From Prauserella flavalba (lineage in GTDB: Bacteria; Actinomycetota; Actinomycetes; Mycobacteriales; Pseudonocardiaceae), in the NCBI RefSeq assembly GCF_003202235.1, contig NZ_MASU01000005.1, forward strand, positions 1-64,000: DNA of 64,000 nucleotides, given 5' to 3'. Below, piece after piece: positions 1 to 64,000 of the stretch (its first letter is position 1; every line of letters begins with the position of its first letter). Both the position numbers and the translations under genes were made by a program. Under the pieces are notes generated by a model. That model worked only from the letters and a program-made list of their open reading frames with translations, made no database searches and was not told the DNA's origin.

Positions 1-5
1 TCGGG

Positions 6-18
6 CGGGGCCTGTCAA
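6..18. repeat. Left terminal inverted repeat of the IS4-family element
   Basis: The sequence cggggcctgtcaa is matched exactly in reverse complement at 1748-1760. Similarity falls off inside the element, and the outer neighbouring bases do not pair consistently. Confidence 0.85.
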
Positions 19-107
19 GTGCTCCGCAGGTGTGTTGCGCGGCGAGGTGATCGAGGCTTCTGGTAAGGCAGGGATCGACCAAGATCATCCTGCTGCGAGA
101 GGTCCCG

Positions 108-1751
108 TTGCGCGATCAGTGTGCCCTTTCTTCGTCCCGGCTCACCGGGGAGGATGCCCGATTCCGGATGGCGCCGGGGCATCTGGGCGAGTTGACTCGT
201 TACCTCCCCGTGGAGCTCGTCGACGCCGTGTTGGCCGAAACCCGAACCGTGGAGCGGAGACTGCGGTGCCTGCCGTCTCGGGTCGGGGTGTACTTCGTCT
301 TGGCGCTCACGCTGTTCCCGTCGTTGGGGTACTCGCGGGTGTGGGACAAGCTGACCGCCGGGCTGCGGAGTTATGTCCGCCTCTGCCCGAGTGAGAAGGC
401 TCTTCGTGACCTCCGTCGGCGGCTCGGGCCCGCGCCGTTCAAGGCCTTGTTCGAGATCGTGGCTGGTCCTCTGGCGCAACCGACCACGGCAGGGGTGTGC
501 TACCGGCGCTGGCGGACCGTCGCCTTCGATGGCTGCAGCGCGGTGAAGGTCCCCGACTGCGAGCGCAACCGCGCCTGGCTGGGGAGGATCCAGGCGCGGC
601 TGGGTTGGGCGGGCTATCCCATGCTTCGGCTGATGACATTGTGCGAGACAGGGACGCGCGGCGTGCTCGGCGCCGCGTTCGGACCGATCAGCCAGTACGA
701 AACCGGGTATGCACGCCAGTTGCTGCCGCTATTGGACGCGACCATGCTCGTACTAGCCGACAGAGGCTTCGACGCCGACGACTTCCTCGCCGACACCGCC
801 GCGACTGGCGCCCAGCTCCTTATCCGTGTGACCGCCCGACGCCGGCCGGCGATCCTTGCCGCACTACCCGATGGTTCCTACCTGACCCGGTTGGGCCGCT
901 TGAAGCTCCGCGTCATCGACGCGGAGATCACGATGACTGCGAGCAGCGGTGAACGGGTTGTGGAGCACTACCGGATCGCCACCACGCTGCTGGACTGCCG
1001 TCGTGACCCCGCCGAGACGCTGGTGCGGCTCTACCACGAACGGTGGGAGGTCGAGTCCGCCTTCTACGCCCTGCGGCACACCCTGCTGCGCGGAACCGTA
1101 CTGCGGTCACACGATCCCATCGGTCTCGAGCAAGAACTGTGGGCCCAGCTCACCGTCTACCAGCTCCTACGCACGGCCATGGTCGACGCGGTGGAGTCCC
1201 GGCCAGGCTCCGATCCCGACCGCGCCAGCTTCACCATCGCTCTGGAGGCCGCGCGAGATCAGCTAACCCTTGCCGCGCCGGCACAAGACGCCGCGCGCGA
1301 CGCACTGATCGGTGTCGTCGGCACCGCGATCCTGGCCGGTCTGTTGCCTCCTCGACGTCGCCGCACCAGCGCCCGAGCGGTCAAGGCAGGTCGCACCCGC
1401 TATCCCGTCAAACCGGATGAGCGTCGTCCCCGCCGCAGTCGCCCGATCACGAGCCTGGTCCTCATAGTCCGGCCCGCTCCTACCAGCCCACCGTCGACCA
1501 GATCAGACGACCCCGTAGATCGCCGCAAGGCTGTCCGCGGGACCAGGCCGATGGGCGCAGGGCACCGCAACCGCGTCTTCCACCTGATGTCCCGTCAGCC
1601 GGACCGTGTCTGGCGCCCGATCGAAGTCGCCGCGCACCTGGACGTCCCGAACATCGCGACGCAGATGAACCAATGGGCCACCGAAGGCGTGCTCCGCAAA
1701 GTCGGCTACGGCAAATACACCCTGGCCGACGAATGGAAAACAGCCCATTGA
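108..1751 (+). CDS. IS4-family transposase with C-terminal winged-helix-like tail
   Basis: DDE transposase that cuts and joins the ends of the element. The N-terminal IS4 domain covers about residues 20-110. The catalytic triad reads as D141 (AFDG), D218 (LADRGFD) and E316, the last inside the IS4 signature Y309-x2-R312-x3-E316-x6-R323, where R stands in for the usual K. The core ends near residue 450. The last 90 or so residues form a separate basic stretch and a winged-helix-like segment (VFHLMSRQPDRVW ... KYTLADEW), making it longer than the 400-450 residues usual for the family. The start used is TTG at 108 behind gagagg; ATG at 168 is a reasonable alternative. No frameshift is seen, so it may still be active. 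Confidence 0.85.
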   Translation: MRDQCALSSSRLTGEDARFRMAPGHLGELTRYLPVELVDAVLAETRTVERRLRCLPSRVGVYFVLALTLFPSLGYSRVWDKLTAGLRSYVRLCPSEKALRDLRRRLGPAPFKALFEIVAGPLAQPTTAGVCYRRWRTVAFDGCSAVKVPDCERNRAWLGRIQARLGWAGYPMLRLMTLCETGTRGVLGAAFGPISQYETGYARQLLPLLDATMLVLADRGFDADDFLADTAATGAQLLIRVTARRRPAILAALPDGSYLTRLGRLKLRVIDAEITMTASSGERVVEHYRIATTLLDCRRDPAETLVRLYHERWEVESAFYALRHTLLRGTVLRSHDPIGLEQELWAQLTVYQLLRTAMVDAVESRPGSDPDRASFTIALEAARDQLTLAAPAQDAARDALIGVVGTAILAGLLPPRRRRTSARAVKAGRTRYPVKPDERRPRRSRPITSLVLIVRPAPTSPPSTRSDDPVDRRKAVRGTRPMGAGHRNRVFHLMSRQPDRVWRPIEVAAHLDVPNIATQMNQWATEGVLRKVGYGKYTLADEWKTAH

Positions 1752-1760
1752 CAGGCCCCG
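1748..1760. repeat. Right terminal inverted repeat of the IS4-family element
   Basis: ttgacaggccccg is the exact reverse complement of the left end. The transposase stop codon (TGA, 1749-1751) lies inside it, which is typical of compact insertion sequences. Confidence 0.85.
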
Positions 1761-2345
1761 TCCCGGCTTAACTTCGTGGCCTTGGGCGTCCGAGACGTGT
1801 TTTTCCTGATCTGCGATGGTCTCAAAGGACTTCCCGACGTGGTCGAACAAGTGTGGCCGCAGACGATCGTGCAAACCTGCATAATCCACCTTATCCGGAA
1901 TTCGTTCCGATTGACATCGAGGAAATACGCGGACGAGCTGAAACGGGACCTAAAAGCGATCTACTCTGCACCGACGGCGGATGCCGCGGAAGTTGCATTG
2001 GACGAGCTCGATGATAAATGGTCGGAAACCTACCCAGCATTGATTCGACTCTGGCGCAAAGCCTGGACCGAGTTCGTGCCCTTCCTTGACTATGACATCG
2101 AGATCAGGAGGATGATCTGTTCGACAAACGCCATTGAATCCCTCAACGCCCGCTACCGCCGCGCGGTACGGGCACGCGGGCATTTCCCGACCGAGCAAGC
2201 GGTTATGAAGTGCCTGTACCTTGTCACCCGAAGCCTCGACCCGACCGGCACCGGAGCCGCCCGCTGGGCAGTGCGCTGGAAGCCCGTGATCAACGCTTTC
2301 GCCGTCACCTTCGGTGACCGCTGGCCGGGAGCCGAGACCTACTAA
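1761..2345 (+). pseudogene. IS256-family transposase, C-terminal remnant
   Basis: An open frame from GTG 1776 gives 189 residues that match only the C-terminal half of an IS256/Mutator-type transposase (normally about 400 residues). The motif CDGLKGLP carries the second catalytic Asp. The block STNAIESLNARYRR...RGHFP carries the catalytic Glu. The first Asp and the N-terminal DNA-binding part are missing, cut off at the right end of the IS4-family element. Downstream, about 2357-2381 (aaacaccgctcgtgttacgg then accc) resembles a degenerate IS256-type right end. It is unlikely to make a working enzyme, and the right part of an older element is the simplest reading. Confidence 0.75.
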
Positions 2346-2636
2346 TCGAAACCGCCAGAAACACCGCTCGTGTTACGGACCCACCAACGCGCAGCGGCCC
2401 CGGTACGGGATCGGTGTACCAGTAGCGCATTGCCGCGCGATGCCGGCGTCTGCCCAGGACCTCGTCGTGTCAGGGCGATCGGTTCATGACGTGCCCGTGT
2501 TGCTGGGATCGCGGAGTGTCCCCAGGGGACGGTCTTGTTCCCGTTCCGTCGCAGCACGATCAGGGCGGGCGGCGCTGAAGCCACGGCTCGGTGTCTCGGC
2601 GCGCCGCCCGGTGAATGGGTGACTGGCTGGCTTGGG
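2346..2636. other. Intergenic stretch without a supported gene
   Basis: It separates the IS256 remnant from the 3' end of the PIG-L gene. Apart from the likely degenerate IS256 right end near 2357-2381, I see no coding frame with family signal, no RNA gene and no clear hairpin. It is probably insertion-sequence scar. Confidence 0.5.
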
Positions 2637-3398
2637 TCAGTCCTGCAGTGATTCGGTGAGTAGCTGCGGTGGTGCCTGCAGGTCGCGGGCGCGGAACAGG
2701 ACGGCGTGCTCGACGCCCATCGCCTTGCCGCTCAGCGCGGCGAACGTCGGGATGAAGTCCTTGGGGGCCGGGTGGCCGGGAAGTGCGGCCAGGTACGCGG
2801 CGTGCGCCTCGAGTGACGCGACGCCGCGGCGTAGCGGCTCGCCGGTGACCTCGACTCCGTGGGTCGCGCCGGCGCCGGCGAGTGCGGGGCTGATGAACCA
2901 GCGCACGGTGTGTGGTTCCAGGTCTTCGTCGTCGATCTGCTCGGGGAAGACCCACCGGTTGCCGGCGTCGCGTACCGCGTCGAGTGTCGCGAGGCCGGCC
3001 GCGCGGTGGTCGGCCTGTTCGAAGCCGTAGGGCGTGTCGATCTCGGTTCCGCCGCCGAGCACGACGTCGGGCTTGAACCGGCGGATCTCCCGGCAGATGT
3101 CCCGGCGCAGGTCGAGGCCGTAGACGAGCACACCATCCGGATGGTCGAGGACGGTCAGGTGCTCGACGCCGACGACGGCGCAGGCCGCCTGCTGTTCGGC
3201 GACGCGCAGGCGAGCCGTCTCCTCGGGAGGGTTCGGCATGCCGGCCTCGCCGCGGGTGAGCAGGAGGTAACCGACCTGGATGCCGCGCGCGGTCCAGCGA
3301 GCGACGGCCGCGGAGGTGCCGTACTCCATGTCGTCAGGGTGCGCGACGACGCAGAGCACGCGTTGGAAGGACTCCTCGGGGAGCGCAGGTAATGTCAT
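2637..3398 (-). CDS. PIG-L family (LmbE-like) deacetylase
   Basis: Predicted zinc-dependent N-deacetylase of the LmbE/GlcNAc-PI deacetylase family (253 residues), the fold of MshB and mycothiol S-conjugate amidase. The metal motif is near the N-terminus, VVAHPDDMEYG (H20, D23), with a further candidate ligand region EQADHRAAG. I start at the ATG at 3398 because the catalytic motif then sits about 17 residues in, as is usual; the 36 in-frame residues upstream look like non-coding sequence. The gene stands alone, with 123 bp before the biotin carboxylase stop. The substrate cannot be read from sequence; a small N-acetylated sugar or thiol conjugate is the family expectation. Confidence 0.8.
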   Translation of the reverse strand: MTLPALPEESFQRVLCVVAHPDDMEYGTSAAVARWTARGIQVGYLLLTRGEAGMPNPPEETARLRVAEQQAACAVVGVEHLTVLDHPDGVLVYGLDLRRDICREIRRFKPDVVLGGGTEIDTPYGFEQADHRAAGLATLDAVRDAGNRWVFPEQIDDEDLEPHTVRWFISPALAGAGATHGVEVTGEPLRRGVASLEAHAAYLAALPGHPAPKDFIPTFAALSGKAMGVEHAVLFRARDLQAPPQLLTESLQD

Positions 3399-3521
3399 GA
3401 CGGCTATCCTCGCGCGTTCGAGGCCCGCTGTCCGCCCTTTTACCTGCAAGCCCGTGCGGTCGGCCGCGGCAGTGGTACAGCCACTCCGACTGCGCCGGCC
3501 CAGCACAGCGCAGGAGTGCCG

Positions 3522-4862
3522 TCAAGGTGCCCCGTCTCCCCGTTCCTCCAGCCAGCGCGTGTGCACGGGCCCCTCGCACAACTCTGGATCGGCCAGCAGG
3601 CGGGCGTGCAGCTCCGCCGTGCTACTCACACCCTCGATGCGCAGTTCGGCCAGTGCCTGGCGCGCTCGCGCGAACGCCTGCTCGCGGTCTGCGCCCCAGC
3701 AGATGAGCTTCGCGAGCATCGAGTCGTAGAACGGGCTGATTCTCTGGCCTGCGGCGAACCCGCTGTCTACGCGCACGCCCGGACCGCCGGGCAGGTCGAA
3801 TCGCTCCAGCTGCCCCGGCGTCGGTGCGAAACCGTTGTCCGGGTCCTCGGCGTTGAGCCGTACCTCCACCGCGGCGCCGTCGAGCACGATGCCGGACTGC
3901 GACACCGACAGCGACTCGCCCTCGGCGATCCGCAGCTGTTCCGCGACCAGATCCACGCCGGTGACGACCTCGGTGACCGGGTGCTCCACCTGGATGCGCG
4001 TGTTCATCTCCATGAAGTAGTAGGTCCCGTCCGGCGCGAGTAGGAATTCGACCGTGCCCGCCCCGCGGTACCCGACGTGGCGGGCGAGCCGCACGGCGGC
4101 GTCGGCGATCTCCGTGCGCAGAGCCGGGTCCAGACCGGGCGCGGGCGCCTCCTCGATGAGCTTCTGCCTGCGCCGCTGCACCGAGCAGTCGCGTTCGAAC
4201 ACGTGCACCACGTTGCCGTGGCCGTCGGCGAGCACCTGCACCTCGATGTGCCGGGCCTCCGGCACTGCCCGCTCCAGGTAGACGGTGCCGTCGCCGAATG
4301 TCGCGGCCGCCTCGGCCTGCGCGGTCGCGAGGACGCCGGCCAGTTCGGAAGCGCCGGCCACGGGACGGATGCCACGCCCTCCACCGCCGGCGGAAGCCTT
4401 GACCAGCAACGGAAATCCGATTTCGGCTGCGGCCCGTTCGGCGTCGGCGGCACCGGAGACCGGGTCGCTGCCCGGCACGATGGGCACCCCGGCCTCCCGC
4501 GCGGTCCGGCGGGCGACCGCCTTGTCGCCCATCTTCTCGATCACCTCGGGCGGCGGCCCGATGAACGTCAGGCCAGCGGCGGCGACGCGCCTGGCGAACT
4601 CGGCGTTCTCGGCGAGGAAGCCGTAGCCGGGATGCACGGCGTCCGCGCCGCTCGCCTTGGCGGCGGCCAGCACGGCGTCGACGTTGAGGTACGACTTGGC
4701 CGCGGGGGAGGGGCCGATGTGCTCGGCGGCGTCGGCCAGTTCCACCCAGCGAGCGCCCGCGTCGGCGTCCGAGTACACGGCGACCGCCTCGGCCCCGGCC
4801 TCGTGGCACGCGCGGACGATCCGCAGCGCGATTTCGCCCCGGTTGGCGACCAGCACCTTCAC
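3522..4862 (-). CDS. accC: Biotin carboxylase subunit (AccC-like), in a 5-oxoprolinase operon
   Basis: ATP-dependent carboxylation of biotin on a carrier protein; 446 residues, full length for a stand-alone biotin carboxylase. It opens MKVLVANRGEIALR, has the glycine-rich ATP loop KASAGGGGRG and the catalytic block EMNTRIQVEHPVTE. The start is GTG 4862, sharing GTGA with the stop of the upstream BCCP gene, so the two are translationally coupled. Last gene of a pxpB-pxpC-BCCP-BC operon. Biotin carboxylase/BCCP pairs next to pxp genes are common, and this pair is unlikely to be the housekeeping acetyl-CoA carboxylase because no carboxyltransferase genes are present. Whether it serves PxpC is an inference. 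Confidence 0.88.
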   Translation of the reverse strand: MKVLVANRGEIALRIVRACHEAGAEAVAVYSDADAGARWVELADAAEHIGPSPAAKSYLNVDAVLAAAKASGADAVHPGYGFLAENAEFARRVAAAGLTFIGPPPEVIEKMGDKAVARRTAREAGVPIVPGSDPVSGAADAERAAAEIGFPLLVKASAGGGGRGIRPVAGASELAGVLATAQAEAAATFGDGTVYLERAVPEARHIEVQVLADGHGNVVHVFERDCSVQRRRQKLIEEAPAPGLDPALRTEIADAAVRLARHVGYRGAGTVEFLLAPDGTYYFMEMNTRIQVEHPVTEVVTGVDLVAEQLRIAEGESLSVSQSGIVLDGAAVEVRLNAEDPDNGFAPTPGQLERFDLPGGPGVRVDSGFAAGQRISPFYDSMLAKLICWGADREQAFARARQALAELRIEGVSSTAELHARLLADPELCEGPVHTRWLEERGDGAP

Positions 4863-5098
4863 GCGCCGTCGACCTCCATGATGTCCTGGCCCATCGACAC
4901 CTCGTCGCCGTCGGCGATGAGGAATTTGGTCACCGTGCCGGAGACCTCGGCCTTGACCTCGTTGAACGTCTTCATGACCTCGATCAGCGCGATGGTCTGG
5001 CCCTCGCTGACGTCGCTGCCCTCGGCCACGTAGGGCTCGGCCCCGGGGCTGGGACAGCGGTAGAACACGCCGGGCATGGTGGCCTTGATCGTCGCCAT
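4859..5098 (-). CDS. accB: Biotin carboxyl carrier protein (BCCP-like)
   Basis: A 79-residue stand-alone biotinyl domain. The biotin-acceptor lysine is K43 in EVMKTFN, where T replaces the M of the usual MKM. Compared with AccB of fatty-acid synthesis it lacks the N-terminal Ala/Pro-rich linker and is only the carrier domain. It lies 4 bp from pxpC upstream and overlaps the biotin carboxylase gene by 4 bp. It should be biotinylated and shuttle carboxybiotin from the adjacent AccC-like enzyme, probably for the pxp-linked reaction rather than for malonyl-CoA formation (inference from context). Confidence 0.88.
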   Translation of the reverse strand: MATIKATMPGVFYRCPSPGAEPYVAEGSDVSEGQTIALIEVMKTFNEVKAEVSGTVTKFLIADGDEVSMGQDIMEVDGA

Positions 5099-5102
5099 GT
5101 CG

Positions 5103-6086
5103 TCACTCCTTCAGTTCGTTGCTGATCCGGTCAAGACGTTCCCGCCGTTCGCGGCGCGCCGCCAGCGCCTGGTCGATGTCCACCGATACGAAGGACACCT
5201 GATCGCCGGTCTTGGTCTGCGCGATCCGGTCCCGGTCGGCGGAGATCACCGTGCCGATCGTGGCGTAGCCGCCGCCGGTGACCGCGTCGTTGAGCAGGAC
5301 GATCGGCTCGTCCCCTCCCGGCACCTGGATGGAACCCACCGGGTAGCCGAGGTCCACGACGTTCGCCGGGTCGCTGCCCGCGCCGAACGGCTGCTCGCGC
5401 TCCACGAAGTCGAGCGTGCCGCCGCGCAGGCGGTAACCGACGCGGTCGGCGTCCTTGGTGACCTTCCACGTGGTCTCCAGGAACGACCGCAGCGCGGCGT
5501 CGGTGAGTCGGTATGAGCACAGCCCCACCACAGTGCGCAGCTCGGCGACCTCGGGGAACGAGGGGCGCAAGGATTCGGAGACGCCCGAGCCGGGTGCCGG
5601 CGCGGTGCCCACGGGCCGCTCCCCGAGCGGCAGCCGGTCGCCGTCGGCGAGCTTGCGGCCCTCGAAGCCACCCAGTCCGGTGAGCGTGTAGGTCGAGCGG
5701 GAGCCCAGGTAATCGGGAACGCCGATGCCGCCGGACACGGCGAGGTAGACCCGCGCGCCGCCGGTGATCATCGCGAACGACAGGACGTCACCGGCCTTGA
5801 CGGGGATGGTCTCCCACGGCTTCACCGGCTCGCCGCTGAGCGTCACCGGCACGTCGGCGCCGGTGACGGCGACAAGCCGGTCGTCGGTGAACTCCAGCTC
5901 CGGCCCGATGTAGGTGGCCTCGAGGGCGGCCGCGCCCTCCGGGTTGCCGACGAGCAGGTTCGCCGCGCGGTAGGAGAACTGGTCCAGAGCGCCCGAGGGG
6001 GGCATGCCGATCTCGTAGTAGCCGTCGCGACCGGTGTCCTGGACGGTCGTGTAAAGCCCTCCGGTGTGGACGATCAGCCCGTTCAT
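5103..6086 (-). CDS. pxpC: 5-oxoprolinase subunit PxpC (KipA-like), copy 1
   Basis: 327-residue member of the biotin-dependent carboxyltransferase/KipA family. PxpC works with PxpB and PxpA to hydrolyse 5-oxoproline to glutamate at the cost of ATP. Family landmarks are TTVQDTGRDGYYEIGMPPSGALD near the N-terminus (residues about 13-35) and YLAVSGGIGVPDYLGSRST. The ATG at 6086 overlaps the pxpB stop (ATGA). A paralogue (7950-8927) lies about 2 kb away. This copy, coupled to BCCP and biotin carboxylase genes, looks like the canonical partner of pxpB copy 1. Confidence 0.88.
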   Translation of the reverse strand: MNGLIVHTGGLYTTVQDTGRDGYYEIGMPPSGALDQFSYRAANLLVGNPEGAAALEATYIGPELEFTDDRLVAVTGADVPVTLSGEPVKPWETIPVKAGDVLSFAMITGGARVYLAVSGGIGVPDYLGSRSTYTLTGLGGFEGRKLADGDRLPLGERPVGTAPAPGSGVSESLRPSFPEVAELRTVVGLCSYRLTDAALRSFLETTWKVTKDADRVGYRLRGGTLDFVEREQPFGAGSDPANVVDLGYPVGSIQVPGGDEPIVLLNDAVTGGGYATIGTVISADRDRIAQTKTGDQVSFVSVDIDQALAARRERRERLDRISNELKE

Positions 6087-6985
6087 CGGTAGAGCACCTC
6101 CAGCAGCTCGTTGTTGACGGCGTCGGGGTCGGCGAGGAAGTCGCCGGGCCGGAACTCGAACTCGCGGATGCGGTAGCGGAACGTCTTCGCCTCCACCTCA
6201 CGCCGGACCTGGTCGAACTCGGCCTGGTCGATCGCGCGGTATCGGACGATGTCGCCCGCCTTCGGGAAGACGATGCTTTCGGCGAAGTCGGGCAGGGTCT
6301 GCGACAGATCGAACACGGGTGCCGGCGCCATGCCGAACAGCTGGTAGCCGCCCGCGCCGCGCACCGGGTACACGACGGCGAAGGCGCCGCCGTAGCCGAA
6401 CGCGCGCTCGGGGGTGTCGGTGCGGGGCCGGATGTACTTGGGCACCTCGATCTGCCGGTCCCTCGGCACCATCTGGTAGCAGAACGGCAGGCCCGGCACG
6501 AAACCGAGCATGGTCACGATGTACGGCGCGCCGGAGAGCGCCTCGACGAGCTGGGGCACGCCGTCGAATCCGTTGAGCCGCGCCGCGTACTCGAGGTCGG
6601 TGGCCCCGGGGTCCTGATGCCGGTCGCGGAATCGCAGCAGCGTCTCGCGCGTCCACGGGTCGTCGTAGAGCACCGGCACGTCCACCACGCGGGTGGACAG
6701 CACCTGGTCGGCGGTCAGCTCTGTCGCCGACGCCTCCAGTGAGCGGAGCTGGTCGACCAGCTCGGCCGGGTGCAGGCGCTCCGGATCGACGCGGATCAGG
6801 TACGAGGCGTTGGAGGGGCAGATGTCGAGCACGCCGTCGAGCCGCCGTTCCCGCAGCGCTCCGGTGATCGTCATCGCCTTGAAGTTCGCCTCCAGGCTCA
6901 TCGCCTGGTCGATCTCGACGAAGACGAACTCGTCGCCGCCGTATTCGTACCTCGCGGGCGGGAGCGCCAAGGTTGTCGCGGCCAC
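6083..6985 (-). CDS. pxpB: 5-oxoprolinase subunit PxpB (KipI-like), copy 1
   Basis: 300-residue KipI-family subunit of the PxpABC 5-oxoprolinase. Family signatures are MLGFVPGLPFCYQM and the KYIRPRTDTPERAFGYGGAF block. The frame stays open far upstream, but GTG 6985 is chosen because an ideal Shine-Dalgarno (gaggaggg) lies 5 nt before it and family homology begins just after. First gene of the leftward operon pxpB-pxpC-BCCP-biotin carboxylase. It is divergent from pxpA across 150 bp. In Bacillus, KipI also inhibits the sporulation kinase KinA; nothing here suggests that role. Confidence 0.88.
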   Translation of the reverse strand: MAATTLALPPARYEYGGDEFVFVEIDQAMSLEANFKAMTITGALRERRLDGVLDICPSNASYLIRVDPERLHPAELVDQLRSLEASATELTADQVLSTRVVDVPVLYDDPWTRETLLRFRDRHQDPGATDLEYAARLNGFDGVPQLVEALSGAPYIVTMLGFVPGLPFCYQMVPRDRQIEVPKYIRPRTDTPERAFGYGGAFAVVYPVRGAGGYQLFGMAPAPVFDLSQTLPDFAESIVFPKAGDIVRYRAIDQAEFDQVRREVEAKTFRYRIREFEFRPGDFLADPDAVNNELLEVLYR

Positions 6986-7135
6986 GCCACCCTCCTCGTC
7001 TCGGCTGTCACGGTTGCGACCACCTTCTCCGGGTCGCGGCGCGGCAGCTATTGGCCCGATGGGACAGCTCGGGCGCCGCTCGTTGTCCAAACCGATGAAT
7101 TGCCGCCGCACCGGCCCGCCCAGCAGTGTGGAGGC
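6986..7135. promoter_or_regulatory. Divergent promoter region between pxpB and pxpA
   Basis: 150 bp separate two divergent starts that encode subunits of one enzyme, so both promoters and any shared control must lie here. The Shine-Dalgarno of pxpB (gaggaggg) occupies the left edge and a weaker gtggagg precedes pxpA. I could not pick out a convincing operator palindrome. Confidence 0.5.
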
Positions 7136-7909
7136 ATGAAGACGCTGATCGACCTGAACGCCGACGCAGGCGAGAGCTTCGGACGCTGGCGGCTTGGCCA
7201 CGACGAGGCCCTTCTGCCGCTGGTCAGCTCCGTCAACGTCGCGTGCGGCTGGCACGCGGGCGACCCGGCGACGATGCGCCGTTCGGTCGAGCTGGCGAAG
7301 ACGAGCGGCACGGCGCTCGGCGCGCACCCCGGCTTGCCCGATCTTGCGGGGTTCGGGCGCAGGGCTCTCGCGCTGTCGCCGCGTGAGGCCGCCGACGCGT
7401 GCCTCTACCAGTACGGCGCGCTGCGCGGCTTCGCCGACGCGCTCGGCGTGGGCGTCACGCACGTCAAGCCGCACGGCGCGTTCTACGGGCTCACCATGCG
7501 CGACCCGGCCGTCGCCGACGCCGTCGCCGACGCGGTCGCCTCCGTGTCGACGGATCTCGTCGTCGTGCTGCTGGCGGGGCCGACCGCCGACCGGATCGCC
7601 AAGCGCGGCCTGCGGGTGGCCAGGGAGGCGTTCGCCGACCTCGAGTACGACGAGAACGGCGACATCATCATCGAACCCGAACCCCGGCCGAAGGACCCGA
7701 GGGCGTGCGCGGAGCAAGCGGTGGCGATCCTCGGCGGGACGGTGCGCACGACCGCGGGCACCCGGGTCGCCGTGGACGCCGACACCATCTGCGTGCACGG
7801 CGACCGGCCGAACGCGGTCGAGATCGCGACCGCCATCAGGGAGCGCTTCGCGGACGAGGGCGTCACCATCGCCCCGATGCACGACGTTTTGTCAGCTCAC
7901 CGGTCGTGA
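7136..7909 (+). CDS. pxpA: 5-oxoprolinase subunit PxpA (LamB/YcsF family)
   Basis: 257-residue LamB/YcsF-family protein, the PxpA subunit of ATP-dependent 5-oxoprolinase. It begins MKTLIDLNADAGESFG and carries VNVACGWHAGDP, GAHPGLPDLAGFGRR and THVKPHGAFYG, all hallmarks of the family. The start is ATG 7136 behind gtggagg; the longer upstream frame overlaps the promoter region and is rejected. It is the only pxpA in the window, flanked on both sides by pxpB-pxpC pairs. It is convergent with pxpC copy 2 (40 bp apart), so it probably serves copy 1, copy 2, or both. Confidence 0.9.
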   Translation: MKTLIDLNADAGESFGRWRLGHDEALLPLVSSVNVACGWHAGDPATMRRSVELAKTSGTALGAHPGLPDLAGFGRRALALSPREAADACLYQYGALRGFADALGVGVTHVKPHGAFYGLTMRDPAVADAVADAVASVSTDLVVVLLAGPTADRIAKRGLRVAREAFADLEYDENGDIIIEPEPRPKDPRACAEQAVAILGGTVRTTAGTRVAVDADTICVHGDRPNAVEIATAIRERFADEGVTIAPMHDVLSAHRS

Positions 7910-7949
7910 GTGCCGAACCGGGTCCGGGCCGCTCAGCACTCCGAACCCG

Positions 7950-8927
7950 TCACAGCGTTTCCAGGTGCCGGGGGTCCAGCGGGAACTCCACGTGCGCGGC
8001 GAGCGACCGCGCCTGGTCGAGACCGACTTCGCGGAAGCGAACGGTGTCCTGCCCCGGCCGCAGCTGCCCGACCTTCCACAGCGCGGCCTGTACGATCGTG
8101 GCGACCACGGTGAAGCCGCCGGACGTCGCACCGTCCGGGCCGAGGATCGTCGGCACGTCGCCGTTGACGATCACGCCGCCCACCGGATAGCTGCCGTCGA
8201 GCACGTTGGACGGATGGTCGCCCGCGACCCCGCCGTCCGGCCTGGCCCAGCGGAACCGGTGAGGGTTCAGCAGCACCGCGAGCCGGTCGGAGTTGAGGTT
8301 CACCCGCCACGTCAGCGTCACCAGGTCCCGCCAGTCCTCGGCTGTGAGGAAGTCCGGGTCGGCGTGTGGGCCGCGCAGCACCTCCAGCTCCCAGTGCCGG
8401 TGGTAGGCCGGGCGCAGCGCCTGCGGCACGCGCAGCCGCGTGCCGGGTGCGGCGTCGCCGACGGACAGCAGGTCGCCGCGGATCAGGGCACGCCCGTCGA
8501 GACCGCCGAGTGCCCCGGCCGTGTGCAGCGCCCGGGACCCGAGCACGTCGGGCACGCCGATACCGCCGGACACGGCGAGGTAGAGCCGGAAGCCGGGCCC
8601 CTTCGCGGCGGTGCAGGTGAGCACGTCGCCCGGCCGCACCTCGACGCTCTCCCACAGGGGCACGGGCACGTCGTTGACCGCAGGGCCGCAGCCATCGGCC
8701 CCGCACAGTGCGACGAGGCCGTGGAAGTGGGCGCGCGCGGAGAACCGCCCGGCCGGTATCTCCAGCGCGGCGAGGCCGGGGGCGTTGCCCACGAGCACGT
8801 TGGCGAGGCGGAACGCGAGGTCGTCGGCGGGCCCTGACGGAAAGATGCCCTTGGCCTGCAGTCCCACGCGACCGGGGTGGTCCTGCACCGTCGTGCACAC
8901 GCCAGGGTCGAGGATCTCCAGCGTCAT
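7950..8927 (-). CDS. pxpC: PxpC/KipA-like carboxyltransferase-family protein, copy 2
   Basis: Second PxpC homologue, about 325 residues, starting MTLEILDPGVCTTVQD with YLAVSGGIGVPDVLGSRAL. It differs clearly from copy 1 (for example PSGPADDLAF against PSGALDQFSY). Several starts are possible: ATG 8927 matches the usual family N-terminus; GTG 8936 would give a GTGA overlap with the upstream pxpB2 stop; GTG 8942 is also in frame. It forms a two-gene unit with pxpB2 directly downstream of the PucR gene. No carrier or carboxylase genes accompany this copy. It could be a second 5-oxoprolinase half or act on another cyclic amide. Confidence 0.82.
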   Translation of the reverse strand: MTLEILDPGVCTTVQDHPGRVGLQAKGIFPSGPADDLAFRLANVLVGNAPGLAALEIPAGRFSARAHFHGLVALCGADGCGPAVNDVPVPLWESVEVRPGDVLTCTAAKGPGFRLYLAVSGGIGVPDVLGSRALHTAGALGGLDGRALIRGDLLSVGDAAPGTRLRVPQALRPAYHRHWELEVLRGPHADPDFLTAEDWRDLVTLTWRVNLNSDRLAVLLNPHRFRWARPDGGVAGDHPSNVLDGSYPVGGVIVNGDVPTILGPDGATSGGFTVVATIVQAALWKVGQLRPGQDTVRFREVGLDQARSLAAHVEFPLDPRHLETL

Positions 8928-8932
8928 CGGTC

Positions 8933-9820
8933 TCACCGCCACGCCACGTAGTCGGCGACAGCGAACGGGGCGTCCTCCACGTGGTAGCTGTAGGAGTCGT
9001 CGAGCACCCGCCTGCGGGCCCGGAGCAGGTCGTCCTCGTCAACGCGGGTGAACCGCACGCGGTCCCCGGCGCGGATCAGGAACGGGTCGTCGCGGAAGGC
9101 CCGGTTGCGGCCGAGCAGGTCGTAGATGGGCAGCGTGCGGCCGAACAACTGGTAGCTGCCCGGCGAGTCGACGGGGTAGACGGCCACGCACGGGCCGCCG
9201 ATGCCGACGGCGCCCTCCGGTGTCCACGCCCTGGTCGGGTTGTACTTCGGCACGTTCAGGGTGGATCCGCTGAGCGGGAACAGGAACGGCAGGCCGGGCG
9301 CGAAGCCGGTGAACGCGGCCCACCATTCGGTGCCGAGGATCGCCGCGTACAGTTCCTCGGCCCCGGCGAGTCCGTTCTGCTCCACCACGTAGGCGATGTT
9401 GCTGCCGCCCTCGGTGTACGGCGCGTCGGCGCGGATCGTCGTGGCGTAGCGGTGCACGGCTTGCCTGGTCGCCGAGTCGTCGAACGCGATGGGCAACTCG
9501 ACGCGCCTGCCGGGCAGAGTGAGCGCGGAGACCTCGGGCTGGCGGTCGTGCACGGCCTGCAGGTGCTCGACCACCGCGTCCCGGTTCGCGACCGCGGGAT
9601 CGAACCGGACCAGGATGGACCGCAGCCCCGGCGCCGCCTCGACGAACCCGGGCGGCGGATCCTCGGCCAGCCCGGTCAGCACGCCGACGGCGAAGAAGTT
9701 GAGCCGCAGATCGAGCTCGGCGTCGCCGTACTCGGCGAGCACATAGCGGTCACCGGCCTGCCGGTAGGTGATGGCGGGCCGTCCGCTCTGCTGGCGCACG
9801 GCGGCGATGACGGCGCCCAT
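8933..9820 (-). CDS. pxpB: PxpB/KipI-like protein, copy 2
   Basis: 295-residue second KipI-family protein. The family core is visible as AAFTGFAPGLPFLFPL and the KYNPTRAWTPEGAVGIGG block. ATG 9820 lies 2 bp after the stop of the PucR gene, so the regulator, pxpB2 and pxpC2 form one transcript; the longer upstream frame runs inside pucR and is rejected. It is diverged from copy 1 (for example PLFLFP against PFCYQM in the core). This suggests an old duplication or separate acquisition, with possible specialisation for another lactam. Confidence 0.82.
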   Translation of the reverse strand: MGAVIAAVRQQSGRPAITYRQAGDRYVLAEYGDAELDLRLNFFAVGVLTGLAEDPPPGFVEAAPGLRSILVRFDPAVANRDAVVEHLQAVHDRQPEVSALTLPGRRVELPIAFDDSATRQAVHRYATTIRADAPYTEGGSNIAYVVEQNGLAGAEELYAAILGTEWWAAFTGFAPGLPFLFPLSGSTLNVPKYNPTRAWTPEGAVGIGGPCVAVYPVDSPGSYQLFGRTLPIYDLLGRNRAFRDDPFLIRAGDRVRFTRVDEDDLLRARRRVLDDSYSYHVEDAPFAVADYVAWR

Positions 9821-9822
9821 GG

Positions 9823-10989
9823 TCAGGTCGCCTCCCGCAGTCGCAGCGCCAGCCACAGCTCGGCGCGCACGGTCGGGTCGTCGAGGTCGGCGTCGAGGAG
9901 CTCGGTGATGCGCCGCAGCCGGTAGCGCAGGGTGTGCCGGTGGATCCCGAGCGCGGTGGCGGACGCGTCGACAAGGCCGTTGTTGCCGAGAAACACCCGC
10001 AGCGTCGAGATGAGGTCCAGTTTGGACCGGTTGGCGTGCTGGTCGAGCGGGTCGAGCAGCGCCGCGGCCCACCCCTGCGCACCGGGGTGGTCGAGCTGCG
10101 CCAGCAGGCCCGCGGTGGCGACGTCCTTGGCGAGCACGAGCCGGTCGGTGCCGCGCGGGGTGCCGAAGAAGACCGAGCGGGTGCGCCGGAACGCGTCGGG
10201 CACCTCGGCGAGTGTGCCGCCCTCGCTGACCACGCCACGCGAGTGCGGCACCCGGTGCAGCACCTCCTCCAGGGCCTGCAGGTCGCCCTCGGCCACGGGC
10301 AGGAGCACGACGACGCTGTGCCGGTCGTAGCGGGCGACGAGCGCCCCGGTCTGACCGAGCCCCTGGTGTCGTTCGGCGGCGCGCAGCAGACCGGGCAGCT
10401 CCTCTACGGCGCAGCTGAGCCAGGCCACGCGCAGTGGCGCTCCGGGCAGGGGCACGCCGAGGATGTCGGCGGCGGACTCGGTGAGCTCAGGGTGCCCCGC
10501 GGTGGCGAGCCGCAGCACCGCGAGGTTCGCGGCGCGCTGTCGTTCGACGGCCTGCAGCTGACGGCTCATGTCCAGTGCGAGCAGGCCGACGGCGCTGGCG
10601 AGCACCGAGTGGTCGGCGGGGCTCAGTGGCGCTTGCCGGCCCGCTGCGAGATACCCGGCGACGTCCCCGTCAGTGCCGATGGGCAGCACCGCCACCTGGT
10701 CGGTGCCGAAAGCGAGGGACGCGGCGTGAAGCGGGGAGCCACCGGCGAGCCGGTCGATGTCGAGGCGCAGGCTGGCGGCGTGCCTGCGGGCCTGCGACGG
10801 CGCGCTGTGCAGGGCGGCGCCGGTCTCGTCGAGAAGCAACACCCAGCACTCGAGAGCGGACGCGAGCTCCGTGACCACGGCGCGGGGCCCGCCCGAGGAG
10901 AGCGCGGCGCCGATCAGCGAGCGCTGTGCCTCGAGCGCGCCGGACAGCGCGTTCTCCAGCCACCGCACGGTCGGTTCTCTGGCACTCAC
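9823..10989 (-). CDS. PucR-family transcriptional regulator
   Basis: 388 residues. The C-terminal PucR helix-turn-helix is clear (about the last 60 residues: LRVFLGNNGLVDASATALGIHRHTLRYRLRR). The middle looks like a GAF-type sensor region and a GGDEF-like PucR linker. GTG 10989 is preferred because GGGAGG sits 5 nt upstream. The longest frame would start at 11151, directly on top of the divergent gene's start codon, leaving no promoter. Co-transcribed with pxpB2-pxpC2, so it most likely controls pyroglutamate or related amide use in response to a nitrogen-rich ligand (inference). Confidence 0.85.
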   Translation of the reverse strand: MSAREPTVRWLENALSGALEAQRSLIGAALSSGGPRAVVTELASALECWVLLLDETGAALHSAPSQARRHAASLRLDIDRLAGGSPLHAASLAFGTDQVAVLPIGTDGDVAGYLAAGRQAPLSPADHSVLASAVGLLALDMSRQLQAVERQRAANLAVLRLATAGHPELTESAADILGVPLPGAPLRVAWLSCAVEELPGLLRAAERHQGLGQTGALVARYDRHSVVVLLPVAEGDLQALEEVLHRVPHSRGVVSEGGTLAEVPDAFRRTRSVFFGTPRGTDRLVLAKDVATAGLLAQLDHPGAQGWAAALLDPLDQHANRSKLDLISTLRVFLGNNGLVDASATALGIHRHTLRYRLRRITELLDADLDDPTVRAELWLALRLREAT

Positions 10990-11149
10990 GGCATCCTCCC
11001 GCCGTGCAGTGTCGCATCCCCGCCACCGCCCCGGCAGCTGGGCGGTGAGGAACGCGTCGCGGCCGGTCCTGACCGGGAGCCGGAGGCCGCCGAGGATCCG
11101 GACGAGTTCGCGGAGCCGATCCTGCGCCAGCGGTGACAGACTCTGGCGC
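10990..11149. promoter_or_regulatory. Divergent promoter region, pucR / NTF2-fold gene
   Basis: 160 bp between the chosen pucR start and the ATG at 11150. The PucR Shine-Dalgarno (gggagg) is at its left edge. No clear palindrome was found, so control by PucR at this site is only positional inference. Confidence 0.4.
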
Positions 11150-11530
11150 ATGGACGAACAGCGACTGCGGGCGTGGGTCGCCGCCTACGAACGCGCCTGG
11201 CGAACACCGGGCACGGAGGTGCTGGGGGAGCTCTTCACGGCGGACGCGACGTACCGGCAGACGCCGTACCGCGAGCCCGTGCGCGGGCTGCCCGCCATCG
11301 CGCGGATGTGGGAGGCCGAACGTGCCGGGCCTGACGAGGTCTTCCGGATGACCGGCGAGCCGGTGGCCCTCGACGGTGACACCGCCGTGGTGCGGGTGGA
11401 GGTGAGCTACGGCGAGCCGGTGCGGCAGGAGTACCGCGACCTGTGGGTCATCCGCTTCGCCGGTGATGGCCGCTGCCGGGCCTTCGAGGAGTGGCCGTTC
11501 TGGCCGGAGAAGTCCCATCGCCCGGACTGA
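11150..11530 (+). CDS. NTF2-like (SnoaL-type) small protein
   Basis: 126 residues with the alpha+beta cone pattern of the nuclear-transport-factor-2/SnoaL superfamily: an N-terminal helix (LRAWVAAYERAW), the segment LFTADATYRQTPY, then beta strands ending FEEWPFWPE. Members are isomerases, dehydratases, hydrolases or ligand-binding proteins, and nothing here fixes which. The start ATG 11150 follows a weak ribosome site. It is a single gene, ended by a strong hairpin, divergent from pucR and convergent with the P450 gene. It is not obviously part of either neighbouring pathway. Confidence 0.75.
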   Translation: MDEQRLRAWVAAYERAWRTPGTEVLGELFTADATYRQTPYREPVRGLPAIARMWEAERAGPDEVFRMTGEPVALDGDTAVVRVEVSYGEPVRQEYRDLWVIRFAGDGRCRAFEEWPFWPEKSHRPD

Positions 11531-11558
11531 CGTGGGGAGCAGGGTCCTGCTCCCCACG
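11531..11558. terminator. Bidirectional hairpin terminator
   Basis: A perfect 13-bp stem, cgtggggagcagg / cctgctccccacg, with a 2-base gt loop lies between the convergent stop codons of the NTF2-like gene (11530) and the P450 gene (11567). No U-tract follows, which is usual in high-GC actinobacteria. Confidence 0.85.
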
Positions 11559-11566
11559 CCGGCGGG

Positions 11567-12913
11567 TCACGGCCCGCTGCGGACCGGCCGGTCGCCGCGG
11601 TCGGGGTCCTCGGTGAACCTCAGCCACAGGCTGGCTGGCCCATGGAAGAGGAAGCTCGGCCGGTACGGCGGCGGGTACTCCTTGCCAGGGGCGAGCTCGA
11701 TCGCGGAGAAGCGGTCGGTGATCTCCTCCAGCGCCACCTTCATCTCCTGGCGGGCCAGCGGTGCGCCGATGCAGAGGTGCGGGCCCCAGCCGAAGGTCAT
11801 GTGCCGGGTGGTCTGGTCCTCGTCGAGGTCGACCTTGTCGGCGTTCAGGCCGTACGCGGACTTGTCGTAGTTGGCGCCGGCGAAGGACAGCCACACGAAG
11901 TCACCGGCATTGACCTGCCTGCCACCCACCTCGACGTCGGCCTTGGCGCGGCGGAAGATGCCGAGTGCCGGTCCCGCGACGCGCAGCATGCCCTCGATGT
12001 AGTTGGGGATCTTCTCCGGCTCGCGGCGCAGCCGCTGGTAGGTCTCCGGATTGGTGGCGAGGTCCTCCAGCATGCGCGACATCGCGGCGTCGGAGGTGTC
12101 GGCGCCGCCCACGACGAGCAGCTGGTAGACCATCATCAGGTCGTCCCGACTCATCCGCTCCGGGCTCTTCTCGTTCTCGTGCACCACCATCGACGTCAGA
12201 TCGTCGGTGGGGTTGTGCATGCGGTCTTCCGCGGCGGCGTTGAAGTAGTCGTCGAAGTCGAACCGGGTCTTCGACAGCTCCCGGATGTTGTCGTCGGAGA
12301 GGTCCTCGGTCGCGATCATCGAGTTGAGGTCGGTGACCCAGCCGCGCAGCTTCTGCCGGTCCTCCTCGGGAAGCCCGAGCACCGCCGAGATCACGGCCAT
12401 GGGGTAGGGCTCGGCGAAGGTCTGCACGAACTCGACCTCACCGGCCTTCGCCGCGACGTCGTCGAGCAGCCTGCGGGCGATGCGGCGCATGTTGTCCGCG
12501 TTCTTGCGCACCGCCGTGGGCGTGAGCGCGCGGTTGATGATCCGCCGGTGTCGCGTGTGGACCGGCGGGTCGGAGAACAGCAGCACGCGACGCGCGCCCG
12601 CTCCGTAGCCTTCGATGCGGTGCTTGGTCTCCGGATTCTCCCGCGCCAGCTCGATCATCCGGGTCCACACCGCGTCGGCCTTCTCGCCGATGCACTGTTC
12701 GGCCGAGAAGTCGGTGTTGTTGTTGAGCACCTGCGTGGCCAGCTCATAGCTGGTCACCACCCAGAAGTTCGCGTCGGCGTACCAGGAAATCGGTGCTTCC
12801 TCCCTGGCGGCGTCGAAGTGCTGGAAGGGGCACCGCAGTGCCTCCTTGTCGAACTCGAAGACGGGCGCGTACTTCGGGCGCGTGGACTCGGATGTGTCCG
12901 GTGTGGTCGTCAC
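11567..12913 (-). CDS. Cytochrome P450 with atypical ExxR region
   Basis: 448-residue soluble bacterial P450. The heme-thiolate signature FGWGPHLCIGAPLAR places the cysteine at 381. The I-helix oxygen-activation segment is LLVVGGADTSDA (D272, T273). The K-helix reads IEGMLR at 306-311: in the usual EELLR alignment the conserved ExxR glutamate is replaced by G308, with E307 one place early. It likely hydroxylates a hydrophobic substrate to start the neighbouring degradation pathway, with electrons perhaps from the ferredoxin at 28042. It is second in a leftward unit behind a mycofactocin-type SDR, 33 bp apart, a pairing that suggests hydroxylation followed by alcohol oxidation. Confidence 0.92.
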   Translation of the reverse strand: MTTTPDTSESTRPKYAPVFEFDKEALRCPFQHFDAAREEAPISWYADANFWVVTSYELATQVLNNNTDFSAEQCIGEKADAVWTRMIELARENPETKHRIEGYGAGARRVLLFSDPPVHTRHRRIINRALTPTAVRKNADNMRRIARRLLDDVAAKAGEVEFVQTFAEPYPMAVISAVLGLPEEDRQKLRGWVTDLNSMIATEDLSDDNIRELSKTRFDFDDYFNAAAEDRMHNPTDDLTSMVVHENEKSPERMSRDDLMMVYQLLVVGGADTSDAAMSRMLEDLATNPETYQRLRREPEKIPNYIEGMLRVAGPALGIFRRAKADVEVGGRQVNAGDFVWLSFAGANYDKSAYGLNADKVDLDEDQTTRHMTFGWGPHLCIGAPLARQEMKVALEEITDRFSAIELAPGKEYPPPYRPSFLFHGPASLWLRFTEDPDRGDRPVRSGP

Positions 12914-12946
12914 TGTGCCTCCTGCTTCGTCGAAGGGGTGTGCTGC

Positions 12947-13780
12947 TCAGGAGCGGACGAGCTGTCCGCCGTCGACGGGAACGGTGATGCCCGTGATGTA
13001 GCGCGCCTCGTCGGAGGAGAGCCACAGCACGGCGTTGCTGACGTCGACCGGTTCGAGCCAGGGGTTGGGCAGGATCGTGAGGCCCTTGTAGGCCTCGGCG
13101 ATGTCCTCCCGCGTGGGGTTCGGGTTGTCCGGGAGGAACTGGGAGATCAGCGCCTTGTTCATCGACATGTCGGTGTTGATCAGCCCGGGGTTGACGGTGT
13201 TGACCCGGATCGCGTGCGGACCCAGCTCCTGGGCGAGGGTCTGCATCAGGCCGATGATCCCGGCCTTCGACGCGGAGTAGTGCCCCATGCCGCCGAAGCC
13301 CTTGATGCCGGCCACGGAGCTGACGAGCACGATCGCGCCGCCGGTGGCCTGCTCGATCATCGCCGGGGCCACGGCCTTGACGGTGTTCCAGGTGCCGGTG
13401 AGGTTGGTGTCGATGATCGCCTGCCACTGCTGTGGCGTGAGCTCCCACGCCGCGCCGAGGGTGGAGATCCCGGCGTTGGCCACCACGATGTCGAGCGACC
13501 CGAGTGTTCGCCGGGCCTCGGCGACGAGTGCCTCCAGCGCTGCGAGGTCCCGGACGTCGGCCTGGGAGGTGATCACCCGCCTGCCGTGTTTCTCCACCAG
13601 CGCCGCGGTCTCCGCGAGGTCCTCGGGCGTGCCCATCGGATACTGCACCCCGTCCTCCTGGGTGCAGTGGTCGAGCGCGACGATGTCGGCGCCCTCCTCC
13701 GCGAGCCGGACGCAATGCGACCGTCCCATGCCCTTCGCGGCGCCCGTGACCAGCGCAACCTTGTTCGCAACGCGCGCCAT
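12947..13780 (-). CDS. Mycofactocin-type SDR oxidoreductase
   Basis: 277-residue short-chain dehydrogenase: cofactor motif VTGAAKGMGRSH, NAG at the end of strand 4, catalytic S and YxxxK (Y-S-A-S-K). The extended loop after the cofactor fold (CTQEDGVQYPMGTPEDL) is typical of the mycofactocin-coupled SDR subgroup, which holds its NAD tightly and hands electrons to mycofactocin. It probably oxidises a secondary alcohol made by the P450. The gene leads the leftward unit SDR-P450 and is divergent from the long rightward operon across a palindrome-rich promoter region. A related SDR (18341) lies in that operon. Confidence 0.88.
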   Translation of the reverse strand: MARVANKVALVTGAAKGMGRSHCVRLAEEGADIVALDHCTQEDGVQYPMGTPEDLAETAALVEKHGRRVITSQADVRDLAALEALVAEARRTLGSLDIVVANAGISTLGAAWELTPQQWQAIIDTNLTGTWNTVKAVAPAMIEQATGGAIVLVSSVAGIKGFGGMGHYSASKAGIIGLMQTLAQELGPHAIRVNTVNPGLINTDMSMNKALISQFLPDNPNPTREDIAEAYKGLTILPNPWLEPVDVSNAVLWLSSDEARYITGITVPVDGGQLVRS

Positions 13781-13829
13781 CGCACTCTCCTTCGAGTCGT
13801 GTCGGGTGGGTCACAATGTAGGTGAACGC

Positions 13830-13862
13830 GAAGTTGACTGCAACTTCAATTCGAACTTGAAG
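13830..13862. promoter_or_regulatory. Overlapping palindromic operators between SDR-P450 and the CoA-transferase operon
   Basis: Two overlapping inverted repeats fill the 154-bp divergent region: gaagttg-actg-caacttc (13830-13847) and cttcaa-N7-ttgaag (13844-13862, with ttcgaa in its centre). The segment is AT-rich against its surroundings. This is how a TetR- or GntR-type dimer pair would bind and control both directions together. No regulator gene lies next to it, so the protein is probably encoded elsewhere. Confidence 0.65.
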
Positions 13863-13934
13863 TCGACGTCGAGTTGTCGTAGGGTCGGTGCATCGTCGGC
13901 GACGGGGCCGCGAACGTGACCGGAGGAGGTCGGT

Positions 13935-16325
13935 GTGCCGGGACGGGGCGTGTACTCGGGTCTGCGGGTCGTGGATCTCACGCAGGGCGTGGCCGGAGCC
14001 ATCACCACGATGTTGCTCGCCGACGCCGGTGCGGAGGTGATCCGGATCGACCTTCCCGGTGATCCGTGCGCTCACCTCTCGGGCTACCGCGTGTGGCACC
14101 GGGGCAAGCGGCGCGCGAGCCTGGACCTCGACGCCGATCTCGCCGAGATCAGGGCGCTGGCCGCCGGTGCCGACGTGCTCGTGGAGACGTTCGAGCAGGC
14201 TCCGGCCGGGCTCGACGCCGCGTCGCTGTCGGCGCTCAACCCCCGGCTGGTGCACTGCTCGATCACGGGCTACGGCGACGCCGCCGCACACCGCGGCCGT
14301 CCCGCCGTGGACGCGCTGGTGGCGGCGCGCACCGGGCTGCACTGGGAGGCACGCGGCATCCCCGGCACCACGATCGGCAGGCTCTCCGGCTGGACCGACC
14401 CGCTCGCGGACCTCGACGCGGACCCCGCGACAGCGGTGGGTCCCGACCGGCCGGGCCCGATGTTCACCGGCATCCCGTGGGCCAGCAACGCCGCGGCGTA
14501 CCTCGCGACGATCGCGGTGGCGGGAGCCCTGCGCGCCCGCGAGGTGTGCGGGCGCGGACAGCACGTGGCGACGTCACTGTTGCAGGGCGTGCTCTGCTCG
14601 ACGAGCATCGCGTGGCAGCGCGCCGAGCTGCCCGACAGCGAGAGCTACCTCGGCTGGACCACGGATCCCCGTGCCCCCAAGGGTTTCTATCGCACGTCCG
14701 ACGGCCGGTGGGTGCAGCAGTGGGTGCAGCTGCCGGGGTTCATGCTCGGCGTCAGCGAGGGCGACGAGCTGGTGCTGCCCGAGCGCGGCGCCTCGCCGAA
14801 GGACGCCGACCTGCGGATCTCCACCGACTACACGGAAATGGTGCTGCTGCACCACTTCCACCCGCAGATGGAGGCCGCCGCGGCCCGGTTCCCCGCCGCC
14901 GAGTGGGAGAAGGTCGCGAAGGCCGCCGGGGTGCCGTTCGAGATCGTGCGCCCGCCCGAGGAGGCGCTGCTCGACCCCGCGCTGCTGGAGGACGGCTGTG
15001 TCGTGGAGCTGCCGGATCCCGAGCACGGGGCGATCCGCTCGGTCGGCTCGGTCGTGCACCTCTCTGAGTGCCCCGCCCCCATCGAGAAGGGGACCGTGCC
15101 ACCCGGTACCGACACCGCGTGGGCGCGCGAGCAGGCCGCCCGCGCGCCGGAACCCACGCCCTCGGCCGGGACCGACCCCGCGGCGCCGCTCGCCGGCATC
15201 CGCGTGCTCGACCTCGGGCTCGCGATCGCGGGACCGTACGGCGCGCAGCTGCTGGCCGATCTCGGTGCCGACGTCATCAAGGTCAACGCCAAGCACGACG
15301 ACTTCTGGATGCGCACGCAGTACTCGCACATGTCCAACCGCGGCAAGCGCAGCCTGGCGATCGACCTGAAGGACCCGCGCGGGCTCGCCCTCTTCTACGA
15401 CCTCGTGCGCGGCGCGGACGTGGTGCACCACAACATGCGGTACGGCGCCGCGCAACGGCTGAAGATCGACTACGAGTCGCTGAAGAGCGTCAACCCGGCC
15501 CTCGTCTACTGCCACACGCGCGGTTACGAGCACGGCGAGCGCGACAGCAAGCCCGCCAACGACCAGACGGCCGCCGCGCTCGCGGGCACCGAGTGGGTCG
15601 ACGGCGCGGCCGACAGCGGCGGCACGCCGATCTGGCCGTCGATCTCGCTGGGCGACACGGGCAACGGGCTGCTGTCGGCGATCGGGGTGCTGCAGGCGCT
15701 CTACCACCGGGACCGGACGGGCAGGGGGCAGTTCGTCGACACGTCGATCGCCTACGCCCACCTGCTCAACGCGTCGATGGCCTGGACCACGCCCGACGGC
15801 TCGGTGCGCGGTGACCGCCCGGTCGTGGACGCGGACAGCTGGGGTATCTCGGCACTGCACCGCATCTACCCGGCTTCCGAGGGCTGGCTGTGCCTGGCCG
15901 TCACCTCCGAGGACGACTGGCGGGCGCTGTGCGCCGCGGTGCCCGCGGTCGCGGGCAAGGGCCGGGGCGACGCCGACCTCGCCGGCGTGCTGGGCGCGGC
16001 GTTCGCCACCGACACGGCCCAGGCGTGGGGCAAGATCCTCGACGCCCACGGCGTACCCGCCGAGGTGTGCGCCACCGCGCCGGGCACCGTGCTCTTCGAC
16101 GACCCGGACCTCAAGGACCGCGGGCTCGTGGTCGGCTACCGGCACCCCGTCACCGGCGACATGGAGATGGCGGGCAGGCTCATGGACCTCGCGGGCGGCC
16201 GCGGGTCCGGACGGCCGCCGCTGATCGGCGAGCACACCCGGGAGATTTTGCTCGAGCTGGGCCTGTCCGGGGTCGATGTGGACGCACTGCTGGAGGCCGG
16301 TGTCGTCAGGGACGGTGTGGCATGA
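13935..16325 (+). CDS. Double-domain family III (CaiB/BaiF) CoA-transferase
   Basis: 796 residues made of two tandem CaiB/BaiF domains: domain 1 about residues 1-400 (GLRVVDLTQGVAGAITTMLLADAGAEVIRID), domain 2 from about 415 (GIRVLDLGLAIAGPYGAQLLADLGADVIKV). Single-domain relatives of about 400 residues act as dimers that move CoA between carboxylic acids through an aspartyl-CoA intermediate; a fused pair can be a one-chain pseudo-dimer. The GTG start at 13935 follows ggaggagg. First gene of the rightward operon, and its stop overlaps the next start (ATGA). Likely role: charging or recycling CoA for the pathway acid, in parallel with the acyl-CoA synthetase at 25485. Confidence 0.88.
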   Translation: MPGRGVYSGLRVVDLTQGVAGAITTMLLADAGAEVIRIDLPGDPCAHLSGYRVWHRGKRRASLDLDADLAEIRALAAGADVLVETFEQAPAGLDAASLSALNPRLVHCSITGYGDAAAHRGRPAVDALVAARTGLHWEARGIPGTTIGRLSGWTDPLADLDADPATAVGPDRPGPMFTGIPWASNAAAYLATIAVAGALRAREVCGRGQHVATSLLQGVLCSTSIAWQRAELPDSESYLGWTTDPRAPKGFYRTSDGRWVQQWVQLPGFMLGVSEGDELVLPERGASPKDADLRISTDYTEMVLLHHFHPQMEAAAARFPAAEWEKVAKAAGVPFEIVRPPEEALLDPALLEDGCVVELPDPEHGAIRSVGSVVHLSECPAPIEKGTVPPGTDTAWAREQAARAPEPTPSAGTDPAAPLAGIRVLDLGLAIAGPYGAQLLADLGADVIKVNAKHDDFWMRTQYSHMSNRGKRSLAIDLKDPRGLALFYDLVRGADVVHHNMRYGAAQRLKIDYESLKSVNPALVYCHTRGYEHGERDSKPANDQTAAALAGTEWVDGAADSGGTPIWPSISLGDTGNGLLSAIGVLQALYHRDRTGRGQFVDTSIAYAHLLNASMAWTTPDGSVRGDRPVVDADSWGISALHRIYPASEGWLCLAVTSEDDWRALCAAVPAVAGKGRGDADLAGVLGAAFATDTAQAWGKILDAHGVPAEVCATAPGTVLFDDPDLKDRGLVVGYRHPVTGDMEMAGRLMDLAGGRGSGRPPLIGEHTREILLELGLSGVDVDALLEAGVVRDGVA

Positions 16326-17524
16326 CGTCCGGCTACGCCCCGCACCGCGACCGGTGCGCGATCGCCGGGATCGGCGAGACGGCCTACACCAAGCGCTCCG
16401 GGATGAGCGACCTCGCGCTCGCCGTCACCGCGTGCACGGCGGCGCTGGAGGACGCGGGCATCCCCGCGGCCGAGGTCGACGGCATCGTCCGCAACGACTT
16501 CGACCTCGTCACCCACAACGAGCTGGCCGACGCGCTCGGCATTCCGAACCTCACGTACTGGGGCATCAACGGCGCGGGAGGATCGGCGGCACCGGCGCAG
16601 GTCGCGCAGGCGGTGGCCGCGATCGAGAGCGGCCAGGCGTCGACCGTGCTGGTGTTCCGCGCGCTCAACGGCCGCTCGGGCGCCGACCGCTACGGGCAGA
16701 CCCGGCGGGTCACCGACGGTCCGCTCGAGGTCGGTGGCGGCAGCACCTACGACGAGTACTTCCTGCCGCACGGGCTGGCCGCGGCCGGGCAGGCGTACGC
16801 GATGGTCGCCCGCAGGCACATGATCGAGTACGGCACGACGTCCGAACAGCTCGCGCACATCGCGCTCGCCTGCCGGGAACGCGCCAACGCCAATCCTCGC
16901 GCACAGCTGGGTCATCGCACGATGACCTTGGCCGACTACGAGGCCGCCCGCATGATCTCCGACCCGCTGCGGCTGTTCGACTACTGCCTGGAGACCGACG
17001 GCGCCTGCGCGCTCGTGGTCACCTCGGCGGAGCGCGCGCGGGACGGCCGCCGTCCCGCCGCGCTGATCCGCGCGGTGTCGATGGCGACCGGCCGGGCGCC
17101 GAAGGGCGGCGTGCTGTTCCCCGTGCTGCTGCGGGACTCCTACACGACGTTCCCCTCGGCGGCGGTCGCCGAGACCCTCTACCGCCGCGCCGGGTTCGGC
17201 CCCGACGAGATCGGCGTCGCCCAGATCTACGACTGCTTCACCATCACCGCGCTGATCCAGCTGGAGGACTACGGCTTCTGCGAGAAGGGCGAGGGCGGGC
17301 CGTTCGCGGCCAGCGGCGCGCTCGGCCTCGACGGGAGGCTGCCGATCAACACCGGCGGCGGGCACCTGTCGGAGGGCTACCTCCACGGCCTCAACCACGT
17401 GGTCGAAGGCGTGCGGCAGGTACGCGGCGAGTCGACGTCCACAGTGGAGCGCAACGAGGTCTGCCTCGTCACCGGTGGCTCGCCGCCCGCGTCCAGCGCG
17501 CTGATCCTGAGGAGGGACACATGA
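16322..17524 (+). CDS. Thiolase-fold protein without the active cysteine, Ltp2-like aldolase candidate
   Basis: 400 residues of the thiolase superfamily (starts ...CAIAGIGETAYTK). Where ordinary thiolases have the nucleophilic Cys, this protein reads GINGAGGSAAPAQ, so it cannot use the normal mechanism. Tyrosines Y303 (QIYDCF) and Y353 (SEGYLHG) lie 50 residues apart, the same spacing I recall for the catalytic tyrosines of the steroid side-chain aldolase Ltp2. The next gene, overlapping by 4 bp, encodes a DUF35 protein, the partner type Ltp2 needs. Likely role: retro-aldol cleavage of a beta-hydroxyacyl-CoA, releasing a short acyl-CoA and a ketone or aldehyde. This is inferred from active-site layout and context. 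Confidence 0.82.
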   Translation: MTSGYAPHRDRCAIAGIGETAYTKRSGMSDLALAVTACTAALEDAGIPAAEVDGIVRNDFDLVTHNELADALGIPNLTYWGINGAGGSAAPAQVAQAVAAIESGQASTVLVFRALNGRSGADRYGQTRRVTDGPLEVGGGSTYDEYFLPHGLAAAGQAYAMVARRHMIEYGTTSEQLAHIALACRERANANPRAQLGHRTMTLADYEAARMISDPLRLFDYCLETDGACALVVTSAERARDGRRPAALIRAVSMATGRAPKGGVLFPVLLRDSYTTFPSAAVAETLYRRAGFGPDEIGVAQIYDCFTITALIQLEDYGFCEKGEGGPFAASGALGLDGRLPINTGGGHLSEGYLHGLNHVVEGVRQVRGESTSTVERNEVCLVTGGSPPASSALILRRDT

Positions 17525-17901
17525 GCCTGCCGGTGCCCCGCACGACCGACCCGGACTCCGCGGAGTTCTGGGCCGGAGCCGCGAGGGGCGAGCTGCTGGT
17601 GGCGATCGGACAGGACGGCACACCCGTCCACCCGCCGCGCGTCACCGGCGTGAACACGCCGGTGCGCTGGGTGCGGGCCGAGGGCACCGCCCGGCTGCAC
17701 ACCTGGACCGTCGCCCGCCACACCGTCGACCCCGCCTTCCCCGCGCCCTACACGGTCGTGCTCGTGGAACTGGACGACCACCCGGGAGTCCGGTTCGCCG
17801 GGCACCTCCCCGGGACCCCGGAGCTGTACGCGGGAATGCCGATGCGCGTGCGGTTCACCGACCGCGACGGCACCGTCGTTCCACAGTGGATCCCCGCCTG
17901 A
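17521..17901 (+). CDS. DUF35 OB-fold protein lacking the zinc ribbon
   Basis: 126-residue DUF35-type protein, the small partner of thiolase-fold enzymes. The C-terminal OB-fold part is recognisable (RLHTWTVARHTVDPAF, then YTVVLVELDDHPGVRFAGHL). The N-terminal part has no cysteines at all, whereas the other DUF35 gene (21202) keeps two CxxC pairs; here the rubredoxin-like zinc ribbon has been lost. ATGA overlap with the thiolase-fold gene argues for a stable complex of the two products. It probably shapes the acyl-CoA site of the aldolase-like partner. Confidence 0.78.
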   Translation: MSLPVPRTTDPDSAEFWAGAARGELLVAIGQDGTPVHPPRVTGVNTPVRWVRAEGTARLHTWTVARHTVDPAFPAPYTVVLVELDDHPGVRFAGHLPGTPELYAGMPMRVRFTDRDGTVVPQWIPA

Positions 17902-17928
17902 CCCCCCGGAAGTTCAAGGAGGAACACC

Positions 17929-18312
17929 ATGCCGGAGACCGAACAGGACAAGCTGGCCGTCGTCGAGAAGCTCATCGAGGCTTTCAACAAACCTGACTTC
18001 GCCGCGCTCGAGGACATCCTCGCCGAGGACATCGTCTTCAGCCATAAGAACAAGGGCATGGAGGGCAGCGGGCGGGAGCAGCTGATCTCCAACATCAAGA
18101 TGATGAACGACGCCTTCCCCGGCCGGACCATCACCGCGACCAAACGCGGCGCCGTGGTCGGAGACGTCGTGTTCCGCGAGGCCGAATGGGGCGGCACCGC
18201 CGCCGTGGACGTGCCCGGCTTCGCGAAGGCGGGGGAGAAGGCACACCTGGACACCATGACGATCTTCGTGATCCGCGGCGGCCGGATCCACGAGTGGAGC
18301 GACTTCGGCTGA
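17929..18312 (+). CDS. NTF2-like/SnoaL-type protein
   Basis: 127 residues of the NTF2/SnoaL superfamily: an N-terminal helix (VVEKLIEAFNKPDFAALEDIL), EDIVFSHKNKGMEG, and a C-terminal strand pair (TMTIFVIRGGRIHEWSDFG). Strong ribosome site (aaggagg) 28 bp after the DUF35 stop. The operon has three acyl-CoA dehydrogenases but no crotonase or MaoC-type hydratase, so this protein is a candidate for an isomerase or hydratase step (inference); the fold includes ketosteroid isomerase and epoxide hydrolases. No catalytic residues can be assigned with confidence. Confidence 0.75.
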   Translation: MPETEQDKLAVVEKLIEAFNKPDFAALEDILAEDIVFSHKNKGMEGSGREQLISNIKMMNDAFPGRTITATKRGAVVGDVVFREAEWGGTAAVDVPGFAKAGEKAHLDTMTIFVIRGGRIHEWSDFG

Positions 18313-18340
18313 GCCGGAACCGGACCCGAAAGGAGACGCC

Positions 18341-19168
18341 GTGGGAGCACTGACCGGCAGGGTCGCGCTCGTCACGGGCGCCGCTCGCGGGCAGGGCCGC
18401 TCGCACGCGGTCCGGCTCGCCGAGGCCGGCGCCGACGTGATCGCGATCGACGTATGCGCGCCTGTTCCCGAGCTGCCCTACGACATGGCCACCCCCGAGG
18501 ACCTCGCTGAGACCACCCGGCTCGTCGAGGCACACGGCGGGCGGATCGTCGCCGCCGAGGTCGACGTCCGCGACCGGGACGGGCTCACCGGCGTCGTCGC
18601 GAAGGGCGTCGCCGAGCTCGGCGGCCTGGACGTGGTGGTCGCCAACGCCGGGGTGTCGACCATCCTGCCCGCCGAGGGCGTCTCGCCCTCGGCGATGTGG
18701 GAGGCGACCGTGGGCATCAACCTGACCGGCGTCTGGCACACCGTCGAGGCGGCGCTGCCGCCGATGCGGGAGTCCGGCCGCGGCGGCTCGATCGTCCTGA
18801 TCAGCTCCACCGCGGGCCTCAAGGGGCTGGTCGGTGCCACGGGAACCCCGGCGACGCTGGCCTACACGGCGAGCAAGCACGGCGTGGTCGGGCTGATGCG
18901 GGCCTACGCCGTGGGCCTGGCCAAGGAGAGCATCCGCGTCAACACCGTGCACCCGACCGGAGTGAAGACGCCGATGGTGACCAACGAATCGCTCGGCGCC
19001 TACTTCGCCGAGGACCCGGAGGACCTGGAGATGATGGCCAACGCACTGCCCGTCGAGCTGCTGCAGCCGGGCGACATCAGCGACGCGGTGCTGTGGCTCG
19101 CCTCGGACGCGGCGAGGTACGTGACGGGCGTGGCGCTGCCGGTGGATGCGGGGTTCCATGTCCGCTGA
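18341..19168 (+). CDS. Mycofactocin-type SDR oxidoreductase
   Basis: 275-residue SDR with cofactor motif VTGAARGQGRSHAVRLAEAGAD, the exact style of mycofactocin-coupled SDRs, followed by the long loop CAPVPELPYDMATPEDL. Catalytic S (SSTAG), Y and K (YTASK) are present. GTG start 18341 behind aaggaga. Related to the SDR at 12947, so the cluster has two likely mycofactocin-dependent alcohol oxidations, one at each end of the divergent promoter. Its 3' end overlaps the next acyl-CoA dehydrogenase start by 11 bp. Confidence 0.88.
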   Translation: MGALTGRVALVTGAARGQGRSHAVRLAEAGADVIAIDVCAPVPELPYDMATPEDLAETTRLVEAHGGRIVAAEVDVRDRDGLTGVVAKGVAELGGLDVVVANAGVSTILPAEGVSPSAMWEATVGINLTGVWHTVEAALPPMRESGRGGSIVLISSTAGLKGLVGATGTPATLAYTASKHGVVGLMRAYAVGLAKESIRVNTVHPTGVKTPMVTNESLGAYFAEDPEDLEMMANALPVELLQPGDISDAVLWLASDAARYVTGVALPVDAGFHVR

Positions 19169-20390
19169 GGTCACCGAGGCAGAGCTGGCCGAGTTCACCG
19201 AGACGGCCCGGAAATGGCTCGCGGAGCACCTGGAACCGAGGGGCGACGCGCCCCGCCGGTCGGTGGCGGTGTTCCACGACCTGCCCTACGACGAGGAGCG
19301 GGCGCTGATCGCCCGGATCCAGGAGTGGCTGCGCACCAGGTTCGACGCCGGGTACGGCGCACTGTCCTGGCCGGTGGAGCACGGCGGCGCGGGGCTGACC
19401 ACGCTGCACGAGGAGGCGTTCGCCGAGGCCGAGCGGCAGTTCGTGACGCCGGGCCAGCACGAGCTGACCTCGGTGAGCACCGCGCTGATCGCGCCCACCG
19501 TCCAGCTGTTCGGCACGCCAGGGCAGAAGGAACGGCTCGTGCGGCCGCTGCTGCGCGGCGACGAGCTGGCCTGCCAGCTGTTCTCCGAACCCTCGGCCGG
19601 ATCGGACCTGGCCGGGCTCGGCACGCGGGCGGTGCGCGACGGCGACCACTGGGTCGTCACCGGGCAGAAGGTGTGGAGCTCCGGCGCGCAGTTCGCGGGC
19701 TGGGGCGAGCTGATCACCCGCACGGACCCCGACGTGCCCAAGCACAAGGGCCTCACGGCGTTCCTGCTGCCGATGGACACCCCGGGCGTGGAGGTGCGGC
19801 CGCTGCGCCAGATGTCGGGCGGCTCCTCGTTCTGCGAGGTGTTCCTCGACGAGGTGCGGGTGCCGGACTCGCTGCGGCTCGGCGACGTCGGCGCGGGCTG
19901 GTCGGTGACCCTCGCGACGCTCGGGTTCGAACGCGGTCACTCCGGAGCGAACGCCGACCTCGGCGGCGGCTACGCGCAGCTGGCCGAGGACGCGCTGGCA
20001 CTCGGGCGCACCGGTGACCCCGAGGTGCGGCGGCTGCTCGCGGCCGTGTGGGTGGCCGAGAAGGTCGCCGCGATCTCCGCGCAACGCGACCGCGAGACCC
20101 GCCTGGCCGGAGGGGAGCCGGGCCCGATCGGGTCACTGCGCAAGCTGGCCTGGGCGCAGCGGCTCAAGCTGGTGTCCGAGGCGGCCGCGACGGTCCTCGG
20201 GCCGAGGCTGGTCGCCGACGCCGGGGACGGCACCTACCGCTGGACCGAGCACTACCTGGGCGCACCGGGCTACCGGATCGCCGGGGGCAGCGACGAGGTG
20301 CAGCGCACGATCATCGCGGAACGGCTCCTGGGGCTGCCGCCGGAGCCGAGGGCCGACCGCACCACGCCATGGAAGGACATCCCGAGATGA
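19158..20390 (+). CDS. Acyl-CoA dehydrogenase (FadE-like) 1
   Basis: 410-residue flavoprotein that introduces a 2,3 double bond into an acyl-CoA. FAD/substrate landmarks are FSEPSAGSDLAGLGTRA in the middle domain and YRIAGGSDEVQRTIIAERLLGLP at the end, a group where the catalytic Glu is not in the C-terminal GTSE-type position. The start is ATG 19158 inside the SDR 3' end; the next start overlaps its stop (ATGA). One of three ACADs here (also 22775, 26967). In steroid pathways such genes often form hetero-tetramers, so pairing with the ACAD at 26967 should be considered. Confidence 0.88.
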   Translation: MSAEVTEAELAEFTETARKWLAEHLEPRGDAPRRSVAVFHDLPYDEERALIARIQEWLRTRFDAGYGALSWPVEHGGAGLTTLHEEAFAEAERQFVTPGQHELTSVSTALIAPTVQLFGTPGQKERLVRPLLRGDELACQLFSEPSAGSDLAGLGTRAVRDGDHWVVTGQKVWSSGAQFAGWGELITRTDPDVPKHKGLTAFLLPMDTPGVEVRPLRQMSGGSSFCEVFLDEVRVPDSLRLGDVGAGWSVTLATLGFERGHSGANADLGGGYAQLAEDALALGRTGDPEVRRLLAAVWVAEKVAAISAQRDRETRLAGGEPGPIGSLRKLAWAQRLKLVSEAAATVLGPRLVADAGDGTYRWTEHYLGAPGYRIAGGSDEVQRTIIAERLLGLPPEPRADRTTPWKDIPR

Positions 20391-21205
20391 CCGGTTCGAC
20401 ACCGAAGACGGTCGCCGAGGCCGTCGAGGCCGCCCGTGAGTCGGCGCTCGCCGGCCGCCCGCTGGCAGGCCGGACCGCGCTGGTCACCGGCGGGTCGCGC
20501 GGGCTCGGCCGGGAGATCGCGATCGCGTTCGCCGCGGCGGGCGCCGACGTCGCGATCGTCTCCCGCAAGAAGGAGAGCTGCGAGGCGCTGGCCGAGGAGA
20601 TCGCCGCCGCGACCGGCAGGCGGACCAGCGCGCACGCCGCGCACGTCGGCGACTGGGACCGGCTGGGCCCGCTGCTCGACGAGGTCGAGCACGAGCTGGG
20701 CCCGGTGGACGTCCTCGCGAACAACGCCGGGATCGCGCCCGTGTACCCGAGCCTGGACGAGGTCAGCGAGACCCTGTTCGACAAGGTCTTCGGCGTCAAC
20801 GTCAAGGGACCGTTCCGGCTGATGGCCGCCGCGGGCAAACGGATGGTGGAGCGCGGCGGCGGGGTGATGCTCAACATCTCGTCGATGGCGTCGGGCCGCC
20901 CCACCGCGAGCGATCTGCCCTACGCCGCGGCGAAGGCGGCGCTCAACACCCTCACCGCCGGGTTCGCGCAGGAGTACGGGCCGAGCGTGCGGGTGAACAC
21001 GATCGTGGCGGGACCGTTCTTCACCGACATCAGCAAGGCGTGGGACAAGGACGCCTTCGCGGCGCTGGCGCAGGACTGGCCGCTGCGACGCGGCGGCGAT
21101 CCCGCCGAGATCGTCGGCGCCGCCCTGTACCTGTGCGGGCCGTCGGCGAGTTTCACCACCGGCGCCCTGCTCGCCGTCGACGGGGGAAGGCTGGCCGCAC
21201 CGTGA
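20387..21205 (+). CDS. SDR family oxidoreductase
   Basis: 272 residues. Classical NAD(P) motif TGGSRGLGR at about residues 35-43, NNAG, catalytic Ser (ISSMAS) and YAAAK. There is a 30-residue N-terminal helix before the Rossmann fold. It lacks the mycofactocin-type loop, so it is a freely exchanging NAD(P) enzyme; the basic SRKKES after strand 2 leans toward NADP. Overlaps by 4 bp at both ends (ATGA, GTGA). Likely a 3-hydroxyacyl-CoA or ring-alcohol dehydrogenase in the pathway. Confidence 0.86.
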   Translation: MTGSTPKTVAEAVEAARESALAGRPLAGRTALVTGGSRGLGREIAIAFAAAGADVAIVSRKKESCEALAEEIAAATGRRTSAHAAHVGDWDRLGPLLDEVEHELGPVDVLANNAGIAPVYPSLDEVSETLFDKVFGVNVKGPFRLMAAAGKRMVERGGGVMLNISSMASGRPTASDLPYAAAKAALNTLTAGFAQEYGPSVRVNTIVAGPFFTDISKAWDKDAFAALAQDWPLRRGGDPAEIVGAALYLCGPSASFTTGALLAVDGGRLAAP

Positions 21206-21621
21206 TCGGCAACCTGAGGACCGTGGACGACTCGTTGTTCATCGAGACCGCCGAGGGCGTCGCCCTGCGCGGGAGCCGGTGCGCCGACTGCGGCGCGTAC
21301 ACCTTCCCGTACCAGGGCGGCTGCCCGCGCTGCACCGGCGACTCGATGATCGAGGTGCCGCTCTCGCGCACGGGAACCCTGTGGTCGTGGACGGTGCAGG
21401 GCTTCCGGCCCAAGCCGCCGTACACCGGCACCGCCGACTCCTACGGCGTCGGCTACGTCGAGCTGCCCGGCGAGCTGATCGTCGAGGCGCGGCTGACCGA
21501 GGCCGACCCGGAACGGCTGCGCATCGGGATGCCGGTGGAGCTGGTGCTCGTGCCGTTCCGCACTGACGAGTCCGGTGTGGACGTGCACACCTTCGCTTTC
21601 GGGGAGGCCCGCCATGACTGA
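21202..21621 (+). CDS. DUF35 zinc-ribbon/OB-fold acyl-CoA-binding protein
   Basis: 139 residues. The N-terminal zinc ribbon is intact, CADC...CPRC (residues about 28-47), followed by the OB-fold (LWSWTVQGFRPKPPYTG). DUF35 proteins are obligate partners of thiolase-fold enzymes. Here the following gene is a thiolase with its active cysteine, overlapping by 8 bp. GTG start 21202, overlapping the SDR stop. Together they form the second thiolase/DUF35 pair of the operon and presumably a thiolytic C-C cleavage unit. Confidence 0.86.
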   Translation: MIGNLRTVDDSLFIETAEGVALRGSRCADCGAYTFPYQGGCPRCTGDSMIEVPLSRTGTLWSWTVQGFRPKPPYTGTADSYGVGYVELPGELIVEARLTEADPERLRIGMPVELVLVPFRTDESGVDVHTFAFGEARHD

Positions 21622-22759
21622 CGTCGCGATCGTGGGCATCGGGATGCACCGCTTCGGCCGCACCGACGGCGTGTCCGGCCGCGCCCAGGCCGTGCACGCC
21701 GCGCGGGAGGCCCTGCGCGATGCCGGGCTGCGCTTCTCCGACCTGCGGTTCGGGTTCGGCGGCTCGCATTCGGCAGGCGACGCCGACACCCTGGTCTCCG
21801 AGCTGGGCTTGACGGGCCTGCCGTTCATCAACGTCGCCAACGGGTGCGCCACCGGCGGCTCCGCGCTGATCGCCGCCGACGCCGCGATCCGCTCGGGGCA
21901 GCACGACCTCGGGATCGTCATCGGCTTCGACAAGCACCCGCGCGGGGCGTTCAACACCGATCCCGCCGAACACGGTATCGGCGCCTGGTACGGCGAGACC
22001 GGGCTGATGGTCACCACGCAGTTCTTCGGCATGAAGATCCAGCGGTACCTGCACGACACGGGTATCGACCCGGCCGTGCTCGCCACCATCGCCGAGAAGG
22101 CCTTCCGCAACGGCGCCCGCAACCCGATGGCCTGGCGGCGCAAGGAGATCAGCGCGGCGGAGATCGCGGCGGCGCCGATGATCTCCCACCCGCTGACGCA
22201 GTACATGTACTGCTCGCCAGGCGAGGGTGCGGTCGCGCTCGTGCTGTGCCGCGCCGACCGTGCCCGCGAGTACACCGGCCGGCCGGTGTTGCTGCGGTCG
22301 GCGGCGTTCCGCAGCCGCCGCTACGGCTCCTTCGAGGTGTTCGCGCCCTGGCTCGCCGCCGAGCGCGCGGACTCGCCGACGGTGGAGGCATCCCGGGCCG
22401 CCTTCGAGGCCGCGGGCATCGATCCGTCCGAAGTGGACGTCGCGCAGGTGCAGGACACCGAGTCCGGCGCCGAGCTGATGCACCTGGCCGAGACCGGGCT
22501 GTGCGCCCACGGCGAGCAGGAGAAGCTGATCGCCGACGGCGACACCGAGCTCGACGGCAGGCTGCCGGTCAACACCGACGGCGGCTGCATCGCCAACGGC
22601 GAGCCGATCGGTGCGTCCGGTTTGCGGCAGGTGTACGAGAACGTCCTGCAGCTGCGCGGCGCGGCGGGAGCACACCAGGTACCGGGGGAGCCGCGCGTCG
22701 GTTTCACCCACGTCTACGGCGCGCCGGGCATCTCCGCCTGCACGGTGCTCACACGCTAG
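21614..22759 (+). CDS. Thiolase family protein (lipid-transfer/SCP-x-like)
   Basis: 381 residues. The nucleophilic cysteine is present, C78 in NVANGCATGGSAL, unlike its paralogue at 16322. Near the C-terminus the usual GHPxGAxG is NGEPIGASG, with Glu replacing the His, a variation I associate with actinobacterial Ltp-type thiolases. Likely thiolytic cleavage of a 3-ketoacyl-CoA. It works beside the zinc-ribbon DUF35 protein encoded just upstream and ends 15 bp before the next acyl-CoA dehydrogenase. Confidence 0.86.
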   Translation: MTDVAIVGIGMHRFGRTDGVSGRAQAVHAAREALRDAGLRFSDLRFGFGGSHSAGDADTLVSELGLTGLPFINVANGCATGGSALIAADAAIRSGQHDLGIVIGFDKHPRGAFNTDPAEHGIGAWYGETGLMVTTQFFGMKIQRYLHDTGIDPAVLATIAEKAFRNGARNPMAWRRKEISAAEIAAAPMISHPLTQYMYCSPGEGAVALVLCRADRAREYTGRPVLLRSAAFRSRRYGSFEVFAPWLAAERADSPTVEASRAAFEAAGIDPSEVDVAQVQDTESGAELMHLAETGLCAHGEQEKLIADGDTELDGRLPVNTDGGCIANGEPIGASGLRQVYENVLQLRGAAGAHQVPGEPRVGFTHVYGAPGISACTVLTR

Positions 22760-22774
22760 GGAGGGGATGCGTTC

Positions 22775-24088
22775 ATGGTCTGGGGATTCGAGACCGAACC
22801 CGAAGTGCAGCGGGAGCTGGACTGGGTCGAGGAGTTCGTCCGCGAGGAGATCGAGCCCGTCGACCAGCTCGTCGAGCACGCCTGGAACCCGCGCGACCCC
22901 GTGCGCAACGCGCTGATCAAGCCGTTGCAGCAGCGGGTCAGGGAGCGGGACCTGTGGGCCTGCCACCTCGGCCCCGAGCTGGGCGGCAAGGGCTACGGGC
23001 AGCTGCGCCTGGCGCTGCTGAACGAGAAGCTCGGCCGCACACACTCCGGGCCGGTGGTGTTCGGCTGCCAGGCGCCGGACTCGGGCAACGCCGAGATCCT
23101 CGCCCACTACGGCAGCGACCACCTCAAGAAGACCTACCTCGAACCTCTCATCGAGGGCGACATCGTGTCGTGCTTCTCGATGACCGAGCCTCACGGCGGC
23201 TCGGACCCCACCGGCTTCCGTACCACCGCCCGCCTCGACGGCGACGAATGGATCATCAACGGCGAGAAGTGGTTCTCCAGCCACGCCCTGTTCGCCGAGT
23301 TCCTGATCGTGATGGCGGTGACCGAGCCCGATGCGCCGCCGCATCGCAGCATGTCGATGTTCGTCGTGCCCGCCGCCACCCCCGGCATCGAACGCGTGCG
23401 GGACGTCTCGGTGTGGGGCCACGAGGAGGCCGTGGGGACGCACCAGTACCTGCGCTACACCGACGTGCGCGTGCCCGCGGAGAACCTGCTCGGCGAGCGT
23501 GGCCAGGCGTTCGCCGTCGCGCAGACCCGGCTCGGCGGCGGCCGGATCCACCACGCGATGCGCACGGTCGGGCTGGTGCAGTCGGCGTTCGAGATGATGA
23601 AGCGCCGCGCGGTGTCGCGCACCACGAAGGGCGAGCGGCTCGCCGACAAACAGCTCGTCCAGGAGATGATCGCCGACTCGTGGATCCAGCTCGAGCAGTT
23701 CCGGCTGCTCGTGCTGCGCACCGCGTGGCGGATCGACCTGCACCGCGACTACAAGAAGGTGCGCGCCGACATCTCCGCCGTCAAAGCGGCGATGCCGAAG
23801 GTGCTCGCCGACGTCGCGGGCCGCGCCATCCAGCTTCACGGTTCGCTGGGGATCTCCAAGGAGCTGCCCTTCGGCAAGTGGGTGATGGAGTCGTTCCACA
23901 TGGGACTCGCCGACGGCGCGACCGAGGTCCACAAGGTGAACCTCGCGCAGGCACTGCTGCGCGGCACCCAACCCGACGACGGGCTGTTCCCGCCCTACAT
24001 CCTGCCCGCGCGCAGGGCCGAGGCGCGCGATCGGTTCGCCGACGTGCTCGCCGCGGCCGCCGACGACGGGGAGCCCTGCCGTGGCTGA
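22775..24088 (+). CDS. Acyl-CoA dehydrogenase (ACAD10/11-like) 2
   Basis: 437-residue FAD-dependent acyl-CoA dehydrogenase: CFSMTEPHGGSDPTGFRT in the middle domain, AIQLHGSLGISKELPF and DGATEVHKVNLAQ at the C-terminus, resembling the dehydrogenase half of human ACAD10/ACAD11. The gene overlaps by 8 bp with an aminoglycoside-phosphotransferase-like kinase gene, the other half of those human proteins. ATG 22775 behind gggagggg. Likely acts with the kinase on 4-hydroxyacyl-CoAs or a related acyl-CoA (inference). Confidence 0.88.
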   Translation: MVWGFETEPEVQRELDWVEEFVREEIEPVDQLVEHAWNPRDPVRNALIKPLQQRVRERDLWACHLGPELGGKGYGQLRLALLNEKLGRTHSGPVVFGCQAPDSGNAEILAHYGSDHLKKTYLEPLIEGDIVSCFSMTEPHGGSDPTGFRTTARLDGDEWIINGEKWFSSHALFAEFLIVMAVTEPDAPPHRSMSMFVVPAATPGIERVRDVSVWGHEEAVGTHQYLRYTDVRVPAENLLGERGQAFAVAQTRLGGGRIHHAMRTVGLVQSAFEMMKRRAVSRTTKGERLADKQLVQEMIADSWIQLEQFRLLVLRTAWRIDLHRDYKKVRADISAVKAAMPKVLADVAGRAIQLHGSLGISKELPFGKWVMESFHMGLADGATEVHKVNLAQALLRGTQPDDGLFPPYILPARRAEARDRFADVLAAAADDGEPCRG

Positions 24089-25145
24089 ACCGAGGACGCG
24101 GGAGACCGACACCGCCCCCGTGCGCCCTGGCGAGGACCTCGACTGGCCGCGCGTCGAGGAGTACCTGCGGGCGGAACTGCCCGAACTGGACGGCGAGTTC
24201 TCCGTGCTGCAGTTCCCGAACGGGTCCGCGAACCTGACCTACCAGATCCGCTTCGGCGACACGGCGCTGGTGCTGCGCCGCCCGCCGTTCGGCCTGATCG
24301 CGCCCGGCGCGCACGACATGGGCCGCGAGTACAAGACGTTGTCCCGGCTCTGGAAGAACTACCCCCGGGCGCCGCGCGCGCTGCTGTTCTGCACCGACCA
24401 CGTGGTGGCGGGTGCGGACTTCCTCGTGGTCGAGTACCGGCCGGGGATCGTCGTGTGGGACTCGGTGCCGCGGTCGATGGCCGCGCAGCCGGATGCGGGC
24501 CGCCGGATCGGGCTGGCGGTGATCGACGCGCTCGCCGACCTGCACCGCGTGGACGCCGAGGCGTGCGGGCTCGGCGACCTCGGCAGGCCCGAGGGCTTCC
24601 TCGAACGGCAGGTCCGGGGCTGGCGCAAGCGCTGGGAGCTGGCCGCCGTCGACGGTGGTGACCCGGCCGCGGCGGAGCTGGGGGAGCGGCTCGCGAGCGC
24701 GCTGCCCGGATCCGGGGCGCCCGCGATCGTGCACAACGACTTCAAGATCGACAACTGCCAGTTCTCGCCCGGCGACCCGGACGAGGTCATCTCCGTCTTC
24801 GACTGGGACATGGCCACGCTCGGCGATCCACTGGTCGACCTCGGCACCCTGCTCAACTACTGGCCCGACCCGGAGTTCGGCGACGCGGGCGCGCTCGTGT
24901 CGCTGGGCCTGTCGAAGCTGGGGCTGCCCTCGCGCGAAGAGCTGGTGGAGCGCTACGCCGCTCGCTCCGGACTCGACGTCGGCGATGTCGACTGGTACGA
25001 GGCCTACGGTTGTTTCAAGACAGCGGTGATCCTGCAGCAGCTGTACGCCCGGTACCTGCGCGGGGAGACCACCGACGAACGGATGGCCAGCCGGGGCGAC
25101 CACGTCTCGACCCTCGTGCGGCGAGGGCTGTCCCGCCTCGGGTGA
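24081..25145 (+). CDS. APH-fold phosphotransferase, ACAD11-type kinase domain
   Basis: 354 residues of the aminoglycoside-phosphotransferase/choline-kinase superfamily. Catalytic loop VHNDFKIDN (H218, D220) and metal motif FDWDMATLGDP (D241, D243) are intact, so it should be an active kinase. It is not an antibiotic-resistance enzyme by context: it sits in a CoA-catabolism operon, overlapping the ACAD gene by 8 bp. In human ACAD10/11 the same two domains are one chain; as I recall, ACAD11 phosphorylates 4-hydroxyacyl-CoA before elimination. Here the fusion is split. GTG start 24081. Confidence 0.86.
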   Translation: MAEPRTRETDTAPVRPGEDLDWPRVEEYLRAELPELDGEFSVLQFPNGSANLTYQIRFGDTALVLRRPPFGLIAPGAHDMGREYKTLSRLWKNYPRAPRALLFCTDHVVAGADFLVVEYRPGIVVWDSVPRSMAAQPDAGRRIGLAVIDALADLHRVDAEACGLGDLGRPEGFLERQVRGWRKRWELAAVDGGDPAAAELGERLASALPGSGAPAIVHNDFKIDNCQFSPGDPDEVISVFDWDMATLGDPLVDLGTLLNYWPDPEFGDAGALVSLGLSKLGLPSREELVERYAARSGLDVGDVDWYEAYGCFKTAVILQQLYARYLRGETTDERMASRGDHVSTLVRRGLSRLG

Positions 25146-25170
25146 CCATCAAGCCTGGAAGGAGCCGAAC

Positions 25171-25476
25171 ATGAGCATCAAACCCGGAACCCGCTACTGG
25201 TCCACGACCTCCTCCACCGCGATCGTCGTGGTCAGGGCGCCCTCGGCGGAGGTGGCGCTGACGTGCGACGGCGCGCCGCTCGCCGACACCGAGCAGCCCG
25301 CACAGGGCGGCACGCCGAAGTCCGAGGCCGACGGCGGCACGCTGCTGGGCAAGCGCTACACCGACGCCGACAGCGGCCTGGAGGTGCTGTGCACCCGGGG
25401 CGGTGAGGGCGTGCTCGCCGTGGACGGCAGGCCGCTCACGGTGGCGGGCGCCCGTGCGCTGCCCGCGTCGGACTGA
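25171..25476 (+). CDS. Small conserved-looking protein of unknown function
   Basis: 101 residues, acidic to neutral, no membrane segment or signal peptide. Beta-rich pattern: TAIVVVRAPSAEVALTCDG, then GKRYTDADSGLEVLCTRGG and VDGRPLTV. Two cysteines lie in LTCDG and VLCTR, about 50 residues apart. Good ribosome site (ggaaggag) and tight spacing to the acyl-CoA synthetase (8 bp) show it is a real gene of the operon. I do not recognise a function; a small accessory or substrate-binding subunit for a neighbouring enzyme is possible. Confidence 0.75.
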   Translation: MSIKPGTRYWSTTSSTAIVVVRAPSAEVALTCDGAPLADTEQPAQGGTPKSEADGGTLLGKRYTDADSGLEVLCTRGGEGVLAVDGRPLTVAGARALPASD

Positions 25477-25484
25477 GAGGCGAC

Positions 25485-26957
25485 ATGAACCCGTCACTGC
25501 TGCTGGAGATGGTCGCCGGTGCCGCCGGTGACCGGCGCGCGATCGGCGAGCTGACCTACGCCGGGCTCGACGCCAGGGCCACCGCCGTCGCGGCCGGGCT
25601 CGCCGGGTCCGGCGTGGCCAACGTCGGCTACGTCGACGAGTACTCCGAGACGCTGCCGGTGCTGTTCTACGCGGCGCAGCGCGCCGGGTTGCCGTTCGTG
25701 CCGCTGAACTACCGTCTCTCCGACGAGGCACTGCGCGCGGCGCTCACGCGGATCGCCCCGGCCGTGGTGGTGGCAGGCGAGCGGCAACGCGCGCGCTGTG
25801 AGGGCATCGAGGGAATCACCGTGGTCTCTCGCGACGCGCTGCCGGCCGCGGAGGGCACCGTGCCCGAGGCTTCCGGCGAGGTGAGCGTGCTGCTGTTCAC
25901 CTCCGGCACCAGCGGCGAACCGAAGGCCGCGGTGCTGCGGCCGCGGCACCTGACCTCCTACGTCATGTCGACTGTGGACTTCCTGTCGGCGGGGGAGGAC
26001 GAGGCGCAGCTGGTCGCCGTGCCGCCGTACCACATCGCCGGCGTCTCGACCGTGCTGACGAGCCTGTTCGCGGGCCGCCGCATCGTCGTCCTGCCGTCCT
26101 TCAGCCCCGAGTCGTGGGTGGACCTGGTGGGCGAGGAGCGGGTGACGCACGCGATGGTGGTGCCCACGATGCTCGGCCGCATCCTCGACGTCCTCGAGGC
26201 CCGAGGCGAGACGCTGCCCGCCCTGCGGCACCTGTCCTACGGCGGCGGCCGGATGCCCGCGCCCGTCGTGGAGCGGGCTCTGCGCCTGCTGCCGCACGTC
26301 GATCTCGTCAACGCCTACGGGCTCACCGAGACCAGCTCGACGATCGCCGTGCTCGGGCCCCAGGACCACCGCGACGCGCTCGCCTCCGACGCGCCCGGCG
26401 TGCGGGCCAGGCTCGGCTCCGTCGGGCGCCCGCTGCCGAGCGTGGAGATCGAGATCCGCGACGCGGACGGGAAGGTCCTCGGCCCCGGCGAGCCCGGAGA
26501 GATCTTCGTGCGCGGCGAGCAGGTGTCGGGGGAGTACCTGTCGCACCGGGCCACCGATGCCGACGGGTGGTTCCCCACCCGCGACCGCGGGCACCTGGAC
26601 GGCGACGGCTTCCTGTTCCTCGACGGCCGCGCCGACGACGTCATCGTGCGCGGCGGCGAGAACCTCTCACCCGGTGAGATCGAGGACACCCTGCTCGCCC
26701 ACCCCGCCGTGGACGACGCGATGGTGCTCGGCGTGCCGGACGTCGAGTGGGGCGAGGTGCCCGTCGCCGCCGTCGTTCCCACCGGGCCGGTCTCCGACCC
26801 GGCCGCGCTGGAGGACGAACTGCGCGCCTACGTCCGCGAGCGGCTGCGCTCGGCGAAGACCCCGGCGCGGATCCACCTGCGGGACTCCCTCCCGCACACC
26901 GAAACCGGCAAGGCGCTGCGGCGCGTCCTCCGTGCCGAACTCGTCCCCGGAACCTAG
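25485..26957 (+). CDS. AMP-dependent acyl-CoA synthetase
   Basis: 490-residue member of the ANL superfamily. ATP-binding P-loop LLFTSGTSGEPKAA, motif YGLTETSS, and the C-terminal catalytic lysine region HTETGKALRR are all present. It activates a carboxylic acid to acyl-AMP and then acyl-CoA, so it probably feeds the pathway substrate (or a ring-derived acid intermediate) into the dehydrogenase/thiolase enzymes around it. At about 490 residues it is somewhat short for the class. ATG 25485 follows agaggcgac. Confidence 0.9.
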   Translation: MNPSLLLEMVAGAAGDRRAIGELTYAGLDARATAVAAGLAGSGVANVGYVDEYSETLPVLFYAAQRAGLPFVPLNYRLSDEALRAALTRIAPAVVVAGERQRARCEGIEGITVVSRDALPAAEGTVPEASGEVSVLLFTSGTSGEPKAAVLRPRHLTSYVMSTVDFLSAGEDEAQLVAVPPYHIAGVSTVLTSLFAGRRIVVLPSFSPESWVDLVGEERVTHAMVVPTMLGRILDVLEARGETLPALRHLSYGGGRMPAPVVERALRLLPHVDLVNAYGLTETSSTIAVLGPQDHRDALASDAPGVRARLGSVGRPLPSVEIEIRDADGKVLGPGEPGEIFVRGEQVSGEYLSHRATDADGWFPTRDRGHLDGDGFLFLDGRADDVIVRGGENLSPGEIEDTLLAHPAVDDAMVLGVPDVEWGEVPVAAVVPTGPVSDPAALEDELRAYVRERLRSAKTPARIHLRDSLPHTETGKALRRVLRAELVPGT

Positions 26958-26966
26958 GAGAGGGCA

Positions 26967-28028
26967 GTGCGCATCACCCCGAACGCCGAGGCCGAGGAAC
27001 TGCGGAGCATCGTCCGCGAGTTCCTGGGCCGGTACGGCGACACCGAAGCGGTCTACCGCGAACTGGCGGGCGAGCGGGGCTGGGACCCGGCCGTCTGGAG
27101 CCGCCTCGGCGCGGAGCTCGGCGCGGTGACGCTGGACGTCCCGGCGGCGCTGGGCGGGTCCGGCGCGACGTTCCGCGAGGTCGCCGTGGTGGCCGAGGAA
27201 CTGGGGCGCTCGCTGGTGCGGTTGCCGTGGTTCGGCACTGCCGTGCTCGCTGTGGGCGCTCTGCTCGCCGCCGAGGGCCCGGTGCGCGACGAGCTGCTCA
27301 CCCGGCTCGCGACGGGCCCCGCCACCGCCACGCTCGCCTACCAGGAGCACAGCCCCGTCACCGCTGTCCGCAGTGGACCCGGCTGGCGGCTCGACGGGAC
27401 CAAGACGCTCGTCGTGGAGGGTGCGAGCGCGGAGCTGCTGCTCGTCACCGCGGGGGACGACCTGTTCGCCGTCGAGGGCGACGCCCCCGGCCTGACGCGG
27501 GAACCGCTGCGCGCGATGGACCCCAACCGGCAGCTCGCCACGGTCATCCTCGACGGCGCCGAGGCCACCCTCGTCGGCCGCGCCGACCTCGGCCGGGTGC
27601 GGGCCCGCGCGATCGCCGCACTGGCCTGTGAGCAGAGCGGCGGGGCGGCCGCGGCGCTGGACCTGTCCTGCCGTTACGCCGGGGACCGGATCCAGTTCGG
27701 ACGTCCGATCGCGACGTTCCAGGCGATCAAGCACCGGTGCGCCGACATGGCCGTGCACGTCGAGGCGGCGCGGTCGGCGTCGCTGTGGGCGGCAGGCGCC
27801 GTGGCCGATGGCGCGCCCGACGTCGAGCAGGCCGCAGCGGCCGCGGCACTGACGTGCGGCGAGGCCTACACCTGGGTTGCCGCCGAGACCGTGCAGGTCC
27901 ACGGCGGCATCGGGTTCACCTGGGAGCACCCCGCCCACCTGCACGTCCGCAGGGCCGCGACGAGCGCGGTGCTGTTCGGGCAGCCGCACGAGCACCGGGA
28001 AGAACTACTCGGCGCCCTGGGCGTCTGA
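26967..28028 (+). CDS. Acyl-CoA dehydrogenase 3 (FadE28/29-like)
   Basis: 353 residues, short for an ACAD, of the type found as one half of hetero-tetrameric steroid dehydrogenases. C-terminal signature VQVHGGIGFTWEHPAHLHVRRA, in which the FTWE glutamate is the likely base. The FAD-binding arginine region FGRPIATFQAIKHRCADM is present. GTG 26967 behind taggagag. If it follows the steroid pattern its partner would be another ACAD of this operon. That is a family expectation, not seen directly. Confidence 0.86.
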   Translation: MRITPNAEAEELRSIVREFLGRYGDTEAVYRELAGERGWDPAVWSRLGAELGAVTLDVPAALGGSGATFREVAVVAEELGRSLVRLPWFGTAVLAVGALLAAEGPVRDELLTRLATGPATATLAYQEHSPVTAVRSGPGWRLDGTKTLVVEGASAELLLVTAGDDLFAVEGDAPGLTREPLRAMDPNRQLATVILDGAEATLVGRADLGRVRARAIAALACEQSGGAAAALDLSCRYAGDRIQFGRPIATFQAIKHRCADMAVHVEAARSASLWAAGAVADGAPDVEQAAAAAALTCGEAYTWVAAETVQVHGGIGFTWEHPAHLHVRRAATSAVLFGQPHEHREELLGALGV

Positions 28029-28041
28029 GAGAGGAGACGAC

Positions 28042-28251
28042 GTGAAGGTCACCGTCGACCAGGGGCGCTGCTGTGGCGCGGGGCTGTGCGCCATGACCGC
28101 CCCCGCCGTGTTCGACCAGGACGACGCCGAGGGCACCGTGCTGCTGCTCGACCCCACGCCGCCCGCCGAGCTCGCGGGCGCGGTGCGCGAGGCCGCCGAA
28201 CTGTGCCCGAACGAAGTGATCACGGTGGGAGCGACCGATGGAGCAGCGTGA
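28042..28251 (+). CDS. Ferredoxin, [3Fe-4S] P450-type
   Basis: 69-residue small ferredoxin. Cluster ligands: C10 and C16 in RCCGAGLC plus C54 in ELCPNE, the spacing of [3Fe-4S] ferredoxins that serve actinobacterial P450s; C11 is an extra cysteine in the first motif. GTG 28042 after gaggagacga. The only ferredoxin in the window, so a natural electron donor for the P450 at 11567, although the genes lie on opposite strands 15 kb apart; no ferredoxin reductase is encoded nearby. Overlaps the next SDR by 14 bp. Confidence 0.88.
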   Translation: MKVTVDQGRCCGAGLCAMTAPAVFDQDDAEGTVLLLDPTPPAELAGAVREAAELCPNEVITVGATDGAA

Positions 28252-29026
28252 CCTGTCGCAGCTGGACGGCCGGTGGATCGTGGTCACGGGCGGCAGCAAG
28301 GGCATCGGCCTCGGCATCGCCCACGAGCTGCTACGGCGGGGCGCCCACGTCGGGATCGTCGCCCGCAACCCGGACGACCTCGCCACGGCGCGCAAGGAGC
28401 TGGAGGCGGCGGCACCGGCGGGCGCCGAGGTCGCCGCCTTCCGCGCCGACACCGGCGACGAGGCGGACGTTGCCCGGCTGGAGGGTGAGCTGCGCGACCG
28501 GGTGCCCGCGCTGAGCGGGTTCGTTGCCAACGCGGGAACGGGCGGCCTCACGTCGTTCCTCGACCTCGACGTGGCCGAGTGGGACCGGATCATGCGCGTC
28601 AACCTGCGTGGCACGTTCCTGGTGAGCCAGCTGGCCGCGCGCCTGATGATCGGGAGCCGCGAGGCCGACCCGGACGGCGACCGGTCGCTGCTCGTGGTGT
28701 CGTCGGTGCGGGCGCACCAGTTCCGGCCAGGCACGCTGCCTTACTCGTGCACGAAGGCGGCGCTGAACCAGTTCGTGCGCGCCGTGGCCGTCGAGCTCGC
28801 GCCACACCGGATCCGCGTCAACGCGGTGGCCCCTGGCATGACCGTGACACCGTTGATGCTCGAACGCACCCCGAACGTGGAGGACATCGCCGCGCAGCGG
28901 ATCCCGTTCGGCCGGGCGGGGCAGCCCTCGGACGTCGCGCAGGCGTCGGCCTACCTGCTGAGCGCGGCGGCCGGCTTCGTCACCGGGGCCAACCTGGCCG
29001 TCGACGGCGGCGAGGCGCTGATCTGA
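28238..29026 (+). CDS. SDR family oxidoreductase
   Basis: 262-residue classical SDR: VVTGGSKGIGLGIA, NAGTGG, VSSVRA and YSCTK (catalytic Y and K). ARNPDDL after strand 2 carries an Arg that may favour NADP. Its start lies within the ferredoxin 3' end. Last gene of the rightward operon: after its stop a 90-bp gap precedes the next gene, which belongs to a different family. It probably reduces or oxidises a ketone/alcohol intermediate. Confidence 0.86.
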   Translation: MEQRDLSQLDGRWIVVTGGSKGIGLGIAHELLRRGAHVGIVARNPDDLATARKELEAAAPAGAEVAAFRADTGDEADVARLEGELRDRVPALSGFVANAGTGGLTSFLDLDVAEWDRIMRVNLRGTFLVSQLAARLMIGSREADPDGDRSLLVVSSVRAHQFRPGTLPYSCTKAALNQFVRAVAVELAPHRIRVNAVAPGMTVTPLMLERTPNVEDIAAQRIPFGRAGQPSDVAQASAYLLSAAAGFVTGANLAVDGGEALI

Positions 29027-29116
29027 CCAGGCCCGGCGAGAAGGGGACCTGAGACCCTATTGCACCCCGGCCGCCGCTGGCTACGGTCGGCCCCGACCAC
29101 GAGCGCCGGGGGTGCC

Positions 29117-29584
29117 ATGTCCGAGGAACGCGAGCGATCGCCACGGCTGCCGCCGCGGTGGTTCATCCGGCTGGCCTGGAAGGTCCACCGCGGGATCTAC
29201 CGGGTCACGCGCGGCCGGAAGGGACTGTGGCCGCCGAGACCCGGCCGCTGGGGCACCATGCGGCTCACCACCATCGGTCGCCGGAGCGGCGAGGAGCGCA
29301 GCGTGATCCTCGCCTACCTGCCCGATGGCCCGAACGTCTACACGCTCGCGATGAACGGCTGGGGCGTGCCCGAGCCCGCGTGGTGGCTGAACCTGCAGGC
29401 CAGGCCCGAGGCCACCGTCACGCTCGTCGACGGGTCGCGCCGCGTGCGGGCGCGAGCCGCTCAGGGCGAGGAACGCGGGCGGCTCTGGGCCCGCTGGCGT
29501 GAGCTGGACCACAATCTCGACGCCTTCGCGGCGCGGCGACCAGGGGAAACGGCGGTGGTGATCCTCGAGCCGGCCTCGGAGTGA
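29117..29584 (+). CDS. Nitroreductase/deazaflavin-dependent (DDN-family) oxidoreductase
   Basis: 155 residues. The core GTMRLTTIGRRSGEERSVIL and WWLNLQARPEATV match the split-beta-barrel DDN family, many of which use F420H2. The membrane-lipid-facing N-terminal helix of DDN is represented by a basic amphipathic stretch (RWFIRLAWKVHRG). ATG 29117 is chosen over the longer frame because the family begins shortly before this helix. It may belong to the end of the catabolic operon (90 bp away) or be independent. The substrate is unknown. Confidence 0.78.
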   Translation: MSEERERSPRLPPRWFIRLAWKVHRGIYRVTRGRKGLWPPRPGRWGTMRLTTIGRRSGEERSVILAYLPDGPNVYTLAMNGWGVPEPAWWLNLQARPEATVTLVDGSRRVRARAAQGEERGRLWARWRELDHNLDAFAARRPGETAVVILEPASE

Positions 29585-29670
29585 ATTTTTCGCGGCGGGA
29601 CGTGTCGAATACTGCCGCCGTTGTTCGATGCACTGGCGAGAGCACGTCAATCGAACCAAGGAGCAACCGC

Positions 29671-30246
29671 ATGCGCACCCTGATCGCCACCGCATTCGTC
29701 TCGCTCGACGGCGTCGTCGAGGCACCCGGCGGGGAGCCGGGCTACCGGAACTCGGGCTGGACCTTTCAGGACATCGAGTTCGACCCGGCGGCGTACGAGC
29801 TGAAGGGCCGCGAGCAGGACGAGGCCACGGCGATGCTGCTGGGCCGGGTCAGCTACGAGGCGTTCGCGCCGGTGTGGCCGACCATGACCGAGGAGTTCCC
29901 CGGCTACAACGCGATGCCGAAGTACGTGGTGTCGAGGACGCTGAAGGAGGAGGACCTGGTGACCAACTGGGGTGAGATCACCATCCTCCGCTCACTCGAG
30001 GACGTCGCCGCGCTCAAGGAGACCGAGGGCGGCCCGATCAGCATGCACGGCAGCGCGAACCTCAACCGCAACCTGTCCGACGCCGGTCTCATCGACCGCT
30101 ACCACCTGCTCGTCTTCCCGGTGCTGCTCGGTGCGGGCAAGCGGCTGTTCAGCGACACCGACAAGGACAAGCAGAACCTGAGGCTCCTCGAGAGCGAGTC
30201 CTACGGCAACGGCATCCAGAAGCTCGTCTACGACGTCGTGCGCTGA
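29671..30246 (+). CDS. Dihydrofolate reductase-family protein (RibD C-terminal-like)
   Basis: 191 residues. Pattern MRTLIATAFVSLDGVVEAPGG and LLGRVSYEAFAPVWP, then GPISMHGSANLNRNL and FPVLLGAGKRLF, the YwjB/YyaP-type DHFR-like fold that binds NADPH. These stand-alone proteins are not true folate reductases and mostly have no known substrate. Ribosome site aaggagc. Its 3' end overlaps the convergent winged-helix gene by 19 bp. Confidence 0.85.
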   Translation: MRTLIATAFVSLDGVVEAPGGEPGYRNSGWTFQDIEFDPAAYELKGREQDEATAMLLGRVSYEAFAPVWPTMTEEFPGYNAMPKYVVSRTLKEEDLVTNWGEITILRSLEDVAALKETEGGPISMHGSANLNRNLSDAGLIDRYHLLVFPVLLGAGKRLFSDTDKDKQNLRLLESESYGNGIQKLVYDVVR

Positions 30247-31331
30247 CCGACCCGCACTCGCCGGGTCTCGCCGTCGGAGAGGAAGGCCGCCAGCTCCCGC
30301 CCCTCCTCGGCGACCTCGGCGCGTTCGGAGCGGGAGAACCGGCGCAGCGGGGTGACGACCACGGTGGCCTCCTCGACGTCCCACGTCGCGGCGACCCGGC
30401 CGTCGACCAGCACGACACGTGCCCCCGCGACCGAAAGGCCGCGGTGGGCGTCATCGATGATCCGCGACCGGTCGTGGTAGCCGAGTATCGCGTTGTCGAA
30501 CGCGGGCAGGAACCGCACCGGGGCGGGGGTTCCGGGATCGGGGAGCGGGGCGCCGGGAAGGTCGAGCAGCTCGCGGCCGCGTTCGTCGCGGAAGGACACC
30601 AGCTCGTCGCGCACCGCGGCGATCGCGCCTGGCAGGCCGGCGAGGCCGCACCAGGCCCGCAGGTCGGCCGAGGCGGCCGGGCCGAACGCCGCCAGATACC
30701 GCCGCACCAGCGCGGCGCCGACCGGGTCGGTGCCGTCCGGTGCGGGCGGATCGACATCCCGGCCGAGCCACACCGGCAGCGGGAGGTAGCGCACTCCCGC
30801 CTTCGTGCGCCACAGCCCGCGCGGCGGCAACTGGGCGGCGGGGATCAGTGCGCCGACGAGCAGCTCGCCCAGCGCCCTGTGTCCCGGCTCCGGCCAGCGG
30901 CCGGCGAGCGCCCGCGCCAGCTCCGGCATGGAGCGCGGCTCGCCGTCCGCCAGCACGGCCCTGCCCGCCTCGGCGAGCTCGGCGAGGTCCACCCCGTCAA
31001 GCTCGCGGCGGTAGACGCCGAGCACCCGCTGCCGGAGCATGGCGTCGTGCCGGGACCGCCAGGCGAGGACGTCCTCGGCGGTCAGCAGGTGCACGGTGCG
31101 GCGCATCAGGTGGGTCCGCACCACCCGTCGCCCGGTCAGCAGCTCGTCGAGCGCCGCGGGCTCGAACGCGCGCAACCGGGACCAGAGCCCGGTGAACGGT
31201 TCCTGGGGTTCCTGCGCCTGCAGCCCGCACAGGTGCGCGACGGCGTCGAGCACCGGCAGCTCCGCGCGCTCCAGCAGCAGCTGTCGGGCCAGCGTCGCCC
31301 GGTTGAGGGCCCTCGTGTCCAGGACGGTCAT
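30228..31331 (-). CDS. Winged-helix DNA-binding domain-containing protein
   Basis: 367 residues of the crosslink-repair-glycosylase-like family (YcaQ/AlkX or HTH_42 type). N-terminal landmark HLCGLQAQEPQEPFTGLWSR, then RTHLMRRTVHLLTAEDV; the C-terminal half has FLPAFDNAILGYHDRSR and GRVAATWDVEEATVVV. Some relatives (AlkZ) unhook interstrand crosslinks or are tied to natural-product self-resistance. Most actinobacterial copies are uncharacterised. ATG 31331 overlaps the stop of a short upstream frame (31328-31474) by 4 bp. Confidence 0.8.
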   Translation of the reverse strand: MTVLDTRALNRATLARQLLLERAELPVLDAVAHLCGLQAQEPQEPFTGLWSRLRAFEPAALDELLTGRRVVRTHLMRRTVHLLTAEDVLAWRSRHDAMLRQRVLGVYRRELDGVDLAELAEAGRAVLADGEPRSMPELARALAGRWPEPGHRALGELLVGALIPAAQLPPRGLWRTKAGVRYLPLPVWLGRDVDPPAPDGTDPVGAALVRRYLAAFGPAASADLRAWCGLAGLPGAIAAVRDELVSFRDERGRELLDLPGAPLPDPGTPAPVRFLPAFDNAILGYHDRSRIIDDAHRGLSVAGARVVLVDGRVAATWDVEEATVVVTPLRRFSRSERAEVAEEGRELAAFLSDGETRRVRVGQRTTS

Positions 31332-31474
31332 CGGATCCCGCCCCCGCGCGCTCGCCGTCCGGGCGCCTGCGGGGCGAGGTCTCGGTGAGGACGGATGGCC
31401 GCCGCGACGTCCGGTGGTGCCAAGGCCGCGGCGCTGACGTGACTGCCCGTGCGGCCCAGTGGGCGCCTCTTCAT
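31328..31474 (-). pseudogene. Short frame starting like an aldo/keto reductase, probable remnant or leader
   Basis: A 48-residue frame with a good ribosome site (aaggaaacc) opens MKRRPLGRTGSHVSAAAL, close to the N-terminus of aldo/keto reductases, then turns into Arg/Pro-rich sequence without family signal. It ends in an ATGA overlap with the winged-helix gene. Either a deletion has removed the rest of a reductase gene, or the short frame is now used as a translated leader for the gene below. The sequence alone cannot decide. Confidence 0.4.
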
Positions 31475-31510
31475 GGTGGTGGTTTCCTTCGTAATCGGGG
31501 CCGGAACGAA

Positions 31511-31535
31511 GGCGGGCGGGAAGGTCCCGCCCGCC
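31511..31535 (-). terminator. Hairpin terminator after the VOC gene
   Basis: ggcgggcggg / cccgcccgcc form a perfect 10-bp stem with loop aaggt, 8 bp beyond the VOC gene's stop on the minus strand and upstream of the aldo/keto-like short frame. Confidence 0.65.
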
Positions 31536-31542
31536 TGGCGGG

Positions 31543-31961
31543 TCAGGCGTTGTACTCGCTGACGACGTCGAGGACCCAGACGATGCCGAAGCGGTCCTTC
31601 ACCATGCCGTAGGGGGGGGTGCCCAGCCCGCCGGGCCCAGCGGCACCACGACGTCCCCACCGTCGGTGAGCTTCTCCCAGTGGCCGGTGACCTCCTCGAC
31701 GGTCTCGCCGCGTACGGAGACGAAGAAGGAGTTCTCGCCCCGGTCGTGGGCCAGGTCCGGCGGCACGTCGTAGGCCATGACGTGGAAGCCGTTGCCCGCG
31801 AGCACCTGGCCCCACATCACCTGGTCGGCCTCGCCGTGGACGTTGCGCGCGTCCTGGTACGTGACGACGGCGAGGTCGCCGCCGAAGACGGACCGGTAGA
31901 ACTCCAGCGCCGCGCGGGCGCCGCCGCGGAAGTTCAGGTGCGTCGTGGTCGTGAGGGACAA
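31543..31961 (-). pseudogene. VOC/PhnB-like glyoxalase-fold protein, frameshifted
   Basis: The gene starts at TTG 31961 behind aaggag and reads MSLTTTTHLNFRGGARAALEFY, a PhnB-like VOC protein, up to DVVVPLGPAGW. The frame then breaks at a run of eight G (31612-31619, plus strand). In another frame the expected ending resumes: GTPPYGMVKDRFGIVWVLD then VVSEYNA, stopping at 31543. One inserted base, or two removed from the C-run, restores about 139 residues. It may be a sequencing error in the homopolymer, a true mutation, or slippage-controlled expression. Divergent from the WYL-domain regulator, its likely controller. Confidence 0.8.
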
Positions 31962-32055
31962 GATCGTCTCCTTGCGTGGTCACCGGTTCGGTACGGACCC
32001 ACGATCGCAAGGGAAGAGGTCAGGGTGTGTCCTCTTCTCCGGGCAGGATGGGATC

Positions 32056-33018
32056 ATGCCAACAACCTCAGCCCGGCTGCTGGCTCTGCTCTCGCTGCTG
32101 CAGGCGCGCCGGGACTGGCCCGCGGCCCTGCTGGCCGAACGGCTCGGCGTCAGCGCCCGCACCGTGCGCCGCGACGTCGACCGCCTGCGCGGCCTCGGCT
32201 ATCCCCTCCGGGCCACCAGGGGACCCGTCGGCGGCTACCGGCTCGACGCGGGCACGCGACTGCCTCCGCTGCTGTTCGACGACGACCAGGCCGTCGCCCT
32301 CGCCGTCGCGCTCCAGCGCGCCGCGAACGAGGCCGGCGGCCTCGGCGAGGCGTCGGTGCGGGCGCTGACCACGGTCCGGCAGGTCATGCCCGCCCGGCTG
32401 CGCCGACGCATCGACACCCTGCGGGTGACCGTCGCCGAGCGGACCACGGACCCGCCGGTCGACAGCGGAGTGCTCATGGCGCTGGGCACCGCGGTCCACG
32501 CCCGCGAGGTCCTGCGTTTCGGCTACGCCCCCGCGGACGCGCCGCGCCGGGTGGAGCCCCACCACCTCGTGGCCCGTGGCGGCCGCTGGTACCTGCTCGC
32601 CTGGGATCTCGACCGGGACGACTGGCGCACCTTCCGCGCCGACCGGATCACCCCGCGCATCCCCGCGGGACCACGCTTTTCGCCGCGCGAGGTTCCGGGA
32701 GGCGACGTGGCGGCGTTCATCGCGGCCCGGTTCTCCGGCTCCGACGGCACGTCTCCCGGCTGGCCGTGTGTCGGTGAGGTGATCCTCGGCCTGCCCGCCG
32801 CCGACGTGTCCCCGTTCGCCCGTGACGGCGTGGTCGAGGACCTGGACCCCGGCCGTTGCCGCCTCGTGCTGGGTTCGTGGTCGTGGACGGGCCTGGCCGC
32901 CGCGATCGGCAGGTTCGACGCGGACCTCGAGGTGGTCGGGCCGCCCGAGCTCGCGGCCGCCTTCGCGCGACTGGCCCGCCGCTATGCCGCCGCGGTGGAG
33001 GGCACGCCGGCCCGCTAG
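32056..33018 (+). CDS. WYL-domain (YafY/DeoR-type) transcriptional regulator
   Basis: 320 residues. An N-terminal HTH_11 helix-turn-helix (LAERLGVSARTVRRDVDRLRGLGYPL), then a WYL domain (PHHLVARGGRWYLLAWDLDRDDWRTFRADRI) and a C-terminal WCX extension. Such proteins regulate a divergent small enzyme gene, here the VOC protein 94 bp away. The WYL domain may sense a nucleic-acid or nucleotide-like ligand. ATG 32056 matches the family start. The stop codon lies within a hairpin terminator. Confidence 0.85.
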   Translation: MPTTSARLLALLSLLQARRDWPAALLAERLGVSARTVRRDVDRLRGLGYPLRATRGPVGGYRLDAGTRLPPLLFDDDQAVALAVALQRAANEAGGLGEASVRALTTVRQVMPARLRRRIDTLRVTVAERTTDPPVDSGVLMALGTAVHAREVLRFGYAPADAPRRVEPHHLVARGGRWYLLAWDLDRDDWRTFRADRITPRIPAGPRFSPREVPGGDVAAFIAARFSGSDGTSPGWPCVGEVILGLPAADVSPFARDGVVEDLDPGRCRLVLGSWSWTGLAAAIGRFDADLEVVGPPELAAAFARLARRYAAAVEGTPAR

Positions 33019-33031
33019 CCGCCGGCGTGCC
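33001..33031 (+). terminator. Hairpin terminator overlapping the WYL regulator stop
   Basis: ggcacgccggc / gccggcgtgcc, a perfect 11-bp stem with a 9-base loop that contains the regulator's TAG. It marks the end of that transcript. Confidence 0.75.
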
Positions 33032-33041
33032 CTCGGAGCGC

Positions 33042-33083
33042 GCTGAACAACCGCTGCCCTGCTGCGCGTCTGGGTTGTTCAGC
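33042..33083. terminator. Second hairpin between convergent genes
   Basis: gctgaacaacc (33042-33052) and ggttgttcagc (33073-33083) form an 11-bp stem with a 20-base loop, 21 bp beyond the secreted-protein stop. It probably terminates the leftward transcript. Confidence 0.6.
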
Positions 33084-33104
33084 ACACTCCTCGCCCGCCG
33101 GTCC

Positions 33105-33584
33105 TCACCCGACGGGTACGACGATCTGGTCGGACAGCGCCCCGTTCTCGAACAGGGACAAGGTCGCGTCACCGAACGTCACATCGACGACGGTTGCCGT
33201 CCATTGTGGGTTGGGGCAGGTCGGAACGTTCGGGACGGTGGGGGTCTCCGTCGCGAGGTTGAACACGAACTGCCCGTTCCGCGGGGTGGGCAGCGGCCCG
33301 CTGCTGGCGGTCGCCGTGATCGTCGTGTCCTGACCGGGCGCGACATTGCCCGCCGGGTTCGTGCACTCGACCGACGCGACGCCCTGCGCCTGGACGGTGA
33401 TCTCGAACGTGGTGCCGCCGAGACCGGCGACCTTGCCGGTGCAGCGCAGCTGCGTTCCGATGTCGACACATTCGGCCGCGTTTCCACCGCCGGTGACGAA
33501 GTGGCCGCTTTGCGCGTATGCTGGCGCGACCGCGAGGGCCACCAGGGCGAATGCGCCCGCCAATGCCATCAGTATTCGTTTCAT
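33105..33584 (-). CDS. Small secreted protein of unknown function
   Basis: 159 residues with a clear Sec signal peptide: MKRILMALAGAFALVALAVA then PAYAQSG, cleavage expected after AYA. The mature part is beta-rich with paired cysteines (AAECVDIG, QLRCTGKVAG, SVECTNPAGN, PTCPNPQW) and no recognised catalytic motif. Strong ribosome site (gaggagc). The longer frame continuing to 34526 covers furA and the intergenic region and is an artefact. Likely an extracellular immunoglobulin-like or binding protein; the function is not recognised. Confidence 0.78.
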   Translation of the reverse strand: MKRILMALAGAFALVALAVAPAYAQSGHFVTGGGNAAECVDIGTQLRCTGKVAGLGGTTFEITVQAQGVASVECTNPAGNVAPGQDTTITATASSGPLPTPRNGQFVFNLATETPTVPNVPTCPNPQWTATVVDVTFGDATLSLFENGALSDQIVVPVG

Positions 33585-33909
33585 TATTGCTCCTCGAATT
33601 GTTCGGCAGATGTGCGGGTCCAACCTCGGCCGTGGGGGATCGTACGCCCGGAATTTGGCTCTGTCATTGGTCAATTCGTCGTTTTGCAAGTCCTTTGTGG
33701 GCAGACATTCTGGTGAATTATTGACGTGGAAAATGTGTCGGACTGACCGCGAGAAAACCGCAGAAAAAGCGGTTTCGGGTATCGATGCCACAACGTTCGC
33801 GTGGGTCGTGTTATCGCGCTGTGTCCTCTGCGGGTGGGCGGTCCGCACCCGTGCCGGCCCGCTACTCTCCGTGTGTGGACCGGTGCGCGACGCGCCGGGA
33901 GGTCCAATC
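33585..33909. other. AT-rich divergent intergenic region
   Basis: About 325 bp of locally AT-richer sequence between the secreted-protein start and the furA control region. It must carry the secreted-protein promoter. I see no convincing coding frame, no tRNA-like fold and no strong hairpin. Confidence 0.5.
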
Positions 33910-33944
33910 TTGATTGATTCCAGAAAGTAGGGCACACTGCGGTC

Positions 33945-33945
<1 letters not shown>
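33910..33945 (+). promoter_or_regulatory. furA promoter/FurA-box-like site, probably leaderless
   Basis: ttgattgattccagaaagt (33910-33928) closely resembles the AT-rich FurA site upstream of mycobacterial furA. TTGATT at 33910-33915 can serve as -35, with CACACT at 33933-33938 as -10 after 17 bp. Transcription would then begin about at the GTG at 33945, that is, a leaderless message as I recall for mycobacterial furA. A related string (tgattcccggaagga) just before katG, about 34372-34386, may be a second site. Confidence 0.6.
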
Positions 33946-36627
<2,682 letters not shown>

Positions 36628-36641
36628 GCCCGCTCGTCCGG

Positions 36642-36676
36642 TGACGGGCCGGCCGCCACCGGCGGCCGGCCCGTCA
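36642..36676. terminator. Strong bidirectional hairpin terminator after katG
   Basis: A perfect 16-bp stem, tgacgggccggccgcc / ggcggccggcccgtca, with loop acc. It overlaps the stop codon of the convergent hydrolase gene (36674-36676) and so serves both transcripts. Confidence 0.85.
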
Positions 36677-37576
36677 GTCTGTTGTGGACCGGTGCTGGCG
36701 GACGCAGGCCGCGATGAGCTTCGCGGCCTGCTCCGGCTGGTCCTCGGTGACGTAGGTGTAGGAGTCCGCCACGGTGTGCAGGGGCGCGCCCAGTTCGGCG
36801 GCGTACCGCTTCGCGTGCTCCAGCGGGAACACGTGGTCCTCCGCCGCCCAGACCAGGTGGATCGGAACAGGACGGCGCTCGATGAGCCGTCGCGCGGCAT
36901 CGCGCGTGTAGCCGGCCGACACCGCGCCGATGGCCTTGCGCCCGTCGAACCGGATCTCCGGCCGGGTCAGCACCGGCCGCACGTAGCTGTTCATCGCCCG
37001 GTCGTCGATCGGGTACTTCGCCAGCCAGCCGTAGGTGTTGCGCCACCGCCAGGTTCGCCGTAGCCGCAGCGGCTGGTAGAGCGCGCGGTAGGTCACCGCG
37101 CTCGCCGCCGTCGCCTTGAGCAGCCCGAACCCGCCGGGGCTCGGCGGCCACGTGTCCTCCGGCGTTTCGCACGAGCTGAGGACGAGGCGCCCGAGCACCT
37201 CCGGATGGTTCACCGCGACGAGCTGGCCGTATGCGCCGCCGGAGTCGTTGCCGACGAGCGTCACGTCGTCCAGTCCCAGTTCCCGGATCAGGTCCGCGAG
37301 CAGCCGGGCGATGCCGGGCGGGGAGAGGTCGGCATCGCGGTTCACCGGCACGACGTGTGCGCCCAGCGGCAGGTCGGGGGTGATGCACCGGAATTCCCGC
37401 GCCAGCAGCGGTACGACCTTTCGCCACAAATTCGCGTTGACGAGGTAGCCGTGCGCGAACACGAGTGCCGGGCCCGTGCCGCGGTCGTGGTAGCGCACCG
37501 GGCCGGAGGGCAGCCGCACCTCGCGCGGCTCGCCCAGGTCCGGGTCTCGCCAGGTGTTCGTCGGATCAGTGGTCAC
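36674..37576 (-). CDS. Alpha/beta hydrolase with Asp at the nucleophile position
   Basis: 300 residues. HGYLVNANLWRKVVPLLARE gives the oxyanion region and VGNDSGGAYGQ the nucleophile elbow, with D where haloalkane dehalogenases and epoxide hydrolases have their Asp. Acid region WAAEDHVFPLEH. Where those enzymes have the catalytic His (GHF...EDQPE) this one reads DSYTYVTEDQPE, with no His. It could be a relative with altered chemistry or a non-hydrolytic member. GTG 37576 behind ggagg. Divergent from a TetR regulator across two copies of a palindrome. Confidence 0.82.
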   Translation of the reverse strand: MTTDPTNTWRDPDLGEPREVRLPSGPVRYHDRGTGPALVFAHGYLVNANLWRKVVPLLAREFRCITPDLPLGAHVVPVNRDADLSPPGIARLLADLIRELGLDDVTLVGNDSGGAYGQLVAVNHPEVLGRLVLSSCETPEDTWPPSPGGFGLLKATAASAVTYRALYQPLRLRRTWRWRNTYGWLAKYPIDDRAMNSYVRPVLTRPEIRFDGRKAIGAVSAGYTRDAARRLIERRPVPIHLVWAAEDHVFPLEHAKRYAAELGAPLHTVADSYTYVTEDQPEQAAKLIAACVRQHRSTTD

Positions 37577-37597
37577 GGCAGGACCTCCGGAACTTTT

Positions 37598-37610
37598 TGC
37601 AACCGTTGCA
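37598..37610. promoter_or_regulatory. TetR operator copy 1, TGCAAC-C-GTTGCA
   Basis: A perfect palindrome tgcaaccgttgca, 21 bp upstream of the hydrolase GTG. A near-identical copy lies exactly 50 bp away before the tetR gene, and the flanking ttttt is also shared. Confidence 0.8.
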
Positions 37611-37647
37611 AGAACTCTGCCGGTACGTAGCGGTCGTCCCGAGTTTT

Positions 37648-37660
37648 TGCAACGATTGCA
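37648..37660. promoter_or_regulatory. TetR operator copy 2, TGCAA-CGA-TTGCA
   Basis: tgcaacgattgca, ending 3 bp before the tetR ATG at 37664. With copy 1 it would let the TetR dimer control itself and the divergent hydrolase. Its position over the start codon fits tight autorepression. Confidence 0.8.
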
Positions 37661-37663
37661 GGA

Positions 37664-38281
37664 ATGGTCGCCATGGATCCCCGGAAGCAGCGCACGATCG
37701 AGGCACTGCTGCACGCGGCCGAGCAGATCTTCGCCGCGCGCGGGGTGGACGACACCACGGTCGAGGAGATCGCCACGAAGGCCGGTGTCGCGGTGGGCTC
37801 GATCTACAACCACTTCGGTTCGAAGGCCGGGCTGCTCGCGGCCGTCGTCGAGCGTGCGCTCGGCGCCGACCGCGACCACATGGACCGCGCGTACACCGCC
37901 GACCGCACGCCTGTCGAACAGCTCTACGCCGCCGCCGAGGAGTACCTGGCGTTCTACCTGGACCACCCCGAGTACTTCCGGATGCTGGCGTTTCCCAGCG
38001 CGCCCGGTCAGTACGCGGCGGGGCAGGACCTCGCGGCGCGGCTGGCCCGCTCCGTCGAAGCGCAGAACCAGCGAATGGTCAACGCGCTGCGCGCCGGGAT
38101 CGCGGCCGGGGTGCTGCGCGACGTGGACGCCGCGCAGGTGGCCACGGTGCTGTGGGCCTCGTGGAACGGGGTGATCAGCCTCGGCTGGCGCCAGGACGGC
38201 CTGCGCCGCACCGAGACCGAGCTGCGAATCCTGCTGCGCACCGCGACCGACGTCGTGGCGAACGGCCTGCTGGCGCGTTGA
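37664..38281 (+). CDS. TetR-family regulator
   Basis: 205 residues. N-terminal TetR domain (RTIEALLHAAEQIFAARGVDDTTVEEIATKAGVAVGSIYNHFGSK). The C-terminal ligand domain is unlike any I can name. A second ATG at 37673 is possible. Two TGCAA/TTGCA palindromes precede it and the divergent alpha/beta hydrolase, the likely target. Confidence 0.88.
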   Translation: MVAMDPRKQRTIEALLHAAEQIFAARGVDDTTVEEIATKAGVAVGSIYNHFGSKAGLLAAVVERALGADRDHMDRAYTADRTPVEQLYAAAEEYLAFYLDHPEYFRMLAFPSAPGQYAAGQDLAARLARSVEAQNQRMVNALRAGIAAGVLRDVDAAQVATVLWASWNGVISLGWRQDGLRRTETELRILLRTATDVVANGLLAR

Positions 38282-38321
38282 GCGTCCCGGGTTCGTCGGT
38301 ACCCGGTGCGACGATGCGACC

Positions 38322-38993
38322 GTGAGCGAAACCCTGAGCCACCACGGCATCTCCGCGGCGGTTACCGGCCTCGGCTGGCGCTACGTCCTCGACGGCCTCC
38401 TCGCCGGGGTGCCGGTGGACTCCCTGCGCGCCGCCACCGACGTCGCGGCGCGGATCGCGGCCGGGCTCGGCGCCGAGGCCGACGACCACGTGGTGATGGA
38501 CTGCCGCCGCGACAGCGTGATCGTCACCGTGCGGTCGTGGCGCACCGGGTCCGTCGGGCCTGACGGTCTCCACCTCGCCCGCCGGATCTTCGCGCTGGTG
38601 ACCGGGCTCGGCCTGCGGATCGCGGCCGGTGCCGGGCTGTCGAGGTCGGTGCAGGCGCTGGAGATCGCCATCGACGCGGTCGACGCCGCTGCCGTCCGCC
38701 CGTTCTGGCGGGCCGTCCTGGGCTACGCCGACGGCGCCGGGGACGTCCTCGTCGACCCGGCCGGGCAGGGGCCGGCGGTGTGGTTCCAGCGGATGACCCT
38801 GCCGCGTCCGCAACGCAACCGCGTGCACCTGGACGTCTCCGTGCCGCACGACGAGGCGCCGGTGCGCGTGGAGCGGGCGCTCGCCGCGGGCGGTGTGCTG
38901 CGGTCGGACCGGTTCGCGCCCGCGTTCTGGGTGCTGGCCGACGCGGAGGGCAACGAGGCGTGCGTCAGCACGTGGCAGGGCCGCGACCCGTGA
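38322..38993 (+). CDS. Pterin-dehydratase-like / VOC two-domain protein
   Basis: 223 residues. Residues 1-105 look like a 4a-hydroxytetrahydrobiopterin dehydratase fold (ISAAVTGLGWRYVLDGL, HVVMDCRRDSVIVTVRSW) but without the catalytic HHP motif. Residues 110-223 form a VOC domain (ALEIAIDAVDAAAVRPFWRAVLGYA to NEACVSTWQGRD). Fusions of this kind occur in actinobacteria and are usually annotated only as VOC family. The start 38322 has a weak ribosome site. It follows tetR by 40 bp and may share its promoter. Confidence 0.75.
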   Translation: MSETLSHHGISAAVTGLGWRYVLDGLLAGVPVDSLRAATDVAARIAAGLGAEADDHVVMDCRRDSVIVTVRSWRTGSVGPDGLHLARRIFALVTGLGLRIAAGAGLSRSVQALEIAIDAVDAAAVRPFWRAVLGYADGAGDVLVDPAGQGPAVWFQRMTLPRPQRNRVHLDVSVPHDEAPVRVERALAAGGVLRSDRFAPAFWVLADAEGNEACVSTWQGRDP

Positions 38994-39111
38994 GGCCGGG
39001 CCACAAAAATCGTCGTGCCTGTTCAGAGCCGGTTCGCCGGGGGCCACGTCTGGACACGTCCGCCCGGCGGGTGTCCAGTGTGCCCAGGGGGCGGTGGCGA
39101 AGGAGGTTCTG

Positions 39112-39555
39112 ATGATGACACCGGAGGAGCGCAGGGAAACGCTGCGTCGCGTGGTGGACGACCTGTGGAACCGGGGCAACCTCGACGCGTGCGACGAACT
39201 GTTCGCCGAGCACTGTTCGTTCCACGACCCGAGCTTCCCCGTCGACGGCGTGGAAGGAATGAAGCGGCAGGTCGCCGATCTCAGGCAGGCCCAGCCGGAC
39301 CTGCACATGGACGTGCAGGACGTCCTCGTGGACGGCGACCTCACCTGTGCGCGCTGGACGATGGGCGCCACCGCGCGCAACGAGTTCCGCGGCCTGCCTG
39401 CCACGGGCAAGAGCTACGTGATGACCGGCATGACGATCGACAAGTGGGAGGGTGACCGGATCGTCGAGGAATGGGTCAACTACGACCTGTTCGGCGCACT
39501 CCAGCAGGCGGGGATCATCCCCGAGGCGGCCACGCCGCCCGCTGCCACGGAGTGA
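39112..39555 (+). CDS. Ester cyclase/SnoaL-like protein
   Basis: 147 residues of the SnoaL polyketide-cyclase-like NTF2 family: VVDDLWNRGNLDACDELFAEHCSFHDP, then LRQAQPDLHMDVQDVLVDGD and MTIDKWEGDRIVEEWVNYD. This is the best match to the ester-cyclase subgroup among the three NTF2-fold genes here. Excellent ribosome site (aaggagg). A single gene closed by a hairpin. No neighbouring biosynthetic genes, so its substrate is open. Confidence 0.78.
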   Translation: MMTPEERRETLRRVVDDLWNRGNLDACDELFAEHCSFHDPSFPVDGVEGMKRQVADLRQAQPDLHMDVQDVLVDGDLTCARWTMGATARNEFRGLPATGKSYVMTGMTIDKWEGDRIVEEWVNYDLFGALQQAGIIPEAATPPAATE

Positions 39556-39560
39556 ACGCC

Positions 39561-39588
39561 GAGCCCCGGTGCCACGGCGCCGGGGCTC
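39561..39588 (+). terminator. Hairpin terminator after the SnoaL-like gene
   Basis: gagccccgg / ccggggctc pair perfectly around a short loop, starting 5 bp after the stop codon; the stem can extend inward with one wobble pair. Confidence 0.75.
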
Positions 39589-39685
39589 CACTGTGGACGG
39601 GATCCCTGCTTGTTGACTCCGTTCGGGGGCGGGCGCCGCCGGGGTTTCGCGCTAGCGTGGGGACACCGTCGGCCGAGGGGGACAC

Positions 39686-40087
39686 GTGGACGCACTGCGG
39701 CATCACCGTCTCGCTGTCGTCCTGCTGCTGGCCCACCTCGGTCTGCTCGTAGGTGTCCTGCTGTGGGCGGCTTTGCATCCGCTCGCGACCGTGAACGACA
39801 CGGCATGGGTGCTGCTGACCCTGGAAATTGTGCTGATCATCGCCGTCGTGGCCGGGCGGAGCCGCCCCTGCCTGAGCGCGCTCCTCGTGCTGGATGTGCT
39901 GTGCTTCGCGGTGTATGCCGTCCCGGTCGTGGTGCAGGGAGCGATGTCGCCACTGCTGGCGGCCTTCCTGGCCCACGCCGGAGCCCGGCTGCTGATCGTG
40001 CTGTCGGCTCCGGTCCGGCGCCTCGTGGCGGGCGCCGCGGAGCGTGGTCATCCGGCCAGCAGCACGACCCCGTCGTCGTCGGCGTAG
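39686..40087 (+). CDS. Small membrane protein of unknown function
   Basis: 133 residues with about four hydrophobic helices (residues about 9-30, 40-57, 64-85, 88-110) and a Ser/Thr-rich tail. GTG start 39686 behind gaggggg. The last 40 bp overlap the convergent RraA-like gene, so its true end may be under pressure from both. No family recognised; gene status is supported by the membrane pattern and ribosome site only. Confidence 0.6.
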
Positions 40088-40524
40088 ACCGTATCGCCGG
40101 GCAGGAACGTCACCCCGCCGAAACCGACCGGCACGTCGACCGCGCCGTTGCCGGCCTTGGAGCTCTTGCGCGGGTTCGTGCCGAGCGCCTTGATGCCGAG
40201 GGGAAGCCCCGCGAGCACGGCGCTGTCGCGCACGGCACCGTTGACGATCAGGCCCGCCCAGCCGTTGTCGGCGGCCGAGCGGGCGATGAGGTCGCCCGTC
40301 AGCGCGGTGTGCAGGGAGCCCCGGCCGTCGATCACCAGGACACAGCCCTCGCCTGGCGTGCGCAGCAGCTCGCGCACCAGGCCGTTGTCCTGGTAGCACG
40401 ACACGGTCCGCACGCGGCCGGTGAACGTCCGGTGCGCGCCGAACTGGCGGAACTGCGTGTCGCACACGCGGAGGCTGTCGCCGTGCTCGTCCACGAGGTC
40501 GGCGGTGGCGAAGGTGTCGGTCAC
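40048..40524 (-). CDS. RraA-like protein / HMG-type aldolase
   Basis: 158 residues of the RraA/4-hydroxy-4-methyl-2-oxoglutarate aldolase family: [64 protein letters not shown]. The G-x-V-R-D segment and following residues form the metal/pyruvate site in the aldolases. Two roles are known: class II aldolase for oxaloacetate-type acids, and RNase E inhibitor. Here the divergent GntR regulator and MFS transporter suggest the catabolic aldolase role. GTG 40524 starts at the family position. Confidence 0.85.
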
Positions 40525-40557
40525 GTCCTGGGTCCTTTCGTCCTGCTGCGCCCAGAA

Positions 40558-40567
40558 GGTTATAACC
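40558..40567. promoter_or_regulatory. GGTTATAACC palindrome upstream of the rraA-like gene
   Basis: A perfect 10-bp palindrome, 33 bp upstream of the rraA-like start in the divergent rraA/gntR region. The same core with following bases (gttataacctc) recurs at 48167 before another GntR gene. A second palindrome, ggcta-cgcta-tagcc, lies at 40630-40644 close to the gntR start. Confidence 0.55.
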
Positions 40568-40661
40568 TCGGCGAGCCGTGGGCGCGGGTGAGTGTGATCA
40601 CCTCGGGTCAACGTGTCGCTTCTCCCTGCGGCTACGCTATAGCCGTGGAGAGGAGTCTGGG

Positions 40662-41336
40662 GTGACCGACGCCGCCGAGTCCCTGGTGACCAAGAGCGAG
40701 CTGGCCTACGAACTGGTGCGGGAGAAGATCCTCTCCGGCGAGCTGGCGCCGGGATCGGTGCTCAACCAGGCCACGCTCGCCCGCACCCTCGGCATCAGCA
40801 CCACGCCGCTGCGCGAGGCGCTGCGCAGGCTGAAGGCGGAGGGCCTGGTGGTGCTCGGGGCGCACCGCGACGCCCACGTCACCGAGCTGAGGGCGGAGGA
40901 GGCGCGCGACCTGGTGGAGCTGCGCCGGTCGCTCGACCCGCTTGCCGCCGGGCTCGCCGCGCAGCGCCGGACGAAGGCCGACATCGCCGAGATCCGCGAG
41001 AGCGCGCGCGGGCTCGCCGCGCTGCCGCCCGACCCGGGACAGGAGCTGCTGCGGCAGCACCGCCGGTTCCACTCCGCGATCTACCGCGCGTCCCACAACG
41101 AGCTGCTCATCGAGACGCTCGACAGCCTGTGGGACCGGGCTGACCGCTACCGCAGGCTCGCGCTGGAGGGCGGCCGCGAGCCGGGGGAGCGGGCGAGAAA
41201 GGACGAGGAACACCGGCTGCTGATGGAGAGCGTGATCGTGGGGGACAGCGACACCGCCGAAGCGGTGATGCGTGAGCACATCGAGACCAGCCTCGGTGCG
41301 AAGGCGATGTGGCGGCTCATGACGGCCCATGACTGA
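40662..41336 (+). CDS. GntR-family (FCD) regulator
   Basis: 224 residues: winged helix ([43 protein letters not shown]) and an all-helical FCD ligand domain with typical metal-binding positions ([27 protein letters not shown]). FCD regulators usually sense organic acids. Divergent from the RraA-like aldolase and overlapping an MFS transporter by 8 bp, so it likely controls uptake and cleavage of a keto/hydroxy acid. GTG start behind gaggagt. Confidence 0.87.
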
Positions 41337-42504
41337 GGGCGCGCGGGGCCGGGCGTGGGCGCTGCTGACCCACGCTGCGCTCACCCAGGCCGTGACGTTC
41401 GTGCTGCGGCCCGCGACGTCGTACCGCGCGCTGGAGCTCGACCTGTCGCCCGCGTGGCTCGGGGTGCTCTCCGGGACCTTCGCGCTCGTGCCGCTGGTGC
41501 TGGCGCTGCCTGCCGGGCACGTCGTCGACCGGCTCGGCGAACGCCGCGTGATGATCGCCGGTGGTGTGCTGCTCACGGCGGCGGGCGGTACGTTCCTCGT
41601 GTTCGGCGGCTCCATCCCGGGACTCGTGATCGCGAGCATCGTGCTCGGCACGGCGCACCTGTGCGCCGTGGTGGGGCAGCAGGCGCTCGTGGCCAACACG
41701 ACGTCCTCCGGGAAGCTTGACGCCGCCTTCGGCTACTACACGTTCGCCGCCTCGGCGGGGCAGGCCGCCGGACCGCTGCTGATCGTCCTCTTCGGAGGGT
41801 CGCAGGCCATTCCCGACACCACGCCGGTGTTCCAGGGCGCCGCGCTGATCGCGGTGGTCGTGCTCGCGTGCTCGTTCGCGATCCGCGACGGAGCGCGCGC
41901 GGTCGAGCGTGACGCCGCCGCGCCTGCCGGGGTCGGCGGGCTGCTGCGCCTGCCCGGCCTGGCCCGGGCGCTGCTCACGAGCTGCGTTGTGCTCGCGGCG
42001 GTGGACATCTCGCTGGTGTACCTGCCCGCGCTCGGCGCGGAGCGCGGCATCGCCTCCGGTGTCGTCGGTGCCCTGCTCGGGCTGCGTGCCGTGGCGTCGA
42101 TGACCTCCCGCCTGTTCCTCGGCAGGCTCACCCGGTGGCTCGGGCGCAAGCGCGTGCTGCTCGTGAGCATCGCCGCGTCGGCGGCCGGGCTCGCGCTCGC
42201 GGCGGCACCGGTGCCGGTGTGGGTGCTTGCCGTGGCCGTCACGGTGGCCGGACTGGGGCTCGGGGTCGGCCAGCCGCTGACGATGTCGTGGCTCGCCGAG
42301 TCGGCCCCGCCCGGGATGCGGGGGAGGGCGATGTCGCTGCGGCTCACCGGCAACCGTGCCGGGCAGGTCATCGTGCCCGGCACGGTCGGCCTCGTCGCGG
42401 CCGGCCTCGGGGCGGCCGGGGTGCTGTGGGTGACCGCCGCGGGCCTCGCGTGGACGGGGTTCGCCGCACGCAAGCTCGCAGTGGACCGCCCGCACGACTC
42501 ATGA
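41329..42504 (+). CDS. MFS transporter
   Basis: 391 residues, about 12 hydrophobic segments; motif A-like loop GHVVDRLGERRVMIAGG after TM2. It starts within the gntR 3' end, so is co-transcribed with it. It may import the acid split by the RraA-like aldolase, or export it; direction cannot be told from sequence. It stops 7 bp before the convergent GH1 gene. Confidence 0.85.
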   Translation: MTEGARGRAWALLTHAALTQAVTFVLRPATSYRALELDLSPAWLGVLSGTFALVPLVLALPAGHVVDRLGERRVMIAGGVLLTAAGGTFLVFGGSIPGLVIASIVLGTAHLCAVVGQQALVANTTSSGKLDAAFGYYTFAASAGQAAGPLLIVLFGGSQAIPDTTPVFQGAALIAVVVLACSFAIRDGARAVERDAAAPAGVGGLLRLPGLARALLTSCVVLAAVDISLVYLPALGAERGIASGVVGALLGLRAVASMTSRLFLGRLTRWLGRKRVLLVSIAASAAGLALAAAPVPVWVLAVAVTVAGLGLGVGQPLTMSWLAESAPPGMRGRAMSLRLTGNRAGQVIVPGTVGLVAAGLGAAGVLWVTAAGLAWTGFAARKLAVDRPHDS

Positions 42505-42511
42505 GCGGCGC

Positions 42512-43864
42512 TCAGCCCGCCTCGGCCCACGCCTTCGCCCCCGCCGCCACCGGCAGCGGCGCGAAGCACGTCCGCAGATCGGCCAGCGCGCACCACGCGG
42601 GCCTGCGCTTCGGCAGGTAGCCCTCGGGCACGCCGTGGCCCGCGATCGCCTCGCGGTAGGCGGGCACCGCGTCGGTCGGCCTCCGCGTGAGCGAGGGATC
42701 CGTCAGCGCGTCCACTGTGTACAGCCCGAACCGGGGCCGGTAGCTGCCCCACTCGTAGTTGTCGGTGATGCTCCAGTAGTTGTAGCCCATCACGTTCACG
42801 CCCTCGGCCATCGCGCGCTGCAGCCAGTACAGGTGGTCGCGCAGGTGGTCGGCGCGGGTGTAGCCGTCCGGCCTCGGCTGCCCGTTGTCCGTCGGCATCC
42901 CGTTCTCCACGACGTACAGCGGCAGCCCCGGGAACTTCCGCTGGTAGGTCTTGAGCGCGTAGTACAGGCCGTCCGGCTGCGGGTCGATGCGCCAGAACTC
43001 GTCGGTGAGGCCGTGGATGGCGGTGAGGTTGTCGAGGCTCGCGCCGTAGTAGTAGTCGACGCCGACGAAGTCGAGCTTGTCCTTGACCTTGTCGATGAAC
43101 GCCGCGTCGTCGAACCACTGCAGCGGCGGCGGCTTCACCGCGAGGTTGCTGCTCACCCGCGCGCCGGGGTCGAGCTCGTGGATGAGGTCGTAGCCCTGGC
43201 GGTGGGCGCTCACCAGGTTGCGCATCATCGCGTCGGATTGGAAGACGTTGAGCCCGCCGTTGCGCTCCTCGAACGACCGGTACACCGTCGGCTCGTTGAA
43301 GGTGATCCACAGCGCGCCCTGGCCCGCGTAGCGGCTCACCACCAGCCTGGCGAAGGAGAGCCAGCTGGAGACGGTCGAGGCGTTGGTCCAGCCGCCGCGG
43401 TCGACGATCCAGCCGGGGTGCGTGAAGTGGGTGAGCGTGAGCATCGGGGTCATCCCGGCGGCCTTGATCTCGCGCACCATGCCGTCGTAGAGCGCGAGGG
43501 CTTCCTGGTCGATCTCGCCCGGCCTCGGCTCGATCCTCGGCCACTCCAGGCTCACGCGGAACGTGTTGACGCCCAGGTCCTTCGCGAGCGCGATGTCCTC
43601 GGCGTAGCGGTTGCGGAAGTCGGTCGCGTTCGCGTACGGGTCGTGCACGGTCTCGGCGCGGGCGTCGACGTACCGCCGCCAGTTGCTGTCCGGTGCCGCG
43701 CCCTCCGACTGGAACCCCGCCGTCGCGACGCCCCAGTGGAACCCGGGCGGCACCGGGGCGATCGGCACGTCCGGCGTGCTCGCGTGGGCGGCTCCGGGCA
43801 ACACGGTGGGCAGCGTCAGTGCGGCCACGACGCTCGCGACGGCCAGTCTCCGCGTGATCGACAT
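42512..43864 (-). CDS. Secreted GH1 family beta-glycosidase
   Basis: 450 residues. N-terminal signal peptide with RR at 5-6, cleavage likely after AHA28. GH1 catalytic acid E191 in TFNEPT and nucleophile E320 in VVENGM; family start PGFHWGVATAGFQSEG. Retaining hydrolysis of beta-glucosides or fucosides outside the cell. GH1 enzymes are usually cytoplasmic, so a secreted one is less common. Only 53 bp separate it from the divergent tetR gene, and that gap holds two operators. Confidence 0.88.
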   Translation of the reverse strand: MSITRRLAVASVVAALTLPTVLPGAAHASTPDVPIAPVPPGFHWGVATAGFQSEGAAPDSNWRRYVDARAETVHDPYANATDFRNRYAEDIALAKDLGVNTFRVSLEWPRIEPRPGEIDQEALALYDGMVREIKAAGMTPMLTLTHFTHPGWIVDRGGWTNASTVSSWLSFARLVVSRYAGQGALWITFNEPTVYRSFEERNGGLNVFQSDAMMRNLVSAHRQGYDLIHELDPGARVSSNLAVKPPPLQWFDDAAFIDKVKDKLDFVGVDYYYGASLDNLTAIHGLTDEFWRIDPQPDGLYYALKTYQRKFPGLPLYVVENGMPTDNGQPRPDGYTRADHLRDHLYWLQRAMAEGVNVMGYNYWSITDNYEWGSYRPRFGLYTVDALTDPSLTRRPTDAVPAYREAIAGHGVPEGYLPKRRPAWCALADLRTCFAPLPVAAGAKAWAEAG

Positions 43865-43876
43865 GCGGGCCAGTAT

Positions 43877-43892
43877 GCAAGGGTTCCCTTGC
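43877..43892. promoter_or_regulatory. Operator 1, GCAAGGG-tt-CCCTTGC
   Basis: A perfect 16-bp palindrome beginning 13 bp upstream of the GH1 start. Confidence 0.85.
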
Positions 43893-43897
43893 GGGCC

Positions 43898-43913
43898 GCA
43901 AGGCTATCCTTGC
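43898..43913. promoter_or_regulatory. Operator 2, GCAAGG-ctat-CCTTGC
   Basis: A second copy 21 bp (two helical turns) from the first, ending 4 bp before the tetR ATG. Together the two sites occupy most of the 53-bp gap, so the TetR product should repress both genes tightly. Confidence 0.85.
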
Positions 43914-43917
43914 GCCC

Positions 43918-44490
43918 ATGTCCGGTGACACGCGAGCGCGCATCCTGGCCGAGGCGCTGCGCCAGTTCGCCGCGCGCGGGTTCGACGGCACCACGATCAG
44001 CTCCATCGAGCGCGGGGTCGGGCTGGCCGAGGGAACGGGTTCCTTCTACCGGCACTTCCCGTCCAAGCGGGCGGTGTTCGACGCCGTCGTCGAGCACGAG
44101 CTCGCCCGGCTGCGCGCGATCCGCCCCGAGCGCGAGCCCCGCGGCGCCGACGGCGGCACGCGGCCGCTGAGCGAGCGCGTCGCCGACGACTTGCGGTTCC
44201 TGCGCGAGGTCCGCCCGCTCGTCGAGATCCTGATCCGCGAGCGCGACGGCATGCCGCACGTCGCCGAGCGCGTCCGCGACGTGCTGGTGGAACGAGGTCT
44301 CGCGGGGATCGCGGGCGACCTTGCCACCTGCGGCGAGCGGGGTGGGGAGGACCCGGCGGCCGCCGCGACGGTGCTGCTCTGCGCCACGGTCGGCTACTTC
44401 CTCACCACGGAGTTCTTCGGCGAGCTTCCCGGCGGGGTGGACGTCGAGCGCTACGCGGGCACCCTGGCGAGGCTGCTCGGCGGAAGCTGA
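43918..44490 (+). CDS. TetR-family regulator of the GH1 gene
   Basis: 190 residues. Helix-turn-helix ARILAEALRQFAARGFDGTTISSIERGVGLAEGTGSFYRHFPSK. Divergent from the secreted glycosidase with a double operator between; the obvious target is that gene and itself. The inducer is presumably an aglycone or sugar released by the enzyme (inference). Confidence 0.88.
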   Translation: MSGDTRARILAEALRQFAARGFDGTTISSIERGVGLAEGTGSFYRHFPSKRAVFDAVVEHELARLRAIRPEREPRGADGGTRPLSERVADDLRFLREVRPLVEILIRERDGMPHVAERVRDVLVERGLAGIAGDLATCGERGGEDPAAAATVLLCATVGYFLTTEFFGELPGGVDVERYAGTLARLLGGS

Positions 44491-44522
44491 CCCTCGGCCC
44501 CCGGTGGGGTCAGAATGGGGAG

Positions 44523-45998
44523 ATGGGCGAGGAAGTCGAGCAGCACACCTTCAGCCGCGCGGACCGGACGCGCTACCGGGTCCGCGTCCGCCGCTGCCTC
44601 GACGCGTTCGCGCGGATGCTCTCCGAGCCGCACTTCGAGTTCGACCGGCCGCTCACCGGGCTCGAGATCGAGCTGAACCTCGTCGACGACCGGCACGAGC
44701 CCGCCATGCGCAACGCCGAGACCCTGGAGGCCATCGCCGATCCCGCGTTCCAGACCGAGCTCGGCCAGTGGAACCTGGAGATCAACGTGCCGCCCCGTCC
44801 GCTGCGCGGCGACGGCGGAGCGGAGTTCGAGCGGGCCGTGCGGGCGAGCCTCAACGCCGCGGAGGCCAAGGCCAGGGAGATCGGCTCGCACCTGATCATG
44901 ATCGGAATCCTGCCGACGCTGCGGCAGGAGCACCTCACGGAGACGGCGCTGTCGGTCAACCCCCGGTACGCCCTGCTGAACCAGCAGATCCTCGCGGCGA
45001 GGGGCGAGGACCTGCACATCGTCATCGACGGCCCGGAGCGGTTGCAGGCCACGTGCGACACGATCGTGCCCGAGGCCGCGTGCACCAGCACTCAGTTCCA
45101 CCTCCAGGTCAGCCCCGAGCAGTTCCCCGCGTACTGGAACGCGGCGCAGGCCATCGCGGGCGTGCAGGTGGCCATCGGGGCCAACTCACCGTTCCTGCTC
45201 GGCAAGCAGCTGTGGGCGGAAACGCGGATCGCGCTGTTCGAGCAGGCCACCGACACGCGCAGCGAGGAGCTCAAGGCGCAAGGCGTGCGGCCGAGGGTGT
45301 GGTTCGGCGAGCGGTGGATCACCTCGATCTTCGACCTGTTCGAGGAGAACGTGCGGTACTTCTCGGCGCTGCTGCCGATCTGCTCCGACGAGGACCCGAT
45401 GGAGGTGCTCGACCGCGGCGACACCCCGCAGCTGGCGGAGCTGCGCCTGCAGAACGGCACCATCTACCGGTGGAACCGGCCGGTGTACGCGGTCGTGCGC
45501 GAGCGCCCGCACCTGCGCGTGGAGAACCGGGTGCTGCCCGCGGGCCCGACCGTGGTCGACACGCTGGCGAACGGGGCGTTCTACTTCGGACTCGTCCGCG
45601 CGCTCGCCGAGGCTGAACGTCCGATCTGGACCCAGATGTCGTTCAGCGCAGCCGAGGAGAACTTCCACGCCGCCGCGAGGTCCGACGCCGACGCCCGGCT
45701 CTACTGGCCCGGTCTCGGCGCGGTGCCCGCCACGGAACTCGTGCTGCGGCGGCTGCTGCCGCTCGCCCACGAGGGCCTGCGCCGCTGGGACGTCGACGCC
45801 GCCGAACGCGACCGGCTGCTCGGCGTGATCGAGCAACGCTGCCTCACGGGCACCACGGGCGCGGGCTGGCAGGCGCGCGCGTTCGACCGGCTGTTCGACA
45901 CGACGTCGCTGAGCCGGTCCGAGGCGCTGCGCCGCATGGTCGCCGAGTACCGGGAGCACATGCACACCAACGAACCCGTGCACACCTGGCCGGAGTGA
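44523..45998 (+). CDS. Glutamate-cysteine ligase family (GCS2-like) protein
   Basis: 491 residues of the carboxylate-amine ligase/GCS2 superfamily: LTGLEIELNLVDD, QWNLEINVPPRPL (acidic metal ligands), TSTQFHLQVSP, IGANSPFLLGK and HLRVENRVLPAGPTVVD. Close to actinobacterial proteins annotated as GCS2. Actinobacteria make mycothiol rather than glutathione, so it may ligate glutamate or another acid to an amine. ATG 44523. It ends adjacent to the convergent monooxygenase. Confidence 0.8.
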   Translation: MGEEVEQHTFSRADRTRYRVRVRRCLDAFARMLSEPHFEFDRPLTGLEIELNLVDDRHEPAMRNAETLEAIADPAFQTELGQWNLEINVPPRPLRGDGGAEFERAVRASLNAAEAKAREIGSHLIMIGILPTLRQEHLTETALSVNPRYALLNQQILAARGEDLHIVIDGPERLQATCDTIVPEAACTSTQFHLQVSPEQFPAYWNAAQAIAGVQVAIGANSPFLLGKQLWAETRIALFEQATDTRSEELKAQGVRPRVWFGERWITSIFDLFEENVRYFSALLPICSDEDPMEVLDRGDTPQLAELRLQNGTIYRWNRPVYAVVRERPHLRVENRVLPAGPTVVDTLANGAFYFGLVRALAEAERPIWTQMSFSAAEENFHAAARSDADARLYWPGLGAVPATELVLRRLLPLAHEGLRRWDVDAAERDRLLGVIEQRCLTGTTGAGWQARAFDRLFDTTSLSRSEALRRMVAEYREHMHTNEPVHTWPE

Positions 45999-46955
45999 CT
46001 AGCGGGAGAGGAGCCGCTCGGCGCCCTCGGCGAGCTCCCTGACCACCTCGGCCGCGTCGCGCACCTCGGTCACGGCCGCGACGGCCTCGCCCGCGTACAG
46101 TGCCATCGCCTCGACGTGGCCCCGCACGCCCCGGTGCGGGGGCAGTCCGGCGCGGGCGGGCAGCGTGATCGTCTCGCCGTGGACGGTCATGCTGCCGACG
46201 GTGTCGCCACCGAGCGCGGAGACCGCGGCGACGGCGCTGCGCAGCACACGGGCCCTGGGCACCGTGGCGCACAGCGGGCAGTCCGCGAAACCGTCGCTGA
46301 TCTCCGTCGAGTCGGGTCCCGCGGCGAGCAGGGCGGCGACGTAGCCGGGGTGGGCGCCGGACTCCGTGGTCGCGATGAACCGGGTGCCCACGCGGACCCC
46401 GGCGGCTCCGGCGGCGAGCACCGCGGCCACGCCGCGGGCGGTACCGATTCCGCCCGCCGCGAGCACCGGCACGTCCACCTCGTCGAGCACCGACTCCAGC
46501 AGCGGCAGCAGGGCCGTGTGCCCGCGCACGTGCCCGCCCGCCTCGGCGCCCTGCACGGCGACCATGTCGGCCCCGGCGTCCACGGCCTGCCGCGCCTCGC
46601 CGACGGAACCCACCTGCCAGAGCACGAGGGCCCCGCCCGTGTGGGCGAGGGCCACCAGCGCGGGGTCGGGATCGTGCCAGAAGAAGTCGACGATCCGGAA
46701 CCGCTCGGCCGCGAACTCCACGGCGGCAGGGTCGATGTCGGCGGAGGCGAAGTTGGCGGCGAGCACGCCGTCGGTGCGCAGTGCGGCGGACAGTGTCCCC
46801 AGCTCCTCCGGCGTCATGCCCAGCGCCGCGACGGTGCCCACCCCGCCCGCGTCGGCGACCGCGGTGACGAGCTCGGGCGCGGCGATCGGGCCCATCGGAG
46901 CCTGCTGGATCGGGACCCGGCAGCCGGTCAGTGTGGTGAACGTCGTCGTGAGCAT
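45999..46955 (-). CDS. Nitronate monooxygenase / NAD(P)H-dependent flavin oxidoreductase
   Basis: 318 residues, FMN-binding TIM barrel of the NMO/2-nitropropane dioxygenase family: PIQQAPMGPIAAPELVTAVADAGGVGTVA, VAVQGAEAGGHVRG and VLAAGGIGTARGVAAVLAAGAAGVRVGTRFIAT. Class I enzymes detoxify propionate-3-nitronate; family members also include enoyl reductases. A single gene on the minus strand. Confidence 0.85.
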   Translation of the reverse strand: MLTTTFTTLTGCRVPIQQAPMGPIAAPELVTAVADAGGVGTVAALGMTPEELGTLSAALRTDGVLAANFASADIDPAAVEFAAERFRIVDFFWHDPDPALVALAHTGGALVLWQVGSVGEARQAVDAGADMVAVQGAEAGGHVRGHTALLPLLESVLDEVDVPVLAAGGIGTARGVAAVLAAGAAGVRVGTRFIATTESGAHPGYVAALLAAGPDSTEISDGFADCPLCATVPRARVLRSAVAAVSALGGDTVGSMTVHGETITLPARAGLPPHRGVRGHVEAMALYAGEAVAAVTEVRDAAEVVRELAEGAERLLSR

Positions 46956-47018
46956 CGCGGCCTCCCCGGTGAACGCTGCGCACGGGCTAAGTCGCGTGAC
47001 GGGGGCCGGATGTCACGG

Positions 47019-47270
47019 CTACTTCTCGCGCATCGACCTGCGGATCTGCTCCAGGCGTTCCTTGCCTGCCCGCTCGCGTTCGGCCAGCTGCTCGTCGAGC
47101 GAGCGGCCCTCGGGCGTGCTCTCCGCCAGTTCGGTGGCGCCGAGCGAGGTCGCGAACCGGTTCTCGATGCGGTCGCGCACGTAGTCGAAGTTCGGAACGC
47201 CGCCCTCGGTGTAGTCGCCTTCCGGCACGGCGGGTGGTGGGTGCTCGGGGTCGTTCGGGGTGCCGCTCAT
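47019..47270 (-). CDS. Small charged protein of unknown function
   Basis: 83 residues, hydrophilic: Pro/Glu-rich N-terminus (PNDPEHPPPAVPEGDYTEGG), then FDYVRDRIENRF and a C-terminal coiled-coil-like helix LDEQLAERERAGKERLEQIRRSMREK. No cysteines or membrane segment. It looks like a conserved actinobacterial small protein, but I cannot name a function. ATG 47270 with ggagcagacc upstream. Confidence 0.65.
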   Translation of the reverse strand: MSGTPNDPEHPPPAVPEGDYTEGGVPNFDYVRDRIENRFATSLGATELAESTPEGRSLDEQLAERERAGKERLEQIRRSMREK

Positions 47271-47328
47271 GGTCTGCTCCGTCCCTGGCTCGTGGCGGGG
47301 GCTGACACCCTCGACAGTACGCGGGGAG

Positions 47329-48108
47329 CTAACTCGTGTAGTGGAACCGCACCCGGCTGCCCAGCCACACCGTCCTGGTGGTCTCCAGCAGGCGCCCGTC
47401 GGCGAGCCGCGCGACGGACAGGATGACGAACAGGGGCGCGTCGAGCGTCGTGTTGAGCAGCCGCGCCTCGTGGGCGTTCGCGGCGCCGACCTCCAGGAAG
47501 TGGTTGGTGTCCTCGGCGCGCAGGCCGAACACGTCCTGGAGGGTGCGGGACAGCGAGCCGTCGACGAGGGAGCGCCGCGCGAGCCGGGGCGCGACCGAGC
47601 GGACCACCCACGAGTCGGTGAGCCCGATCGCCCGGTCGTCCACCACGTGCAGGCGCTTGAGGTGGACGCGCCGGGCCTCGGCCTCCTCCTCGCCGAGCAG
47701 CTTGCGCAGCTCGTACGGTTCCGGTTCCTCCGGCTCGTCGCGCAGGTGCAGCGAGGACGCCGAGAGACCGGCCGCGGTGAACCGGTCCCGCCACGGGGTG
47801 GTCAGCCCGAAGTCGTGCTGGACCACCTCGGGGCGGTCGGCGACGAACGTCCCGGTGCCCTGGCGCCGCTCGACGTAGCCGTCGTTGGCCAGCTCCGTGA
47901 GCGCCTGCCTGATCGTGATGCGGCTGACCCCGTAGATCTCCGCGAGATCCCGTTCGGTGGGCAGCTGGTGCCCGGCGGGCAGTTCCTGGTCGATGAGGCG
48001 CCGGATGTCGCGCTGAACCTGCGCCCACGCGGGCATCGGCGACCGGCGCTCGACCGGAACGGCCGAGGCGCGGACCGCGTCGGGCGCCGTCTGCTGCCCC
48101 GTCGTCAT
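47329..48108 (-). CDS. GntR-family (UTRA/HutC-type) regulator
   Basis: 259 residues. Winged helix AQVQRDIRRLIDQELPAGHQLPTERDLAEIYGVSRITIRQAL and a UTRA ligand domain (EEAEARRVHLKRLHVVDDRAIGLTDSWVV). UTRA regulators sense sugars, sugar phosphates or nucleoside-like ligands. It lies downstream of the SIS/PfkB/YjbQ/ARH/ABC genes on the same strand, with its own 109-bp leader. It is the only regulator in the 47-62 kb block, so probably the controller of the whole locus, as YegW is next to yegTUV in E. coli. Confidence 0.87.
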   Translation of the reverse strand: MTTGQQTAPDAVRASAVPVERRSPMPAWAQVQRDIRRLIDQELPAGHQLPTERDLAEIYGVSRITIRQALTELANDGYVERRQGTGTFVADRPEVVQHDFGLTTPWRDRFTAAGLSASSLHLRDEPEEPEPYELRKLLGEEEAEARRVHLKRLHVVDDRAIGLTDSWVVRSVAPRLARRSLVDGSLSRTLQDVFGLRAEDTNHFLEVGAANAHEARLLNTTLDAPLFVILSVARLADGRLLETTRTVWLGSRVRFHYTS

Positions 48109-48166
48109 CGTGGACTCCCCATGCCTCGCCGCTGCGCGAGCGTACCCCTCAGACATTGGTCGCAAT

Positions 48167-48177
48167 GTTATAACCTC
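48167..48177. promoter_or_regulatory. GTTATAACCTC motif before the UTRA regulator
   Basis: gttataacctc lies 58 bp upstream of the regulator ATG in the 109-bp gap after the SIS gene. It repeats the core of the palindrome at 40558-40567. It may be an operator or contain a -10 element (tataac); which is unresolved. Confidence 0.45.
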
Positions 48178-48217
48178 TGGGTCGCGTCCGGCCAGGCGAC
48201 CCGCCCGCAGCGGGACG

Positions 48218-49165
48218 TCAGTCGTCCAGCTTGATGTGCCTGGCGTCCATGTTGACGGCGCCGCCCCGGAACGGCCGCCGCTCCCAGCGCGTGGCGGCGG
48301 CGTGCGCGACCGCGGCCCCCGCGATCGCCGCCGCGACGTCGGTGAGCACCTCGGCGTCGTCGCCGTCCACGATGTCCCGCACCGTGATCCGCCGGACCAC
48401 CTGGCCCGTGCCGACCAGCGCCTCGGCCAGCCGGTCGAACCGCGTGAGCCCGGCGGTACCGGCGAGGGCGAGCGTGAGGTGTCGCTGCGGGCCGATGAAG
48501 TAGTCCACGTGCCCGCTCTCCTCGAGCGGCACCACGCGGGCGGCGATGCCGGTGGCCTCGATGAGCTTGAGCGACCAGAAGTCCGCGGCACTGCGCAGTT
48601 CCGGCAGCGACAGGATCGAGATCGCGTGCGGTGCCTCCTCAGGAAGCTCCGCCACCGCCTGCTCGGCGAGCGCCCGGATCCGGGGCAGCGCGGCGGCCAG
48701 CCGTTCGGGCGCGGGTTTGACGTCCAGGCCGCACACCGCGGCGACACCCAGCGCGAGCATCACGTGTCCCGCGCACGGCACGGTCTCGGTCACCGGCAGC
48801 GCCGGTACGGGCTGCACGTCGGCGGCGGCCTCGGCGAGCGGCGAGTCCGGCCGCGACGTCACGGCGACCGTGTGCAGCCCGGCGCCGCGGGCCAGGCGCA
48901 GCGCCCTGACGGTGGCGCCCGAGGTGCCGGAGTGGGAGACGCCGACCACGGTGTCGCACCCGGGTGGGACGGACCCGGTCCAGGTGAGGTCCCCCGAGGA
49001 CAGGGCGCGGTGGCCGAAGCGGGCGGCGACCAGCGCCGAGGCCAGCGAGTCCCCCGAGCCGACGAGGACGGCGCGGCCCAGCGGCGCCGACAGCGGGGCT
49101 GGGGTGAGGGGCGCGATCCCGGCGAGTGCGGTTCCGAATGCGCCGAGGTCCGGCATGAGCGACAT
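48218..49165 (-). CDS. SIS-domain sugar isomerase/deaminase-like protein
   Basis: 315 residues with two SIS folds: RAVLVGSGDSLASALVAARF, VVGVSHSGTSGATVRAL (phosphosugar-binding Ser/Thr loop), and a C-terminal half with PLEESGHVDYFIGP. The size and the ES-G-H region resemble FrlB/AgaS/GlmS-isomerase-type proteins acting on 6-phosphosugars or their amine conjugates. It is 3 bp downstream of a PfkB kinase gene. A kinase-then-isomerase order fits phosphorylation of an imported sugar and its conversion to a central intermediate. Confidence 0.83.
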   Translation of the reverse strand: MSLMPDLGAFGTALAGIAPLTPAPLSAPLGRAVLVGSGDSLASALVAARFGHRALSSGDLTWTGSVPPGCDTVVGVSHSGTSGATVRALRLARGAGLHTVAVTSRPDSPLAEAAADVQPVPALPVTETVPCAGHVMLALGVAAVCGLDVKPAPERLAAALPRIRALAEQAVAELPEEAPHAISILSLPELRSAADFWSLKLIEATGIAARVVPLEESGHVDYFIGPQRHLTLALAGTAGLTRFDRLAEALVGTGQVVRRITVRDIVDGDDAEVLTDVAAAIAGAAVAHAAATRWERRPFRGGAVNMDARHIKLDD

Positions 49166-49168
49166 CGC

Positions 49169-50056
49169 TTACTGCTCCTTGTGCGTAATGATCCCGGGCA
49201 GCGGCGCGGACAGCGCCGCCGCGTGTTCCAGTGCTTCGTGTCCCCAGCCGGCGAGTGCGATCCTGGCGACGCTCGTGCCGAACGCGGCCGCCTCGACGGG
49301 TTCGGCGCCCCGCGCCAGCGCGGCCACCACGGCCGCGGCCGAGGCGTCGCCCGCGCCGGTGGTCTCGACGACCTCCGCGCGCCGGTCGCGGACCGACCAC
49401 GCCCCGGCCGACGTCACCACGTAGGCGCCGTCGGCGTCGAGCCGCGCCACGACGGGGATTCCCAGCCGGGCCGCCAGGTCGCGGGCGGCCCGGCGGGGAT
49501 CCCGGTCGAGCAGCGTGAGCTGGACCCGGCTGGGCAGCACGACGTCGGCATGTGCGGCGACGGCGCTCAGGTGCGCCATGCCCTCGGCGGCCACGTGGGT
49601 CTGGTGCGGGTCGATCCCGATGACCGGCGCCGCCGAGCGCGGGGGAGCGCTCCCCGGGGCGGAGGCGAGCAGGCCCGTGAGCCCGTGGTGGAAACCGGCT
49701 CCCGGGTCGGGCAGCGCGTCCTCGTTTCCCGGTTCGTCCCCACCGAGCTCGACCGGTGACGGCGCGGTCAGCCCGACGATGCGGCGGCCCCGCCGGGAGT
49801 TCAGGATCCACAGCCGGGTCGCCTCGGGCACGGTGGTGGCACAGGTCGTGTCGATGCCGAGTGCGGTGAACAGCGCGGCGAACCTCGGATCGTCGGCGGG
49901 CAGCGGGCAGCCGACCCGCACCCGCGTTCCCTCGACGAGCCGGGCCCCCAGCGCCGCGAACACCGCGGGACCGCCGAGGCACGAGAACCTGGCGCCGCGT
50001 CCCTCGGTGACGAGGTGGTCGACGGAGAGCCCGGCGTGGATGCCGACCACGCTCAT
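49169..50056 (-). CDS. PfkB-family carbohydrate kinase 1
   Basis: 295 residues of the ribokinase/PfkB family. The C-terminal signature ETTGAGDASAAAVVAAL contains the catalytic Asp; the N-terminal glycine pair is FSCLGGPAVFAALGARL. It likely phosphorylates a free sugar or nucleoside released by the glycohydrolases. ATG 50056 overlaps the YjbQ stop (ATGA). A second PfkB gene at 56812 has an altered active site, so this one is probably the working kinase. Confidence 0.86.
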   Translation of the reverse strand: MSVVGIHAGLSVDHLVTEGRGARFSCLGGPAVFAALGARLVEGTRVRVGCPLPADDPRFAALFTALGIDTTCATTVPEATRLWILNSRRGRRIVGLTAPSPVELGGDEPGNEDALPDPGAGFHHGLTGLLASAPGSAPPRSAAPVIGIDPHQTHVAAEGMAHLSAVAAHADVVLPSRVQLTLLDRDPRRAARDLAARLGIPVVARLDADGAYVVTSAGAWSVRDRRAEVVETTGAGDASAAAVVAALARGAEPVEAAAFGTSVARIALAGWGHEALEHAAALSAPLPGIITHKEQ

Positions 50057-50502
50057 CGGCCGAAGGCCGACACGGCGTAGCGCACGGTGCGGGTGCGGGG
50101 ACCGTCGAGCTCCAGCAGGTAGACGCCCTGGCTGTGCCCGATGGCGAGTTCGCCGCCGATCACCGGTAGCGTGAGCGACTGGGTGCCGAACACGCAGCGC
50201 ACGTGGGCGGCGGCGTCCTGCGGGCCGTCGTGGAGGTGCACGAACGGCCGGTCGACCGGAACCTGACCCTCGATGAACAGGCGGATGTCGTGCAGCGTCG
50301 TGCCGTCCACCCCGGAGTTGAGGATCAGCGTGCACGTGGTGTGCGGCAGGTAGACGTGCAGGGTGCCGTCCGCGGCCCCGGCGGGTACGGCCTCGCGCAG
50401 CCGCTCCGTCAGGTCGGTGTAGCCGACGGGTGCGGCGAAGCCCTCCTCGGGCTTGGTGTCCACGTCGAAGCTCTGCCAGGTGCCAAGGGTTTCGGTGCTC
50501 AC
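50053..50502 (-). CDS. YjbQ-family protein (secondary thiamine-phosphate-synthase type)
   Basis: 149 residues of the YjbQ/UPF0047 family: HVYLPHTTCTLILNSG and HVRCVFGTQSLTLPVIGGELAIGHSQGVYLLELDGP. E. coli YjbQ shows weak thiamine phosphate synthase activity in vitro, and its true role is uncertain. GTG 50502 shares GTGA with the upstream ARH stop; ATG 50508 is the alternative. Being locked between an ARH-fold hydrolase and a PfkB kinase is unusual and hints at a phosphosugar-related role here. Confidence 0.84.
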   Translation of the reverse strand: MSTETLGTWQSFDVDTKPEEGFAAPVGYTDLTERLREAVPAGAADGTLHVYLPHTTCTLILNSGVDGTTLHDIRLFIEGQVPVDRPFVHLHDGPQDAAAHVRCVFGTQSLTLPVIGGELAIGHSQGVYLLELDGPRTRTVRYAVSAFGR

Positions 50503-52610
50503 GCCCATGCCTTTCTCGGGGGTGTGTGGTGGTGCCCGGTGCCGGGCGTGCCGGTGACGTGGAACCCGTCGGCCAGGATCGTCCCGGTGTCGATGAGGAA
50601 GCCCGCGGCGCCGCCGAGGACCTCCGTGGTGTGCGCGGTGAGCAGGCGCGTGCCGTCGACGGTGAGCGCCAGCTCGGTTCCCGCGCAGCCGAGCCGCACG
50701 TCGTAGGTGCGGTCGCGGTCGTAGGGGAAGGGGCGTTCGGCGAGCACGGTGCGCGTGCCGTCGTGCTCGCGTACGAGTGCCACGCGGTCGCCGCCGGTGA
50801 AGACGCCGGCGTGGAACCGCCGGTGACCCCGCGCGCGGACGACGAGGCCGGCGGTGTCGTGGAGAGAGAACAGCAGCCTGCTGGCGACGGTGTAGTCCCG
50901 CCAGTCCCGCGTGCCGATGGTCACCACCCCGCCCGGTCCCGGGTGGGAGACGGAGTAGGTGACGGCGAAGTCGGCCTCGAAGTGCTTCGCCGAACTGACC
51001 CACGGGCGCAGTGCCGGGGGCGTGGTGTCCCAGATGGAGCCGAGCAGGATGCCGCTCTGTCCGAACCGGACCGGGGCGCCCGCCCAGCCGAGCTCGTGCA
51101 CCAGCACCGCGGCGCCCTGCTCCTCCGCGACGGCGAGGCCGAACCGGAACGGCACCAGGTTGCCCACGGCGGGCACCTCCCAGGCCAGCCGCCGGGGCTC
51201 GCTGCCCGCCCGCAGCTCGTCGCCGTACCGCGTCACCACGCCCTCCGCCGACTCGTACAGCGCGTACGGCCGCACGGCGCCGCCGGTGCCCGGTGCGGAC
51301 ACCAGCGCGACCACCCGCTGCCCCGGGTACAGCGTGGGGCTGGCGACGGTCGAGAAGTGCGTGAGGCGCTCGGCGGGGTCGAGGAAGACCGGGGTGGAAA
51401 CGTGACCTCCGTGTTCGACGCGCAGCGCCCGTCCGTCCGGTGTGGACACGTTGGTGAGCACCGTGTGGTCGCCGCCGAGGTGCGGGCACGGCGTGAATCC
51501 CTGCACCGAGCCCGGGTAGCGGAACCTGAACCTGGGCCGCTCGTCGGTGAGCCCGCCTCCGGCGAGCAGCGCGGAGGCGGCGACGATGCGGTCGGCTTCG
51601 AGCGTCGCGTCACTGACGCATTCGCCGCCGTCGGCGGTGACCACGAGCAGTCGGTCGGCCACGGGTGTGCGCAGGTCCGGTCCGCCGGAGAGCGCGTCGA
51701 GCCCCAGGCGCACGCCGTTGAGGCAGCCGACGACCCCGGCGTTGCTGTCGGTGTCGAAGCCGGCGGACGAGGCGATCGCGACCGAGCGCGCGAAGTCGTC
51801 ACCGGCGCCGAGCAGCGCGCCGAGCGTCATGGCGAGGTTCGCGAGGCTGTGGCAGGGCCCGGGGTAGTGCGCGTAGCCGTACCGCTCGTCCACCCAGTCG
51901 CGGATCTCCCGCCAGTGCCGGTGCGGGCCGCAGTGCGCACGGACGTCCTCCACGAGCCGCAGCACCGTGGCCGATCCGATGTGGAGGGTCCCCGCGTCGA
52001 GCAGCGTGCCGAGGTCGCGTTCGCCGAACGCCAGCGACCGCATGGCCGCCAGCAGTGCGGCGGCGTCGAGCGCGTCGCCGTCGTGGCTGACGCTCGCCGC
52101 CGCGCGGGTGAGCGCGACCGCGCGCTCGGGGTCGCCCGGCAGCATCAGCGCGAACGCGTCGTTGAAGATCTGCGCGCCGATCTGCTCGGCGAGCGTGGAC
52201 CCGTTCTGTTCCGTGGATCCGCTGCGAGGCGCGGGAACGCCGGCGCGCAGGTTCAGGTACGCCGTGTGCTCGGTGGAGCGGCCCAGCCCGCCCCACCACA
52301 GGATGGTGCGGTCCTCGATGATGTAGTTGAGCCACGTCCGTCCGGCCCGCTCGGCGGTCGGCGGCTCTCCCGCGTTGTCGGGCACGGTCCTGCCGAAGGC
52401 GAACGTGGCCGAGATGTCGTCGTCGGCGACGATGAGCGGCAGGCCCAGTTCGGCGCTGACGTAGCGTTCGACGAGCCCGAACCGGTGCTGGATGTCGGCG
52501 TAGGGCCAGCCCTCCACCGGCCGTCCGAGGTAGACGCCGATGAGCTTGCCGAGCACCCCGGCGTAGACCCGTTCCGCGTAGTGCTCTTCCTGAGGGGACG
52601 GTGTGCTCAT
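50499..52610 (-). CDS. ADP-ribosylglycohydrolase-fold enzyme with C-terminal beta-sandwich regions, copy A
   Basis: 703 residues; ordinary ADP-ribosylglycohydrolases have about 300-360. Residues 1 to about 340 form the helical ARH domain: AGVLGKLIGVYLGRPVEGW, metal loops ADDDISATF and GFDTDSNAGVVGCLNG. The rest is beta-rich: about 370-500 with SPTLYPGQRVVAL, and about 520-690 resembling a concanavalin/LamG-type fold (DWRDYTVASRLLFS, HRRFHAGVF, AAGFLIDTGTILADGFHV). No signal peptide, so it is cytoplasmic. It probably hydrolyses an N- or O-glycosidic bond to ribose or a similar sugar in the imported compound. ATGA overlap with the permease gene. Paralogue at 57804. Confidence 0.85.
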   Translation of the reverse strand: MSTPSPQEEHYAERVYAGVLGKLIGVYLGRPVEGWPYADIQHRFGLVERYVSAELGLPLIVADDDISATFAFGRTVPDNAGEPPTAERAGRTWLNYIIEDRTILWWGGLGRSTEHTAYLNLRAGVPAPRSGSTEQNGSTLAEQIGAQIFNDAFALMLPGDPERAVALTRAAASVSHDGDALDAAALLAAMRSLAFGERDLGTLLDAGTLHIGSATVLRLVEDVRAHCGPHRHWREIRDWVDERYGYAHYPGPCHSLANLAMTLGALLGAGDDFARSVAIASSAGFDTDSNAGVVGCLNGVRLGLDALSGGPDLRTPVADRLLVVTADGGECVSDATLEADRIVAASALLAGGGLTDERPRFRFRYPGSVQGFTPCPHLGGDHTVLTNVSTPDGRALRVEHGGHVSTPVFLDPAERLTHFSTVASPTLYPGQRVVALVSAPGTGGAVRPYALYESAEGVVTRYGDELRAGSEPRRLAWEVPAVGNLVPFRFGLAVAEEQGAAVLVHELGWAGAPVRFGQSGILLGSIWDTTPPALRPWVSSAKHFEADFAVTYSVSHPGPGGVVTIGTRDWRDYTVASRLLFSLHDTAGLVVRARGHRRFHAGVFTGGDRVALVREHDGTRTVLAERPFPYDRDRTYDVRLGCAGTELALTVDGTRLLTAHTTEVLGGAAGFLIDTGTILADGFHVTGTPGTGHHHTPPRKAWA

Positions 52611-53431
52611 CCCTTGACCGACCCGCTGGCGATGCCGTCGACGACGTAGCGCTGGAGCGCCACGAAGATCGCCAGCACGGGGGCGATGAGGATGAGGGCC
52701 CCCGCCATCATGGCGCCCAGCTCCGTGGAGAAAGTGCCGTTCATCGAGAGGAAGCCGAGGGTCACCGTCTGCTGATCGGGATCCTGCAGGAACGTCGCCG
52801 AGATGAGGAATTCGTTCCACGCGTTGAGGCCCACCACCACGCCGACGGTGATCAGCCCCGGCCGGACGATCGGCAGCAGCACGTGCCACACGAACTGCGC
52901 GGTGCTGACGCCGTCGACCTGCGCGGCCTCCTCGAGCTCCCTGGGCACGTTGAGGAAGAACGTGCGCATGAGGAACGTCGCGAACGGGATGTTGATCGCG
53001 GCGATGATCACGCCGACCACCATCGGGTTGTCGAGGAGGTCGACGGCCGCGACGATCGAGTACAGCGGGAAGACGAACAGCTGCACGGGCACCGTCATCG
53101 CCATCGTCAGGTACACCATGACCACCGGCCACGACCTGATCTTCTTGCCCGCCAGCACGTATCCGGCCAGCGTCGAGCACGTGAGCACCACCACGACCGT
53201 GGTTCCGGTGAGCAGCACGCTGTTGAGAAAGCCCGTGCCGAACTCGCCGTAGGTCCACGCGGTCACGAAGTTCTCGAACGTGAACGTGCTCGGCAGGGCC
53301 AGCGGGTTGCGCACGATCTCGGTGTTGGTCTTGACGCTGTTCAGCAGCACCAGCGCCAGCGGGAACAGTGCCGTGGCGGCGAAGAACAGCAGGACGGCGT
53401 GCGCGCCGATCCCCTTGAGCCGGGTGGTCAT
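52607..53431 (-). CDS. CUT1-type ABC transporter permease (MalG-like)
   Basis: 274 residues, six membrane helices. The EAA loop EEAAQVDGVSTAQFVWHVLLPIVRPG docks the ATPase. It pairs with the MalF-like permease; the two genes overlap by one base (TGATG). No ATPase gene is present, as is common for actinobacterial CUT1 importers that share an MsiK-type ATPase. Confidence 0.9.
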   Translation of the reverse strand: MTTRLKGIGAHAVLLFFAATALFPLALVLLNSVKTNTEIVRNPLALPSTFTFENFVTAWTYGEFGTGFLNSVLLTGTTVVVVLTCSTLAGYVLAGKKIRSWPVVMVYLTMAMTVPVQLFVFPLYSIVAAVDLLDNPMVVGVIIAAINIPFATFLMRTFFLNVPRELEEAAQVDGVSTAQFVWHVLLPIVRPGLITVGVVVGLNAWNEFLISATFLQDPDQQTVTLGFLSMNGTFSTELGAMMAGALILIAPVLAIFVALQRYVVDGIASGSVKG

Positions 53432-54357
53432 CAGTCGTCCTGCTTCCTGCTCATCCACGTGTAGACGCAGGAGGCGATGAGCCCGAAGAAGCTCATCACC
53501 AGCGCCACCGCGGAGGCCTTCCCGAACTGGAAGGCGGAGAACGCGAACGCGTAGGCGTAGGTGCCCAGCACCTCGCTGGAGTGCGCGGGACCGCCCTGCG
53601 TCAGCAGGTAGATGTAGTCGAAGGCGAGGAAGGAGAAGATCACCGTCATGACGGCCATGAGCAGCAGAGCGGGCCGGATGCTCGGCAGGTACACGTTGCG
53701 GAACACCTGCCAGGAGTCGGCGCCGTCCATGATGGCCGCCTCCACCTGATCGACCGGGGTCTGGCGCATCGCGCCGAGGTAGATCACGGTCAGGAAGCCC
53801 CAGTAGTGCCACATGTCCACCGCCGCGGCGGCGTAGAAGGCACCCGTGAGGCTGGACAGCGGCGCGGACACGGGAAGCCCGATGTCGTTGAGCGTGCCCA
53901 CGAGCCCGCCGTTGGGGTTGTAGATGATGCTCAGCCAGATCAGCGCGTTCACCACGGGGGAGAGCACGTACGGCATGAGGTAGACGACCTGGTAGAAGGT
54001 GCGCGTCCGGCGCCTGCGCAGCAGCAGCCACGCGGTGAGCAGGCCGAGCACGGCCGGGATCGTCAGGAACATCGCCACCCAGCGCAGGTTGTTCTCCAGC
54101 GCGGTGCCGAACACGGGGTCGGCCAGTATCTCCCGGAAGTTCCGCAGCCCCACCAGGTTCGCGTCGAGCCCGACACCGCTCCAGTCGGTGAAGGCCGTGA
54201 ACGCGGTGAGCAGGCCCGGGATCACGACGATGCCGACGGACAGCAGCAGCGCCGGTGCGATGAGCAGGTGGTTGATCAGCGTGCGGCGCCGCCGGAAGCG
54301 CGCGGGGCGGCGGGCCGGGGCCGGCGTGGTGGTGGGGCGAACCGCGGTCACGGTCAC
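53431..54357 (-). CDS. CUT1-type ABC transporter permease (MalF-like)
   Basis: 308 residues with a basic cytoplasmic N-terminus (PARRPARFRRRRTLINH), six helices and the EAA loop VEAAIMDGADSWQVFRNVYLPSIRPA. It forms the channel with the MalG-like partner. Preceded by a stem-loop that separates it from the solute-binding protein gene. Confidence 0.9.
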   Translation of the reverse strand: MTVTAVRPTTTPAPARRPARFRRRRTLINHLLIAPALLLSVGIVVIPGLLTAFTAFTDWSGVGLDANLVGLRNFREILADPVFGTALENNLRWVAMFLTIPAVLGLLTAWLLLRRRRTRTFYQVVYLMPYVLSPVVNALIWLSIIYNPNGGLVGTLNDIGLPVSAPLSSLTGAFYAAAAVDMWHYWGFLTVIYLGAMRQTPVDQVEAAIMDGADSWQVFRNVYLPSIRPALLLMAVMTVIFSFLAFDYIYLLTQGGPAHSSEVLGTYAYAFAFSAFQFGKASAVALVMSFFGLIASCVYTWMSRKQDD

Positions 54358-54376
54358 CTCGGGCTCCTTCCTGCGC

Positions 54377-54409
54377 CGCCGGGTGCGCGGTCGCGCCGCA
54401 CACCCGGCG
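54377..54409 (-). promoter_or_regulatory. Stem-loop between solute-binding protein and permease genes
   Basis: cgccgggtg (54377-54385) pairs with cacccggcg (54401-54409) in the 60-bp gap. Such hairpins after the first gene of CUT1 operons reduce read-through or protect the upstream message, so more binding protein is made than permease (inference). Confidence 0.6.
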
Positions 54410-54417
54410 TGGCAGTG

Positions 54418-55764
54418 CTAGTTCGACGGCTCCGGGGCGGGCGGCACGAGTCCCTTCGCCTTGTCGGCGTCGAAGCTCGCCTGCACCTTGGTGAGGAACT
54501 CCGCCGCGCCGACCTGACCGAGCCAGACGCCGTCGACGTCGGCAAGCGTCGTCGAGGTGGACGGCGGGAAGAACGTGCCGGGGTAGAGCCCGTAGTGTCC
54601 CTCGTTGATCGCCGACACCAGCTTGCCGACCGTGCCGATGTACTCCTTCGACAGCCCGGTGTACTCGGCCGCGGGCAGGTCGAAGTCCTTCAGCGGCACG
54701 CCCCAGTAGCCGGGCCACGTCTTGTTGATCTCCTTGGCGAACGGCGCGCTCATCATGTAGTCGATCACCGCGGCGGCGCCGTCCTTGTGGTCGGAGGCGG
54801 CGTTGATCGACAGCGACGCCGTGGCGCCGAGGGTGTACATGGGGGAGGGCAGGTCGGGGTTGACGTTGGGGAACGGCATGAAGCCGAGGTCGCCGGTGTT
54901 CCCGGCCTCGTCGTTGAAGTACTCGCTGGCGAACTGGAAGCCGAGGCTCGGCCCGATGAAGAACGGTGACTTCTCGTCCGCGAGCAGCTGCATGGACTCG
55001 ACGAAGTTGAGGTTCGCGTAGTCGTCACCGGCGAGGTAGCCGTCGCGGTAGAACTCGGCCGAGGCCTCGACCGCCTCGACGATCTCGGGGTCCGTCCACT
55101 TCGCCTCGCCGTGGAGCGCGTCGTACGTCGCCTTCCCGCCCGCGAGGTGGGTGAGGAAGATCGAGATGTAGTTGAGGTTGACCGGTTTCCAGCCCTTGTT
55201 ACCCGTCACGGAGGCGTAGAGCCCCTCGGCCTTCGCCTTGTCCATCGCCGTGGTCAGATCGGCGTAGCTCTCCGGAACCGCGACGCCCAGCCGGTCGAGC
55301 ACCTTCTTGTTGTAGAACACACCGAGCGTGTCCACCGAGTTCGGCAGCGAGTAGAGCTTGCCGCCGATGGTGCCGGACTCGTACATCGGCTCCAGCAGCC
55401 GGTCCTTCCAGCCGTACTGCTCGGCGTACGGGGTCATGTCGGCCAGCTTGTCCTCCGCGACGTAGGCGGCGGCGAAGGCGGGGCCGGACCCGTAGACGAC
55501 GTCGGGTCCCCGGTCGGCGGAGAGGGCGACCTGGATGTTCTTGTCGACGGCGTTGTTGAAGTTGATGTCGAGCGAGTAGGTGTCCTGTGCCCGCTCGAAG
55601 CCCTCGACGAGCGCGGTCTCGAGCGCCTTCTGGTGCTCCGGCGGGGCTCCCCAGAACCACAGCTCGAGACGTTCCCTGCCGTCACCGGCTCCCGAACACG
55701 CGGACAGCGTGAGCGTGAGCGTGGCCGCGAGCGCGCCCAGGACCGTGGTCCGGCTTCTCCTCAT
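54418..55764 (-). CDS. CUT1-type ABC transporter solute-binding lipoprotein
   Basis: 448 residues. Lipoprotein signal peptide with lipobox LSAC, Cys23. The mature part is of extracellular solute-binding family 1: LELWFWGAPPEHQKALETAL, YSLPNSVDTLGVFYNKKVL, GFMPFPNVNPD. First gene of the leftward operon (SBP-MalF-MalG-ARH-YjbQ-PfkB-SIS). It captures an oligosaccharide- or glycoside-like ligand; the surrounding enzymes suggest a nucleoside- or ribosyl-containing one. ATG 55764 behind aaggag. An operator-like repeat lies 54-79 bp upstream. Confidence 0.9.
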   Translation of the reverse strand: MRRSRTTVLGALAATLTLTLSACSGAGDGRERLELWFWGAPPEHQKALETALVEGFERAQDTYSLDINFNNAVDKNIQVALSADRGPDVVYGSGPAFAAAYVAEDKLADMTPYAEQYGWKDRLLEPMYESGTIGGKLYSLPNSVDTLGVFYNKKVLDRLGVAVPESYADLTTAMDKAKAEGLYASVTGNKGWKPVNLNYISIFLTHLAGGKATYDALHGEAKWTDPEIVEAVEASAEFYRDGYLAGDDYANLNFVESMQLLADEKSPFFIGPSLGFQFASEYFNDEAGNTGDLGFMPFPNVNPDLPSPMYTLGATASLSINAASDHKDGAAAVIDYMMSAPFAKEINKTWPGYWGVPLKDFDLPAAEYTGLSKEYIGTVGKLVSAINEGHYGLYPGTFFPPSTSTTLADVDGVWLGQVGAAEFLTKVQASFDADKAKGLVPPAPEPSN

Positions 55765-55817
55765 GGGACAACTCCTTGGGTCTGAGAGTTCGGTCGCCAG
55801 CGCAGCGCTGCGGCGGT

Positions 55818-55843
55818 GCCAATTGGTAATATTGGCAGTACCA
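55818..55843. promoter_or_regulatory. Overlapping operator-like inverted repeats upstream of the ABC/ARH operon
   Basis: gccaat-tggtaat-attggc (55818-55836) is a perfect 6-bp inverted repeat. Interlaced with it is tggta-N10-tacca (55824-55828 / 55839-55843). It sits in the 112-bp gap before the solute-binding protein gene, on the promoter side. The GGTA/TACC half-sites recur in direct repeats at 57765-57779, so one GntR/UTRA protein may read both. Confidence 0.65.
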
Positions 55844-55876
55844 TAAGACCGAGTTCGGGGTGTGTCAACGTTCTCG

Positions 55877-56788
55877 TCACCCGTGCTCGTGCGGCGCGGG
55901 AAGCCAGTGCTCCGCCGCCGTCGCGGCCTTCTGCTCGTCGAGCCGGGCGAGGTGCACCAGCGCGGCCAGTGCCACGTCGATCGACGCCGCGTGTCCCGCG
56001 CCTGCCTCGAATCGCCGGTTCGCGAGCACGTTGTCGGCGACCGAGCACACCGAGCCGCCGCGCCTGCCGAACAGCGCGGCGAGCGTGACCACCGCGGCCG
56101 ACTCCCGGTCGCCGTTGAGCACCCCGGCGCGGGCCCAGCCGTCGAGGATGTCGCGGTGGTGCGGCTGGAAGTAGGCGCCGGCGCCGGGCCGTCCCACGCC
56201 GACGAAGTCGGAGTCGCTCGAGCGCGTCACGCCCTGGTGGTAGCGGCAGCCGAGCTGCCCGGCGGCCAGTGACAGCGCCAGTACCACCTCGTAGCTCGCG
56301 ACCGCCGGGTAGCTCGCGGGCACGTAGGCGCGGGTCATGCCTTCGTCGCGCACCACGCCGGTGCTGATCACGATGTCGCCGGGCCGGACGCGGGGATGGA
56401 CGCCGCCGGAGCCGCCGACCCTGATGAACGTGTCGGCCTCGGTGAACTCGATCAGCTCGTGCAGGATGAGCTCGGCCTCGGGGGAGCCGCTGCCCCCGGA
56501 GGCGACGGTGACCCCGACGCCGCGGTAGGTGCCCGAGTAGGTGCTGAACATCCCCGACCTGCCCACCTGCTCGGCGTCGTCGAGGCGGCGGGCGAGCTGC
56601 GCGGCGGGATCCTCGTCGTACGCGCACAGTGGATCGCGCACGGTCAGCAGGACGTACCTCGCGATCCGGCCGGGGTCGATGCCCGACAGCGCGGGCCTGC
56701 CGTCGATCAGCAGGCCGCGGCGCGGCAGGTTGCCCGCGTAGCGGTAGGTGTCGTAGGGCTCGGTCGGGTTCCAGCCGGGCTGCTCCAC
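55877..56788 (-). CDS. Nucleoside phosphorylase (uridine/purine phosphorylase family)
   Basis: 303 residues of the NP-I family: SGTYRGVGVTVASGGSGSPEAELILHELIEF (phosphate/ribose site), TFIRVGGSGGVHPRVRPGDIVISTGVVRDEGMTR, and a C-terminal NGDRESAAVVTLAALF segment with the catalytic-type Glu. It splits nucleosides with phosphate to ribose-1-phosphate and base. GTG 56788 behind gaggagacc. It ends 112 bp before the ABC operon and is co-directional with PfkB 2, 23 bp away. Confidence 0.86.
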   Translation of the reverse strand: MEQPGWNPTEPYDTYRYAGNLPRRGLLIDGRPALSGIDPGRIARYVLLTVRDPLCAYDEDPAAQLARRLDDAEQVGRSGMFSTYSGTYRGVGVTVASGGSGSPEAELILHELIEFTEADTFIRVGGSGGVHPRVRPGDIVISTGVVRDEGMTRAYVPASYPAVASYEVVLALSLAAGQLGCRYHQGVTRSSDSDFVGVGRPGAGAYFQPHHRDILDGWARAGVLNGDRESAAVVTLAALFGRRGGSVCSVADNVLANRRFEAGAGHAASIDVALAALVHLARLDEQKAATAAEHWLPAPHEHG

Positions 56789-56811
56789 ACGGTCTCCTCA
56801 CTCCTGGGTGG

Positions 56812-57723
56812 TCAGGGGTGCACGCGGACCCGGCCCGCTCTGGCCGTCACGTCCGCGCGCAGGGCCTGGTCGATCGGCGGCGCGCCGTTCTGGGCGATCA
56901 CGACGCTCGCGGCGGCGGCCGCGTACCGGGCCGCGCACCGGGCGTCACCGGTGCGCGCGAAGGCCGCGAGGAAGGCGCCGGAGTGGCTGTTGCCCCCGCC
57001 CGTCGGGTCCACGACCGCCCCGGGCGCCACGCCGGCGTGCAGGAGGTGACCGTCCGCGCACACGACGGCGCCATCGGCGCCCCCGCGCAGCACGAGCACC
57101 AGGCCCGGCCGCCCGAGCGCGCGGTGGACCTCCGCCGGGTCGGTGGTGCCGAGCAGTGAGCGCGCCTCGGCGACGTTCAGGGAGAGCACGTCGACGGCGG
57201 TGACGAGCTCGCGCACCGTGGCGACGTTGCCGGGCTCGCACGCGTCGGCCGCGATCTCCCACAGCAGCGGCCCGTGCCAGCGCTGCCGGAACGCCGTGAT
57301 CTCGGCCCAATAGCGGGGCTCGGTGTCGTGGAAGAGGTACACGCCGCCGAGGCGGGCGGGCGGCACCGGCAGGTGACGCGGCAACGGCGTGTGCGCGGCG
57401 AAGTGCTCCGCGCCGAACACCGGCTCCTCCACCCGCTCGCCCTCGTGGTCGTAGCGGATCCGGGTGAGCGGGCTGCGCTCGCCGTGCACGAACAGTCCCG
57501 CGGGCTCGACCTGGCGTTCCCGGAACCACCGCACGAGCGCGGGCCGGTCGCGCGCGCCCGCGCCGGACACGATCACGGTGCTCCACGGCTCGCCGGCGAG
57601 GCTGGCCCCGGTGGCGGCGTAGGCGCCCGCGCCACCCACCTCGCGTGCCAGGAACTCGCCGTCCGCGCCGTAGATCTCGTCGGTCACGGCGTGTGAGAGC
57701 ACGGCGACAAGCTCGGTGGGCAT
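56812..57723 (-). CDS. PfkB-family kinase 2 with GGGN in place of GAGD (MAK32-like)
   Basis: 303 residues of the ribokinase fold (REVGGAGAYAATGASLAG near the N-terminus). The C-terminal signature reads DPTGGGNSHSGAF: the catalytic Asp of GAGD is Asn. Similar DPTGGGN motifs occur in fungal MAK32-like proteins of unknown activity. It may be a binding protein, a regulator, or use another base. First gene of the leftward unit PfkB2-phosphorylase, and divergent from the second ARH gene across 80 bp. Confidence 0.84.
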   Translation of the reverse strand: MPTELVAVLSHAVTDEIYGADGEFLAREVGGAGAYAATGASLAGEPWSTVIVSGAGARDRPALVRWFRERQVEPAGLFVHGERSPLTRIRYDHEGERVEEPVFGAEHFAAHTPLPRHLPVPPARLGGVYLFHDTEPRYWAEITAFRQRWHGPLLWEIAADACEPGNVATVRELVTAVDVLSLNVAEARSLLGTTDPAEVHRALGRPGLVLVLRGGADGAVVCADGHLLHAGVAPGAVVDPTGGGNSHSGAFLAAFARTGDARCAARYAAAAASVVIAQNGAPPIDQALRADVTARAGRVRVHP

Positions 57724-57759
57724 CGGCGTTCGTCCGCTCTGTTCGGTAGATTCTTCTGG

Positions 57760-57779
57760 TTGTTATACCTACAATACCT
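57760..57779. promoter_or_regulatory. Repeat-rich divergent promoter, PfkB 2 / ARH copy B
   Basis: atacct occurs twice as a direct repeat 9 bp apart (57765-57770 and 57774-57779). Overlapping it, ttgt-N7-acaa forms a short inverted repeat (57760-57774). It is AT-rich for this genome and centrally placed in the 80-bp divergent gap. Confidence 0.55.
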
Positions 57780-57803
57780 TTCACTGGACCGGAAGGGGAG
57801 TAC

Positions 57804-59912
57804 ATGAGCGAGCGGCCCGTTCCCGACTACGCGAGGCAGGTCTACGCCGGGGTACTCGGCAAGATCATCGGTGTCTACTTCGGACGCCCGGTCGAGGGCT
57901 GGTCGTATCCCGCCATCCGCGAGCGCTTCGGTGAGCTCGAGTACTTCGCCTGCGGCGAGCTGGGCGTGCCGCTGGTCGTGCCCGACGACGACATCTCGGG
58001 CGCCTTCGTCTTCCCCCGCGCCATCCTCGACAACGCGGGCCGGGGGGTCACCGCCGCCGACGTCGGACGGACGTGGCTGAACTACATCGTCGAGAACCGC
58101 ACCGTGCTGTGGTGGGGCGGGCTGGCCCGCTCCACGGAGCACACCGCGTTCCTGCGGCTGAAGGACGGGGTCGACCCGCCGCGTTCCGGCTCGATCGCCC
58201 TCAACGGCCGGTCCATGGCCGAGGGCGTGGGTGCGCAGATCTTCATCGACGGCTGGGCGCTGGCCTGCCCCGGCGACCCCGAACGGGCCGTCGCGCTCGC
58301 GCGGGCCGCCGCCTCGGTGAGCCACGACGGGTTCGCGGTGGAGTCCGCCGCGTTCCTCGCTGGCATGGAGGCGGCGGCGTTCGGCGAGCGGGACCTCGCG
58401 AAGCTGTTGGAGCTCGGCCTGTCGTCCGTGACCGACGACCGGGTACGGGCACTGGTGACCGCGACGGTGGAACAGTGCGAAGCCACCGGCGACTGGCGGC
58501 GCGTGCGCGACTGGATCGAACGCGAGCACGGCTACCACCGGTATCCGGGCAACTCGCCCGCCGCGACCAACCTCGCCGCCGTGCTCATGGCACTGCTCAT
58601 GGCGGGTGACGACTTCCAGCGGAGCCTCACGCTCGTCGTCTCGGCCGGCTGGGACACCGACTCCAACGCGGGCAACGTCGGCTGCCTCAACGGGATCCGG
58701 CTCGGACTCGACGGCATCGAGGCCGGGGTGGACCTGCGCGGTCCGGTCGCCGACCGGATGCTGGTGGTCAGCGCGGACGGCGGGGAGTGTGTCACCGACG
58801 CCGTGCGCGAGACGCGGCGGCTGCTCGCCTCCGCCGCGGCGCTGCGGGGGGAGCCCGCGCCGAGGGACCTGCCGCGCTACGCCTTCGAGCTGCCCGGTTC
58901 CACCCAGGGCTGGCTCCCACACCACGACGCCCGGCACGCCCAGGCGCTGACGGGGCTCCGCAACCCGGGCGGCGGGCTGCGCCTGGAGTTCGCGCGGCTG
59001 GCGCGCGGCGCGCGGGCGGCGGCCGCGGTCGAGGTGTTCGCCTCGCCCGTCCCGACCGGGGCGGCGGGCACGAGCCTGTTCGAGGTGGTCGGCAGCCCCG
59101 CGCTGTACCCGGGCCAGACCGTGCGCGCGGTGGTGGACGTGCCCGCCGGGCCGGCGCCCTCGCTCGCCTTCTTCGTCGAGCACTACGGCGACGACGGGGT
59201 CGTGCACACGCTGCGCGGCGCGCTCCGCCCGCTGCACGCGGGTGAGAACACCCTGGTGTGGGACGTTCCCGCGACGGGAGGGCAGGCCGTCTACCGGTTC
59301 GGCGTCGAGCTCACGTCGGCCCGCCGTCTCGACGGCCACGTCACGGTGCGCTCGGTGGACTGGCGCGGCGCCCCGAAGGACTTCGTGCTCGGCAGGGCCG
59401 ACGAGCTGTCCCCGGCGCTCACGCCGTGGACCACCGTCACCGGCTGGCTGAAGACGTTCGTCAGCTCGGCCGCGAACCTGGCTCCCGACTACACGACCAC
59501 GTTCACGGTGTCGCACCCGGAGGCCAACGGGGTCGTCACCACCGGCACGCGGGACTGGACCGACTACTCGGTGGCCTCCACGATCACGTTCAACATGCAC
59601 GACGCGGCCGGGCTCGTCGCGCGGGCCAGGGGCCACCGCCGCTACTACGCCGCCGTGCTGCGCGCGGGACGCGCCCAGCTGCTGCGCCGCGTCGACGGCA
59701 CCGAGCACATCGTCGCCGACGCCCCGTTCGCCTACGAGATCGACGCGGTGCACGCGCTGGAGTTCACCGTGCGCGGCAGTGCGCTGACCCTGCGGATCGA
59801 CGGCGAGGCCGTGGCCACCGGTACCGACGACATGCTGCCCTCGGGTGGCGCCGGCTTCCTCATCGACCGCGGATCCGTTCTCGCTCAAGGGTTTCACGTA
59901 CGCCGCGCGTGA
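57804..59912 (+). CDS. ADP-ribosylglycohydrolase-fold enzyme with C-terminal beta-sandwich regions, copy B
   Basis: 702 residues, same architecture as copy A at 50499. The ARH domain has AGVLGKIIGVYFGRPVEGW, PDDDISGAF and GWDTDSNAGNVGCLNGIRLG. The beta-rich parts have SPALYPGQTVRAVV, DWTDYSVASTITFN and GAGFLIDRGSVLAQGFHV. The two copies are clearly homologous over their full length but diverged, so they may act in sequence or on different linkages. First gene of the rightward operon ARH-nucleoside hydrolase-adenine deaminase. ATG 57804 behind ggaagggga. No signal peptide: a cytoplasmic enzyme. Confidence 0.85.
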   Translation: MSERPVPDYARQVYAGVLGKIIGVYFGRPVEGWSYPAIRERFGELEYFACGELGVPLVVPDDDISGAFVFPRAILDNAGRGVTAADVGRTWLNYIVENRTVLWWGGLARSTEHTAFLRLKDGVDPPRSGSIALNGRSMAEGVGAQIFIDGWALACPGDPERAVALARAAASVSHDGFAVESAAFLAGMEAAAFGERDLAKLLELGLSSVTDDRVRALVTATVEQCEATGDWRRVRDWIEREHGYHRYPGNSPAATNLAAVLMALLMAGDDFQRSLTLVVSAGWDTDSNAGNVGCLNGIRLGLDGIEAGVDLRGPVADRMLVVSADGGECVTDAVRETRRLLASAAALRGEPAPRDLPRYAFELPGSTQGWLPHHDARHAQALTGLRNPGGGLRLEFARLARGARAAAAVEVFASPVPTGAAGTSLFEVVGSPALYPGQTVRAVVDVPAGPAPSLAFFVEHYGDDGVVHTLRGALRPLHAGENTLVWDVPATGGQAVYRFGVELTSARRLDGHVTVRSVDWRGAPKDFVLGRADELSPALTPWTTVTGWLKTFVSSAANLAPDYTTTFTVSHPEANGVVTTGTRDWTDYSVASTITFNMHDAAGLVARARGHRRYYAAVLRAGRAQLLRRVDGTEHIVADAPFAYEIDAVHALEFTVRGSALTLRIDGEAVATGTDDMLPSGGAGFLIDRGSVLAQGFHVRRA

Positions 59913-59945
59913 GCCGTTCCCAGAGCCCCGTCACGAAGGAGGCAC

Positions 59946-60902
59946 GTGAAGAACCTGCACATCGACACCGACCCCGGCATGGACGACGCGCTGGCGCTCA
60001 TCCTCGCGCTCAAGTCGCCCGCCGTCCGGGTTCGCGCGATCACCGCGGTCACCGGCAACCTGCCCGCCGACCGGACGGCCGCCAACGCGCTGCGGATCCT
60101 GGACCTCATGGGCCGCAAGGACATCCCCGTCGCGCGCGGCCCGCTCGTGCCGCTGGACGGCGATTACCCGGCCGACCCTTTCTCCCACGGCAGTGACGGC
60201 CTCGCCGAGTCGCACCTGCCCGAGTCCGCGCAGCCGCTCGACGAGCGGGACGCGGCACGGCTCATCGTCGACACCGTCGACGCGCACGCGGGCGACATCA
60301 CGATCGCCGCGCTCGGCCCGCTCACCAACGTCGCGCTGGCGCTGGAGCTCGACCCCGGGCTGCCGGCGAAGGTCGCCGAGCTCGTCATCGTCGGCGGGTC
60401 GTTCGGCACCACGCCGTACGCGTGGTCGCAGGCCACCGGCGACAATCCGGTCAGCGAGTGGAACGTCTACGTCGACCCCGAGGCCGCGCACCGGGTGTTC
60501 CACGCCGGGTTCCGGCTCACCGCCGCCGGGCTCGACATCGCCACCCACCCCGGCGTGAACTTCCGCGACGGCGACCTCGCCGCCCTGCGGCGGGCCGGAA
60601 CGCCCGAGTCCGAACTGGCCCTGCGCGTGGTGGACTACGTGCACGGGCGCGGCTACCAGTCGTACTGCTCGCTCATCGACAGCGTCGCCATCGCGACCGT
60701 GCTCGACCCCACACTCGCCGAGACGGAGCCCCTGCACTGCGACGTCGAACGGCGTGGCGAGTTGACCAGGGGGATGACCGTGGTCGAACGTCGGGCCCAC
60801 CACGGCCGGACCGACCTGCCGCGCATCGACGTGATGCGCGGTCTCGACTTCCCCCGGTTCCTCGATCTCGTGACGGAGGCCCTCGGTGCACCCGCAGCCT
60901 GA
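59946..60902 (+). CDS. Nucleoside hydrolase (inosine-uridine preferring family)
   Basis: 318 residues. Calcium/ribose motif HIDTDPGMDDALAL near the N-terminus, AALGPLTNVALAL, NPVSEWNVYVDPEAA and the final metal Asp in LIDSVAIATVLDP. The position of the usual leaving-group His near that Asp is Ile. It hydrolyses ribonucleosides or a ribosyl compound to ribose plus base. GTG 59946 behind aaggagg. Overlaps the deaminase gene by 17 bp. Confidence 0.88.
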   Translation: MKNLHIDTDPGMDDALALILALKSPAVRVRAITAVTGNLPADRTAANALRILDLMGRKDIPVARGPLVPLDGDYPADPFSHGSDGLAESHLPESAQPLDERDAARLIVDTVDAHAGDITIAALGPLTNVALALELDPGLPAKVAELVIVGGSFGTTPYAWSQATGDNPVSEWNVYVDPEAAHRVFHAGFRLTAAGLDIATHPGVNFRDGDLAALRRAGTPESELALRVVDYVHGRGYQSYCSLIDSVAIATVLDPTLAETEPLHCDVERRGELTRGMTVVERRAHHGRTDLPRIDVMRGLDFPRFLDLVTEALGAPAA

Positions 60903-61878
60903 CCGGATTCCCTCGCCGCTGGCCGAGTTGCACCTGCACCTCGAGGGCACGCTCGAACCGGAGCTGATCTTCGAACTGGCCCGGCGCAACGGCGTCACGC
61001 TGCCCTACCGGGACCTCGACGACCTGAGGGCGCGGTACCGGTTCCGCGATCTGCAGTCCTTTCTGGACCTCTACTACGCGAACATGGCCACGCTGCGCAC
61101 CGCCGCCGACTTCGAGCGGCTGACGTGGGCCTACGCCGAGCGGGCCCATGCCGGGGGAGTGCGGCACGCGGAGGTGTTCGTCGACCCGCAGGCCCACACG
61201 GCGCGCGGGGTGCCGACCGAGACCGTGCTGCGGGGCGTGGCCGCGGGCCTGGGGCGCGCCGAGTCGGAACTCGGGCTCACCAGCGGGATCATCGTGTGCG
61301 TGCTCCGGGACCGCCCCGTCGCGGAGGCCCGGCGCATGCTGGAGGAGTCGCTCGCCGCCGGGGTGCCGCTGCTCGGCATCGGGCTCGACTCCGCCGAGGT
61401 GGGCTATCCGCCGAGCCTGTTCGCGGACGTGTTCACGGCCGCGGCCGAGGCCGGGCTGCGGCGCGTCGCGCACGCCGGGGAGGAGGGGCCTCCGGAGTAC
61501 CTCTGGCAGGCACTGGACGTGCTCGGGGTGGAGCGCGTCGACCACGGCGTGCGCTGCCTCGAGGACGACGTGCTGGTGCGCAGGCTCGCCGCCGAGCAGG
61601 TGCCGCTGACGGTGTGCCCGCTGTCCAATGTCCGGCTCAGGGTGGTCGACGACCTCGCCGCCCACCCGCTGCGGCGGATGCTGGACCGCGGCCTGCTGGT
61701 GACGCTCAACTCCGACGACCCCGCGTACTTCGGCGGCTACGTGGACGACAACCTCCGGCAGTGCCGCGACACCCTCGGCCTCACCGGCGCGGAGCTCGCG
61801 ACCCTGGCCGCGAACTCGGTCCGCGCGTCCTTCGCCGGTGCCGGGCGCAAGGCGGAGCTGCTCGCGCGGCTCGGGTAG
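60886..61878 (+). CDS. Adenine/adenosine deaminase, adenine deaminase type
   Basis: 330 residues of the adenosine-deaminase superfamily: zinc motif ELHLHLEGTLEPELI, catalytic HAGEEGP, VDHGVRCL and LNSDDPAYFGG. The insert FRDLQSFLDLYYANMATL and the run TWAYAERAHAGGVRHAEVFVDPQAHTARG are typical of the adenine deaminase subgroup (adenine to hypoxanthine) rather than adenosine deaminase. Following a nucleoside hydrolase, it would take freed adenine onward. GTG start. Ends one base from the convergent kinase gene. Confidence 0.88.
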   Translation: MHPQPDRIPSPLAELHLHLEGTLEPELIFELARRNGVTLPYRDLDDLRARYRFRDLQSFLDLYYANMATLRTAADFERLTWAYAERAHAGGVRHAEVFVDPQAHTARGVPTETVLRGVAAGLGRAESELGLTSGIIVCVLRDRPVAEARRMLEESLAAGVPLLGIGLDSAEVGYPPSLFADVFTAAAEAGLRRVAHAGEEGPPEYLWQALDVLGVERVDHGVRCLEDDVLVRRLAAEQVPLTVCPLSNVRLRVVDDLAAHPLRRMLDRGLLVTLNSDDPAYFGGYVDDNLRQCRDTLGLTGAELATLAANSVRASFAGAGRKAELLARLG

Positions 61879-63315
61879 CTACCCGTCGCCGCGCTTGGGG
61901 TTGCCGTGCTCGTTGCCCCTGCCGCGGCCGGGGCCGTCGTCCTCGGTGGGCGCCGGGCCGGGTGCGGGAGCGGGGGCCGGGTCCTGCCCCGCGTCGCCGC
62001 CGTCGTTCCCGCCTGGCGTGCCCTCCTCGGGCGGCGCGGAGGACGACGGGGGTGCCGGTGTGCTGGTCTCGGTGTGCAGCAGGGTGTCGGAGTCGAGGAC
62101 GGCGGTGCCGTACCGGTCGATCACGCCGAACTGGTGGAACTCGGTGACCGCGGAGCCGTCGGGCAGTGTCAGCTCGACGCCGACGTGGACGCTGCCCGCC
62201 GCGGTCACCTTCGGCGCGGACACCACGATGACCGCCGCGACGCCCGACCAGTACGCGTCGAACGCGTCCCGGCCCTGCGCCCGCAGCCCCGGGCCGAGCC
62301 GCTCCCACGCCTGGTCGGTTCCGCCCGGCAGCGGTGCGTAGAACGCGGCCACGGCCTGCCGCGATGCACTCGCGGTGAGCGAGCCGCCCGCCTCCGCCGT
62401 ACCCGGAGTGGTTCCGGCGCTGTCGTCCTCGGACGAGGTGACGACGAGGAGCACCACGGTCACCAGCACCGCGCCGAGCACGGCCAGCGCGGCCGGCAAC
62501 CACCGGCGGCGCCCGGCCGGGCCGGCGGGCCGGGGCCGGGCCCGCGGCCGTGCCGCCACGGCGGGCAGGGTCTTCGTGAACGCCGGTGCTCCGGCGAGGG
62601 GAGTGGTCGGGTCGTCGGCCCCGCCCGCGCCGACGAGCGCGGGCTGCTTCGCGGCGACGAGCGCGCGGGCCTCGGCCACCGCGCGCAGGTCCTCCGCGGC
62701 CTCGGCCGCGGTGCTGCGCTCGGCCGGGTCCGCCGCCAGCATCGCGTCCAGCACCGGCGCGAGCGGCCCGGCCTGCGTGCCTCCGGGCAGGATCTCCGAC
62801 AGCGTGGCCCCGAGCGCGTGGACGTCGGCATCCGGCGTCACCCGCCCCTTGGCGGCGGGTGAGACGAAGCCGCCGAGCTTCACGGTGCCGTCGTCGCCGA
62901 CGAGGACCGTGCCCGGGGTGACGTCACCGTGCACGATCCCGGCCTGGTGTGCCTCCGCGAGCGCCGACGCCACCTGCGCACCGACGCGCGCGGCCTCCAT
63001 CGGCGGCAGCGGCCCGTCCTCGGCCACGACCTCGTCGAGGCTGCGGCTCGGGAAGTACTCCATGATCAGCAGTGCTGACCCGTCGTGGTCGTCGACGTCG
63101 TGCACCGACACCACGTGCGGATGGCGCAGCCGCGAGGCCTCGCGTCCCTCGCGCACGGCCCGCTCCGCCTGCGCCGGGTCCGGGCGCAGCTGCTTGATCG
63201 CGACCGGCCGCTTGAGCCGCTCGTCCACGGCCTTCCACACCGTGCTCGTCGTCCCGCCGCCCAGGCGCCGCCGCACCCGGTAACGGCCCGCCACGAGCTT
63301 GCCGACCTCGCTCAC
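61879..63315 (-). CDS. Membrane-anchored Ser/Thr kinase homologue, probable pseudokinase
   Basis: 478 residues. Kinase fold 1-235: LVAGRYRVRRRLGGGTTSTVWKAV (ATP loop), VAIK with K41, then HGDVTPGT (129-136) where a kinase has HRDxKPxN, and KLGGF (146-150) where DFG should be. The metal-binding Asn (T136) and DFG Asp (G149) are both lost, so phosphotransfer is unlikely. One transmembrane helix (about 270-295) is followed by an extracellular NTF2-like segment (ASRQAVAAFYAPLPGGTDQAWERLGPG) and a Pro/Gly-rich tail. Probably a sensor or scaffold. No interacting partner is encoded in the window. Confidence 0.86.
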   Translation of the reverse strand: MSEVGKLVAGRYRVRRRLGGGTTSTVWKAVDERLKRPVAIKQLRPDPAQAERAVREGREASRLRHPHVVSVHDVDDHDGSALLIMEYFPSRSLDEVVAEDGPLPPMEAARVGAQVASALAEAHQAGIVHGDVTPGTVLVGDDGTVKLGGFVSPAAKGRVTPDADVHALGATLSEILPGGTQAGPLAPVLDAMLAADPAERSTAAEAAEDLRAVAEARALVAAKQPALVGAGGADDPTTPLAGAPAFTKTLPAVAARPRARPRPAGPAGRRRWLPAALAVLGAVLVTVVLLVVTSSEDDSAGTTPGTAEAGGSLTASASRQAVAAFYAPLPGGTDQAWERLGPGLRAQGRDAFDAYWSGVAAVIVVSAPKVTAAGSVHVGVELTLPDGSAVTEFHQFGVIDRYGTAVLDSDTLLHTETSTPAPPSSSAPPEEGTPGGNDGGDAGQDPAPAPAPGPAPTEDDGPGRGRGNEHGNPKRGDG

Positions 63316-63394
63316 CGGCCACCCTGTCTCTGCATCACCCGATCAGGTTATGTGCTTGCGTTGGGTATCCGGCGGTGCCCTGCGCCGTGTCGCG

Positions 63395-64000
63395 TCACGC
63401 CCGGCCGTAACCCCCGGTCAGCGTCGTCCAGAGATCGGCGTCGAATCCTTCCAGCGGCAGCTCGGCCACCATGTAGCGCACCGCGTATTCCACCTTCGCC
63501 CGCCAGCGCGCCGCCGCTTCTTCCGGGGAACCGGCGCGCAGGGCGGCGAAGATGCCGGTGGCGTCGAGCACCATCCGGTCCACCGCGTCGGCGTAGTCGA
63601 GCCCGAGGATCGAGATGAACATGCGCAGCTGCACGCCGAGCCGGTTGAAGTGCAGCGCGGTGCGCGGCAGCTCCGCGGCCTCCGCCATCGCCTCCTGAAA
63701 GCGCAGGTCCGCCTCGGCGGTCGCGTCGACGTGGCCGCGTCTCGCCATCGCGCGCACCTCGGCGACGGCCGAGGCGACGGGCCGCAGCGCCGGGCCGTCG
63801 CGCGTGGCCAGCTTGCGCACGAGCAGGGAGCCGAGCAGCGCGCGGGCGGCGTAGGTCTCGAGCACGTCGGCCGCGTGCATCCGGGGCACCGCGGCGCCCC
63901 GGTTGGGCAGCAGGTCGAGCAGCCCGTCGTCGGCGAGCGTGCGCAGCGCGTCCCTGACCGTGCCGCGGGAGACCCCGAGCTGGGCCGCCAGCGGTGCCTC
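63395..64000 (-). CDS. GntR-family (FCD) regulator, N-terminus beyond the window
   Basis: A partial gene reaching the window edge; 201 residues are visible. The frame enters in the winged helix (PLAAQLGVSRGTVRDALRTLADDGLL), then an FCD domain (DLRFQEAMAEAAELPRTALHF, VDRMVLDATGIFAALRAGSPEEAAARW). The ATG at 63889 is internal to the gene, not its start. The target is unknown; it probably controls genes beyond the right edge. Confidence 0.85.
   Translation of the reverse strand, partial: EAPLAAQLGVSRGTVRDALRTLADDGLLDLLPNRGAAVPRMHAADVLETYAARALLGSLLVRKLATRDGPALRPVASAVAEVRAMARRGHVDATAEADLRFQEAMAEAAELPRTALHFNRLGVQLRMFISILGLDYADAVDRMVLDATGIFAALRAGSPEEAAARWRAKVEYAVRYMVAELPLEGFDADLWTTLTGGYGRA

Follow-up and report, generated by a model that had tools for sequence, protein, structure and literature searches.

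A conserved gene cluster around two large ARH-fold proteins in Prauserella flavalba, a probable uptake and catabolism unit for a ribofuranosyl purine compound

The frl operon unites the SIS protein FrlB, the PfkB kinase FrlD, the CUT1-type importer FrlONM and the GntR/UTRA regulator FrlR. For E. coli yegTUV, a role in ADP-glucose or glycogen metabolism is proposed in the published report (PMC10819704). An earlier note had likened to yegTUV a locus of Prauserella flavalba on contig NZ_MASU01000005.1, of which we analyzed a 64-kb stretch (the window). This likeness extends to the ARH (ADP-ribosylglycohydrolase), PfkB and GntR classes and ends at the transporter type and at the role proposed for yegTUV. 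An ADP-glucose- or glycogen-related function of the window locus would agree with these common classes and with gel shifts in which ADP-glucose freed GgaR from DNA; yegTUV, however, in the form described by that study, is without ABC importer, SIS, YjbQ, phosphorylase and hydrolase genes (PMC10819704), and we regard such a function as extremely improbable.

Searches of one open-access library, judged by titles and the opening lines of abstracts, gave no description of the gene set or pathway reported here. We consider it probable that the locus is a co-regulated unit for import and catabolism of a compound with ribofuranosyl and adenine (or adenosine) parts, where we infer every reaction, the pairing of regulator and operator, and the substrate, the latter from gene content.

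Locus layout and conservation of the gene set

The genes named in the earlier note are present where it had placed them, and all their Pfam scores lie above the cut-off. The regulator gene (47329..48108, minus strand, ATG start at 48108) encodes a GntR/UTRA protein (Pfam GntR 70.5 and UTRA 66.6 bits on 47329-48057) with 57–76% identity to its best matches, in the related loci L075, L077, L081, L085 and L087. The picture of operator-rich gaps in the earlier note was supported as well, i.e., the top two separate matrix sites of the window fall into the two gaps, one upstream of the solute-binding protein gene (55825..55845, plus strand, matrix score 19.3), the other in the divergent gap between the PfkB2 and ARHB genes (57758..57778, minus strand, 30.1). 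The best score elsewhere in the 64-kb window was 9.45. Four sites selected by eye in other genomes had served to build the matrix, and operator-like sites are common to the window and four other genomes. Rfam families and tRNA genes were not found in the 64-kb window.

Related loci were found by ARH similarity, where the best 80 of 392 confirmed relatives gave 76 distinct loci. Group A comprised 54 of them, 14 shorter than 18 kb, and partner genes were counted in the 40 loci of at least 18 kb. The 22 loci of group B contain a more distant ARH gene (L090-L107 plus L082, L084, L086 and L088); they were chosen from the map before the tree, in which L084 came out on the side of group A, at the end of a long branch, while the remaining 21 fell into the outgroup, as did G025. 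The same loci, together with the window, supplied the sequences for the partner HMMs, whose score thresholds were set by us. The most constant partner in the 40 long group-A loci was the nucleoside hydrolase (39), followed by the solute-binding protein, MalF, MalG and SIS genes (37 each), YjbQ and PfkB2 (35 each) and the phosphorylase (28, i.e., missing from 12); PfkB1 scored in only five. SIS, YjbQ, PfkB2 and phosphorylase genes were found in none of the 22 group-B loci and the nucleoside hydrolase gene in one. Fisher tests of group A versus group B treat related loci as independent, and our conclusions do not rest on them.

The group-A gene set is kept together across five phyla, and order and strand of the genes follow 36 different patterns among the 54 loci, those below 18 kb included. 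Judged by record titles, some of these loci have their genome in common, as Lactonifactor longoviformis DSM 17459 contributes three, Devosia insulae DS-56 two and the MAG RUG11868 two. Neobacillus niacini and Agromyces soli are examples of cultured bacteria with the cluster. The long loci L045, L074, L076 and L080 and the 16.8-kb locus L061 are without much of the set; the SIS matches in L076 and L080 sit at the extreme locus edge. A tandem nucleoside-deoxyribosyltransferase-like protein was among the protein groups linked to the cluster, and five loci contain a 5-formyltetrahydrofolate cyclo-ligase-like gene.

Among 394 genomes of the class, a phosphorylase-anchored search gave matches in eight apart from the own one. 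The sole other close copy (G892, 64% identity) lies within the same kind of cluster. The cluster was absent around the matches in G836 (42%), G728 (35%) and G165 (41%, on a contig of only 14 kb), and the other five matches of the eight reached 33–38% identity. Another such search, of 298 genomes, matched G165 alone apart from the own genome. The co-occurrence check suggested in the earlier note hence found, by neighborhood counts and phosphorylase-anchored search, that the genes travel together and not apart. Together with the shared operator, these sequence comparisons support the view that the genes form one functional unit.

ARH-fold proteins and nucleoside-side enzymes

ARHA (50499..52610, minus strand, clade A of the tree) and ARHB (57804..59912, plus strand) each have about 700 residues and share 49% identity, aligned over nearly the full length. 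Two ARH-fold proteins of this size had been predicted, and both exceed the PF03747 (ADP_ribosyl_GH) cut-off of 26.2 bits, with 152.2 bits for ARHA, taken from its third codon on, and 172.2 bits for ARHB. In NCBIfam, which includes DraG and ADP-ribosylarginine hydrolase equivalogs, no family matched either protein at E ≤ 0.001. A sequence search of full-length ARHB against the PDB gave no match at E 0.001, in contrast to a structure search of its model (pLDDT 94.5), which matched the ARH3/DraG fold with Z about 32. Residues 4–348 aligned with ARH3 (6g1p_B, Z 32.6, rmsd 3.2, 306 residues) and residues 528–701 at the C-terminus had the fold of CBM66 (4b1m_B, Z 22.6, rmsd 1.8, 152 residues, 13% identity), a family known for fructan.

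E31, D61, D62, D63, D284, T285 and D286 are invariant in 74 aligned ARH sequences, i.e., 72 of the 97 ARH proteins of related loci and the two of the window. We take the acidic metal-site positions and the N-terminal glutamate to be those of ARH3. The earlier claim that the ARH enzymes cleave the imported compound finds these positions kept and, for ARHB, the ARH3/DraG fold in place; the activity itself is predicted. Known ARH enzymes act on α-ribosides. In a quick tree, for which ORFs of more than 780 residues were trimmed to the last 720, support was 99 for the ARHB clade and 91 for the ARHA clade, with an open fork (92) inside the latter. Judged from this tree, ARHA and ARHB are old paralogues, with both clades spanning Bacillota, Actinomycetota, Chloroflexota, Pseudomonadota and Spirochaetota.

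The nucleoside hydrolase (59946..60902, plus strand; Pfam IU_nuc_hydro 265.5 bits) is encoded next to a deaminase (60886..61878, plus strand; Pfam A_deaminase 310.7 bits). The latter had been called an adenine deaminase; a deaminase gene is present, but as its product passes the NCBIfam equivalog cut-offs for adenosine deaminase (462.2 vs 419 and 350.5 vs 216.55 bits), that name is the poorer one. A true adenine deaminase, AdeC, occurs in L039, the one Bacillota version checked (609.2 vs 472.5 bits). From these two deaminases, the base side of the pathway looks purine-like. The phosphorylase (55877..56788, minus strand; Pfam PNP_UDP_1 93.2 bits) belongs to a subfamily of its own within the PNP/UDP superfamily, with 45–73% identity to 26 cluster relatives and its own conserved motifs (alignment of 26 of 29 relatives plus the window copy); it did not reach the uridine phosphorylase equivalog TIGR01718 (157.2 vs 280.3 bits). 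Moreover, L049 contains a phosphopentomutase gene (528 vs 256 bits). Two of six related-locus kinases scored for ribokinase pass the equivalog cut-off of 299.65 bits, in L039 (319) and, beside DeoC, in L061 (340.2), and four miss it.

The hydrolase, phosphorylase and deaminase are of the classical salvage kind, and the locus might do no more than salvage nucleosides in the ordinary way, its known enzymes forming a redundant set. We find this very unlikely: nucleosides are not usually taken up by CUT1 importers, salvage has no place for two ARH enzymes, SIS and YjbQ, and the phosphorylase, YjbQ and PfkB2 carry their own conserved motifs.

Importer and sugar-side proteins

The importer is of CUT1 type and consists of a solute-binding protein (54418..55764; Pfam SBP_bac_1 79.6 bits) and permeases of MalF (53431..54357; BPD_transp_1 66.3 bits) and MalG type (52607..53431; 68.4 bits), all encoded on the minus strand. 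Tryptophans of the binding protein are invariant in 36 aligned sequences (35 of 39 relatives plus the window copy). Its two best matches are named only 'ABC transporter', and those high-ranking named relatives whose ligand type is known bind chitin- and xylo-oligosaccharides; these relatives do not fix the ligand as either nucleoside-like or an ordinary oligosaccharide. In L099 of group B, the more distant 700-residue ARH gene lies behind the gene of the arabinofuranosidase ArfA (768.3 vs 625 bits), so the ARH family may act on several furanosides. Importer relatives, CBM66-like module and ArfA neighbor would all suit an ordinary cluster for arabino-, ribo- or fructofuranoside utilization, whose nucleoside genes would deal with a by-product. 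Yet the nucleoside hydrolase is the most constant group-A partner, adenosine/adenine deaminase, phosphopentomutase and ribokinase recur in related loci, and it is group B that is almost without nucleoside genes. We hence judge a furanoside cluster quite improbable.

The short-form SIS-domain phosphosugar protein (48218..49165, minus strand) matches Pfam SIS weakly (25.8 bits, cut-off 25). Its top PDB match, over a stretch of 45 residues, is a putative fructose-aminoacid-6-phosphate deglycase (3eua, E 4.3e-5), nearly tied with N-acetylmuramic acid 6-phosphate etherase (4s12, E 6.6e-5). At least 95% of the 45 aligned rows retain the motifs K..EA.G, E...H and S-x-S-G, which include the Glu/His pair of GlmS/FrlB-type SIS enzymes. 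A long SIS form found in related loci matches the GlmS isomerase half. PfkB1 (49169..50056, minus strand; Pfam PfkB 52.8 bits), encoded next to SIS, has the canonical GAGD motif, as do seven of eight relatives; the eighth gave no pattern match. The Asp of GAGD is the catalytic Asp of PfkB kinases.

Gene classes as in frl, the SIS matches and kept residues, and the adjoining PfkB1 would be expected of a fructosamine-like (Amadori) pathway, i.e., one in which the importer, a PfkB kinase, SIS as deglycase and the GntR/UTRA protein act as in frl on a glycated purine or glycosylamine, whose base part is set free by the ARH and nucleoside enzymes. However, SIS stayed far below the fructoselysine-6-phosphate deglycase equivalog (20.3 vs 430 bits), the fructoselysine kinase equivalog was absent among the NCBIfam families matched by PfkB1 and PfkB2, PfkB1 is scarce in the long loci, and frl needs no ARH, phosphorylase or nucleoside hydrolase. 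An Amadori pathway is therefore, in our view, rather unlikely.

In PfkB2 (56812..57723, minus strand; Pfam PfkB 59.5 bits), Asn replaces the GAGD Asp. This Asn is invariant in 36 aligned sequences (35 of 39 relatives plus the window copy); by pattern, 39 of 41 have G(G/A)GN and two gave no match. The protein did not reach ribokinase TIGR02152 (35.5 vs 299.65 bits). Its model (pLDDT 96.7) has a ribokinase fold (3h49_A, Z 28.9, 285 residues, rmsd 2.9). It singles out no substrate, with many kinases of this fold tied within 1 in Z, i.e., ribokinases, nucleoside kinases, pseudouridine kinase and sugar kinases. As PfkB2 has Asn for the catalytic Asp, the phosphorylation and isomerization step proposed in the earlier note is tentative. 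The YjbQ/UPF0047 protein (50053..50508, minus strand; Pfam 94.3 bits) passes TIGR00149 (83.2 vs 67.75 bits) and represents a distinct subfamily, with motifs common to 39 aligned rows. YjbQ proteins are widespread, and their true role is unsettled.

Proposed pathway and comparison with known systems

Uptake would proceed through the binding protein and both permeases, energized by an ATPase encoded elsewhere. ARHA and ARHB, both with a CBM66-like module, seen for ARHB in its model, would then hydrolyze an O-ribofuranosyl or related furanosyl bond at a two-metal site. Cleavage between base and sugar may fall to nucleoside hydrolase and phosphorylase, deamination of the purine to adenosine deaminase or, in some Bacillota, to adenine deaminase, and ribose could enter central metabolism through ribokinase. 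The GntR/UTRA protein probably controls the locus through the shared operator.

On our best reading, the substrate is an O-ribosyl purine nucleoside or a close relative, for which 2'- or 3'-O-ribosyladenosine is the likeliest candidate, put forward tentatively. O-Ribosyladenosines are also building units of poly(ADP-ribose) and of tRNA, and they resemble TIR-made cyclic ADP-ribose isomers minus the pyrophosphate. More speculatively, and we think this possible rather than probable, the cluster is a dedicated O-ribosyladenosine catabolic pathway, by which members of five phyla feed on by-products of NAD immunity and ADP-ribosylation with ARH proteins as catabolic glycosidases. In plants, ribosyladenosines accumulate (PMC6290457; PMC10242710), and the 2'/3'-O-ribosyladenosine described as an immune-response metabolite is β-linked (PMC6290457).

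Several observations argue against the ribosyladenosine reading. The β-linkage of the plant compound is at odds with the α-ribosides of known ARH enzymes, and ribosyladenosine catabolism would not need SIS and YjbQ, yet both are constant members. Against the broader reading stand PfkB2 without the usual catalytic Asp, oligosaccharide-binding relatives of the importer, four of six kinases below the ribokinase cut-off, the long loci without phosphorylase (12 of 40) or much of the set (L045, L074, L076, L080), and the ARH gene by an arabinofuranosidase gene in L099. Because SIS, YjbQ and the Asn-bearing PfkB2 stay unexplained, the substrate may carry another part. Poly(ADP-ribose) pieces, ribosyladenosine of initiator tRNA, α-adenosine of pseudo-B12, glycated purines and thiamin-related compounds, the last weighed because of YjbQ and the cyclo-ligase-like gene, would explain these three proteins no better.

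The cluster now links the giant ARH proteins, the YjbQ and phosphorylase subfamilies, the Asp-less PfkB, SIS and the tandem nucleoside-deoxyribosyltransferase-like protein to one pathway. Uncharacterized or vaguely named protein groups are thereby each made testable, and YjbQ gains a metabolic context. Were ribosyladenosine the substrate, the cluster would show what becomes, in nature, of the final products of TIR and PARP chemistry.

In common with frl, the locus has a CUT1 importer that lacks an ATPase of its own, a PfkB kinase, a SIS protein and a GntR/UTRA regulator; frl, in contrast, has no ARH or nucleoside enzymes, and the window SIS and PfkB proteins fall below the frl equivalog models. 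Phosphorylase and deaminase resemble Deo and other nucleoside catabolic sets, and some loci add phosphopentomutase, ribokinase or DeoC, whereas the window differs by its oligosaccharide-type importer, its two ARH proteins, SIS, YjbQ and a PfkB that lacks the usual Asp. Like ARH3/DraG hydrolases, ARHB residues 4–348 have the fold and the metal and glutamate positions, but ARHB adds a longer β-rich C-terminal half ending in the CBM66-like part, and both ARH genes belong to a catabolic cluster. E. coli yegTUV-yegW (ggaR) likewise encodes an ARH-family protein, a PfkB-type kinase and a GntR regulator (PMC10819704); its transporter is of the MFS nucleoside-symporter type instead of a CUT1 ABC importer, it has, unlike the window, no second ARH, SIS, YjbQ, phosphorylase, hydrolase or deaminase, and the function given for it is itself a proposal.

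Gene content and distribution of the cluster

The gene set described in the earlier note is present at 47329–61878. SBP, MalF and MalG, the parts of a CUT1 ABC importer, are followed on the minus strand by ARHA, YjbQ, PfkB1, SIS and GntR/UTRA (55764 down to 47329). A second minus-strand unit holds PfkB2 and a nucleoside phosphorylase (PNP; 57723 down to 55877), and ARHB, a nucleoside hydrolase (NH) and an adenosine deaminase (ADA) lie on the plus strand (57804–61878). No ABC ATPase was found among the genes annotated in the cluster. Genes on either side look unrelated to it, i.e., a glutamate-cysteine ligase-like (44523–45998) and a nitronate monooxygenase-like gene (45999–46955) on one flank; the opposite flank carries a protein kinase gene (61879–63315) and, from 63395, an FCD-domain gene.

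ARHA and ARHB, the two ~700-residue ADP-ribosylglycohydrolase (ARH)-fold proteins, are rare near home. Full-length relatives occurred only in the P. flavalba genome itself (8.09 Mb, 39 contigs) and in G025 among 298 genomes of the order, and in the own genome alone among 296 genomes of the phylum. ARH-domain-only matches were commoner, with totals of 12/298 and 3/296 genomes, respectively, own genome counted; P. flavalba has a third ARH gene of ordinary size (open frame 376 aa) on contig C30. HMM annotation of the G025 neighbourhood (L020, L021) found a ribokinase-like gene and an importer, and none of SIS, YjbQ, PNP or NH. A separate set recurs in seven further loci of the order (L022, L024–L029): an ARH protein with ~30% identity to ARHB is accompanied by another ARH-like gene, a CUT1-type importer and a ribokinase-like gene, which may represent a simpler riboside pathway.

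A genome-collection scan confirmed 392 relatives. The best 80 of these 392 gave 76 loci, which were annotated with HMMs built from window proteins and recurring neighbours. Group A comprises 54 loci related to the window cluster, 40 of them at least 18 kb long; group B comprises 22 loci with more distant ARH proteins, ten of them long. In the long group-A loci, NH was found in 39/40, SBP, MalF, MalG and SIS in 37/40 each, YjbQ and PfkB2 in 35/40 each, and PNP in 28/40. Less frequent were a nucleoside deoxyribosyltransferase (NDT)-like protein (17/40), GntR (16/40), ribokinase-like proteins (13/40), adenine deaminase (AdeC)-like proteins (9/40), PfkB1 (5/40) and ADA (4/40). Group B had NH in 1/22 and SBP in 9/22 loci; PfkB2, PNP, SIS, YjbQ and NDT were each found in 0/22. 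Core genes showed 36 patterns of order and strand among the 54 group-A loci, a variety to which partial contigs contribute. Gene content thus stays constant while order varies, which favours function over mere descent of one block.

Anchoring the search on PNP in 394 genomes of the class returned a single close relative (64%). Its neighbourhood, L118, contains GntR, PfkB2, SIS, YjbQ, PfkB1, PNP and a second SIS, and further SBP, MalF, MalG, ARHA, a ribokinase-like gene, NH and ADA; the neighbourhoods of three more distant phosphorylases (35–42%) lacked such genes.

Some loci carry additional genes. L042:18677–19795 and L044:18794–19933 each encode a protein of ~370 residues that contains two stretches of nucleoside 2-deoxyribosyltransferase type. 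In L047, L050, L051, L052 and L054 the cluster includes a small ARH gene and a 5-formyltetrahydrofolate cyclo-ligase-like gene (L052 copies checked by Pfam); the latter adjoins SIS in L047, L051 and L052, and four of the five loci have an extra PfkB.

The ARH pair

We modelled ARHB from 74 aligned sequences (mean pLDDT 94.5) and also compared the model by Foldseek. Its residues 4–348 match ARH3 (6g1p_B, Z 32.6, rmsd 3.2, 306 residues), DraG (2woc_A, Z 31.0) and ARH1 (Z about 28), and residues 528–701 match the Bacillus subtilis CBM66 (4b1m_B, Z 22.6, rmsd 1.8, 152 residues). E31, D61–D63, D284 and D286 are invariant in the 74-sequence alignment, and we take them to be the catalytic Glu and metal ligands of ARH3. 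By analogy with the ARH family, the likely chemistry would be hydrolysis of a furanosyl bond, with a cis-diol gripped by two metals.

Aligned with each other (709 columns), ARHA and ARHB share 49% identity. In a quick-method tree of 106 sequences, which left 23 open forks, 43 rows form an ARHA clade (support 91) and 40 rows an ARHB clade (support 99); the outgroup has 22 rows and includes the G025 protein. Because both clades span Bacillota, Actinomycetota, Chloroflexota, Pseudomonadota and Spirochaetota, the pair most likely stems from an old duplication, with both copies often retained together; many loci show one copy only.

At L099:6341–10010 a group-B giant ARH gene immediately follows a gene for the arabinosylfuranosidase ArfA (768.3 vs 625 bits). 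Radical SAM genes (L045:7664–8428 and L076:9188–9955, and also in L074 and L080) lie close to an ARH gene or just upstream of it; the L076 copy reached no cut-off in an equivalog scan.

Accessory enzymes and regulation

PfkB2 (56812–57723) and its relatives read G(G/A)GN in 39/41 sequences. The Asn is invariant in all 36 aligned, including one of the two sequences unmatched by the pattern, and occupies the position of the catalytic Asp of PfkB kinases. PfkB2 is hence a possible pseudo-kinase or an enzyme of altered chemistry. PfkB1 has GAGD in 7/8 sequences, and the 23 ribokinase-like proteins have GAGD (10), GAGE (1) or no match to the pattern (12).

SIS proteins occur in a long form (~380 residues, resembling the GlmS isomerase half) and a short form, to which the window protein belongs. 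The Glu and His of the GlmS-type class are conserved in each form, and L079 and L118 have the two forms inside one cluster. YjbQ proteins share the motifs PQDAA-H and G-x-S-Q, which set them apart from the two YjbQ proteins of solved structure used for comparison. PNP is 45–73% identical across phyla and scored below the uridine phosphorylase cut-off; the Asp of VADN near its C-terminal end lies where purine phosphorylases have a catalytic Asp. Cluster NHs (window 59946–60902) read C..ID.mA near residues 241–248, where other members presumably have His before the Asp.

A 21-base site recurs in gaps of related actinobacterial loci. A matrix from four such sites, window excluded, scored 57758–57778 (30.1) and 55825–55845 (19.3) highest in the 64 kb, the best match elsewhere reaching 9.45; as the four sites were picked by eye, these scores express similarity rather than a formal test. 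The two best separate sites fall in the two gaps that had been called operator-rich and are the inferred targets of the GntR/UTRA protein. Judged by eye, LacI-type genes are present instead in many loci from Bacillota and in some from Alphaproteobacteria.

Candidate substrates and known systems

Ribokinase exceeded the equivalog cut-off (299.65) in L039 and L061; ribokinase-like genes in L021 (266), L044 (199.5), L052 (82.4) and L102 (72.1) scored below it. The L061 ribokinase lies near deoxyribose-phosphate aldolase DeoC (278.1 vs 117.3). This Clostridia MAG locus shows a small set of DeoC, ribokinase and ARHA (L061:4763–8730). Adenine deaminase occurs in L039 and phosphopentomutase in L049. 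Together with the window ADA, these extra ribokinase, AdeC and phosphopentomutase genes point to ribose and adenine as probable products. CUT1 importers are not typical for nucleosides, which points to a substrate larger than a nucleoside.

HopAM1 contains a TIR domain (PMC9298051), and 2'/3'-ribosyladenosines, which resemble 2'/3'cADPR minus the pyrophosphate, build up in TIR-dependent responses (PMC10242710). From the gene content we ourselves draw the link that a ribosyladenosine could be the substrate of the bacterial cluster. The strongest reason for caution is that SIS, YjbQ and PfkB2 have no role in such a pathway; the true substrate may have one more unit, e.g., a second sugar or an amine.

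The interpretation in the earlier note, import and cleavage of an unusual ribosyl-linked compound, is right in outline, with a putative substrate, and the locus is classed as a sugar/nucleoside catabolic cluster. Several orphan families are linked by one gene set conserved across five phyla, which yields a short list of testable substrates. We found no description of this gene combination in the open-access literature searched. The frl operon shares the importer type and the PfkB, SIS and GntR classes, but the cluster proteins do not match the frl models. E. coli yegTUV has three gene classes in common with the cluster and is reported to be linked to ADP-glucose sensing by GgaR (PMC10819704).
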